A stretch of DNA of 39,766 nucleotides. Origin: Lacinutrix venerupis (lineage in GTDB: Bacteria > Bacteroidota > Bacteroidia > Flavobacteriales > Flavobacteriaceae). Where the stretch lies: contig NZ_RCCH01000011.1 of the NCBI RefSeq assembly GCF_003663945.1, forward strand, positions 1-39,766, written 5' to 3'. Positions 1 through 39,766 of the stretch are shown here, piece by piece; positions within the stretch are counted from its first letter, which is position 1, and each line of letters begins with the position of its first letter. A program made the translations under genes and the position numbers. The notes below the pieces were generated by a model. It was not told where the DNA came from. It worked only from the letters and a program-made list of their open reading frames with translations, and searched no databases.

Positions 1-3
1 ATT

Positions 4-777
4 ATGAAATTTATATCAAAAAATATACGTCATTTAAGGAGTTTAAAAGGTGTAACTCAAGAGGTTTTAGCAGAAGATTTGAAGGTAACAAGATCACGCA
101 TAAGTTCTTATGAAGAAGGACGCTCTGCACCATCTATTGAAATACTAATTCTATTGTCTGATTATTTCAAACTTCCTATAGATATTTTGCTTAGAAATGA
201 TTTAACAAAGGCTAAGGATTCTTCATTTATTGAATTAGGGAATCAACGAGTTTTATTTCCAATTACTGTAGATGTAGAGAATGATAATTTAATTGAAGTT
301 GTACCTGTAAAGGCATCTGCTGGTTATTTAGCTGGATATGATGATCCTGAATATATTGAACAACTTCAAAAAATAAAATTACCTTTTTTACCTACAGGAA
401 AACACCGCGCATTCCCTATAAAAGGAGATTCTATGTTACCCATGAAAGATGGTTCTTTTGTTATTGGAAAGTTTATAGAAGATAGAAATGACATAAAAAC
501 AGGAAAAACCTATGTTTTAATTACTTTAAATGATGGCATGGTTTATAAACGTGTGCATAATAATATTGACTTAAATAATTCTTTATTACTTATGTCTGAC
601 AATAAAACTTACAATGATTATAGTGTACCTATTGATGAAGTTTTAGAAATTTGGGAATTTACTTGCAGCATTAATACACAAGAGTATACTGCTGAAGAAT
701 TAAAAATCAGCAGTATTCTTGGTATGTTTAATGAGTTGGGTGTGGAGTTGAAGGCTTTGGAGCGCTTAAATAAATAG
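4..777 (+). CDS. XRE/S24 family repressor (LexA/CI-like), 257 aa
   Basis: The protein is a two-domain regulator. Residues about 7-62 form an XRE/Cro helix-turn-helix (the region with VTQEVLAEDLKVTRSRISSY), and residues about 100-220 form an S24 LexA-like domain. The Ser-Lys dyad is present: S143 in GDSM and K182 in YKRV. An Ala-Gly pair at 106-107 (KASAGY) is a plausible self-cleavage site. By family, this points to a repressor inactivated by RecA-stimulated autoproteolysis after DNA damage. It converges on the long defence operon, with only 8 bp between the two stops. The promoter lies left of the window. It may be an island or phage-type repressor, or a chromosomal SOS regulator such as those found beside dinB-type polymerases; the sequence does not decide. 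The start is ATG at 4, with HTH-typical spacing after it. Confidence 0.9.
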   Translation: MKFISKNIRHLRSLKGVTQEVLAEDLKVTRSRISSYEEGRSAPSIEILILLSDYFKLPIDILLRNDLTKAKDSSFIELGNQRVLFPITVDVENDNLIEVVPVKASAGYLAGYDDPEYIEQLQKIKLPFLPTGKHRAFPIKGDSMLPMKDGSFVIGKFIEDRNDIKTGKTYVLITLNDGMVYKRVHNNIDLNNSLLLMSDNKTYNDYSVPIDEVLEIWEFTCSINTQEYTAEELKISSILGMFNELGVELKALERLNK

Positions 778-790
778 AAACTTATTTATT
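769..790. terminator. Weak AT-only hairpin between convergent genes
   Basis: AATAAATA (769-776) pairs with TATTTATT (783-790) around a 6-nt loop. The hairpin spans the stop codons of the repressor and the SF1 helicase. The stem has no G-C pairs, so it is at best a weak bidirectional terminator. Confidence 0.3.
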
Positions 791-2897
791 GAGATTCTTT
801 TATTTCTAAATGATTTTTAGAAACCCTCAACTCAACCATTAATGATCTTAATTTTTTAGAAACTTCTTGCAATTCGTCTGTCACACTAAAAACCTTTGGA
901 TCGCCTACAATTATAAGTTTATGTTTAGCTCTTGATAATGCCACATTTACTAACCTTTCTCCACCAAAACCTTTATAAAGTAATCCTACATTTTTCTCAC
1001 AATTATCGACAATATCATAAATTATCATATCAAAACCTGAGCCTTGGAATGAATGAATTGTCCCTATTTTAACCCTTTCGAGATCTAAATTAGATATTAT
1101 TCTATTTTGAATTTTCCTTCTTATTGTAATAACTTGACCATTATAAGGCGTTATTACACCTATTTCAATCGCTTTATTTTCATTAAGAACACTTTCAACT
1201 AAATCTGTAATGATTTCTGCTGTTTTATTATTGACCCTAGATTTACCTTCTGTAGATTTAACCACTGCTCCATCCTTGGGAGAAAATGGTATAAAACTAT
1301 ATGGCGTATTAATTTCACCATAAGCTGTTTTAATTGTTTTAAAACTTTCAGAGTATTGAGACGTTAATTTCCCATCATAAAATCGATTATTAATAAGCTC
1401 ACATATTTTTGGATTCATGCGTCTTTGTTCGGTTAGCATTACAGTTACATCATCCTCTACTCTTTCTACACCTTCCAAATACTGAAATATATCTGAGTTA
1501 AACCAATTGGCAACAGCTTCTGTTTTACCATTACTTATTGGCCCCAACTGTCTGTAATCTCCAGCAACAACAAACTTATTTTTTGTAAAACTAGCCATAG
1601 TCAATGTTTGTATTAATGGCATCATACCAACCTCATCAACAACAACTAAATCGAACTTTTCATTTTCAAAATAATCTCCAAGAAAACATTGTGCAGCTGT
1701 AGTAAAAACTAAACTTGACTCGCCTATTCGTTTTTGATTTATCTTTTTAATTTCATTTTTAAGCACAACTTGCTTATTTCTATAAATCGCTTTGTTGTCA
1801 TTAGTTAAACCATGTCTATTTCTTAAAGCTTTTAAAACTGCGCTGTATTCTTTTCTTAAACTATCTACAATATCTTTTTCAGGATATAATCTATCATCAG
1901 CAACAATTGATGGCAAAACAGGATAACCAAATCTTAAAATTTTTCGATTATTTAGAAGCTTTATAGAGGCTTCACTATAATTCTCGAATTCATCAATTAT
2001 TTCTTCTCCTAAAACATCAATTGAAACATTTGAAATACCAACCGCAAGTACTCGTAGTCCTGCACAACAAGCTTTAGCTATTATTTTGGATAACGTAAAA
2101 GTTTTTCCTGTTCCTGGAGGCCCCCAAATAAAAGTAACATTTTGAGAAAAAACCTTAGATAAAACTTTATTTTGCTCTTCGTTTAACCTAGAATCAGTAG
2201 TTGCCGTGTCTAACTTTTTATCTAATAAAAATTCAGATTTATAAAACATTTGATGCGTTAAACTGTTCTCATCATGAATAACATGATCGAACCGACGTTT
2301 AATTTGTTTCAAAAAATTTATAGGTTTTGGCTTGAATCTAAATTTAGTTTTTAAATGCTCTTCGGATAATTCATTAGAGACTCTAAGTATAACTGTAGAC
2401 ATCCTTCTGTAATAAGCCAAAAACACACCTTCTATATTATTTTTTTCAGAGACTTCTCTCCACCATAAATTAATAGGAATACCTTCTTGACTGGGTGTAG
2501 AAATACCATCTGGTAAAGAAATTATCGCTTCGTACAAATAACCAAAATTTGAATTTGATATTTTTCTAGTAATTTTTGCGACTATCCATAATTTAGAATT
2601 GTCTTCTTCAATCGCATTTTCTTCATCTATAAATGCTTTTATGACTTCTTGATTTTTATCATCAACAAGATCAAACAATGAAGGAAAATCTCGAACTACC
2701 TTATCCCAAAGTGGTATATATAAATACCTTCTTTTTTTACCAAAATATGCGCTATATTCTTCTAGAGCACTTTCAATTAATTCTAACGTCAATTTCTGTT
2801 TGTAAAGTAGGTTTTTTAACTGTTTCTCATTGTATGCCTTTTCTTTATGGTCAATCTCATTCCATTTTTTTATTATCGTTTTAAAAACAACTTCCAT
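786..2897 (-). CDS. SF1 helicase, DNA2/NAM7 (Upf1-like) family, 703 aa
   Basis: This is a superfamily 1B-type helicase. Walker A is GPPGTGKT at residues 259-266, and Walker B is VVVDEVGMM with D421-E422. The C-terminal AAA_12-type half carries TIHSFQGSGFDMIIYD (motif V region) and RLVNVALSRAKHKLIIVGD (motif VI). The first 230 residues match no domain I recognise and probably hold a nucleic-acid-binding region. No nuclease motif is visible. It is the last gene of the defence operon; its ATG overlaps the hsdR stop by one base (TAATG), indicating translational coupling. Stand-alone DNA2-like helicases are common in defence islands, where they are thought to remodel or unwind foreign DNA. Its partner here is likely HsdR or the whole operon, but that is inference from position. 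Confidence 0.88.
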   Translation of the reverse strand: MEVVFKTIIKKWNEIDHKEKAYNEKQLKNLLYKQKLTLELIESALEEYSAYFGKKRRYLYIPLWDKVVRDFPSLFDLVDDKNQEVIKAFIDEENAIEEDNSKLWIVAKITRKISNSNFGYLYEAIISLPDGISTPSQEGIPINLWWREVSEKNNIEGVFLAYYRRMSTVILRVSNELSEEHLKTKFRFKPKPINFLKQIKRRFDHVIHDENSLTHQMFYKSEFLLDKKLDTATTDSRLNEEQNKVLSKVFSQNVTFIWGPPGTGKTFTLSKIIAKACCAGLRVLAVGISNVSIDVLGEEIIDEFENYSEASIKLLNNRKILRFGYPVLPSIVADDRLYPEKDIVDSLRKEYSAVLKALRNRHGLTNDNKAIYRNKQVVLKNEIKKINQKRIGESSLVFTTAAQCFLGDYFENEKFDLVVVDEVGMMPLIQTLTMASFTKNKFVVAGDYRQLGPISNGKTEAVANWFNSDIFQYLEGVERVEDDVTVMLTEQRRMNPKICELINNRFYDGKLTSQYSESFKTIKTAYGEINTPYSFIPFSPKDGAVVKSTEGKSRVNNKTAEIITDLVESVLNENKAIEIGVITPYNGQVITIRRKIQNRIISNLDLERVKIGTIHSFQGSGFDMIIYDIVDNCEKNVGLLYKGFGGERLVNVALSRAKHKLIIVGDPKVFSVTDELQEVSKKLRSLMVELRVSKNHLEIKESQ

Positions 2898-5863
2898 TAG
2901 TAATACTCCTTAATATATCCATAAGCACGCTCAAATAACATTTGATCCTTATGTAATTTATATTTTAATAATGCCTTACGTAGTGATTTTTGCACTTCAC
3001 GTTCACCTGAACTAGTTTTTTGCCATCCAGGAAAACGAACCACACGTACAATAGCATCTATATCCGTAACTATGCGTTCTACAACAGCTGGTGTTTCATC
3101 ATTTTTTAATTCTATAAACAATTCAGTAAGTGCAGCTTTTGGTGTTTTTTCTATTATTAATGTTTCTAATTCTTTTTCAGCAACAATAGTTTCTTTTGCT
3201 AATTTACACAACTCTTTCACAAACTCTATAGAGGTTATTAAACCTAACTCGGCTTTATCTCTTAGCGCTTCTAAACGTTCACTTAGTGATTTAAATTTAG
3301 GATCTCCAGCGTGTTTTTTAAAACGTTTAATTAATAGTTTCTCTAGTTTCTTTGCATTTTTAGGATCGGGATTGTTGAATATGTTTTCAATAACATCTGC
3401 ATCTAAAACAAACTCTTCTAGATGGTGCACTTCTCCAACATGGGTGTTTTCATGCATTAACTTAGTCGTTTCTGCTCCTAATGAAAACCATAATAATTTT
3501 CCAATATTATCTGCTGCAGGTCTTACCGACTCAAATACTTGAGATAACCATTTGTAATCCTCTTGATATTGGTTTAAAATATTATCTGGTGAAAGCGATT
3601 CCCATATCTTAGCTAAGAATTTATAGTCTTTTGCAAAAGCATCTTTTTTATCATTATCATTTATGGCATTTTGAGCAGCCTCTAAACCTTCAAATCCATC
3701 AATAGTTCTATCTACACCTTTAAAATGAGACAAAGCTTCTTTCATAGCTTCTGGTAACTTATCCCTAAGTTCTGTAAGGTTAGAAATAACAGTTTTTATA
3801 CTTTCCTCATCAAACTGTAAGGCTTTTGCTGCATCATCAAACACTCCAAAATAATCTACAATACGACCAAATGATTTATTAGGAAATAATCTATTAGTTC
3901 TACAAATAGCTTGTAATAACGTATGATCTTTGATTGACTTATCTAAATACATTGTTTGTAAAATTGGCGCATCAAAACCAGTTAATAGTTTTGCAGTAAC
4001 AATAATAAATTGCAAATCTGATTGCGCGTCATTAAACTCTTCTACAATTTTTTCTTGCTGACTTTTATCAACTCCCCATTTTTGTTTAAAATCTAATTCA
4101 TCATTGGCAGAAGTTGAAATAACCACTTTACTAGCCTCTTCAGGGAAGTACTTGTCTAATTCTTCTTTGTATTGCACACAAGCATATCTGTCTGGTGTAA
4201 CAATCATCGCTTTAAAACCATGAGGTGCTACTTTATCTTTAAAATGTGTTGCAATATCTTCTACAATTTTAGCGACTCTTTCTGGGGACTTTAAAAACGC
4301 AGACATCTTAGCCGATTTTTTATTTAAAGCATCTGCTTCTTCATCTGTTAAAGCACTGCTTTCTTTAAATTCTTCAAAGACTTTATCTATAGTGTCTTTA
4401 TCTACATGTATATCAACTAAACGAGGTTCAAAGTGTAATGGTAAGGTTGCATTATCTCTTATAGAATCGTGGAATGTATAGCGCGACATATAACCTCCTT
4501 GATCTTCCTCTGCTCCAAACGCCCAAAACGTGTTTTTATCTGCCTTGTTAACAGGTGTACCTGTTAATCCAAACAAAAATGCATTTGGTAAAGCAGCACG
4601 CATTTGTCTTCCTAAATCACCTTCTTGTGTTCTATGCGCTTCATCCACTAAAACAATAATATTATCTCTAGTATTCATATTCGGTTTCGCATCTCGAAAC
4701 TTAAATATCATAGAGATGATAATTTTTCTTGTATCGTTTTCTAATAACTTTTGAAGCTGTTTAATGTTATCAGTAGTTTCTACATTAGAAATATCGGCAG
4801 CATTAAACGTCCCTGTAATTTGGGTATCTAAATCAGTTCTATCTACCAATACAATAACCGTTGGACTCTTTAAATCCTTTTCTCTTCTCAATTTTTGAGC
4901 AGCAAAAACCATTAACAACGATTTTCCTGACCCTTGAAAATGCCAGATTAACCCTTTTTTGATTTTTCCTTCTTTAACACGTTCTACAATCTTATTAGCG
5001 CCTTCATATTGTTGGAACCTCGGAATAACCTTAATACGTTGTTTCTTTTTATTGGTAGTAAATAATGAGAAGTTTTGTAATATATCCAACAAACGTTGTG
5101 GATGTAACAAATCGGATAACTCCTTACCTACTTCACCTAAACCTAAACGTTTTGCTATTGCATCTTCATCATTTTCTAAACGCCAAGGTGCCCAAAACTC
5201 TAAAGGCGTTCTAATAGCTCCATAATACAGTTCTTTACCTTCTGTAGCGAATGATAAAATGTTAGGTACAAATAATTGCGATACTGCATTTTCATAAATA
5301 TCATGAACCTCATGCGCTCCATCTAACCAACTTATAGCAGGACGAATAGGCGTTTTTGCTTCTCCTATAACCACAGGCAAACCATTAATAAATAATACTA
5401 CATCTGGTATTTTAGTTTCTCTGTGATGAATACGAAATTGAGTAGTTGTAATAAAAGTATTATTGTTTATCTCATCAAAGTCTATTAAGCGAACAGGAAC
5501 ATGTCTATTGTTTTCACCAAAAGGCATGGTTTTATCTCCTTGTAGCCATTTATAAAATTCTTCATTGGCACGAACTAAACCTACTTGATGCACAGAAATT
5601 AAAATAGCACGAAGTTTATAAATCACCTCATCTGCAAATTCTGGATTAGATGTAATCTCTGGATTTAATTTAATTAAAGCTGCTTTTAACTCTAATTCTA
5701 ACAATACCTCGTTTACTGAGCGATTTAAATCTTGTGACGATTTATATTGCCATAAACTATTATACAATGAAGCATCTTCTGAAACTTCATTGCTATTTAA
5801 ATTAACACATGTAAGTTGTTTTATAATGTAATTTTCTACACTGTTTAGTTCGTTGAATCCCAT
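2897..5863 (-). CDS. hsdR: Type I restriction endonuclease subunit R (HsdR), 988 aa
   Basis: This is the ATP-dependent translocase and nuclease subunit of a Type I restriction enzyme. The N-terminal PD-(D/E)XK nuclease shows D154 (KIPDVVLFINGLP) and E168-A-K170 (VIGEAK). The SF2 motor has Walker A GSGKS at 311-315, DEAH at 407-410 (VLVDEAHRTQEGDLGRQM), the LTGTP motif near 433, and motifs V/VI in TGFDAPILQTMYLDKSIKDH followed by QAICRTNR. The length of about 990 aa is normal, and I see no frameshift. In typical loci hsdR is adjacent to hsdM/hsdS; here about 7.9 kb carrying mcrB, mcrC, a small unknown, a RecQ-like helicase and a coiled-coil gene separate it from hsdS. It starts 9 bp after the coiled-coil stop and overlaps the SF1 helicase start, so it is part of the same transcript. 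Confidence 0.97.
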   Translation of the reverse strand: MGFNELNSVENYIIKQLTCVNLNSNEVSEDASLYNSLWQYKSSQDLNRSVNEVLLELELKAALIKLNPEITSNPEFADEVIYKLRAILISVHQVGLVRANEEFYKWLQGDKTMPFGENNRHVPVRLIDFDEINNNTFITTTQFRIHHRETKIPDVVLFINGLPVVIGEAKTPIRPAISWLDGAHEVHDIYENAVSQLFVPNILSFATEGKELYYGAIRTPLEFWAPWRLENDEDAIAKRLGLGEVGKELSDLLHPQRLLDILQNFSLFTTNKKKQRIKVIPRFQQYEGANKIVERVKEGKIKKGLIWHFQGSGKSLLMVFAAQKLRREKDLKSPTVIVLVDRTDLDTQITGTFNAADISNVETTDNIKQLQKLLENDTRKIIISMIFKFRDAKPNMNTRDNIIVLVDEAHRTQEGDLGRQMRAALPNAFLFGLTGTPVNKADKNTFWAFGAEEDQGGYMSRYTFHDSIRDNATLPLHFEPRLVDIHVDKDTIDKVFEEFKESSALTDEEADALNKKSAKMSAFLKSPERVAKIVEDIATHFKDKVAPHGFKAMIVTPDRYACVQYKEELDKYFPEEASKVVISTSANDELDFKQKWGVDKSQQEKIVEEFNDAQSDLQFIIVTAKLLTGFDAPILQTMYLDKSIKDHTLLQAICRTNRLFPNKSFGRIVDYFGVFDDAAKALQFDEESIKTVISNLTELRDKLPEAMKEALSHFKGVDRTIDGFEGLEAAQNAINDNDKKDAFAKDYKFLAKIWESLSPDNILNQYQEDYKWLSQVFESVRPAADNIGKLLWFSLGAETTKLMHENTHVGEVHHLEEFVLDADVIENIFNNPDPKNAKKLEKLLIKRFKKHAGDPKFKSLSERLEALRDKAELGLITSIEFVKELCKLAKETIVAEKELETLIIEKTPKAALTELFIELKNDETPAVVERIVTDIDAIVRVVRFPGWQKTSSGEREVQKSLRKALLKYKLHKDQMLFERAYGYIKEYY

Positions 5864-5872
5864 AATTAATAT

Positions 5873-6556
5873 CTATATGAATTTATATAACAAAAAGCCC
5901 AAGAATATTGCAGAAAACACTATTACTATAATAAGGGTTGTAGTGAGTCGTTTAAGTTTTTTATGAGTTACCTCAATATCTTTTTTGACATCTAAAAAAT
6001 AAGTGTTTAAATCCTCCTTATTTTCAAACATGTTTTTATTTGTACTTATCAATTGGTCAATAAACTTATTAGTTAAATCTTCAACCTTTCCAGTAATACT
6101 GCTATTGTGCTCTCCGATTTTCTTATCAACCTCGTTTCCATAATCTAAAATGTCCTTTTCAAGTTTAGATCTTAGATTTTTTATCTCAGCTGTATAAACA
6201 TGAACTTTTTTCTCTAAACGAGCTTTCACAGATTCTAACGTTTTATTGGATTTATCCAAATAATCGTTAGCAAATGACTTAAATTTATTGGATTGATGAT
6301 TAACCCCCTCATTAAGAAGATTAACGGAATCTTTAATAGACTCCTCCATTTTCTCTAAATCTTTCTTTTTAGATTGATAGTCATTTTCTATACCTGTTTT
6401 AAATGTTTCGACAGATTGAACAAATGATTTTATTTCTTTAATAATATTTCTTGCGTTTTCACTATTAGATGATGTGATTTCGTTAATTGATTTTAAACGC
6501 TCTAGTTCGCCAATTAGTGCTTCAAATTCTTCCTGTAGTTCTATGTTTTTTGACAT
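5873..6556 (-). CDS. Tail-anchored coiled-coil protein, 227 aa, unknown function
   Basis: I recognise no named family. Residues 1 to about 195 are charged and heptad-like (repeated E/K/L/I/S/N), strongly suggesting long coiled coils. Residues about 205-225 (TTTLIIVIVFSAIFLGFLLY) form one transmembrane helix almost at the C-terminus, with no signal peptide, so it looks tail-anchored with the coil in the cytoplasm. Its ATG shares a base with the RecQ-like gene's stop (TAATG), and hsdR follows after 9 bp. The tight coupling suggests that it works with the RecQ-like helicase, perhaps as a membrane tether, oligomerising sensor or effector. That role is inference. Apolipoprotein-like or tropomyosin-like database hits would only reflect the coiled coil. 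Confidence 0.85.
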   Translation of the reverse strand: MSKNIELQEEFEALIGELERLKSINEITSSNSENARNIIKEIKSFVQSVETFKTGIENDYQSKKKDLEKMEESIKDSVNLLNEGVNHQSNKFKSFANDYLDKSNKTLESVKARLEKKVHVYTAEIKNLRSKLEKDILDYGNEVDKKIGEHNSSITGKVEDLTNKFIDQLISTNKNMFENKEDLNTYFLDVKKDIEVTHKKLKRLTTTLIIVIVFSAIFLGFLLYKFI

Positions 6557-9500
6557 TATGCAGTAATTTTATTTAAGAGTTCTTTTAATTTAAAATGTGA
6601 TCTATTTACTAATAATTCAGAAGAGAGGTCATCCATTAAAGGTTTTATTTCTGAATTAAAATCAAGTGTCTTTTTATTGAATAAATTTATTAGCGATTTT
6701 ACCTCATCCCAAGAATCAATTCTCAACATGCGCCTGAAGCCTGATCTATATAAATCTATTGCTTTTGCTACTAGTGGTTTTTCATTTGCGGTATCAATAG
6801 TATCCTCTTCTTTAAGCTCTAATGCTAAAAGACTGAATGCGGTTAGTAGATCAATACTTGCGTTTTCAACCATATTTATGTGCAAATTATCGCATGCACC
6901 ACGTAAATGTTTTGCATTGTCTATTTGGCCTCCTAAACCGTCCGGAGGATTATCTATAAATCCTATATATTTTTTTACAATAGCGCAATTTTCTTTTGTG
7001 CCTTTCTCTGTATCAGCTGGCAAGTAGTCTTGTCGAGCATATTTAGAGGTGAAATAACGCACCATTCTATCACGAAACTCATCTTCGCCTTCGTCCAAAT
7101 GTACTTCACATAACTCTTTCATGTAATCAATAGATCGTTTTCTTTTATCAGATATCTCACTTTCTATAAATTCAATCAAAACATATAAAACTTGAGTTAG
7201 AATTGAATTTTCTCTTACTTTTTTTATTTTATTAAGCCATTCTTTTGTAGTTTCAATTCCTAGATAACGCCTTAAATAGGCTTTAAAATTACTCTTGTAA
7301 TCCTTGTTGCTTTTTGCTGTAAAACGTACTTCAATAAGATGCCCAACATAATCAATGACATAATCATCAATAATTCCTAAAATGTTTAAGCGATAGACAG
7401 CACGCTGTGTATCTTGAGTATTTCTTATTCTTGAGAAATTATCCTTCAAGAACTGTAATATCTCTGGACTAGCTGAAAATTCTTTTCGAGAAACACCGTA
7501 CCTGTTTATTTGAAACTTGTAATACTGGTAACTTATACTTTCCGAAAAATCATTTTCATCGGTACTAAAATTATAGGCTGCTCTTATAATTCGTTCTTCA
7601 AAATCGTCATAACCAATACTTTTTATTACCTCGTTCATTTTGGAAACAATACCATTGGTAAAACCAATTTTTAAGGTGTATTGTTCATTTGTACCACTTT
7701 CAATAAGTGTTTTTATACCTTCTGCAGACTTCGTTTTAAACCATTTTAAGTAATCTTGACCTTCACATGCTTCATTTAATACTCTTCTACTGAACTCTAA
7801 TATTTCATTTGCTTTATCAATGTCAAAGTTTTGTGTTGCATTGTCATAACTACGAAGGTTTCTTTGTAAATCTAATAGCCCAATTTTTATGCGTTGGGCT
7901 GGATTGTCATGCCATGGCCCATTTATATAGATATATCTGTCATTGAATAAATTTACAGATTTCACTTCAGGGAATTTATCCCTTATCTGTTGCTTTAATA
8001 CATTGACGAAAAAACCATCTTCGTATTGTACCTCTTCAAGTAGTTCGTCTATAATTAGACGTTCTCTTTTGATGCCTTTAAAGGCATTTTTATAAAAATC
8101 ATAATTGGTCTCAATATCTATAGGATGATATATAATAGAACATAATGACGGGTTACCATCCCTACCTGCACGTCCAGCTTCTTGGTAAAAACTCTCAACA
8201 GAATTTGGAAAAGAATAATGAATAGAATAGCGAATATTAGGCTTGTCGATTCCCATACCAAATGCCTTAGTAGCAATCATCAAATTGGCTTTATTTTTTA
8301 TAAAATCATCTTGATTTTTAAAAGATTCTTCCGCCTGTGATTCTATGGCATTATCCTTAATAACATTATCATCTCCTCCTCCAAAAAAAGTTCTAATATC
8401 TAAAAATTGTAAATCTTCGAGTCCACCACCTGAATTATTCTTACCATAAGTTAAGTGCATCACTCCGTTTGGTAATTTAGTGGATTTTGTTGGGCAAAAA
8501 ATAACTCCAGCATTTTTATACCCATCATTAGATTGACCATAAAAATCAGTTACTTCGTTAATATAACCATACCTGCGTTCAAGCGCATGAATTTGATCTG
8601 GTACATCTCTAAGAAACTGTTTAATAACTGGATATTTGCTATCACCCAATCTGCGCTCTCTATCGTAATATTCTAATCCTTCCGGTACTTCTATAGAAAT
8701 TGGTATGATATTAAAATTTAGCTCTTCACGATCAATCGCTTCAGCTGGTAAGCTAATTATCGCTTCTTCCTTTAGATTAAGCTCTCTTTGTACATCAGCA
8801 AGCACATCAAAAGAAGCTGTTGCAGTAAGTCCAAAAACTGTTAGCTTATCTGTTTTTGATGCGCAATGTCGTTTTATATTCTCAGCCAGATTTAAGTATA
8901 CATGCCTAAAATCATGTCCCCATTCAGAAACACAATGCGCCTCATCTATGACCGCATAACTAAAGTAAACATTCAAATCTTTACAACTAGACAGCGATTG
9001 TCTAAAATTCTCCATTTGGAATCTTTCGGGCGAAACAAATAAAATTAAGTAATTACTTTCTACGAGTTTCTGCATACGATCTCCTCGTTCTTCCTGAGAA
9101 TTAAAGGAGTTGATATAGGTTGCATTGCTTATTCCATTTTCAATCAATTTATCATATTGATCCTTCATTAAGGAATTAATCGGATCTACCACAATGGTTA
9201 TTCCCGGATGTAACAAAGCACATATTTGAAAGGTTAGCGATTTACCACCACCTGTGGGTAATAAACCTATGACATCCTCTCCAATTAAAGCTTTATTTAT
9301 GATAGCTTCTTGACCTGGTCTGAACTTAGCTTTCCTAAAGATATTTTGCAATAGATATTCTATTGCCTGTTGTTGTTTCTGTGTAGCATATTCAAAATTG
9401 TGAACTTCTCGTTTTTCGCCATTAACCATCTCTTTTTCTGTGATAACTACCTTACCTAATTTTTGGTATTTAATTTGACGGTCCGTTAATATCTTAAAGT

Positions 9501-10218
9501 TTAACGTAGAATTTTCACCTTCTGTGAGCGGCTCTATTTGTATATCGTTACTATTATCTTTATAAAGCGAAATTGTTACAACATTGCTATTTTGGTTAGA
9601 ATTAAGTCCGGGTATTTTAATTTCATCTTTGTCACTTAAATCATTTAGTCTGGTAAATAGTTCATTTAAATCGTCTTGCAATAAGCTTGACTCCTCTTCT
9701 GTTAATCCTTTAATGTTAAAATTAGTTTCCACTGGATTCGCCATTAGCACCAATAACATCGTTTTTTGAACTTGATTAAATACTATTCCTTTTTTTAAAC
9801 ATTTAAAAATATTATAAATAGAGTGTCCTAAATCGCTCACCTGACTATCTTCTAGAAAAGCAAATCGTTCTAAAACAAGGGTCAGATCCGATGGATTAAT
9901 TTTATCGCCAATACTTAATTGTGCCTTAATTTCTGACTTTAAAAAATTAAATGGCTGATGATTGGGAAAATATGCATCTAATAAATAGGAACTTAATTTT
10001 AATGAAGCTCGTGTAGTATCACCACGATTGATAATATTCCAGGCTGTTTTTAGTAAAGGTGGTACTTCATTATGGTTAATATACTCTGGAACATTTATAA
10101 TAGTACAAGAACTAATATCATTATAAAATTTTAATACACCCTCTGTACCAATACTGTGATTTAGTAACTGGTTTAATTCATCAATATAATAAGAGCCTTT
10201 TAAAATTACCATATACAT
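6556..10218 (-). CDS. Large RecQ-like SF2 helicase with N- and C-terminal extensions, 1220 aa
   Basis: The helicase core starts near residue 295. It has FRPGQEAI (RecQ-type motif 0), Walker A GLLPTGGGKS at 318-327, DEAH at 425-428 (VIDEAHCVSEWGHDFR), FGLTATAS (motif III), ATKAFGMGIDKPNIRY (motif V) and QEAGRAGRDG at 679-688 (motif VI). About 290 residues precede the core and about 500 follow it, against roughly 600 aa in total for housekeeping RecQ. A segment at about 500-640 between the two RecA lobes is also longer than usual. I see no clear zinc-binding cysteine cluster or HRDC domain. It follows the 119-aa gene by 12 bp and is coupled to the coiled-coil gene. It is a defence-type RecQ, not the repair enzyme; RecQ-like motors occur in several phage-defence systems, and I cannot assign this one to a named system. 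Start: ATG at 10218, with a second ATG two codons in. Confidence 0.9.
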   Translation of the reverse strand: MYMVILKGSYYIDELNQLLNHSIGTEGVLKFYNDISSCTIINVPEYINHNEVPPLLKTAWNIINRGDTTRASLKLSSYLLDAYFPNHQPFNFLKSEIKAQLSIGDKINPSDLTLVLERFAFLEDSQVSDLGHSIYNIFKCLKKGIVFNQVQKTMLLVLMANPVETNFNIKGLTEEESSLLQDDLNELFTRLNDLSDKDEIKIPGLNSNQNSNVVTISLYKDNSNDIQIEPLTEGENSTLNFKILTDRQIKYQKLGKVVITEKEMVNGEKREVHNFEYATQKQQQAIEYLLQNIFRKAKFRPGQEAIINKALIGEDVIGLLPTGGGKSLTFQICALLHPGITIVVDPINSLMKDQYDKLIENGISNATYINSFNSQEERGDRMQKLVESNYLILFVSPERFQMENFRQSLSSCKDLNVYFSYAVIDEAHCVSEWGHDFRHVYLNLAENIKRHCASKTDKLTVFGLTATASFDVLADVQRELNLKEEAIISLPAEAIDREELNFNIIPISIEVPEGLEYYDRERRLGDSKYPVIKQFLRDVPDQIHALERRYGYINEVTDFYGQSNDGYKNAGVIFCPTKSTKLPNGVMHLTYGKNNSGGGLEDLQFLDIRTFFGGGDDNVIKDNAIESQAEESFKNQDDFIKNKANLMIATKAFGMGIDKPNIRYSIHYSFPNSVESFYQEAGRAGRDGNPSLCSIIYHPIDIETNYDFYKNAFKGIKRERLIIDELLEEVQYEDGFFVNVLKQQIRDKFPEVKSVNLFNDRYIYINGPWHDNPAQRIKIGLLDLQRNLRSYDNATQNFDIDKANEILEFSRRVLNEACEGQDYLKWFKTKSAEGIKTLIESGTNEQYTLKIGFTNGIVSKMNEVIKSIGYDDFEERIIRAAYNFSTDENDFSESISYQYYKFQINRYGVSRKEFSASPEILQFLKDNFSRIRNTQDTQRAVYRLNILGIIDDYVIDYVGHLIEVRFTAKSNKDYKSNFKAYLRRYLGIETTKEWLNKIKKVRENSILTQVLYVLIEFIESEISDKRKRSIDYMKELCEVHLDEGEDEFRDRMVRYFTSKYARQDYLPADTEKGTKENCAIVKKYIGFIDNPPDGLGGQIDNAKHLRGACDNLHINMVENASIDLLTAFSLLALELKEEDTIDTANEKPLVAKAIDLYRSGFRRMLRIDSWDEVKSLINLFNKKTLDFNSEIKPLMDDLSSELLVNRSHFKLKELLNKITA

Positions 10219-10230
10219 TTTAAAGTTTAT

Positions 10231-10590
10231 CTATTTAATACTAATTTCCTCCTTCACAAAAGATTTGAAATCAAACCCTAGACCACCACTCTTTACATCA
10301 CATAAAAAATTATTACTACCTGCATTTATCTCAAGGTCTACTGCATTTTTATCTTCTCTAATTCTAAATGTTTCCTCTATAGATTCTACAAAACCTACAG
10401 ACAAAACAATCCAAAAGATACCTGCTTCAATCTTTAATAGAAGATTAACTTCTGACTTAAACTTTGAAACAGGTACGTTAAACCACCAAACATTTTTAGA
10501 CTTATTAATATTAGAAAAACTGGTATTACTATTTGTTAAAGCAGCATTGTATTCTTTGTTAAGATATTCTATCAATTCTTTCTTTTTCAT
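10231..10590 (-). CDS. Hypothetical protein, 119 aa, between mcrC and the RecQ-like gene
   Basis: I do not recognise this protein. It has a charged N-terminal helix (MKKKELIEYLNKEY), a Trp-rich stretch around residues 33-40 (KNVWWFNVPVSKF) and alternating hydrophobic/polar segments that suggest a small alpha/beta fold. There is no signal peptide, and one hydrophobic strand (about 56-70, GIFWIVLSVGF) is too short and too interrupted to be a confident membrane helix. The ATG is at 10590, 9 bp after the mcrC stop, and the RecQ-like gene follows after 12 bp, so it is certainly in the operon. It could be an accessory subunit of McrBC or of the RecQ/coiled-coil pair. Position alone does not decide. 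Confidence 0.75.
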   Translation of the reverse strand: MKKKELIEYLNKEYNAALTNSNTSFSNINKSKNVWWFNVPVSKFKSEVNLLLKIEAGIFWIVLSVGFVESIEETFRIREDKNAVDLEINAGSNNFLCDVKSGGLGFDFKSFVKEEISIK

Positions 10591-10599
10591 CTCTATATA

Positions 10600-11880
10600 T
10601 TAATTTACTCCAATTTTATTTGCAACGCATGGCACAGATAAACCTAAGCAATAAAACCCAACATATTTATCTATTGGTTTCTTTTGTTCTAAATCTAATA
10701 GTCCATTATTTTGGTTCTCTTTGTCTCGAATAGGATAAATAATAAGACATTCAATAACTTCATTAGTTGACTTATTCAATTCTCTATAAACTTTATCCAT
10801 TCTGGCATAACCCGCTAATTGTCTAATGTCTTCTTTGTTGTTTTTTCCTCTACCGTATTTTGTTTTATACTTGGTATCGATTACTAATTGTTTATTCTCA
10901 GTATTTAATAAGAAATCTAATTCTTGATAATTAGATTTGTATTGATAATGAATATCATCTCCATAGGTTTTGCGAAGAAAAGTAAATGCGTACAATTCAA
11001 ATAATAAAGGCATATTAATCCAAAAGGGTGGTGTTTGGATTTTACTTGCTTCTATAGTTCTTACATTGTGTCCAAAACGTTTTAATATAAGTTGTGCAAG
11101 ACTTATGACTTCTTTATAACTCCTAAAAAAAGGCGAAATCTTAAAATGTTGTAAGGTTGATATATTCTTAGGTACAGTAACCTCTTCAAAAGCAGGTAAA
11201 CAATATTGTAAAGCGTTTGATGCTAAAGCAGCATATTCTGGATATGAACTCAGGTATTTTTGAACAAACAGAAGACCAGCTTTTAAGATTTGGTTTTCGG
11301 GATAATTTAAGCCAAAAGTATCAAAAGCACAGATTGTTTTTAATGGTTCATTCTTATATGTATAGTGTTTTAAAGTCTGCGACAACAACAACTTACCCTT
11401 TACACGAGCGTTTAAATGTTTTTCTTCGCGATAGTAAGATTTTTTTAATCCTTTTTTAACCAATTGTTTTACCAAGTTTAGAAACTGAATCACTAACAAA
11501 GGTGATAACAAATCTAATGATTGATCTATTTCTATTGGTGAATCTTCACTTTTAATCTCGTAAATATTACTAATGTGTTTCGTTGCTTCACTATCATTTA
11601 AACACGTTAAGAGCATCCGCAAATAATCGGTTTCAAAACCATCTTTATTTAATTTTGGTGAAATACAAATAGCTCGATTTGTAGTCTGACATAACCAATC
11701 TACACCTATGAAATAATGAGATTCAATAGAATCGTTATTAATTGAAAAGCATGGTTTGTTTTTGGAATTATACTTTCCAAATTTTCGGTTTTTGAAATAA
11801 TAAGCTTCAAAAGAAATGCTTTCCTCGACGGCTTGCTTTTCTTTATGTTCTCCTAGTCGTATTATTTCAGTTATATCCAA
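10600..11880 (-). CDS. mcrC: McrC, nuclease subunit of McrBC, 426 aa
   Basis: McrC is the endonuclease partner that stimulates McrB NTP hydrolysis and cuts DNA containing modified cytosine. The C-terminal PD-(D/E)XK site is visible: a FELY helix near 294, D322 (QELDFLL) and D335-T-K337 (LVIDTKYK). The N-terminal region (about 20-180) has the usual McrC beta-rich binding part, with the RVKGKLLL motif at 159-166. Length fits the family. The start is odd: the reading frame begins TTG GAT ATA, in the same frame as mcrB and just after its TAA stop plus one codon, and the first ATG in frame is residue 89, which would remove conserved sequence. Translation therefore probably uses TTG, coupled to mcrB termination. 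Confidence 0.95.
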   Translation of the reverse strand: MDITEIIRLGEHKEKQAVEESISFEAYYFKNRKFGKYNSKNKPCFSINNDSIESHYFIGVDWLCQTTNRAICISPKLNKDGFETDYLRMLLTCLNDSEATKHISNIYEIKSEDSPIEIDQSLDLLSPLLVIQFLNLVKQLVKKGLKKSYYREEKHLNARVKGKLLLSQTLKHYTYKNEPLKTICAFDTFGLNYPENQILKAGLLFVQKYLSSYPEYAALASNALQYCLPAFEEVTVPKNISTLQHFKISPFFRSYKEVISLAQLILKRFGHNVRTIEASKIQTPPFWINMPLLFELYAFTFLRKTYGDDIHYQYKSNYQELDFLLNTENKQLVIDTKYKTKYGRGKNNKEDIRQLAGYARMDKVYRELNKSTNEVIECLIIYPIRDKENQNNGLLDLEQKKPIDKYVGFYCLGLSVPCVANKIGVN

Positions 11881-11883
11881 AAC

Positions 11884-13722
11884 TTATAATTTATTTATTT
11901 CTAAAAGCGCTTTTTCGTTTAAGACCCCATCTTTTACATATTCTTTTAAGATAGGAACTACTTCATATTTGACTTTTATCTCTAATTCTTCTTTGGTCTT
12001 TGCCATGAAATAACTATGACCAATCTGTACATCTTCTTTCTTAAAATCCGAGGCAAGTATATCTTTAGAAAATAAGTTACTTACCGTTTCAAAAGTTTCT
12101 TTAGCAAAATCAGGAACATGCATCTCGTTTGGTAGCACATCTATAAAAGAGAAACGACGTCTTATAGCATAATCGATGTGACCTACAGAACGATCTGCAG
12201 TATTCATAGTGCCAATTATATAGAGATTGTTTGGTAATTTAATTGCACGCTCACCTTCATACTCGTACAATGAATTAACAGGTCTTCCTCTATACTCTAA
12301 AGCGTATATTAACTCTCCTAAAACAGCAGGTAAATTAGCTCTATTAATTTCATCTATAATTAATACAAATTTAGCTTTTGGATTATCTGTTGCACGTTCT
12401 GCAAATTCAGCTAAAATTTTATTCTTCACATTAAACGTTGGCTGTTTATCTACAACTTCCGCTACAATACCACGCACAAAATCTTCATAAGAATATGCAG
12501 GATGAAATTGAACCAATTCGAAAGCTCCTTTAGTAATTACTTTATTGTCTTTTAAAACCTCCCCATTCTTTAAGTTGAAATTATCAACTAAAAAAATCAT
12601 AAACTCATGAGGCTTCACATCTGCATTAAATTCCTGATTTTTATTTTGATGTAATGCTAACAATTTTTGATTAAGTTCAACAAAATTTTCGTCAGAATAG
12701 TCTATACCAAATAAATCTAATGCGTTTTTTATGTAATTAATAGCATTAATAGGCATGTACTCATTAGGATAATAGGTATTTAATATTTTAAGTATAAAAC
12801 TAGGGCCAAAAAACTTTTCACCTTCTTTATAATCTTTACCTACTGCTATTTTATCTAAATATCCAGCAACTATTTTCATAGCATCCTCATCATCTTTGTC
12901 TTTTATAGAACCATTTTTGCTGTATTCTTCATTTGATTTTGACCAATAAATACGATAAGATCTAGCACTTCCAGGAAAATAATAACCGAATGGTTTTAAA
13001 CCAAGTTCTATCCACCAACAAAAGTTGTCTCGACCACCTGTACCAATACAATAGTTTTCAAGAGTTAAGCTTTTGAGGTTCTCTTTTGGAAAGTTTGCTA
13101 AAAATCGCTCTCTTAAATCTTCTCGTTCTTGACGCGCTTTAATAATTTCAGGATCTGTAGCTTTAAAGTTTTGGTAAAACTCATCTAGCAACTCCTTTGG
13201 ATTACTTACGGTTTCTATCTCTGTAAGTTCTTTAGCAATAGCCTCAGCAGTATAGGTTTTCCCTGTACCTGGTGGACCTTGTAAAATGATTTGTTTTTTA
13301 TGCTCTAAAACTTTGATTATATCTTCTTTTTCAATTTCGCTCATAAGACTATTTACATAATTGCTTATACCATCCTCTCTTAATGCTTCTATTGTTTTTC
13401 TATAGGAAACATTATCAAAATCTAAAGGAAAGGTTTCGTTTTTAAACCATTTCATTTCAAATTTATGATCAGCTATTTTACTAATTACTTGACCAATTCC
13501 TTTAACTTTTGTAAATGTTATAGAGTTCTTTTTTCCTTTGGTAGCACTAGATTTCATAACTAGTATATCACCAACATTAATTAGCTTAAGAGTCTCTAAA
13601 TACCTTAAATCATTGTTTTCACCATAGCCATCAAACCAAATGCTTTCGTTTAAAAATCGATCAGTTATATCATCTCCACCGTGAAAAGAACCTACGGCCC
13701 AATATTTTATTTTATTCTTCAT
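11884..13722 (-). CDS. mcrB: McrB AAA+ GTPase with EVE-like N-terminal reader domain, 612 aa
   Basis: This is the AAA+ motor of a modified-DNA-dependent restriction system. Residues 1-110 begin IKYWAVGSFHGG and resemble EVE/PUA-like modified-base readers. Walker A is GPPGTGKT at 149-156, the McrB motif FHPAYSYEDFVRGI is at 406-419, Walker B LIIDEIN at 454-460, and the McrB signature MNTADRS at 506-512, followed by RRRFSF. Between Walker A and FHPAYSYEDF lie about 250 residues (156-405), far more than the short linker I expect, so an extra Trp/Tyr-rich domain is inserted in the AAA+ fold. The gene starts 2 bp after hsdS and ends 3 bp before mcrC. It is likely to recognise methylated or hypermodified phage DNA; the exact base is unknown. 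Confidence 0.95.
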   Translation of the reverse strand: MKNKIKYWAVGSFHGGDDITDRFLNESIWFDGYGENNDLRYLETLKLINVGDILVMKSSATKGKKNSITFTKVKGIGQVISKIADHKFEMKWFKNETFPLDFDNVSYRKTIEALREDGISNYVNSLMSEIEKEDIIKVLEHKKQIILQGPPGTGKTYTAEAIAKELTEIETVSNPKELLDEFYQNFKATDPEIIKARQEREDLRERFLANFPKENLKSLTLENYCIGTGGRDNFCWWIELGLKPFGYYFPGSARSYRIYWSKSNEEYSKNGSIKDKDDEDAMKIVAGYLDKIAVGKDYKEGEKFFGPSFILKILNTYYPNEYMPINAINYIKNALDLFGIDYSDENFVELNQKLLALHQNKNQEFNADVKPHEFMIFLVDNFNLKNGEVLKDNKVITKGAFELVQFHPAYSYEDFVRGIVAEVVDKQPTFNVKNKILAEFAERATDNPKAKFVLIIDEINRANLPAVLGELIYALEYRGRPVNSLYEYEGERAIKLPNNLYIIGTMNTADRSVGHIDYAIRRRFSFIDVLPNEMHVPDFAKETFETVSNLFSKDILASDFKKEDVQIGHSYFMAKTKEELEIKVKYEVVPILKEYVKDGVLNEKALLEINKL

Positions 13723-13724
13723 AA

Positions 13725-14912
13725 CTAAAACACCTGATTAATTAAACTCTTTTGTAAGGCTTTGGATCTTGAGATTTTGGATTCTAGTTCTAACCTAGTT
13801 TTTTCATATTCTAGCAATTTTTCAGTAACCTTCATCATTATATTTTGTGAAGGAATTACCACTTTAAATCTCCTTATTGAAGATTTAGAAATTTCTAAAA
13901 ATGTACTTCCTCCTGCAAGCCTAGTTAACTCATTAGTTAGATGCTTTAAAAGAAAATATAGAAAATAATTATTTACCTTTTCATTACAGATGAAGTTTGA
14001 AAAACCTTGGTTTGTAGCCATAGGAACATCATTTATAATTGCGTAACCAATAGTTGCTCTTGAACAATATAGTAATGATCCAACTGGATAAAGTCTATTT
14101 GATATATTTTTCAAACCACTTTCTGTAATGTATTCTCTAGTTCGATCTAGTAATATTTTATTGTGTTTAGTTACATCTGTTGGTGTTAACCAAGGAATTT
14201 CTCCATTCCAATATTCCTCAATATCCCTTGATGGTGTAGAACCTCCCGTTATTTCCGCAATTTCAGAAAGACGGTAAATCTTATAATCAATCGGAAGTTT
14301 ATTTTCTATCCCACTCCTATATTTTATAAGACATTTTTTTTCATATGCTCTTTTAGAAATATTAATTCTTTCCAAAACCTCATTCTCCCTCTCAACAACC
14401 TCATCCATAGCCCAAAGTAATTCAGCAAGTTTAGCTTGTTGGTCTTTTGGTGGTAGTAGGAATTCGTAATTTGCTAAATCTTTAAACTTTACACGAGGTG
14501 ATAAACCACCTGCAGAATGTTTAATAGCGTAATCGAAAAACTTATCATTATGTACTATAAATGGTAATAACTCAGGTAGTAAGTTATCTTTTGCCCTAAA
14601 AACAGTTATATCTCCAGAACAAATACCATTAAATTTAGCTTGTGCCGCTTTTTTTAAATAAGCTCTGCGTCTTCCAAATAAGACATCATCTACTGCAAAT
14701 TTCTTTGTGAATGTTGTGCTTTCTTCAATACTTGCCGAGTTTCTCAAATGAATATCGTCACTTGTGATATGTTCTAGACCAACAACATGTTTAATATTAT
14801 CTCCAATTGGGTCTTTTGTAGATTCTTTAGGCTCAAAAACAACATCCCCAAATTTAACAGGTTGCCAATTAGATTTATCTATTTCAATTTTCTTATTCAA
14901 TACTTCTTCCAT
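13725..14912 (-). CDS. hsdS: Type I specificity subunit S (HsdS), 395 aa
   Basis: HsdS reads the bipartite DNA target and holds the M and R subunits together. Two target-recognition domains are visible. TRD1 spans about residues 15-150 (start WQPVKFGDVVF, end PRVKFKDLANYEFLLPP), followed by a helical spacer (QQAKLAELLWAMDEVVERE). TRD2 spans about 205-360 (YRLSEIAEITGGSTPSRD, IPWLTPTDVT, ending SSIRRFKVVIPS), followed by the second coiled coil. Both TRDs look complete, so one S subunit can specify a full bipartite site. The ATG overlaps the hsdM2 stop (TAATG). There is no second hsdS, recombinase or inverted-repeat pair nearby, so shuffling of specificity is not indicated. The target sequence cannot be read from the protein by eye. 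Confidence 0.96.
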   Translation of the reverse strand: MEEVLNKKIEIDKSNWQPVKFGDVVFEPKESTKDPIGDNIKHVVGLEHITSDDIHLRNSASIEESTTFTKKFAVDDVLFGRRRAYLKKAAQAKFNGICSGDITVFRAKDNLLPELLPFIVHNDKFFDYAIKHSAGGLSPRVKFKDLANYEFLLPPKDQQAKLAELLWAMDEVVERENEVLERINISKRAYEKKCLIKYRSGIENKLPIDYKIYRLSEIAEITGGSTPSRDIEEYWNGEIPWLTPTDVTKHNKILLDRTREYITESGLKNISNRLYPVGSLLYCSRATIGYAIINDVPMATNQGFSNFICNEKVNNYFLYFLLKHLTNELTRLAGGSTFLEISKSSIRRFKVVIPSQNIMMKVTEKLLEYEKTRLELESKISRSKALQKSLINQVF

Positions 14913-16378
14913 TAATCGTTAAGTATTTCGAAAAGTTCATTCATTGATTTTTTTAATTGTTTTGAAGAATCTTTCCAACTATCATAAACATCTTCAAACT
15001 TATCTTCAGTTTGCATGCTTAACTGTTGAGCTCTTACGTACAACCTAATAGACATATTACCATCGTTAGCAAGTACTTCTTCGTTAGTCTGTAAAGCAGA
15101 AAAATTCTCTTTATTGGTAAATTCCTTATAAGCTTTAAATATTTTATCAATATGTTTTTCTTCCAAAAAGCCCATTGTTTTTTCTTGTTTAACCTCTTCT
15201 ACTGCGTTAATAAATAGAATTTTCCCTTTCTTATCTTCAGACTTATTAGTTTTAGTAATTAACAAACATGCTTCCATTGGTGAATTATAAAACAAGTTAG
15301 GCCCTAAACCAATAACACATTCCACCAAATCTTCTTCAATCATTTTCTTCCTCAAATCAGCTTCTTTATCTCTAAATAATACTCCATGAGGCCATAATGA
15401 AATAGAACGTCCATTTTCTTTATCTAAACTTTTCTGTATGTGTTGTTGAAATGCATAATCTGCACAACCTTGTGGTGGTGTGCCCCAAAGATTACGTCCA
15501 AAAGGGTCGTTGGTAAATGCTTTTTGGTCCCAAGCTTTAATACTGTATGGTGGGTTTGCTAGTATAACGTTAAAAGTTTTTAGGATATCGTTTTCTAAAA
15601 AGGCAGGTTGTGCCAACGTATCACCACGAACAATGCTAAACTCTTCGATACCATGCATAAACATATTCATACGTGCTATGGCACTGGTAATGAGGTTTAT
15701 TTCTTGTCCGTATAATTTTAGGGTTCTGTATTCTTTGCCTTCATCGCGTAAATGCAACGCGCAGTTTAATAGTAAACCACCAGAGCCACAGGTTGGGTCG
15801 TACACAGATTCTCCTGGCTGTGGGTCCATAATCATGGTCATTAGTTTTACAACCGTACGGTTAGTGTAAAACTCTGCTGCTGTATGGCCCGAATCGTCTG
15901 CAAACTCTTTAATTAGGTATTCGTAAGCGTTTCCTAATTGGTCGTCTGGTACGTTTTCTAAATTAAGCTTGTGTTGTGAGTAATGTTCTATAAGATTGGT
16001 TAGTGTTTCATCGCTTAATCTGTTTTTATTAGTCCAAGAGGCATCACCAAAAATTCCATACAAGGTTTCTGGGTTTGCTTTTTCAATAGCACGCATGGCA
16101 TCTTGTATAGCAATACCAACGTTTGTGGTGGTTTCGCGTACAGTGTTCCAATGTGCATTTTCGGGCACTATAAAATGGTGGTTTTCGGCAAAAGCTGCGT
16201 ATTCTAAATCGCCTTCTCCTTCTTCTAAAGCTTTCTCAAACTCTTCATCATACACATCACAAATACGTTTAAAAAACAATAACGGAAAAATGTATTGTTT
16301 ATAATCGCCTGCGTCTATGGTACCACGTAACGCGGTTGCTGCGCCCCAAAGGTATTTCTCTAAGTTTTGTTGGGTCAT
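14912..16378 (-). CDS. hsdM: Type I DNA methyltransferase subunit M, copy 2 (HsdM2), 488 aa
   Basis: This is an N6-adenine methyltransferase subunit. The N-terminal HsdM helical domain (YIFPLLFFKRICDVYDEEFE) is followed by AAEFYTNRTVV, the AdoMet motif I DPTCGSGG at 194-201 and the catalytic motif NPPY at 275-278. It aligns along its whole length with the other hsdM product encoded just upstream, so the two are paralogues. It differs at usually conserved spots: FYTNR instead of FYTPR, and SLWPHGVLFRDKEADLRKK where copy 1 has the usual VVLPHGALFRKGAEGKIRK. It overlaps the small nuclease-like gene by 4 bp (ATGA) and hsdS by 1 bp, so it is the M subunit physically coupled to hsdS. All catalytic residues are present. 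Confidence 0.96.
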   Translation of the reverse strand: MTQQNLEKYLWGAATALRGTIDAGDYKQYIFPLLFFKRICDVYDEEFEKALEEGEGDLEYAAFAENHHFIVPENAHWNTVRETTTNVGIAIQDAMRAIEKANPETLYGIFGDASWTNKNRLSDETLTNLIEHYSQHKLNLENVPDDQLGNAYEYLIKEFADDSGHTAAEFYTNRTVVKLMTMIMDPQPGESVYDPTCGSGGLLLNCALHLRDEGKEYRTLKLYGQEINLITSAIARMNMFMHGIEEFSIVRGDTLAQPAFLENDILKTFNVILANPPYSIKAWDQKAFTNDPFGRNLWGTPPQGCADYAFQQHIQKSLDKENGRSISLWPHGVLFRDKEADLRKKMIEEDLVECVIGLGPNLFYNSPMEACLLITKTNKSEDKKGKILFINAVEEVKQEKTMGFLEEKHIDKIFKAYKEFTNKENFSALQTNEEVLANDGNMSIRLYVRAQQLSMQTEDKFEDVYDSWKDSSKQLKKSMNELFEILND

Positions 16379-16782
16379 GTTAATTCTTTCAATTTATACT
16401 GTACTTGTTCTTTAATTTCCAAAGCTAAAACGTTATGCCAATTTCTGAACACAAACCTAAACCGATTTGGAAATTGTGATTCTATCTTCTTGCCCATATA
16501 TTTACATAATGCTATTCTATTTTTCGGAGCCTTGTTTTCTTCTCGAATAATTTGAATCAATAATATTTTTATCTCAGGGTTTTCTTCTAGATAAGGCCAA
16601 ACTTTGATGACATTGGTGTTAGGGTGTTTTTGTCCTTTTTCAACTTCCAGTAAGACTAATACATTATCTCGCTGACAGTAAAAATCAACATTTCCCCATT
16701 TTCCTAATTTTAATTCATCGGTTTCAAAGTCAATACCCAAACGATTGGCAATAAAAAGATTTTCTTCTGTAACTCTAGCCAA
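16375..16782 (-). CDS. Small nuclease-like protein between two hsdM genes, 135 aa
   Basis: I do not recognise a named family. D33 (GNVDFYCQRD) followed by a hydrophobic strand and E46-V-E48-K49 (VLLEVEKGQKH) resembles the beta-hairpin active site of PD-(D/E)XK nucleases, although the spacing of the final Lys is not the textbook D/E-x-K. The rest is compact alpha/beta with a basic patch (APKNRIALCKYMGKKIESQF). It could be an active small nuclease, a degenerate one used for binding, or a folding or control factor. No ATG is available: the frame opens at TTG (16782) just after the hsdM1 TAA, and the 3' end overlaps hsdM2 (ATGA), so translation looks coupled on both sides. Placing a third gene between tandem hsdM copies is unusual. 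Confidence 0.8.
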   Translation of the reverse strand: MARVTEENLFIANRLGIDFETDELKLGKWGNVDFYCQRDNVLVLLEVEKGQKHPNTNVIKVWPYLEENPEIKILLIQIIREENKAPKNRIALCKYMGKKIESQFPNRFRFVFRNWHNVLALEIKEQVQYKLKELT

Positions 16783-16783
16783 A

Positions 16784-18265
16784 TTATATAAACTCTTTTA
16801 AAATAGTTTTAAACTCCTTTTCTGCTTTTTGGCTTTCTGCCCAAGCCTTTTTTAAATCGGATAATGCTTCCTCTACACTAGGTAAATTATCCTCTATAAT
16901 TTTTTCAACGTATAAAGGAATGTTTAAATTGAAGTCGTTTTCTTCAATATCAGTCATTGAAGCTACTTTTACATAATTCTCGACATCTTTATTCTGGTTA
17001 TACCAATCGAATAATTGGTTAATATGTTCAGATTCTAAATAGTTTTGAGCACGACCTACACGCACTTGGTCGGAGCCATCGATAAATAAAACTTTATCTT
17101 TTTTATCGGAGTCTTTGTTTTGCTTAAATACCATAGCGCAGGCTGCTAATTGTGTTCCGTAGAAAATATTTGGCCCTAAACCAATAACAGCTTCTAGCAA
17201 ATCATTTTCCAATAACTTTTTACGAATTTTACCTTCGGCTCCTTTTCTGAATAATGCACCATGAGGTAAAACAACCGTCATACGACCAGTACTATTCATA
17301 GATTTTATCATATGTTGTACCCAAGCCATATCGCCATTACCTTTTGGTGGTACACCTGCTATGTTTCTTCCAAATGGGTCATTCGCCCAATTTTCTGCTC
17401 CCCATTCTTTTAAAGAAAACGGTGGATTAGCAATTACACAGTCGAAGGTTTTTAAACCATCCGCAGCAAAAAATGCTGGTTGCCTTAAGGTGTCACCTCG
17501 CGCAATTTGAAAATCTTCAATACCATGTAAAAACATGTTCATTCTAGCAATAGAACTAGAGGTTAAGTTTTTTTCTTGTCCGAATAATTTAAGTGTTCTA
17601 TAATCTTCGCTATTTTCTTTTAAATGATCCACACATTCTAACAACATACCACCAGTACCACAAGCAGGATCGTAAATGGTTTCTCCTTCGTGCGGATCTA
17701 AAATCAATCCTAATAAATGCACTACAGAACGCGGTGTGTAAAACTCTCCTGCCTTTTTATTAGTTAAATCTGCAAAATGCTTGATTAAATACTCGTAAGC
17801 ATTACCAAGAATATCAGGCTCTACTAAAGAGTTAGAAAGGCTGTATTGAGAGAAGTGCTCTATTAAATCGATTAATAAACGATCTGATAATTTGTTTTTG
17901 TTAGACCATTGTGCATCACCAAAAATACCGTACAATAATTCTTGATTGGCTTGTTCTATGCCTCGTAGTGCTTTTTCAATGGCTAGTCCAACATTTGTGG
18001 TTGTTTCTCTTACATCTTTCCAATGACAACCTTCTGGTATTTCAAATCTATGAAACTCTGGTAGTGAAGCGTATTCTATGTCACCTTCGGACTCTTCTAA
18101 TGCTATTTCGTATTCTTCGTCGTAAACATCGGATAGACGTTTGAAGAATAGTAATGGGAAAATATATATTTTAAAATCTGAAGCATCTACTGGTCCTTTC
18201 AGAATCCATGCTGCTTTAGATAGGTATTGTTCTAATTGTGATAGTGTTAGTTTGATTTTGGTCAT
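16784..18265 (-). CDS. hsdM: Type I DNA methyltransferase subunit M, copy 1 (HsdM1), 493 aa
   Basis: This is the first gene of the defence operon and a canonical HsdM: N-terminal helical domain (YIFPLLFFKRLSDVYDEEYE), GEFYTPRSVV, AdoMet motif I DPACGTGG at 199-206, catalytic NPPF at 280-283, and TGRMTVVLPHGALFRKGAEG. Length and motifs are normal, so it should be an active m6A methyltransferase subunit. It is clearly paralogous to HsdM2 downstream. The only hsdS in the window follows HsdM2, so this copy either shares that S subunit, forms a mixed M1/M2 enzyme, or serves an S subunit encoded elsewhere. The start is ATG at 18265. The 363-bp spacer upstream must carry the operon promoter, but I see no clean TAnnTTTG box for it. 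Confidence 0.96.
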   Translation of the reverse strand: MTKIKLTLSQLEQYLSKAAWILKGPVDASDFKIYIFPLLFFKRLSDVYDEEYEIALEESEGDIEYASLPEFHRFEIPEGCHWKDVRETTTNVGLAIEKALRGIEQANQELLYGIFGDAQWSNKNKLSDRLLIDLIEHFSQYSLSNSLVEPDILGNAYEYLIKHFADLTNKKAGEFYTPRSVVHLLGLILDPHEGETIYDPACGTGGMLLECVDHLKENSEDYRTLKLFGQEKNLTSSSIARMNMFLHGIEDFQIARGDTLRQPAFFAADGLKTFDCVIANPPFSLKEWGAENWANDPFGRNIAGVPPKGNGDMAWVQHMIKSMNSTGRMTVVLPHGALFRKGAEGKIRKKLLENDLLEAVIGLGPNIFYGTQLAACAMVFKQNKDSDKKDKVLFIDGSDQVRVGRAQNYLESEHINQLFDWYNQNKDVENYVKVASMTDIEENDFNLNIPLYVEKIIEDNLPSVEEALSDLKKAWAESQKAEKEFKTILKEFI

Positions 18266-18403
18266 AAATATTTTAGTATCAAAAGTTGCAAAACAAAATT
18301 TGAGATTAAATTAATGTTAATAAAATGTATATCAATCAGTATTAAAGGGAGAGTTTAAATATAAAACCTTTTTTAAAATTGACCTTATGGAAAACCATAA
18401 AAT

Positions 18404-18427
18404 ATTATTATTGTTGTTGTTGTTGTT
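18404..18427. repeat. Trinucleotide microsatellite (ATT)3(GTT)5
   Basis: Three ATT units run directly into five GTT units, about 140-160 bp upstream of the hsdM1 start codon. It lies in the region that should contain the operon promoter. Such tracts can change length by slipped-strand replication, but five units is short. Confidence 0.7.
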
Positions 18428-18525
18428 AAAGTACGCCCTATCGTTAAAACTAGCATTACATTAGTGTTGCTGTGTTGATAATGTCCTGAAAGCCTTGTTA
18501 CTATTAATAAGCACGCAACAACAAT

Positions 18526-18580
18526 AGTTCAACAACTCGTCAACGAACTTTTTTTTAAGTTGTTGAACTGTTGTTGAACT
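18526..18580. repeat. Three copies of GTTGTTGAACT (iteron or operator candidates)
   Basis: Two head-to-tail perfect copies lie at 18559-18569 and 18570-18580, and one perfect inverted copy (AGTTCAACAAC) at 18526-18536. The first inverted pair extends to 12 bp (18526-18537 with 18558-18569) around a 20-nt centre containing eight T. They lie about 50-100 bp beyond the 3' end of the SF3 helicase gene. Repeats beside a replication helicase suggest an origin; operator sites for the defence operon are the alternative. Confidence 0.7.
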
Positions 18581-18628
18581 TCTGTTGCTCTTCATTTTAT
18601 TAGCTATAAAAGGATGAACGCAAATAAT

Positions 18629-19834
18629 CTACGGGTCAACAGCTTTCTCCATATTTTCTTTTGTAAACTCGTAACACCTTCCTTTTACCACTGTCTCCTC
18701 TATAATTGTTTTTAATTTACTCGCAAATGGTACTGAAGACATATTATAACGCTTATATGAAGAGTTTTTTTGCTTTAAACCAAATCTAGTTTTTAAAACT
18801 TCTGACACTTTTGAGGAAGATACTCTAACGTTGTTATTTTTAAGTAAATCTACCAAATCGGAAGCACTATATGCAATTGCTTCTTTTTCGAATCTATAAA
18901 AATCATTATTAACGATCTCTATAATTTCTTTTTCTAAATTTGTTTTATTTCCTTTAACTAGCTTAGTAAGTGCAGGTGTATAAATCTCTTCCTTAGAAAA
19001 CCACATTCTACTTTTTTTAGATGTTACTATCTGTCTGCTGTTTAAATGATTTAAAAAATAAGGAATTTCTTTTTCTAGATCTTCTAATAACTCTGTATTC
19101 TCTTCGCCATGAGTTATTGAAGGTACTTTTCTAACCCAATACCTTATCTCTTTTTGGTCTACTAAAATAAAATTGTCTTCATTATTAGAACATAAAATAA
19201 ACTTACCAAAAAATGGTGTTTCAATTTTATCTTTTCCTTTATTTTCCATTTTGTAAGTTCTAGACGTTGATAGGTTTTTAATCCTTTCGCTATCTTCTCT
19301 CCTATCCAACAAAACTTCATCAATAGCAATAATTAATTTTGTTGCCCAATCTGCGTTAAATTGACTTCTAAAGTCTTCATTTTTATTAATTGTCATGTTC
19401 TTTTGAAACACTTGTTTTAACCAATTTAAAAATGTTGTTTTACCTGTATTTCTTTCATCACTAACCAAACACAAAATTGGTAAAATTTGTGTGGGTTGTT
19501 GCCATAAAATTGTTAGAAAATCTAAACCTAGCGTATATTGTTCACCAAATATATGCCTAAGAAAAACTTCTGTTTTACTAAACATCCCTTTTTTTAACTC
19601 ATGACCAATTTCATGATATCCATTGTAAAAGCCTTTAATTTCCTTTTGAAAATTTGTATTACTGGGCATTGTAACAAAGCCGTTGTATTTAGGAATATCC
19701 GAAATATAGTCTTTACCATGGTCTGTGATAATTTCTCCTTTAGTCCATTTAACTAATGTATTTATAGTATCTCCACTTAAAAGAGGTCTATCTACAACTC
19801 TATAATAATCTGTTCCTATTCTAATATATTCCAT
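18629..19834 (-). CDS. SF3 helicase / primase-helicase family protein (DUF5906-type), 401 aa
   Basis: This is a replication-type helicase of mobile elements. The superfamily 3 core shows Walker A SDERNTGKTTF at 125-135, Walker B LIIAIDEVLL (D172, E173) and motif C FILCSNNEDNF with S216-N217-N218. The C-terminal 100 residues look like a winged-helix DNA-binding part (SASDLVDLLKNNNVRVSSSK). No catalytic primase domain is visible N-terminally in this 401-aa form, so it may be helicase only. It is the last gene of the element module and starts 2 bp after the 116-aa gene. SF3 helicases drive replication of phages, satellites and plasmids, so the element probably replicates after excision; the 11-mer repeats just downstream are the obvious candidate origin. 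Confidence 0.9.
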   Translation of the reverse strand: MEYIRIGTDYYRVVDRPLLSGDTINTLVKWTKGEIITDHGKDYISDIPKYNGFVTMPSNTNFQKEIKGFYNGYHEIGHELKKGMFSKTEVFLRHIFGEQYTLGLDFLTILWQQPTQILPILCLVSDERNTGKTTFLNWLKQVFQKNMTINKNEDFRSQFNADWATKLIIAIDEVLLDRREDSERIKNLSTSRTYKMENKGKDKIETPFFGKFILCSNNEDNFILVDQKEIRYWVRKVPSITHGEENTELLEDLEKEIPYFLNHLNSRQIVTSKKSRMWFSKEEIYTPALTKLVKGNKTNLEKEIIEIVNNDFYRFEKEAIAYSASDLVDLLKNNNVRVSSSKVSEVLKTRFGLKQKNSSYKRYNMSSVPFASKLKTIIEETVVKGRCYEFTKENMEKAVDP

Positions 19835-19836
19835 AA

Positions 19837-20187
19837 TTAGTTGGTTTTTAGTTTTTGTACTTTAAATTTTGCTCGGTTTGGATTTTTCGTTATTTCGAAA
19901 TCAAATACGATATTGTAACCTGTAATTGATGAATCCTCTTTATATAACCGATCCATTTCATTTTGAATACTTATGTAATCAAATCTAATTTCATTTTTTA
20001 CAAACCATTTTATTTTCTTTAGTTGATTTAAACAATAAATAATAAATTCCTTTACATCATTTGATAAATAGTACTCCTTAAGATTAGTATTCATTATCTC
20101 TTCAAGTCTGTCTATAGAATCGTTTAAATGAAAGTTTTCAAAAAACTGGCTATTTAACTTAGGTGCTATATTTCTATCTTTTTCCAT
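19837..20187 (-). CDS. Hypothetical element protein, 116 aa
   Basis: I do not recognise this protein. It is soluble and charged with several predicted helices (SIDRLEEIMNTNLKEYY, VKEFIIYCLNQLKKIKW) and a basic C-terminus (PNRAKFKVQKLKTN). There is no signal peptide, membrane segment or cysteine cluster. It lies between the excisionase-like gene (2 bp gap) and the SF3 helicase gene (2 bp gap), so it is co-transcribed with replication functions and may be a replication accessory factor. The ATG at 20187 is well placed. Confidence 0.75.
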   Translation of the reverse strand: MEKDRNIAPKLNSQFFENFHLNDSIDRLEEIMNTNLKEYYLSNDVKEFIIYCLNQLKKIKWFVKNEIRFDYISIQNEMDRLYKEDSSITGYNIVFDFEITKNPNRAKFKVQKLKTN

Positions 20188-20189
20188 AA

Positions 20190-20519
20190 CTAAAATTTAT
20201 TATTCTTAAATATGTAATTATTAGCCACTTGCTCCAAGTCACTTTCTGAAGTCGATCTACCGGAATCAATCCATTTAAGAATTTCGGATTTATAGAAATA
20301 AAGTTTTTTCCCTTTTTTATAAAACGGAATTTTATTTTTATGAACTAGACCATAAAGTGTTGGCTTAGTTAATTTAATTAATTGCGATGTTTGAGTTACA
20401 TCTAACAATTCTTCAGAGTCATTTTGGTGATTCTGGGAGGAATTAGCAATTTTATTTACTAATTTATCTACTAGTTGATCTAGAAGAGTTTCGTTTAAAA
20501 TAAGGATTTTGTTTTCCAT
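20190..20519 (-). CDS. Excisionase-like MerR/HTH_17 DNA-binding protein, 109 aa
   Basis: Residues about 39-90 form a helix-turn-helix of the HTH_17/excisionase type (LLDVTQTSQLIKLTKPTLYG, followed by the wing HKNKIPFYKKGKKLYF and LKWIDSG). Proteins like this act as directionality factors (Xis) or as small activators in Bacteroidota integrative elements. The frame is open back to 20645, but the extra 42 residues are Cys/Tyr-rich and unlike a coding N-terminus. I chose ATG at 20519, which starts MENKILILNE and has AAAGAAA a few bases upstream. The gene ends 2 bp before the 116-aa gene. It probably controls excision together with the integrase upstream. Confidence 0.85.
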   Translation of the reverse strand: MENKILILNETLLDQLVDKLVNKIANSSQNHQNDSEELLDVTQTSQLIKLTKPTLYGLVHKNKIPFYKKGKKLYFYKSEILKWIDSGRSTSESDLEQVANNYIFKNNKF

Positions 20520-20692
20520 TGTGTTTCTTTTTAATTTCACACAATAGTATACAGTTTTTTGTATTTGTTTGTAACGCCTTGACTTCTTATAGAATTCTAC
20601 ACAAAACACATAAACAACTATAAAACAACAACATAAACTCATCAAAACTTAAAAAAGTCCGTTCTATTTATCGTAAACTAGAATTTAATACT

Positions 20693-21595
20693 TTAAATTT
20701 TACCTGTTTTCTTATATATTTTCAATGCATTATTTAAAGGAAGAATATTAAATTTTTCAACTTTACTTAATAAAATTTCCATCCTATTTTCTCTAGAATT
20801 CCCTTTGAGATTATTATATAGATCACTGAATCGCTTATAGGATGTTTGACTAGAATCTGCCTTACCAAAAAGATCTATTTCTTTTTCTAATTTTCCCAAA
20901 ATTGAAATCATTTTATTGAAATCATTCTTAGAAAATGGCATATTCCTTTCTTTATGGTTATAGGCCTTATCTAAAATTTTAAAAAACACACCTCGCAAAA
21001 CCAGAACTTCAATATCAGTAAACTCCCTTTCTTTTAAATTTAAAATAGGCTGGTTTTTGCTTCTATAATATGAGCCACTCTTCCACGTTCTTTTATTAAC
21101 TATTTTGTATAAATCGCTGAATTCTTTAGTATCTTTCATACTATAGCCATCTTCGTCTTTATATTTAAAATAGTCATATTTTTTTGATTTTCTCACCAAA
21201 TCTAAATAATCGCACTCGTTTTTCATTTTAATGCTTGCCCGGTGCATTAAATCATATTTAATTAATCTATGTATAACATCTGCTTGTTTGGAATTATCAA
21301 AATTCTTTAACATGGGTTGTATATCATAAATTAAAACGTATTTACATATTTCATAATAATCTTTACCATCATATTTTGAAGAGCTTTCACTATAAACGTT
21401 TATCAAGTTAAGGTTGAATTCATCTAAATTCTCCTTGATTGACTCTGCATCATTTTTGATAGTTTTATCTAATAACGGAATCAGTCTGCTGTATGATGTT
21501 TCGATAGGTTGAGAATTACATATCTCAATAAAAATCATCTTTAAATCGTCAAATACCTGTTTTTCTATCTCTATAATCAGTTTACTATAATCCAT
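20693..21595 (-). CDS. Hypothetical element protein next to the integrase, 300 aa
   Basis: I do not recognise a family. The protein is mostly helical and charged, with no signal peptide or membrane helix. Features that stand out are a DGKDYYEICKYVLIYDIQP segment, several Tyr/Lys-rich stretches (KKYDYFKYKDEDGYSM) and a helical C-terminal third. The gene overlaps the integrase 3' end by 11 bp, so it is translationally coupled to it. It may assist integration or excision or control copy number; this is inference only. A 173-bp non-coding stretch separates it from the excisionase-like start, so that gene may have its own promoter. Confidence 0.8.
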   Translation of the reverse strand: MDYSKLIIEIEKQVFDDLKMIFIEICNSQPIETSYSRLIPLLDKTIKNDAESIKENLDEFNLNLINVYSESSSKYDGKDYYEICKYVLIYDIQPMLKNFDNSKQADVIHRLIKYDLMHRASIKMKNECDYLDLVRKSKKYDYFKYKDEDGYSMKDTKEFSDLYKIVNKRTWKSGSYYRSKNQPILNLKEREFTDIEVLVLRGVFFKILDKAYNHKERNMPFSKNDFNKMISILGKLEKEIDLFGKADSSQTSYKRFSDLYNNLKGNSRENRMEILLSKVEKFNILPLNNALKIYKKTGKI

Positions 21596-22730
21596 CTAAA
21601 TTTAAATTTATTCTATTAATAGCTTCTATTTTATTTCTATCTATAACTTTTGTATAAATTTGAGTTGTAGACACATTTTTATGACCGAGTAACTTTGAAA
21701 CCGTATAAATATCAGTTCCATTTGCTAACTGTAATGTTGCAAAACTATGCCTAAAATTATGGAATGATATCTTTTTATTAATTCCTGAATCTTCTATCCA
21801 TTTTTTTATTGGTCGAACAATTTGAGAATATTTAATTTCTGGAAAAATTAAACTATTAGAAGTATTTTGTAAATTGATTATTTTAATTGCTGAATGAGAC
21901 AATGGTAAATTACTTGTGTTTTGTGTTTTCTTTTCCGTTAATTTTATATAACTTCCTTGATGAGTATCATTATATATATCACTCCATTTTAATCCAACTA
22001 TATCTACAAATCTCAAGCCGCTTAAAGCCGACAACATAGCCATATGCTTTATTCTCTTATTTTTTATAGGTGTCTCCCAAAGTGTTTTAAGTTCGTTTTC
22101 ATCTAAATAGTCACGATGAGTTTCCTTTTCTTTTATATAAACTGCATCAGATGACAAATCTTTATCTGTTAATTTTCTTTTATAAGCTTCTTTTAGAACA
22201 TAAAGGAATTTTTTGTAGTACGTAGAAGCAGTATTTACGCTTAATTTCTTTCTATTGTTTTCATTAACTTTCAAATTACCTGTAGTCAACAAAAATTTTC
22301 TAAATTCATTGACATGAGTAATATTCAGTTCTCTTGTTTTTAATTTATCACCAAATTTGAAAACGAAATAATTTAAAGCAGCTTTGAAAACTAAATGGTT
22401 TTTATGACTCGTTCGATTAAATATCTCCTCCGCTATAACTTCAAAGAAACTTTTAAAATTAACGTTAAGAGCGATATTATCTTTAAAACCATATTCTTTA
22501 TTAGTTAATTGTATAAGTCTTTTAGATTTAATTAGCTCTGCAACACTGATTGTTTTTTTGTTATGTGCCCTCTGAACTTCTCCAATTGGCTCACTAAATA
22601 TTTTCATATTCAAAAATTCCCTTCTTGTTGGCTTACCTGTTTTAGAGCTAATAATTGGAGGATAAAAATCCAAATATAAACTCAACATATTATTAGCAAT
22701 TTTTTTTCGTCTCAGTGCTACTTTGGTCAT
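21585..22730 (-). CDS. Tyrosine recombinase / integrase, 381 aa
   Basis: This is the site-specific recombinase of the element. The Bacteroidota-type arm-binding N-terminus (about 1-60) and SAM-like core-binding domain (about 90-190) are followed by the catalytic domain. The full active set is visible: R240 (SGLRFVDI), K267/K268 in the beta-hairpin, H324 and R327 (HNFRHSFATLQLANG), H350 (LLGHKNVS) and the nucleophile Y359 (TTQIYTKV). Length is typical of conjugative and integrative elements of this phylum. It starts 6 bp after the zinc-finger/HTH gene and overlaps the next gene by 11 bp. Its location about 0.8-0.9 kb from the mnmE stop fits integration at or near the 3' end of mnmE. No truncation is seen, so the element may still be mobile. 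Confidence 0.96.
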   Translation of the reverse strand: MTKVALRRKKIANNMLSLYLDFYPPIISSKTGKPTRREFLNMKIFSEPIGEVQRAHNKKTISVAELIKSKRLIQLTNKEYGFKDNIALNVNFKSFFEVIAEEIFNRTSHKNHLVFKAALNYFVFKFGDKLKTRELNITHVNEFRKFLLTTGNLKVNENNRKKLSVNTASTYYKKFLYVLKEAYKRKLTDKDLSSDAVYIKEKETHRDYLDENELKTLWETPIKNKRIKHMAMLSALSGLRFVDIVGLKWSDIYNDTHQGSYIKLTEKKTQNTSNLPLSHSAIKIINLQNTSNSLIFPEIKYSQIVRPIKKWIEDSGINKKISFHNFRHSFATLQLANGTDIYTVSKLLGHKNVSTTQIYTKVIDRNKIEAINRINLNLDGL

Positions 22731-22736
22731 ATTTAA

Positions 22737-23291
22737 TTATTTTAATGCGTTATGAGCTTCTTCTTTTAACACGTAAACCATTCTTCCTTTGGTTATTTTA
22801 GTTACTTCTTTTGATTTCAGAATTTCATAAATTGAAGATTTTGAAAATCTATCTTTATACCATTTCTGTAATTCACTTATCGTAATGTATTCGCTAGATA
22901 AGAACATGTTAGGTATATTATTTTCCAAAATTGGTAATTCAAGAAACTTATTTATTTCAGATCTTGAAATTCTAGTTAATCGTTTACTAAAATTAAAAGC
23001 ATTTAGTCTTTTCTCTTTTATTAGCCTATAGATGGTTTTCTTTGAACACCCAATTAAAATAGAAGCTTCCGATACACTTAAAATATCTTTTTTTTGAATA
23101 TCCATTTTAAACATGTGAGAGTTATTGGATATTTGCTCTTGTTTTACTAAACCAATCTTTTCTTCTCGTTTTTTTCTTTTATATGCTTTATTACTGCATC
23201 TATGATCACAATATTTAGTTTTAGTTGTTTTAGCTGTAAACACAGAATTACAAAATTGACATACTTTTTCAATTCGAATATTAGAACTCAT
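22737..23291 (-). CDS. Zinc-finger plus double helix-turn-helix regulator, 184 aa
   Basis: The N-terminus has a likely zinc site (CQFC at 12-15, then CDHRC at 28-32). Two HTH modules follow. The first (about 70-118) has ILSVSEASILIGCSKKTIYR and is the HTH_17 excisionase type. The second (about 132-180) has YITISELQKWYKDRFSKSSI and ends with a wing. Proteins of this kind precede integrase genes in Bacteroidota elements and may act as excision factor or autoregulator. It is the first gene of the element operon. A promoter and AGGTACAAA repeats lie 80-140 bp upstream, well placed to be its binding sites. The ATG at 23291 is chosen because the zinc motif starts directly after it. Confidence 0.88.
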   Translation of the reverse strand: MSSNIRIEKVCQFCNSVFTAKTTKTKYCDHRCSNKAYKRKKREEKIGLVKQEQISNNSHMFKMDIQKKDILSVSEASILIGCSKKTIYRLIKEKRLNAFNFSKRLTRISRSEINKFLELPILENNIPNMFLSSEYITISELQKWYKDRFSKSSIYEILKSKEVTKITKGRMVYVLKEEAHNALK

Positions 23292-23381
23292 ATTTAATCT
23301 AAATTAGCTATACATAAATCACTTTAAGATGACTTATGAGTATTTAAGGGACATAATTTCACCAAATAACACAAGTCGTAT

Positions 23382-23416
23382 CAAATATAAAATAAAAGGT
23401 ACAAATGAGGTACAAA
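23382..23416 (-). promoter_or_regulatory. Candidate Bacteroidota promoter of the element operon
   Basis: Reading the minus strand, the -7 box TATATTTG (23389-23382) matches TAnnTTTG exactly. A TTTG at 23416-23413 lies 23 nt upstream, at the long end of the usual range. Transcription would start near 23375 and leave a leader of about 80 nt before the HTH gene. The AGGTACAAA repeats overlap the -33 side. Confidence 0.55.
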
Positions 23417-23435
23417 AAAACAATAAATTGTACCT
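23397..23435. repeat. AGGTACAAA repeat pair plus inverted copy
   Basis: AGGTACAAA occurs at 23397-23405 and 23408-23416, and TTGTACCT, the inverted 8-bp core, at 23428-23435. The set is between mnmE and the element operon and overlaps its predicted promoter. It is a likely operator for the zinc-finger/HTH protein, or a set of integrase arm sites. Confidence 0.6.
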
Positions 23436-23460
23436 AACATCACAAAATAAAAATTACTAG

Positions 23461-23493
23461 AAAAAAATAAACCCTCTAAAATAGAGGGTTTAT
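23461..23493 (-). terminator. Rho-independent terminator of mnmE
   Basis: A perfect 12-bp stem, ATAAACCCTCTA (23467-23478) with TAGAGGGTTTAT (23482-23493), has a 3-nt loop. On the minus strand it is followed by a T-run (23467-23461). It starts about 30 bp after the mnmE stop and marks the approximate chromosome/island junction. Confidence 0.9.
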
Positions 23494-23522
23494 AATGTTT
23501 TTGTTTGCTTTGTTTTACTATA

Positions 23523-24917
23523 CTATTTTCCAATACAAAAATTAGCGAAAATATTACCTAATAAATCGTCATTTGTTATAGCTCCAGTTATCTCACCAAA
23601 ATGGTATAAAGCTTGTCTAACGTCTATTGCCATTAAATCTCCAGACAATCCAAACTCTAATCCTTCTTTAACTTTATTAATTTCTTCGAATGCTTTTAAT
23701 AACGAATCGTAGTGACGTGTGTTTGTTATAATAGTTTCGTTATTTCTTAATGCTCCTGTATTTACAAAGCTTATTAATTTTTGCTTTAACTCCTCTACTC
23801 CAATTCCTGATTTAGCAGATAATAAATGAATATTATCAATTTTAGACTTTAAACTTTCAATTTCAGAAGTTTTTAAAATATCAATTTTATTTGCTATAAT
23901 TATTAATGGTTTAAGCGGAAAACGATTTTTTATTTTTTCAATTTCTACAATTAATCGTTGACTTTCGGTTTGAAATTCTTCAGCAGAAAAAAGCAAAATA
24001 ACTACTTGAGCCTGCTCCATTTTTTCAAAGGTTTTTTTAATTCCTATGCTTTCTACTACATCTTTTGTCTCTCTAATTCCTGCAGTGTCTATAAACCTAA
24101 AACCTATTCCGTCTATTACTAACTCATCTTCAATGGTATCGCGAGTTGTACCTGCAATATCGCTTACAATGGCGCGTTCTTCGTTTAAAAGTGCATTTAA
24201 AAGTGTAGATTTCCCAACATTTGGCTCGCCAACAATAGCTACTGGTATTCCGTTTTTTATTACATTTCCTACTGCAAAAGAATCTATTAAGCGTTTTAAT
24301 ACAAAGGTTATTCTATTTATTAGCTCTTTAAATTGTGTTCTATCTGCAAATTCAACATCTTCTTCTGCAAAGTCTAATTCTAGCTCTAATAAGCTGGCAA
24401 AATTTAAAAGTTCTTCGCGAAGCTTAGCAATTTCAGAAGAGAAACCACCACGCATTTGCTGCATCGCTATTTGGTGCGATGCTTCATTATCACTCGCAAT
24501 TAAATCTGCAACAGCTTCTGCCTGGCTTAAATCTAGTTTTCCGTTTAAAAATGCTCTAAGTGTAAACTCTCCTGCATCTGCCATACGGCAACCATTTCTT
24601 AAAAATAATTGAATTATTTCTTGTTGAATATAAACCGAACCATGACAAGAAATCTCTACTACATTTTCTCCAGTATAAGAGTTTGGGTTTTTAAAAATAG
24701 AAACTAAAACTTCATCTATAACTCTTTCTCCATCAACTACATGACCTAAATGTATTGTATGCGTTTTTTGCTTTAAAAGTGATTTGTTATTTTTTACAGA
24801 CTTAAAATGGGCGTTAGCAATAGTAATTGCTTCTTCTCCAGATAGACGAATTATCGCCACTGCTCCAGCGCCAGATGCGGTTGCTAATGCTACTATAGTG
24901 TCGTTATTAAAACTCAT
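23523..24917 (-). CDS. mnmE: tRNA modification GTPase MnmE, 464 aa
   Basis: MnmE with MnmG adds the (carboxymethyl)aminomethyl group to wobble U34 of certain tRNAs. The N-terminal folate-binding domain begins NDTIVALATASGAGAVAIIR. The inserted G domain has G1 GEPNVGKST (about 229-237), IAGTTRDT, DTAG and NKID. The C-terminus ends FCIGK, the conserved tail whose cysteine is needed for activity. Length is normal and the protein is intact. Its 3' end is a known target of integrative islands (trmE/thdF), and the tail coding sequence here is complete, so the adjacent element has not damaged the gene. The rhomboid gene stops 3 bp upstream of its start, so they are probably co-transcribed. Confidence 0.98.
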   Translation of the reverse strand: MSFNNDTIVALATASGAGAVAIIRLSGEEAITIANAHFKSVKNNKSLLKQKTHTIHLGHVVDGERVIDEVLVSIFKNPNSYTGENVVEISCHGSVYIQQEIIQLFLRNGCRMADAGEFTLRAFLNGKLDLSQAEAVADLIASDNEASHQIAMQQMRGGFSSEIAKLREELLNFASLLELELDFAEEDVEFADRTQFKELINRITFVLKRLIDSFAVGNVIKNGIPVAIVGEPNVGKSTLLNALLNEERAIVSDIAGTTRDTIEDELVIDGIGFRFIDTAGIRETKDVVESIGIKKTFEKMEQAQVVILLFSAEEFQTESQRLIVEIEKIKNRFPLKPLIIIANKIDILKTSEIESLKSKIDNIHLLSAKSGIGVEELKQKLISFVNTGALRNNETIITNTRHYDSLLKAFEEINKVKEGLEFGLSGDLMAIDVRQALYHFGEITGAITNDDLLGNIFANFCIGK

Positions 24918-24920
24918 AAA

Positions 24921-25568
24921 TTATATTTTTCCTAAACGCTTCAATACAAATAATAATACAATAGGTATTGCTAAAACAAGAATCATTGTAACGTTTGTTT
25001 TAAATAAATATGTTGCAAATAAAAGCGTAAAAACATAGCCTCCAATAGCGCCACCAAAATGCGCATCGTGACCAATATTATCTGCTTTTGCTTTCATTCC
25101 ATAAATTGAATACAGTAAATAACCTACTCCAAAAATATAAGATGGAATAGGTATAGGAATAAAAAACAAATATAAACTCATTCCTGGTTGTAATAATATT
25201 GCAGAATAAATAATACCCATAACCGCTCCACTTGCTCCAACAGCAGTGTAGTGATATTCGTTTTTATGAAAATAATACGATAAAATATTACCTATCAACA
25301 AACTTCCTAAGTATATAATAATAAATTTAGCATTACCTAATTCTGCAACCACAACAGGAGCAAAAAAATATAAAGAAAACATATTAAAAAATAAATGTTG
25401 CGGATTAACATGAAGAAATCCAGAAGTTATCATTCTAATCTTTTCGCCTCTTGTAATTGCTCCAATACTAAACTTATATCTTTCGAAAAATGCATAGTCG
25501 TTAAAGCCCTTAAAGGAAGCTAAAGCATTGGCTCCAATAATGATAATTGTAATAATATTTATATCCAT
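24921..25568 (-). CDS. Rhomboid family intramembrane serine protease, 215 aa
   Basis: This is a polytopic membrane protease. About six hydrophobic helices are visible. The catalytic serine lies in GASGAVMGIIYS, and the partner histidine in the late helix HDAHFGGAIGGYVF. The loop with HVNPQHLFFNMFSLYFFAP is the rhomboid HxxxN motif region. Function and substrates are unknown, as for most bacterial rhomboids. An in-frame TTG exists at 25574, but I prefer ATG at 25568 (MDINIITI). It precedes mnmE by 3 bp on the same strand and is divergent from the acyltransferase gene, with a TAnnTTTG box at 25613-25620 as a possible promoter. Confidence 0.93.
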   Translation of the reverse strand: MDINIITIIIIGANALASFKGFNDYAFFERYKFSIGAITRGEKIRMITSGFLHVNPQHLFFNMFSLYFFAPVVVAELGNAKFIIIYLGSLLIGNILSYYFHKNEYHYTAVGASGAVMGIIYSAILLQPGMSLYLFFIPIPIPSYIFGVGYLLYSIYGMKAKADNIGHDAHFGGAIGGYVFTLLFATYLFKTNVTMILVLAIPIVLLFVLKRLGKI

Positions 25569-25598
25569 AAACAATAAACGTATTTTTTAAATATAGCA

Positions 25599-25606
25599 TA
25601 TATTTG
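25599..25606 (+). promoter_or_regulatory. TATATTTG -7 box of the acyltransferase gene
   Basis: An exact TAnnTTTG match lies 24 bp upstream of the ATG at 25631. I see no good TTG at the expected -33 distance, so the assignment rests on the -7 box and position. Confidence 0.45.
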
Positions 25607-25612
25607 CATTTA

Positions 25613-25620
25613 CAAATCTA
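25613..25620 (-). promoter_or_regulatory. TAGATTTG -7 box of the rhomboid-mnmE operon
   Basis: Minus-strand TAGATTTG matches TAnnTTTG, 44 bp upstream of the rhomboid ATG and almost back-to-back with the divergent acyltransferase box. No -33 element is evident at standard distance. Confidence 0.4.
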
Positions 25621-25630
25621 AAACTAATTC

Positions 25631-26521
25631 ATGCAATTATTAGCTTACATTTTAATTTATCCGTTTTTATGGTTAATTTCTATTCTTCCATTTAAATTAT
25701 TGTATGCTTTTTCAGACTTTGTTTTCATTATAGTTTATCGTATTTTCAAGTATAGAAAAAAGGTAGTTAAACAAAATTTACGTTTAGTTTTTCCTGAAAA
25801 AAGTAAAGATGAAATAGAAGAAATTACCAGAAAGTTTTATCACCATTTGTGTGATATGATTTTTGAATCTATAAAATCGATGACAATCTCTGAAAAAGAA
25901 ATGCGTAAGCGTTTTACTTTTACAGATTTAGATATTTTACAAAATTTTGAAAAAAAGAATAGAAGTCTTATTTTAATGTGTGCGCATTATGCAAGCTGGG
26001 AGTGGATTTTTATATTACAAAAGCATGTTAACTATACTGGTTTTGGTATATATAAACGTTTAAGTAATAAATATTTTGATGCTTTAGTTAAAAGAATTCG
26101 TGCACGATACAACTCTTATTTAATAACTACAAAGGAAACAGTATCTACCCTTTCGGCATCTAAAGCAAAAGGAGAATTATCTATGAGTGGTTTTGCATCG
26201 GACCAATCGCCAAAAATAGATAAAGCACATCATTGGCAAAATTTTATGGGTATTAAAGTTCCTGTGCATACAGGAGCAGAAATGATTGCAAAAAAATTAG
26301 ACATGTCTGTTGTTTTCTTTGGAACCAAAAGGTTAAAACGTGGTTATTACCAAACTGGTTTTAAAATTTTAGCTGAAAATCCAAACGATTATAAAAACTA
26401 TGAAATTACAGATGCATTTTTAAAAATTGTTGAACAACAAATTTTAGAAGCTCCTGAATTTTATTTATGGACACATAAACGTTGGAAACACCGAGATAAA
26501 GTACCAAAAGAATTTTTATAA
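25631..26521 (+). CDS. Lipid A biosynthesis-type lysophospholipid acyltransferase, 296 aa
   Basis: This belongs to the LpxL/HtrB acyltransferase family, which transfers acyl chains to lipid A or related lipids at the inner membrane. An N-terminal hydrophobic anchor (about 1-40, LLAYILIYPFLWLISILPF) is followed by the H(x)4E-type motif in CAHYASWEW (about 117-125). The usual HxGNWE is changed to HYASWE, as is common in Bacteroidota members. The C-terminal YLWTHKRWKHR motif is typical of the family. It could act on lipid A or on an aminolipid; I cannot tell which. It converges on the aminotransferase gene with a 31-bp gap. Confidence 0.9.
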   Translation: MQLLAYILIYPFLWLISILPFKLLYAFSDFVFIIVYRIFKYRKKVVKQNLRLVFPEKSKDEIEEITRKFYHHLCDMIFESIKSMTISEKEMRKRFTFTDLDILQNFEKKNRSLILMCAHYASWEWIFILQKHVNYTGFGIYKRLSNKYFDALVKRIRARYNSYLITTKETVSTLSASKAKGELSMSGFASDQSPKIDKAHHWQNFMGIKVPVHTGAEMIAKKLDMSVVFFGTKRLKRGYYQTGFKILAENPNDYKNYEITDAFLKIVEQQILEAPEFYLWTHKRWKHRDKVPKEFL

Positions 26522-26552
26522 TATTTTATAAAATGTTTTGCTTTTTAATTGA

Positions 26553-28052
26553 TTATAAATCAAACCAACCATCTACTCTCATGTCTTGGTTAGGCACAAA
26601 TGTTTTATGTATAAATTCGTTATTGGCTTTGTTGTATTGATAATCTTTAGCCCATTCTTTATGGTTTTTTGCTAAAGCTTTTAAACTATTGCACACATAA
26701 TCTATTTCATTACAAGTTGTAGTTGGATGAATAGACATACGTATCCAACCTGGTTTACGTATTAAATCTCCTAAAGTTATTTCGTTTACCAAACTATTAG
26801 ATTGCTCTTGGTCTACATGTAATAAAAAGTGTCCATAAGTTCCGGCACAACTACAACCTCCACGAGTTTGTATACCAAATCTATCGTTAAGTATTTTAAC
26901 TCCTAAATTAAAATGCAAATCTTCAATATAAAAAGAAACAACACCAAGTCGTTTTTTTTGGTCACCTGCTAAAATTTTAATATTGTCTACGTGCTCTAAT
27001 TCTAAAAAAACTTTTTCTAACAATTCGTGCTCTCTATCCAGCATGTTTTTTACACCCATTTGATCTTTTAACTTAATTGCTAAAGCAGTTTTTATAGTTT
27101 GTAAAAAACCTGGTGTACCACCATCTTCTCTGTCTTCTATATTATCTATATACTTGTGTTCTCCCCAAGGATTTGTCCATGATACGGTACCACCACCAGG
27201 ACAATCTGGCACCATATTTTTATATAATTTTTTATTAAAAACTAATACTCCAGAAGTTCCTGGACCACCTAAAAATTTATGTGGCGAAAAGAAAATAGCA
27301 TCAAGTGCTTCGTCTTCATTTTCTGGATGCATATCTATATTCACATAAGGAGCAGAACATGCAAAATCTACAAAACATACTCCACCATGCTCGTGCATAA
27401 CTTTTGCTATTTCATGATAAGGAGTTTCTATACCTGTAACATTACTTCCACCAATAACAGAAGCTATTTTAAGTGTACAATCTTTATATTGCTCTAAAAG
27501 AGTTTTTAAATTTTCAATACTAAATAATCCATCGTCTCCTGCAGGTATAACTTCTACCTTTGCCATAGTTTCTAGCCATGAAGTATGGTTAGAATGGTGT
27601 TCCATATGAGTTACAAAAACTACAGGACGCATTTGGTCTGGAATTTTAGTATAATCTTTTAAATTTTCTGGTATTTTTAAACCTAAAATACGCTGAAATT
27701 TATTTACAACACTAGTCATTCCATTTCCAGACACAATTAACACATCATCTGCATTAGAGTTTACGTGGCCTTTAATAATATGTCTTGCTTTATGGTAAGC
27801 ATTCGTCATTGCTGTACCAGAAACTGTAGTTTCGGTATGCGTGTTTGCTACAAAAGGTCCAAATTGATTTGTTATTTTTTCTTCAATTGGTCTATATAAT
27901 CTACCTGAAGCTGTCCAATCTGTATATACCATTTTTTGTATACCATATGGAGATTCAAACTCTTGATCTATACCAATAATATGTTTTCTAAATTGAGAAA
28001 AGTAAACTTCTAATTCAGATTTTTGTTCTCTTGGTGCTTTTGTAGTAATCAT
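26553..28052 (-). CDS. Class V aminotransferase / cysteine desulfurase-like protein, 499 aa
   Basis: This is a PLP-dependent fold-type I enzyme. The PLP lysine is in FSPHKFLGGPG, with the cofactor histidine cluster in THMEHHSNHTSW. A cysteine-bearing loop RGGCSCAGTYGH sits where SufS/Csd-type desulfurases carry their catalytic Cys. At 499 aa it is longer than SufS (about 405), with additional C-terminal sequence, and it is not next to suf or isc genes. It is probably a desulfurase-like or selenocysteine-lyase-like enzyme of unknown substrate. It lies downstream of glmM on the same strand with a 27-bp gap. Confidence 0.88.
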   Translation of the reverse strand: MITTKAPREQKSELEVYFSQFRKHIIGIDQEFESPYGIQKMVYTDWTASGRLYRPIEEKITNQFGPFVANTHTETTVSGTAMTNAYHKARHIIKGHVNSNADDVLIVSGNGMTSVVNKFQRILGLKIPENLKDYTKIPDQMRPVVFVTHMEHHSNHTSWLETMAKVEVIPAGDDGLFSIENLKTLLEQYKDCTLKIASVIGGSNVTGIETPYHEIAKVMHEHGGVCFVDFACSAPYVNIDMHPENEDEALDAIFFSPHKFLGGPGTSGVLVFNKKLYKNMVPDCPGGGTVSWTNPWGEHKYIDNIEDREDGGTPGFLQTIKTALAIKLKDQMGVKNMLDREHELLEKVFLELEHVDNIKILAGDQKKRLGVVSFYIEDLHFNLGVKILNDRFGIQTRGGCSCAGTYGHFLLHVDQEQSNSLVNEITLGDLIRKPGWIRMSIHPTTTCNEIDYVCNSLKALAKNHKEWAKDYQYNKANNEFIHKTFVPNQDMRVDGWFDL

Positions 28053-28079
28053 GAAAATTATCTTTGTATTGCTAAAATA

Positions 28080-29468
28080 CTAAATATTAGCTATTTGCTT
28101 AATTTCTGAAATAATTTTATCAGCTAATTCATCTGCTATTTCTTGTGATAAAGCTTCGGTGTAAATTCTAATAATTGGCTCGGTATTACTTTTTCTTAAA
28201 TGTACCCAATTATCTGCAAAATCTATTTTTACACCATCAACAGTGTTTAAGTTTTCATCTTTATATTTTTCTGCCATTTGCATTAAAATTGCATCTACAT
28301 CTATTTGTGGAGTTAATGCAATCTTCTTTTTACTCATATAATAACTTGTATATGTTTTACGCAACTCACTAACACTCATTTTCTTTTCGGCTAAAAGTGT
28401 TAAAAATAGAGCTACACCAACTAGAGCATCACGACCATAGTGAGAAGCAGGATATATAATACCTCCATTACCTTCTCCTCCAATTACAGCATTATTTTTT
28501 TTCATTAAAGATACTACATTAACTTCTCCTACAGCACTAGCTTCGTATGTTCCACCGTGTTTTTCTGTAACATCTCTTAATGCGCGAGTGGAACTCATGT
28601 TACTTACTGTATTTCCAGGATTTTTACTTAAAACATGATCTGCACAAGCAACTAAAGTGTACTCTTCTCCAAACATTTCTCCGTTTTCATCCATAAATGC
28701 TAATCTATCTACATCTGGATCTACCACAATACCAAAATCTGCATGATGTTTTTTAACTTCGGCAGATAAGTCTGTTAAATGTTCTTTAAGTGGCTCTGGG
28801 TTATGTGGAAAATGTCCTGTAGGTTCGCAATACAGTTTTACCGCTTCTACACCTAAACGTTCTAATAATAATGGTATAGCAATTCCGCCCGTAGAGTTTA
28901 CACCATCTACAACCACTTTAAAATTAGCTTTTTCAATAATATCTTTATTTACATATTCTAAATCTAAAACTTCATCTATGTGTATATCTATATATGCATC
29001 ATTTTTAGTTATTTTACCTAAGCTATCTACGTCTGCAAATTGCATTGCATCACCTTCTGCTATTTCTAAAATTTTTGCACCTTCTACAGCATCCAAAAAT
29101 TCTCCTTTTTCATTTAGTAATTTTAAAGCATTCCACTGTTTTGGGTTATGGCTTGCTGTTAAAATAATACCTCCATCTGCATGTTCTAATGGAACTGCCA
29201 TTTCAACAGTTGGTGTTGTAGACAAATCTAAATCTATAACATGAATACCTAAACCAACTAAAGTATTCATTACTAAATTCTGTATCATTTCTCCAGAAAT
29301 TCTAGCATCTCTACCAACTACAACACGATAGTTTTCTTTATTACGTTGCGATTTTAACCAAGTACCATAGGCCGAAGCAAATTTTACAGCATCAATAGGA
29401 GTAAGATTTTCTCCAACGTTTCCGCCAATAGTTCCTCGAATTCCTGAAATAGATTTTATAAGTGTCAT
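28080..29468 (-). CDS. glmM: Phosphoglucosamine mutase GlmM, 462 aa
   Basis: GlmM interconverts glucosamine-6-phosphate and glucosamine-1-phosphate for UDP-GlcNAc synthesis (peptidoglycan, lipid A). The catalytic serine loop is TASHNPKQWNALK (serine near residue 101), the metal-binding loop is DPDVDRLAF, and the sugar-binding loop is GEGNGGIIYP. The C-terminal phosphate-binding part has RKSNTEPIIRIYTEA. N-terminal SISGIRGTIGG is typical. Length and motifs fit the phosphohexomutase family; phosphomannomutase or phosphoglucomutase annotation is the alternative, but the SGIRGT start favours GlmM. A good promoter lies just upstream. Confidence 0.93.
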   Translation of the reverse strand: MTLIKSISGIRGTIGGNVGENLTPIDAVKFASAYGTWLKSQRNKENYRVVVGRDARISGEMIQNLVMNTLVGLGIHVIDLDLSTTPTVEMAVPLEHADGGIILTASHNPKQWNALKLLNEKGEFLDAVEGAKILEIAEGDAMQFADVDSLGKITKNDAYIDIHIDEVLDLEYVNKDIIEKANFKVVVDGVNSTGGIAIPLLLERLGVEAVKLYCEPTGHFPHNPEPLKEHLTDLSAEVKKHHADFGIVVDPDVDRLAFMDENGEMFGEEYTLVACADHVLSKNPGNTVSNMSSTRALRDVTEKHGGTYEASAVGEVNVVSLMKKNNAVIGGEGNGGIIYPASHYGRDALVGVALFLTLLAEKKMSVSELRKTYTSYYMSKKKIALTPQIDVDAILMQMAEKYKDENLNTVDGVKIDFADNWVHLRKSNTEPIIRIYTEALSQEIADELADKIISEIKQIANI

Positions 29469-29492
29469 TAATTATATTTTAAAATTGAAGTA

Positions 29493-29524
29493 CAAATATA
29501 CTATTTCAAAAGCGTATTTATCAA
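29493..29524 (-). promoter_or_regulatory. Promoter of glmM
   Basis: The minus strand shows TTG at 29524-29522, a 21-nt spacer and TATATTTG at 29500-29493, a full Bacteroidota match. It leaves a leader of about 20 nt before the glmM ATG at 29468. It is in the 79-bp gap shared with the divergent acpH gene. Confidence 0.7.
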
Positions 29525-29547
29525 TTCTGAATTCGTAAATTCGAATT

Positions 29548-30141
29548 ATGAATTTTCTCGCACACATTTATCTTTCTGGAAATAATGAAGCTATTACTAT
29601 TGGTAATTTTATTGCAGATGGTATTCGTGGTAAAAAGTATTTAAAATATCCTAAAGACATACAAACTGGTATTTTATTGCATCGTCAAATAGATACTTTT
29701 ACAGATGCTCATAAAACAGTAAGATTAAGCACTAAAAGGCTTCATAAAAATTACGGCCATTATTCTGGAGTAATTGTAGATATTTTATACGACCATTTTC
29801 TAGCTAAAAATTGGAGCAGTTATTCTAATATTCCTTTAGATAATTATATAGATAATTTTTATAATAGTCTACAAGATAATTTTGAAATATTACCAACGAG
29901 GATACAAAAAATGATGCCATATATGATTGCAGATAATTGGTTATTAAGTTATGCATCTATTGAGGGTATAAAAAAAGTTTTAGAAGGTATGAATAGGAGA
30001 ACACAAAACCGTTCTCAAATGAATTTAGCTGTTAACGAGTTACAAGAATTCTACAAAGAATTTGAAAATGAATTTACTCTCTTTTTTAATGAATTAATTA
30101 GTTTTTCAGCAAAAAAACTAAAAGAAATAGAGAACAGATAA
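29548..30141 (+). CDS. acpH: Acyl carrier protein phosphodiesterase (AcpH family), 197 aa
   Basis: AcpH removes the phosphopantetheine group from holo-ACP. The protein starts MNFLAHIYLSGNNEA and has IGNFIADGIRG, TGILLHRQIDTFTDAH and DILYDHFLAKNW, all at family positions; the conserved His and Asp residues are expected to bind the metal. Residue length matches E. coli AcpH (193 aa). It is a single gene, divergent from glmM, and followed by a 186-bp gap before rplS. I am confident of the family (DUF479) and a little less of the exact activity in this phylum. Confidence 0.92.
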   Translation: MNFLAHIYLSGNNEAITIGNFIADGIRGKKYLKYPKDIQTGILLHRQIDTFTDAHKTVRLSTKRLHKNYGHYSGVIVDILYDHFLAKNWSSYSNIPLDNYIDNFYNSLQDNFEILPTRIQKMMPYMIADNWLLSYASIEGIKKVLEGMNRRTQNRSQMNLAVNELQEFYKEFENEFTLFFNELISFSAKKLKEIENR

Positions 30142-30222
30142 GTCTTTTTAAATACTATAAATCAAACTAATACAGCCTAAAACCTAGTCTTTAAATTAAT
30201 TTTTTAAAAAATGTTTTTCTTA

Positions 30223-30253
30223 TTTGGTAATTGAGCATTAATAACTATATTTG
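30223..30253 (+). promoter_or_regulatory. Perfect Bacteroidota promoter of rplS
   Basis: TTTG (30223-30226), 19 nt, TATATTTG (30246-30253). Both boxes match the consensus exactly with ideal spacing. Predicted start is about 30259, giving a leader of about 70 nt. Confidence 0.88.
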
Positions 30254-30327
30254 CAGCCAATTTCGGGTTAACCTCTGGCGATATACGTGAATGTTGTTCT
30301 GATTTAATAATTTAAAAATAAATAAAG
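30254..30327 (+). promoter_or_regulatory. Structured 5' leader of rplS (candidate r-protein leader)
   Basis: The leader between promoter and ATG (30328) is GC-richer than nearby spacers in its first 45 nt, with GGGTTAACCTC and CTGGCGATATACGTG segments that can fold locally. Many ribosomal protein genes are autoregulated by binding of their own product to such a leader. I recall a proposed bL19 leader motif in Flavobacteria but cannot confirm that this is a copy. Confidence 0.45.
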
Positions 30328-30678
30328 ATGGAATCTTTAATTAAATTTGTACAAGACGAATTTGTACCAAAAAAAGACTTCGCAGAATTTTCAGCAGGTG
30401 ATACAATCACTGTTTATTATGAAATTCGTGAAGGAGAAAAAAGTAGAACACAGTTTTTTAGAGGTGTTGTTTTACAAAGAAGAGGAACTGGAACATCAGA
30501 AACCTTTACAATTAGAAAAATGTCTGGAACAATTGGTGTAGAACGTATTTTCCCAATTAACTTACCTGCATTACAAAAAATTGAAGTAAACAAAAAAGGT
30601 AAAGTGCGTAGAGCAAGAATCTTTTACTTTAGAGGTCTTACTGGTAAGAAAGCTAGAATTAAAGAAGCTAGAAGATAA
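30328..30678 (+). CDS. rplS: 50S ribosomal protein L19 (bL19), 116 aa
   Basis: bL19 sits at the 30S-50S interface. The sequence shows KKDFAEFSAGDTITVYYEI, GEKSRTQFFRGVVLQRRG, ETFTIRKMSGTIGVERIFP and a basic C-terminus with RRARIFYFRGLTGKKARIK, all family hallmarks. Length 116 is normal. It is transcribed alone from a strong promoter, and a strong terminator follows 23 bp after the stop. In many bacteria rplS lies with trmD and rimM; here it is solitary, as is common in Flavobacteriaceae. Confidence 0.98.
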   Translation: MESLIKFVQDEFVPKKDFAEFSAGDTITVYYEIREGEKSRTQFFRGVVLQRRGTGTSETFTIRKMSGTIGVERIFPINLPALQKIEVNKKGKVRRARIFYFRGLTGKKARIKEARR

Positions 30679-30700
30679 TACTAGACTCTTAAATGATATT

Positions 30701-30733
30701 AAAAAGTCCATCTTATATAAGATGGACTTTTTT
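30701..30733 (+). terminator. Terminator of rplS
   Basis: A 14-bp stem, AAAAAGTCCATCTT (30701-30714) with AAGATGGACTTTTT (30719-30732), has a 4-nt loop and runs into a T-tract. The symmetric A/T flanks mean it could also work on the minus strand. Confidence 0.92.
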
Positions 30734-30997
30734 GGTTATAAACAATTGTTAATAACATTGGTTTATAACTAGTTGATAGATAGAATGTTAAAAACCTAGT
30801 TTATTTTAAACTAATTATGTACTTTAGTAAAACAATTAATAACAACTTTATGTTGGTTTCTAAATAGAATTAGTTTAGAATTTATATTTAATTGATTTTA
30901 AAACTTTGTTTTTTTAACTAATGAGTTTTAAAATAAGTACTTAAATTTATTTTAAGTATTAATTGTTTTTTGAGGTTTAAAAATTTCATATTATATT

Positions 30998-31177
30998 ATG
31001 AATAATAAAAACCATGACATTTTGAAAATTTCAGTATGTTTATACAGGTTGAAATTGTAGAAATTGAAAGTTTCGGAAAAAGTAGTAGAGATCGAAAGTG
31101 AATACGAAAGGATGAAACAAGACTTTAAAAGAAATATATTGTTAAAACAAATTAATTTAAAGTTTCAAGAAAAATAA
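30998..31177 (+). pseudogene. Broken small reading frame, about 60 codons, internal TAG
   Basis: From ATG at 30998 the frame reads MNNKNHDILKISVCLYRLKL, meets TAG at 31058-31060, then continues in the same frame with 38 well-behaved codons (KLKVSEKVVEIESEYERM onward, ending LKFQEK) to TAA at 31175-31177. The composition after the stop is protein-like. No family is recognised. It is probably a remnant gene; stop-codon readthrough is less likely. Confidence 0.3.
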
Positions 31178-31327
31178 TTACTCGGTACATAGGCGTAACA
31201 AGTCAATACATTTTGAAAGTTACCCAAATGTATCATTGATTTAACAGATTTTGAATCGAAAAGATGTAAAACTTTGGTTTTGGATTGAGTTAGTGAAAGC
31301 TAAATAGATCAGTTGATGTTATCTCAA

Positions 31328-31378
31328 AAAAGCCATGATAATAATAGTTAAATCTATTTTATTATGGCTTTTATTTTT
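31328..31378 (+). terminator. Terminator-like hairpin with no gene in front
   Basis: AAAAGCCATGATAATAATAG (31328-31347) pairs with CTATTTTATTATGGCTTTT (31354-31372) with one mismatch and one G-U pair, then TTTTTT follows at 31374-31379. It resembles an intrinsic terminator for a plus-strand transcript coming from the 31.0-31.3 kb region, where I see only decayed frames. It could also serve the minus strand. Confidence 0.6.
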
Positions 31379-31477
31379 TATAAACTCCTTCTATTTTTTA
31401 AGACGCTATTCCTTTAGTATAAAAATTCTTATTCTAATTTTTTTTTATAAATATATTGAAACATGTAATTTTATAAA

Positions 31478-32053
31478 ATGAATTTACCTTTAATAACAGA
31501 AGAATCTTTTAATTCTAAAGATTATACAACAAATAATAACCTACAAAAAGCAGAATACGATAACTGTATTTTTAATAATTGTAATTTTAGTAATATATAC
31601 CTATCTGGAATATCATTTTTAGAATGCGAATTTAATAACTGTAATTTAAGCTCTGTTAAACTTGGAGAAACATCGTTTAAAGATGTTTTATTTACCGATT
31701 GTAAATTAGTAGGGACACCTTTTAACGAATGTGATCCCTTTTTATTAGCAATAACATTAAAAAAATGTCAGCTTAATTTAGCTTCATTCTATAACTTAAA
31801 ATTAAACAATACGTTTTTTGATAATTGCAAATTAGAAAAAACAGATTTTACAAATACAGATTTAAAACAATCTACTTTTAATAATTGCGATTTAAACCAA
31901 GCCATCTTTGATAATACTAATTTAGAAAAAGTAAATTTTTTAACATCATACAACTACTCTATTTCACCCTCAAAAAACAACATTAAAGGTGCTCAATTTT
32001 CGAAAAACGAAATTTTCGGCCTTTTAAAAGACTACAATATTATAATTAGATAA
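31478..32053 (+). CDS. Pentapeptide repeat protein, 191 aa
   Basis: Residues about 28-165 form a right-handed quadrilateral beta-helix built from A(D/N)LXX-like repeats, here mostly CxFxN, FNNCNF, CNLSS, DLKQST and NLEKV. There is no signal peptide or membrane helix, so it is cytoplasmic. Pentapeptide proteins include Qnr/MfpA-type DNA-gyrase mimics; this one is slightly shorter than Qnr (218 aa), with a similar central break (residues about 84-100, ECDPFLLAITLKK). Gyrase protection is only a possibility. It stands alone, with icd 168 bp downstream on the same strand. Confidence 0.9.
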   Translation: MNLPLITEESFNSKDYTTNNNLQKAEYDNCIFNNCNFSNIYLSGISFLECEFNNCNLSSVKLGETSFKDVLFTDCKLVGTPFNECDPFLLAITLKKCQLNLASFYNLKLNNTFFDNCKLEKTDFTNTDLKQSTFNNCDLNQAIFDNTNLEKVNFLTSYNYSISPSKNNIKGAQFSKNEIFGLLKDYNIIIR

Positions 32054-32141
32054 TTTTTAAACACAAAAATTATCAATTTAATAATATGAAACATTATTAA
32101 CTATACTCTCTTCAAATCCTTTAAACTCGTAGGCTTCAAGC

Positions 32142-32172
32142 TTTAATATAATTTTGATTTTTTGTATATTCG
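32142..32172 (+). promoter_or_regulatory. Candidate promoter of icd
   Basis: TTTA (32142-32145), 19 nt, TATATTCG (32165-32172): one mismatch in each box against TTTG/TAnnTTTG, with ideal spacing. The predicted leader then begins with a CCGAA-CTTT-TTCGG hairpin (32177-32190) about 30 nt before the ATG. Confidence 0.45.
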
Positions 32173-32206
32173 CAAACCGAACTTTTTCGGGACTTTTAGA
32201 AATTAA

Positions 32207-34441
<2,235 letters not shown>

Positions 34442-34468
34442 TAGATATTAAAATATTAATATTCTTAT

Positions 34469-34495
34469 AAAAGCTCCTATTTAAGGAGCTTTTTT
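34469..34495 (+). terminator. Terminator of icd
   Basis: AAAAGCTCCT (34469-34478) pairs with AGGAGCTTTT (34484-34493) around a 5-nt loop and ends in a T-run. The remaining 160 bp to the TonB receptor gene shows nothing further. Confidence 0.9.
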
Positions 34496-34655
34496 ACATT
34501 AAAGACTAAACAAGCATATTTAATTTTCTAAAAAAAGAATCAGTTAAAAGTTTGATATCACAATTTTTATAATAAACTAACACACAAATAATATGTTAAA
34601 CTCTTAATTACAAAATTATGTTTTAATTAACTTTACATACTCTAAATTGTTATAA

Positions 34656-37031
34656 ATGAATCAATCTAAACTAATCATTTTCACATTATTTTTTTTTAGT
34701 ATAACATTTCTTTTCGCTCAAGAAAAATTTACCATTAGCGGTATAATACAAGATCAAAATACAAACGAAACATTAATTGGAGTTACAGTTCTTTTTCCCG
34801 AATTAAATACTGGTACAACAACAAACGAATATGGGTTTTATTCTATAACCTTACCAAAAGGAAGCTATAAATTACAACTTAGTTATATTGGTTATACCGA
34901 TAAATTGGAGACAATTTTACTAAACGATAATTTAAAAAGAAACTTTTTATTAAATGAAGCAACAGAAAGTTTAGAAGAAGTTATTATTACCGAAAATATT
35001 GAAAAATTAAGCATTAGAAAACCACAAATGAGTGTTAATGCATTAACTTCTGCAACTATAAAACAAATTCCTGTAGTACTAGGTGAAGCAGACGTTTTAA
35101 AAGCTATAACATTACTTCCTGGTGTTACAAATGCAGGAGAAGGCTCGTCTGGTTTTAATGTTCGTGGTGGTGCGGCAGATCAAAACTTAATTCTTTTAGA
35201 TGAAGCAACTGTCTATAACTCTTCACATTTATTTGGTTTATTTTCTGTTTTTAATCCAGATGCTATAAAAGATTTAAAATTATATAAAGGTGGCATTCCT
35301 GCAAGATATGGAGGACGTGTAGCATCTGTTTTAGACATTTATCAAAAAGAAGGGAATAGTAAAGAGTTTCATGCTAATGGTGGAATTGGTGTTGTATCAA
35401 GCCGTTTGTTATTAGAAGGTCCGCTAGAAAAGGATAAAGGTTCATTTTTATTAGGAGGTAGAAGTAGCTATGCACACTTATTTTTACCATTGTTTGATTT
35501 GGACAACGTTGCCTATTTTTACGATTTAAACACAAAATTAAGCTATAAATTAAACGATAATAATAACATTTACTTATCTGGTTATTTTGGAAGAGATGTC
35601 TTTAGCTTAGCAGATAGTTTCGAAAACATTTATGGAAATACTATTGTAAATTTTAGATGGAATCATCTATTTAACGACAAGTTGTTTTCTAATATGTCAC
35701 TTATTTACTCAGATTATTATTATGGTTTAAATTTAGATTTTGTAGAATTTAAATGGAATTCTGGAATTCAAAATTTTAATTTTAAATACGATTTTAAGCA
35801 CTATATAAATAATAATTTTAAACTACAATATGGTTTAAACAGTATCTATTATAAATTTAATCCTGGTGAAATTGAACCTTCTACTCCTACTTCAGGAATA
35901 AATGCCGAAAAACTTATAGATAAATACGCTTTCGAAAACGCATTATATCTTGATGCCGAACACAAAGTTTTAAAAAATCTTACACTAGCATACGGATTAA
36001 GATTAAGTACTTTTAATCGTTTAGGACAAAGTGAAATAAATATTTATGAAAACAATCAAGCTGTAGTATTTAATAATGATTTTCAAATATATCAAAGCGC
36101 AGATGCTATTGGTACAGAAACTGTAAGTAAAAATAAAACTATAAAATCCTTTTTAAATTTAGAACCACGTTTTTCTGCTGCCTATCAATTTAATAGAAAT
36201 ACATCTGTAAAAACAAGCTACAATCGTATGTCTCAGTATTTGCATTTACTTTCTAACACAAGTTCTCCAACACCTTTAGATATTTGGGCTCCTAGTGGAA
36301 AATTTATTAAACCACAAATATTAGATCAATATGCCATTGGTTATTTTAAAAATTTAAAAGATGGCGATTTCTCTTTAGAAATAGAAAGTTTTTACAAAGA
36401 CGTAAAAAATAGAATCGACTATATTGATGGAGCAGATCTTATCGCAAACGATGCTATAGAACAAGTAATTTTAAACGGAAAAGCTAGAGCTTATGGATTA
36501 GAAATACTTTTTAGAAAAAACGAAGGTCGCTTTAAAGGTTGGCTAGCATATACAATATCTAAATCTGAACAAAAAACCGAAGGTAGAACACCTCTTGAAA
36601 CAGGAATTAACAATGGAGAATGGTATAATACTGGCTACGATAAAACACACGACTTATCAATAACAACAAGTTATAATTTAAATAAAAAATGGGATTTTAA
36701 CGCGAATTTTTTATTTCAAACAGGACAACCTACAACATATCCAAACAGTCAATACGTATATAATAACATTGTAGTACCAAATTATAGTGCTAGAAACTCA
36801 ACACGATTACCAACTTATCATCGTTTAGATTTATCTGCAACTTATAAACCTAAACCAGAAAAAACAAAAGGTTGGCAAGGTTCATGGGTTTTTGGCATTT
36901 ATAATACATATAATAGACGTAATGCCACTTCAATTTCCTTTGCTCAAAACGAAGACACAGGTAATAATGAGGCAACTAGATTGGCAATATTTGGTATTGT
37001 ACCATCAGTTTCTTACAATTTTAAATTCTAA
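34656..37031 (+). CDS. TonB-dependent receptor with carboxypeptidase-like regulatory domain, 791 aa
   Basis: This is an outer-membrane active transporter. A signal peptide (residues 1-22, ending FLFAQ) is followed by a carboxypeptidase-like beta-sandwich (about 24-110, FTISGIIQDQNTNETLIGVT to SYIGYTDKL). The plug domain (about 118-235) contains GFNVRGGAADQNLILLDEA and YKGGIPARYGGRVASVLDIY, and the 22-strand barrel ends in SVSYNFKF with the terminal Phe needed for outer-membrane assembly. At about 790 aa it is smaller than SusC-type receptors (about 1000 aa) and has no SusD neighbour. The downstream lipoprotein (4-bp gap) is its likely partner. Substrate is unknown; DUF4249-paired receptors are common in Flavobacteriia. 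Confidence 0.95.
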   Translation: MNQSKLIIFTLFFFSITFLFAQEKFTISGIIQDQNTNETLIGVTVLFPELNTGTTTNEYGFYSITLPKGSYKLQLSYIGYTDKLETILLNDNLKRNFLLNEATESLEEVIITENIEKLSIRKPQMSVNALTSATIKQIPVVLGEADVLKAITLLPGVTNAGEGSSGFNVRGGAADQNLILLDEATVYNSSHLFGLFSVFNPDAIKDLKLYKGGIPARYGGRVASVLDIYQKEGNSKEFHANGGIGVVSSRLLLEGPLEKDKGSFLLGGRSSYAHLFLPLFDLDNVAYFYDLNTKLSYKLNDNNNIYLSGYFGRDVFSLADSFENIYGNTIVNFRWNHLFNDKLFSNMSLIYSDYYYGLNLDFVEFKWNSGIQNFNFKYDFKHYINNNFKLQYGLNSIYYKFNPGEIEPSTPTSGINAEKLIDKYAFENALYLDAEHKVLKNLTLAYGLRLSTFNRLGQSEINIYENNQAVVFNNDFQIYQSADAIGTETVSKNKTIKSFLNLEPRFSAAYQFNRNTSVKTSYNRMSQYLHLLSNTSSPTPLDIWAPSGKFIKPQILDQYAIGYFKNLKDGDFSLEIESFYKDVKNRIDYIDGADLIANDAIEQVILNGKARAYGLEILFRKNEGRFKGWLAYTISKSEQKTEGRTPLETGINNGEWYNTGYDKTHDLSITTSYNLNKKWDFNANFLFQTGQPTTYPNSQYVYNNIVVPNYSARNSTRLPTYHRLDLSATYKPKPEKTKGWQGSWVFGIYNTYNRRNATSISFAQNEDTGNNEATRLAIFGIVPSVSYNFKF

Positions 37032-37035
37032 AAAA

Positions 37036-37848
37036 ATGAAAAAAATATTTCTTCTATTAATTATATTAAATATAGTCACAGCATGCGAAGATGTAATAGA
37101 TGTAGAAGTACCAAATACACAACCACGTTTAGTAATAGATGCATCTTTAAATTGGTTCGAAGGTACTTCAGGAGTAAATCAAACTATAATACTATCGCTT
37201 TCTGCACCTTTTTTTAATAGTCAAACTCCGCCAGCAATTGGAGCTAATGTAACAGTAACAGATCAAAGCAATAATGTTTATACTTTTTTAGATACAAACT
37301 CTAACGGTATTTATCAATGTTTTGATTTTAATCCTCAATTAAATCAAGAATATACACTAAATATCATTTATAATAATGAAAGCTATACTGGTACAGAAAT
37401 TATGGCATCTGTAACTCCAATAGATTATATAGAACAAAATAACGATGGAGGTTTCGAAGGAGATGAAATAGAAATAAAAGCATACTATACAGATCCAATC
37501 GATGAAGAAAATTACTATTTTTTTGAATTTAAAGAAGAGTATGAAACTCTTCCTTATTTAGAAGTTTACGATGACGAGTTTACAAATGGAAATCAAATTT
37601 TTGCATATTACACAAATGAAGACACTGTTTCTGGTAATAATTTAACCATAAAAAACTATGGCGTTTCAAAGCAGTTTTTCGAATTTATGTCTTTACTATT
37701 GCAACAAACGTCAGAAGGAGGAGGTCCTTTTGAAGTTCAGCCAGCAACAGTCCGTGGTAATTGTATAAATCAAACAAATCCAGAAAATTTTCCATTTGGA
37801 TATTTTAGAGTGTCGCAAGCAACAGAACTTGTCTATACAATTGAATAA
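37036..37848 (+). CDS. DUF4249 family lipoprotein, 270 aa
   Basis: The signal peptide begins MKKIFLLLIILNIVTAC, with a lipobox ending at C17, so the mature protein is lipid-anchored. The mature part starts EDVIDVEVPNTQPRLVIDAS, the hallmark of DUF4249, which has an immunoglobulin-like N-terminal region. The frame is open further upstream inside the receptor gene, but those 48 residues lack any signal; ATG at 37036 puts the signal peptide at the start. It is coupled to the TonB receptor gene 4 bp upstream and probably acts as its surface lipoprotein partner. At 270 aa it is on the short side for the family. Confidence 0.93.
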   Translation: MKKIFLLLIILNIVTACEDVIDVEVPNTQPRLVIDASLNWFEGTSGVNQTIILSLSAPFFNSQTPPAIGANVTVTDQSNNVYTFLDTNSNGIYQCFDFNPQLNQEYTLNIIYNNESYTGTEIMASVTPIDYIEQNNDGGFEGDEIEIKAYYTDPIDEENYYFFEFKEEYETLPYLEVYDDEFTNGNQIFAYYTNEDTVSGNNLTIKNYGVSKQFFEFMSLLLQQTSEGGGPFEVQPATVRGNCINQTNPENFPFGYFRVSQATELVYTIE

Positions 37849-37857
37849 AATAATTTT

Positions 37858-37964
37858 GGCGTTACCAAAACATGCAACAAAGCATGTTTTCGTCGTGTCA
37901 TCCACTATATCTTTTTTTTGCATATATGCAACAAAAAAAAGGATGCCGCTTCTACCACTAACGC
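37858..37964. repeat. Palindromic three-stem intergenic repeat (flavobacterial type)
   Basis: Outer stem GCGTTA (37859-37864) with TAACGC (37959-37964). Inner stem 1 is AAAACATGC (37867-37875) with GCATGTTTT (37882-37890). Inner stem 2 is built on TTGCATATATGCAA flanked by T8 and A8 (about 37912-37939). The single-stranded parts GTCATCCACTATATC and GGATGCCGCTTCTACCAC link them. I recall near-identical GGCGTTAC...CTATATC...GGATGCCGCT...TAACGC units scattered in Flavobacteriia intergenic DNA. Only one copy is in this window. Confidence 0.7.
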
Positions 37965-37995
37965 AATAAAAAACTTAAAATAAATACAATTATTG

Positions 37996-38003
37996 TATTT
38001 TTG
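37996..38003 (+). promoter_or_regulatory. TATTTTTG -7 box touching murQ
   Basis: An exact TAnnTTTG match ends 5 nt before the murQ ATG. If used, the mRNA would start at or near the initiator codon, that is, leaderless. There is no clear -33 TTG at 19-23 nt upstream. Confidence 0.35.
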
Positions 38004-38008
38004 AAAAT

Positions 38009-38836
38009 ATGGCATTTATAAAAACTACAGAAAAAGAATCTAATTATAATCATTTAGAAAAAATGAGCACATTAGAACTTTTACAAAATATAAATAACGA
38101 AGATAAAACTGTACCATTAGCAGTAGAAAAAGCATTACCGGAAATTCAAAAATTAGTAGATCAAATTGTATTAAAATTAAAAAATAACGGAAGACTTTTT
38201 TATATCGGAGCTGGTACAAGCGGAAGATTAGGTATAGTTGATGCTTCAGAATGTCCTCCAACATTTGGTGTACCTCATGAAATGGTTATTGGTTTAATAG
38301 CTGGAGGAGATATTGCTATAAGAAAAGCAGTAGAATTTGCAGAAGATTCAGTAAATCAAGGATGGTACGATTTACAAAACCATGACATATCAAAAAAAGA
38401 TATTGTAATTGGTATAGCCGCTTCTGGTACGACACCATATGTTATTGAAGCTTTAAAAAAATGTAATTTTAATAATATAATAACAGGCTCAATTTCTTGT
38501 AATAAAAATAGTCCATTATCAAATACAGCTAAATATCCAATTGAAGTAGTTGTCGGTCCAGAATTTGTTACAGGGAGTTCAAGAATGAAAGCCGGAACAG
38601 CACAAAAATTAGTACTAAATATGCTTACAACTTCAACAATGATTAAACTTGGAAAAGTTAAAGGCAATAAAATGGTAGACATGCAGCTTAGTAACAATAA
38701 ATTAGTTGATAGAGGTATAAAAATGATAATGTCAGAACTAAATATTGATAGAAGTTCAGCTAAATCACTATTAGAACAGAATAAAAATGTAAGAACAGCA
38801 ATAATTGCATTTAAAAATAAAAAAAATGAAAACTAA
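38009..38836 (+). CDS. murQ: N-acetylmuramic acid 6-phosphate etherase MurQ, 275 aa
   Basis: MurQ cleaves the lactyl ether of MurNAc-6-phosphate to give GlcNAc-6-phosphate in cell-wall recycling. The SIS domain shows LFYIGAGTSGRLGIVDASEC (about 63-82), IGIAASGTTPYVIEA and VTGSSRMKAGTAQKLVLNM. Glutamates matching the catalytic pair are E81 (ECPPTFG) and E112 (FAEDS). It is slightly shorter than the E. coli enzyme (298 aa), with a reduced C-terminal helical tail. The following small membrane-protein gene starts inside its last codons (ATGAAAACTAA overlap), so they are co-transcribed. Confidence 0.96.
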   Translation: MAFIKTTEKESNYNHLEKMSTLELLQNINNEDKTVPLAVEKALPEIQKLVDQIVLKLKNNGRLFYIGAGTSGRLGIVDASECPPTFGVPHEMVIGLIAGGDIAIRKAVEFAEDSVNQGWYDLQNHDISKKDIVIGIAASGTTPYVIEALKKCNFNNIITGSISCNKNSPLSNTAKYPIEVVVGPEFVTGSSRMKAGTAQKLVLNMLTTSTMIKLGKVKGNKMVDMQLSNNKLVDRGIKMIMSELNIDRSSAKSLLEQNKNVRTAIIAFKNKKNEN

Positions 38837-39068
38837 AAAAACCGATAAAGAAATTTTAATAAATGGTTTAAAAAAAATGGGAATATCATTATTTTTAATG
38901 TTTTTAGGTCCTACGTTAATATATATTGCATTTAGTAATCAAGAAAAAAATTTATATATTCCTATATTAATAATTGGAATTATAGCCTGTTGTACTGCTA
39001 TTCTTTTTGCTTTTAAAGGTTTAAATACTATTCTTGATAGTATGTTTAAAAGCAAAAAAACTACTTGA
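38826..39068 (+). CDS. Small two-helix membrane protein (DUF6095-like), 80 aa
   Basis: After a basic N-terminus (MKTKKTDKEIL) come two hydrophobic helices, about 19-38 (GISLFLMFLGPTLIYIAF) and 47-68 (IPILIIGIIACCTAILFAF), with a short loop. The family is uncharacterised and occurs beside murQ in Flavobacteriaceae, as far as I recall. The start ATG at 38826 overlaps the murQ 3' end; an in-frame ATG at 38805 would lie inside murQ and adds only a lysine-rich leader. The stop overlaps the convergent DinB-like gene by 8 bp. Confidence 0.85.
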   Translation: MKTKKTDKEILINGLKKMGISLFLMFLGPTLIYIAFSNQEKNLYIPILIIGIIACCTAILFAFKGLNTILDSMFKSKKTT

Positions 39069-39564
39069 AGTTTATTCTTGAATTTGGTGTAGTAGGATTA
39101 TATCCAAAATTATTATCTTCAATTTCAATATTTAACCTATCTAAAATATAACCTATTATAGCATAATGATGTATTGTATGACTATTTGCTTGAGCTAATA
39201 AAGCTTCATAAGTATAGTTTATTTTTATTTTACCAGAACCAAGATCATCTATAACAATAATTCTTTCATTTATTTTATCTTTTAAAACAGATAATCTTTC
39301 TAAAATTTGATTAAGGTAACCCATAGCCGAATCACAACAAACTTCAACAGATAAATCTCTCTTTCTTGAAGTTAAATCTATTATTCCCTCATGATTTAAG
39401 TTACAAGAACAGTCATAAAAATCATAAATATGTCTAATATGCGAACCTATACTAGAATAGTATGGAGAAACTGACGAATTACTTAACTCTTCATTAGAAA
39501 GTTTATTTAAAAGTACTTTAGATTTTTTAAGAGTAAGTAAGCTAGATTCTATAATATTATGCAT
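39061..39564 (-). CDS. DinB-like (DUF664/YfiT-type) four-helix protein, 167 aa
   Basis: DinB/YfiT-fold proteins are four-helix bundles that bind a metal through three histidines and often act as thiol-dependent transferases. Here the His sites are H42/H45 (GSHIRHIYDFYD) and the late-helix SHTIHHYAIIGYIL (about residues 128-141). Length fits the family. The conserved opening SIGSHIRHIYDFY is typical of the Bacteroidota subgroup. No substrate can be assigned. The C-terminal coding end overlaps the small membrane-protein gene on the other strand by 8 bp. Confidence 0.85.
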   Translation of the reverse strand: MHNIIESSLLTLKKSKVLLNKLSNEELSNSSVSPYYSSIGSHIRHIYDFYDCSCNLNHEGIIDLTSRKRDLSVEVCCDSAMGYLNQILERLSVLKDKINERIIVIDDLGSGKIKINYTYEALLAQANSHTIHHYAIIGYILDRLNIEIEDNNFGYNPTTPNSRINFK

Positions 39565-39662
39565 AATTATAAAATTAATTAGAATAAATTTAGTTATAAA
39601 AATAATGTCTTCTATTAGTCTTAAACATACTCAAAACTTACATAATTCAAAAAACTTTAAAC

Positions 39663-39695
39663 AAAAAAAAATCCTAAACAAATAAATGTTTAGGA
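39663..39695 (-). terminator. Terminator of the rRNA operon
   Basis: On the minus strand, TCCTAAACA and TGTTTAGGA (39687-39695 and 39672-39680 on the given strand) form a 9-bp stem with a 6-nt loop. A run of nine T (A at 39663-39671) follows. It lies 12 bp beyond the 5S 3' end. Confidence 0.9.
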
Positions 39696-39707
39696 CTTTC
39701 TAAAAAA

Positions 39708-39766
39708 GGCGACGACCTACTCTCCCACAAATGTAGTACCATCGGCGCAAATAGGCTTAACTTCTC
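39708..39766 (-). rRNA. rrf: 5S ribosomal RNA, 3' part (gene continues past the window)
   Basis: The minus-strand sequence shows the classic 5S 3' half: GCCGATGGTACTAC, then GTGGGAGAGTAGGTCGTCGCC near its end. The mature 3' end is at about 39708. Only about 59 of roughly 110 nt are inside the window; the 23S and 16S genes should follow to the right. Confidence 0.93.

Follow-up and report, generated by a model that had tools for sequence, protein, structure and literature searches.

The window analyzed here, a stretch of 39,766 nucleotides from a contig of Lacinutrix venerupis, contains eleven ORFs that, as the initial annotation had stated, all lie on the minus strand (positions 786 to 18265) and are tightly packed, with spacings of 12 bp or less throughout (Table 1). 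In transcription order, these spacings are +1 (M1/135 aa), -4 (135 aa/M2), -1 (M2/S), +2 (S/McrB), +3 (McrB/McrC), +9 (McrC/119 aa), +12 (119 aa/RecQ), -1 (RecQ/coil), +9 (coil/HsdR), and -1 bp (HsdR/SF1), an arrangement suggesting that the eleven genes are read as one transcript. Two of the ORFs, those encoding McrC and the 135-aa protein, begin with TTG. Domain scans, each covering 10 of the 11 products (all but HsdM1 in Pfam and all but the 119-aa protein in NCBIfam), returned two HsdM subunits, HsdS, McrB, McrC, HsdR, a RecQ-family helicase, and an SF1 helicase, and signatures of helicase, GTPase, and nuclease were found across HsdR, McrB, RecQ, and SF1. The 227-aa product matches coiled-coil families in Pfam and has a hydrophobic stretch from residue 209 of 227; family assignments sought for the 119-aa (p119) and 135-aa (p135) proteins yielded none, and Pfam was empty for both. 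The scans bear out the earlier view that type I and type IV enzymes and a RecQ/tail-anchored pair occupy a single hsd operon; the type I call was also right, but the noncanonical, two-HsdM kind of enzyme had been missed and the integrase island beside mnmE omitted.

HTH-integrase pairs likewise adjoin mnmE in two relatives, G002 and G153. The hsd core lies off the mnmE contig in 6 of the 8 relatives compared, so the mnmE site is not its general home. A search by exact 14-mers within the window recovered no direct repeats at the island ends.

Table 1. Features of the window, in the order of transcription
Feature	Position	Strand	Remarks
mnmE, host gene adjoining island	23523..24917	-	
Tyrosine integrase of island	21585..22730	-	
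DUF5906 protein, island backbone	18629..19834	-	Homologue in G002 island
Inverted repeat upstream of hsdM1, candidate operator	18519..18587	.	26-nt arms, 81% complementary
HsdM1, m6A-type subunit, core gene	16784..18265	-	AGEF, NPPF motifs
135-aa protein, slot A (between M1 and M2)	16375..16782	-	Pfam: no family matched
HsdM2, m4C-type subunit, core gene	14912..16378	-	AAEF, NPPY motifs
HsdS specificity subunit	13725..14912	-	Two Methylase_S stretches
McrB AAA+ GTPase, slot B	11884..13722	-	GPPGTGK, IIDEINR, MNTADRS
McrC, slot B	10600..11880	-	PF10117; TTG start
119-aa protein (p119), slot B	10231..10590	-	Pfam: no family matched
Large RecQ-family helicase, 1220 aa, slot B	6556..10218	-	Pfam/NCBIfam domains
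227-aa coiled-coil protein, one C-terminal membrane helix, partner of large RecQ	5873..6556	-	
HsdR, core gene	2897..5863	-	HSDR_N nuclease and SWI2/SNF2 motor
SF1 helicase, UPF1/IGHMBP2 type, slot C	786..2897	-	AAA_11/AAA_12

Type I core and McrBC

From its two HsdM types, the operon core (M1, M2, S, and R) is predicted to be a noncanonical m6A/m4C type I restriction-modification (R-M) set, a rare kind. In the PDB, HsdM1 is best matched by PacII M1 (7vru_A, E=2.1e-170) and HsdM2 by PacII M2 (7vru_B, E=1.5e-185), and both subunits fall just below the NCBIfam hsdM cutoff (222.6 and 231.5 versus 242.75 bits). They share the AGEF/NPPF and AAEF/NPPY motif pair with PacII, an m6A/m4C type I enzyme of M1M2S composition, and the motif rule that tells m6A-type from m4C-type HsdM, as given in the accessible text of PMC9613975, holds for 12 of 12 M1 proteins (that of G153 being in two pieces) and for all 16 M2 proteins examined, the window being counted in both. 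The single HsdS with two recognition domains and the HsdR that a PacII-type enzyme requires are present (Methylase_S twice; HSDR_N with SWI2_SNF2, all in Pfam). The first half of HsdS resembles that of PacII (residues 15 to 174 match 7vru_C), whereas over its full length the subunit is closest to another S protein, 1yf2; its body is variable, with short conserved DNA around positions 14362-14517 and 13707-13786 in some relatives. The window further differs from PacII in that its operon is stuffed with other defense genes and that two-mark methylation is here a prediction.

McrB, whose best PDB match is the Escherichia coli protein, has a Walker A motif at residue 149 and an NxxD signature (MNTADRS) at 506; McrC matches PF10117 (E=1.9e-28 in Pfam) and contains a putative nuclease motif, identified by eye. 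The N-terminal reader domain of McrB has no credible match in Pfam or the PDB, and the structure predicted for the protein from a 3-row alignment has a pLDDT of 38, too low for use. Assignment to CoCoNuT was rejected because such systems, as defined in the accessible text of PMC11090510, need the NxD variant and the window McrB has NTAD, which is NxxD. The CoCoNuT census in that text links McrBC to type I R-M, DISARM-like genes, or methyltransferases, and the present locus differs from those associations in that its core is predicted to make m4C. According to the accessible text of PMC7641849, E. coli McrBC restricts 4mC DNA and m6A is attacked by the McrB of T. gammatolerans. The requirement, raised in the initial annotation, that McrB spare the m6A of its host is thus sharpened, since the host is predicted to carry both m6A and m4C.

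Large RecQ helicase and its coiled-coil partner

The conserved C-terminal region of the window RecQ (residues 690 to 1220) is modeled with a pLDDT of 89, and at E<=0.001 neither the PDB nor BFVD offers a match for it. Relatives were drawn from the best 80 loci of a contig search, which was not exhaustive; L106, L110, L117, L120, and L121 gave no RecQ ORF at the threshold, and L075, L078, and L085 were incomplete and left out. A small tail-anchored gene lies directly downstream in 57 of the 67 large RecQ relatives from these loci (the window not counted), the partner being missing by the rule used in 10, versus none of 32 RecQs of canonical size (12 loci from the large-RecQ contig search and 20 from a separate search). 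One of these controls, L089 (679 aa), is placed by the tree within the large-RecQ clade. No RecQ match was found in phage records at 1e-40, nor did the accessible text of the open-licence PMC literature yield a description of the pair.

The RecQ-coil module is found by itself as well as within BREX, type I loci, and a DISARM-like McrBC operon, and contiguous operons join it to BREX genes (G223), DrmD-DrmMI-McrB-McrC (L042), McrB-McrC-HsdR (L084), HsdM-HsdS (L059), or McrB-McrC (L062). R-M, BREX, DISARM, or McrBC genes within 10 kb are only weakly enriched near the large form (15 of the 67 from the best 80 loci versus 2 of the 32 controls; Fisher p 0.051), three of those 15 (G223, L042, and L043) having themselves supplied query proteins. 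Five of the six embedded members (the window, G223, L042, L059, and L062) are without a nuclease domain, and the sixth, L084, has kept it; a tie between nuclease loss and embedding is unproven because the tree offers 4 independent pairs, too few for significance.

Both the window RecQ and its relatives register with the DpdF models of PADLOC, PDLC02868 spanning relative L091 nearly end to end and residues 471 to 1471 of L040, but we rejected DpdF for the window protein (NCBIfam score of 160.1 versus a 550-bit equivalog cutoff), and elsewhere in the ten operon proteins given to PADLOC, Dpd models were hit only through helicase cross-matching to DpdJ. A RecQ-type helicase is also common to the window and to RqlHI, PsyrTA, and ShosTA, in which RecQ and/or PRTase toxins are paired with DprA antitoxins, and L040 has both a DprA neighbor matching ShosA/PsyrA and HAD and DUF559 domains. 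RqlH and PsyrT were nevertheless rejected: the window RecQ has no PRTase in Pfam, no DprA-like partner occurs among the eleven operon proteins (Pfam and NCBIfam together), and the PsyrT model matches the helicase part only; RqlHI is described in the accessible source text as a two-gene operon. The core genes of BREX and DISARM are not in the window operon, which gives only weak helicase and methyltransferase cross-matches to the DrmA, BrxHI, and PglX models. Against Mokosh MkoA, the SF1 protein aligns over the helicase portion (E=7.1e-61, profile positions 543-1092 of 1112), leaving the first half of the profile unmatched, and PADLOC reported no MkoB among the ten operon proteins it was given (all but HsdM1).

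RecQ helicases act in repair, and the pair, instead of attacking phages, could be a DNA-repair or anti-self-damage module guarding the host against its own restriction enzymes. Such a role would suit the window protein, which adjoins nucleases and is without the DUF559-like nuclease seen in many relatives. That nuclease, however, is present in 49 of 71 large forms among the matches listed (an exact count that depends on the choice of members, since the HMM was built from members picked by motif), and in the form carried on an E. coli plasmid, the helicase is joined to a HAD domain and follows a ShosA/PsyrA-like DprA, a toxin-antitoxin-type architecture. Moreover, for 52 of the 67 large relatives from the best 80 loci (some on short contigs), no R-M-type gene turned up within 10 kb, and we consider a repair role unlikely. 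The RecQ-coil pair is instead probably a defense module.

Conserved core and variable slots among relatives

M1 and M2 occur together in 11 relatives besides the window. M1 is 84-97% identical to that of the window in 10 of these 11 and 63% identical in G449, and in all 8 genomes compared, its identity exceeds that of two housekeeping proteins, MnmE (67-81%) and IDH (66-80%); in G599, which belongs to a different taxonomic family, M1 and M2 are 87% and 84% identical, respectively. The contents of the slots between M1 and M2 (A), between S and R (B), and after R (C) vary among these loci and comprise 72 proteins in 33 families. Slot C was taken to include genes within 30 bp of the preceding one, and therefore the McrBC pair of G129 (100 bp past HsdR) and a 369-aa gene of G599 (63 bp past HsdR) fall outside the 72, as does the 346-aa gene that G449 has between M2 and S. 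DNA homology between loci mostly breaks within 20 bp of core gene ends. At the level of sequence, then, the core is conserved between genera and its three slots are variable, with homology mostly ending at core ORF borders.

The window's own cargo is distributed unevenly among the 11 other M1+M2 loci, of which fetched stretches rather than whole genomes were searched. Its RecQ pair is in none; a McrBC pair is in one (G129), where it is only distantly similar and follows HsdR rather than lying in the S/R slot; and different RecQ-type helicases are in three. Homologues of the 135-aa protein (38% identity, in G313) and of the SF1 helicase (77%, in G323) each occupy the same position in one other locus. 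p119, among the commonest slot B genes, has homologues in 6 of the 12 loci (window counted), and it lies between McrC and RecQ in the window and in other company in the 5 others.

This distribution does not bear out the proposal that the eleven genes make up one system. A single integrated system, in which the type I enzyme and McrBC would cut and the helicases and membrane coil would process the fragments, is in keeping with the single strand and the stop/start overlaps, as well as with L042, where McrB, McrC, RecQ (68% identical), and coil are contiguous in another operon; the McrBC of G129 and the other RecQ-type helicases in M1+M2 loci likewise suggest that similar functions may be wanted together. 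But the RecQ and McrBC pairs are absent from, or displaced in, the related loci, p119 changes its company, and the McrB of L042 has a different N-terminal domain and DISARM-like rather than hsd neighbors, making such a system improbable. The initial annotation had added that rare co-occurrence with this hsd set would indicate chance accretion; co-occurrence of McrBC and the RecQ pair with the set is indeed rare, but chance accretion does not follow, because the same slots hold known defense genes elsewhere and the RecQ pair recurs across defense contexts.

Septu, Tiamat, PD-Lambda-4, or GmrSD-like genes turn up in the slots of other M1+M2 loci. Ten of the 72 slot proteins were submitted to PADLOC, the remaining members of their families being assigned by homology, and 9 of the 10 match PtuA, TmtA, PD-Lambda-4_A, HEC-05, or PDC-M21A/B (one match being weak). 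That slot contents are neutral hitchhikers accumulated through the mobility of the hsd operon is very unlikely, given these matches to known or candidate defense proteins and insertions that retain the operon strand and mostly its tight spacing, even though several slot proteins match no known family and gene content varies widely.

Extra genes at the same hsd junctions have precedents in the accessible text of PMC5183652, PMC4619093, and PMC12255303, which describes R-linked and M-linked ORFs (rlo and mlo) in Campylobacter hsd loci and DarTG2 between hsdS and hsdR in EPEC and terms the S/R site a potential recombination hotspot. The present case differs in that a single m6A/m4C core and its three slots are followed from genus to genus, with known defense genes filling the slots and with McrBC and RecQ-coil among the slot contents.

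Proposed mechanism and significance

That the hsd core is a chassis with swappable cargo we regard as very probable. The best overall explanation, a fairly likely one, is that a mobile m6A/m4C core takes in whole defense modules: the M1, M2, S, and R genes would move horizontally, their junctions would accept modules, and recombination through these conserved genes would exchange one module for another, each being expressed along with the core. In the steps envisaged, M1M2S would give host DNA m6A on one strand and m4C on its complement, HsdR would attack DNA without these marks by cutting it, and McrBC would cut DNA with foreign modification, its reader having to ignore m6A and m4C. The tail-anchored coil would hold RecQ at the membrane, where RecQ may open phage replication or damage intermediates; the DUF559-like nuclease fused to the helicase in many relatives would cut the opened DNA, which in the nuclease-less window form may feed HsdR or McrBC. 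Membrane tethering of RecQ is the more speculative element of this scheme, possible but doubtful.

Tentatively, these elements can be combined: the large RecQ-coil pair may be an undescribed antiviral platform, a membrane-tethered sensor of DNA structures with interchangeable effectors (a DUF559-like nuclease, a HAD-containing ShosTA-like fusion, or a methyltransferase-like domain partnered by DUF1848 or AlkB), able to plug into type I, McrBC, DISARM, or BREX operons and to borrow the effector of its host system, and the m6A/m4C hsd operon may be a cassette chassis that swaps modules at ORF borders. If so, defense modules could be hunted by a concrete rule, namely by looking at what occupies the M1/M2, S/R, and post-R junctions wherever an hsd core is conserved, and one new candidate would be named, a membrane-anchored one whose effectors can be swapped. 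The locus would also permit a direct test of a type IV enzyme that spares an m6A and m4C host, both marks being attacked by known McrB readers (PMC7641849, accessible text).

Gene content of the operon and predicted marks of its methyltransferases

The initial annotation had placed an eleven-gene hybrid defence operon here, and all eleven ORFs are indeed present, with spacings of -4 to +12 bp. Two domain scans, each taking ten of the eleven proteins and jointly covering all of them, named two HsdM proteins (M1 and M2), HsdS, McrB, McrC, a RecQ-family helicase (1220 aa), HsdR, and an AAA_11/AAA_12-type SF1 helicase; two small proteins matched no Pfam family. The 227-aa protein encoded downstream of RecQ, here termed coil, shows similarity to coiled-coil families, with a membrane helix at the extreme C terminus. 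Upstream of hsdM1, an inverted repeat whose arms are 26 nt long, noted together with two tandem copies of an 11-nt sequence (GTTGTTGAACT), is a possible operator. An L19 leader of Flavobacteria type within the window agrees with a flavobacterial host.

The HsdM pair consists of two different catalytic types, M1 with AGEF and NPPF and M2 with AAEF and NPPY, whose best solved-structure relatives are PacII M1 (7vru_A) and PacII M2 (7vru_B), respectively; the best solved relative of HsdS is 1yf2, followed by PacII S (7vru_C) over the first half only. According to PMC9613975, M1 of the AGEF/NPPF type yields m6A and M2 of the AAEF/NPPY type yields m4C, and based on this rule, the motifs, and the PacII relatives, host DNA is predicted to bear both m6A and m4C at every recognition site. 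As described in PMC7641849, E. coli McrBC restricts DNA carrying 4mC, 5mC, or 5hmC, and a McrB from Thermococcus recognizes m6A; since known McrBs thus act on 4mC and m6A, the window McrB would have to ignore both predicted host marks. Its N-terminal domain has no credible match in Pfam or the PDB and differs from that of the McrB in the operon of the closest RecQ relative (L042).

Core conservation and cargo at the junctions

Searches with HsdM2 gave matches at 1e-140 in 10 of 397 family genomes and matches in 7 of 395 class genomes, the window's own genome included in both counts, and fifteen relatives were read (G numbers denote genomes, and L numbers denote loci). M1 and M2 are both present in eleven, and M2 lacks a near M1 in G114, G707, G594, and G690, the contig of the last stopping just past M2. 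Identity to the window in ten of the eleven M1+M2 relatives is 84 to 97% for M1, 74 to 93% for M2, and 77 to 93% for HsdR (78% in G257), with G449 more distant (63, 59, and 53%). In all eight genomes compared, M1 identity exceeds that of MnmE (67 to 81%) and IDH (66 to 80%), which suggests that the hsd core moves horizontally. In G599 (L132), from another taxonomic family, the M1/M2 core is 84 to 87% identical, and only a PDC-M21-like pair lies between HsdS and HsdR. The M1 and M2 copies of G153 (L123) contain internal stops, possible signs of an inactive core or of a faulty assembly.

Cargo between the core genes varies from locus to locus, at the M1/M2 junction (slot A), at the HsdS/HsdR junction (slot B), and after HsdR (slot C). 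In blastn comparisons of the window with the eight M1+M2 relatives from family genomes, variation lies mostly at ORF borders. Alignments of G031 and G002 end within the HsdR gene; past its 3' end, G323 homology runs on through the common SF1 gene, and the alignments of G189 and G257 end with the stretch compared.

Positions of operon features and homology borders (window coordinates unless a locus is named) and loci of one RecQ group
Feature	Position or loci	Gene boundary	Relatives or remark
Eleven-ORF operon	786-18265		minus strand
Inverted repeat	18519-18587
M1 3' border	16783-16785	end 16784	8/8
M2 5' border	16378-16395	start 16378	8/8
HsdS 3' border	13707-13725		4/8
HsdR 5' border	5857-5872	start 5863	6/8
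HsdR 3' border	2895-2901	end 2897	5 relatives
McrB/McrC-like pair	608-5048		G129 (L162)
DUF1848/AlkB group of large RecQ	G223, L054-L059, L061-L064, L067-L072, L075, L080, L101, L116

Slot A holds a 135-aa protein in the window and G313, GmrSD-like proteins in five loci (assigned by Pfam and PADLOC in G323 and by homology in the remainder), other proteins in further loci, and nothing in G002 and G599. Slot B contains McrB, McrC, a 119-aa protein, RecQ, and coil in the window and is empty in G449; its contents elsewhere include Septu PtuA (G129 and G002), Tiamat TmtA (G153 and G002), PD-Lambda-4_A (G563, with a weak match in G323), and PDC-M21A/B-like pairs (6 of 12 loci), and homologues of the 119-aa protein occur in 6 of 12 loci, window counted. 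The SF1 helicase occupies slot C in the window and G323 (77%). In G129, McrB-like (1071 aa, MNTADR) and McrC-like (414 aa, 26%) genes begin 100 bp past HsdR, and with a GmrSD-like protein in slot A, one core is accompanied by two type IV kinds. McrBC and GmrSD-like occurrences combined place type IV genes in 6 of 12 loci. Clustering sorted 72 slot proteins, a count that includes M2-only loci and limits slot C to genes within 30 bp, into 33 families.

The proposal of a single eleven-gene system is not supported by this comparison: the window's RecQ-coil pair is present in none of the other 11 M1+M2 loci, in the stretches read. Other RecQ-type helicases occur in three of them. Those in slot B of G189 (L129) and G257 (L128), two genera, are encoded by two overlapping ORFs split at the same point, between the RecA-like domains, and the second ORF carries a UvrD part (as seen in G257, where domains were tested); that of G153 (1605 aa) is convergent to HsdR and has no coil gene.

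Known examples of genes that sit between hsdS and either hsdR or hsdM come from Campylobacter (rlo and mlo) and from EPEC (DarTG2), where the HsdS/HsdR junction was termed a potential recombination hotspot (PMC5183652, PMC4619093, PMC12255303), and McrBC located next to type I or DISARM-like genes has been reported (PMC11090510), precedents that limit the novelty of this arrangement. We infer that cargo is exchanged by recombination and that the modules function in defence.

The large RecQ helicase and its tail-anchored partner

RecQ matches at 1e-30 occur in 228 of 299 family genomes, but among the matches listed, open frames longer than 900 aa are confined to the window, G223, G237, and G053, the last three each with a coil gene next downstream. 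Plasmid relatives amount to 9 records, with a small downstream gene in the five regions read; in one plasmid locus (L041), the RecQ region is broken by an IS1 transposase. When 84,980 species genomes were scanned, the best 80 loci were taken. Among the matches listed, 57 of 67 large RecQs (900 aa or more, untruncated) are directly followed by a tail-anchored gene of 100 to 350 aa (one C-terminal membrane helix), versus 0 of 32 canonical-size forms (Fisher p 1.5e-17, relatedness ignored). None of the 57 partners has a second membrane helix, and a median of 2 residues extends past the helix. In the tree, the large forms group in a single clade (SH-aLRT 100) that is separated from 11 of 12 canonical-size rows. 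Across these sequences, the large RecQ is linked to a tail-anchored partner, which would tether it to the membrane. No description of the pair was found in the literature searched; the PADLOC model named DpdF covers some relatives of the window RecQ, so part of the family is already labelled.

A DUF559-like nuclease domain is present in 49 of 71 large forms among the matches listed (confirmed by Pfam in three of three examples tested) and absent from all four members of the window's clade (window, L042, L043, and L044; support 100). A methyltransferase-like N terminus, named by eye and modelled with an HMM built in this analysis, occurs in 23 large forms; the one member tested had no Pfam match for it. 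A DUF1848 gene lies nearby upstream in 19 of these 23, G223 and L056 have an AlkB-like gene in its place, and L059 has both, a hint that base chemistry may serve as an alternative effector. An E. coli plasmid (L040) encodes a 1558-aa fusion of HAD, DUF559, and RecQ, flanked upstream by a ShosA/PsyrA-like DprA gene and downstream by a coil gene; a PRTase-like motif was noticed here by eye only.

In G223, the large RecQ is contiguous with BREX genes (PglZ and BrxL by PADLOC), and RecQ-coil pairs are contiguous with DrmD-DrmMI-McrB-McrC (L042), McrB-McrC-HsdR (L084), HsdM-HsdS (L059), and McrB-McrC (L062). Among the matches listed, 52 of 67 large RecQs had no R-M-type gene in a search out to 10 kb, and such neighbours are weakly enriched (15/67 large versus 2/32 canonical-size; p 0.051). 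YgjP/SprT-like metallopeptidase genes immediately follow HsdR in L084 and L037. RecQ-coil may borrow the nucleases of neighbouring systems.

An island at mnmE

Between the window operon and mnmE lie genes for an integrase, an HTH_17 protein, and a DUF5906 protein. Homologues of all three stand beside mnmE in G002, where the hsd operon is inverted with respect to the integrase, and in G153, a distant integrase-HTH pair adjoins mnmE about 20 kb from the hsd core. For the remaining six genomes of the comparison, mnmE and the hsd core are on different contigs, and no island backbone homologues were found in the stretches read. From this comparison, the hsd core in the window looks like cargo of an island at the mnmE site and carries cargo of its own; in other genomes the core occupies other sites. 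We favour reading the operon as a type I chassis that houses independent modules over reading it as a single machine.
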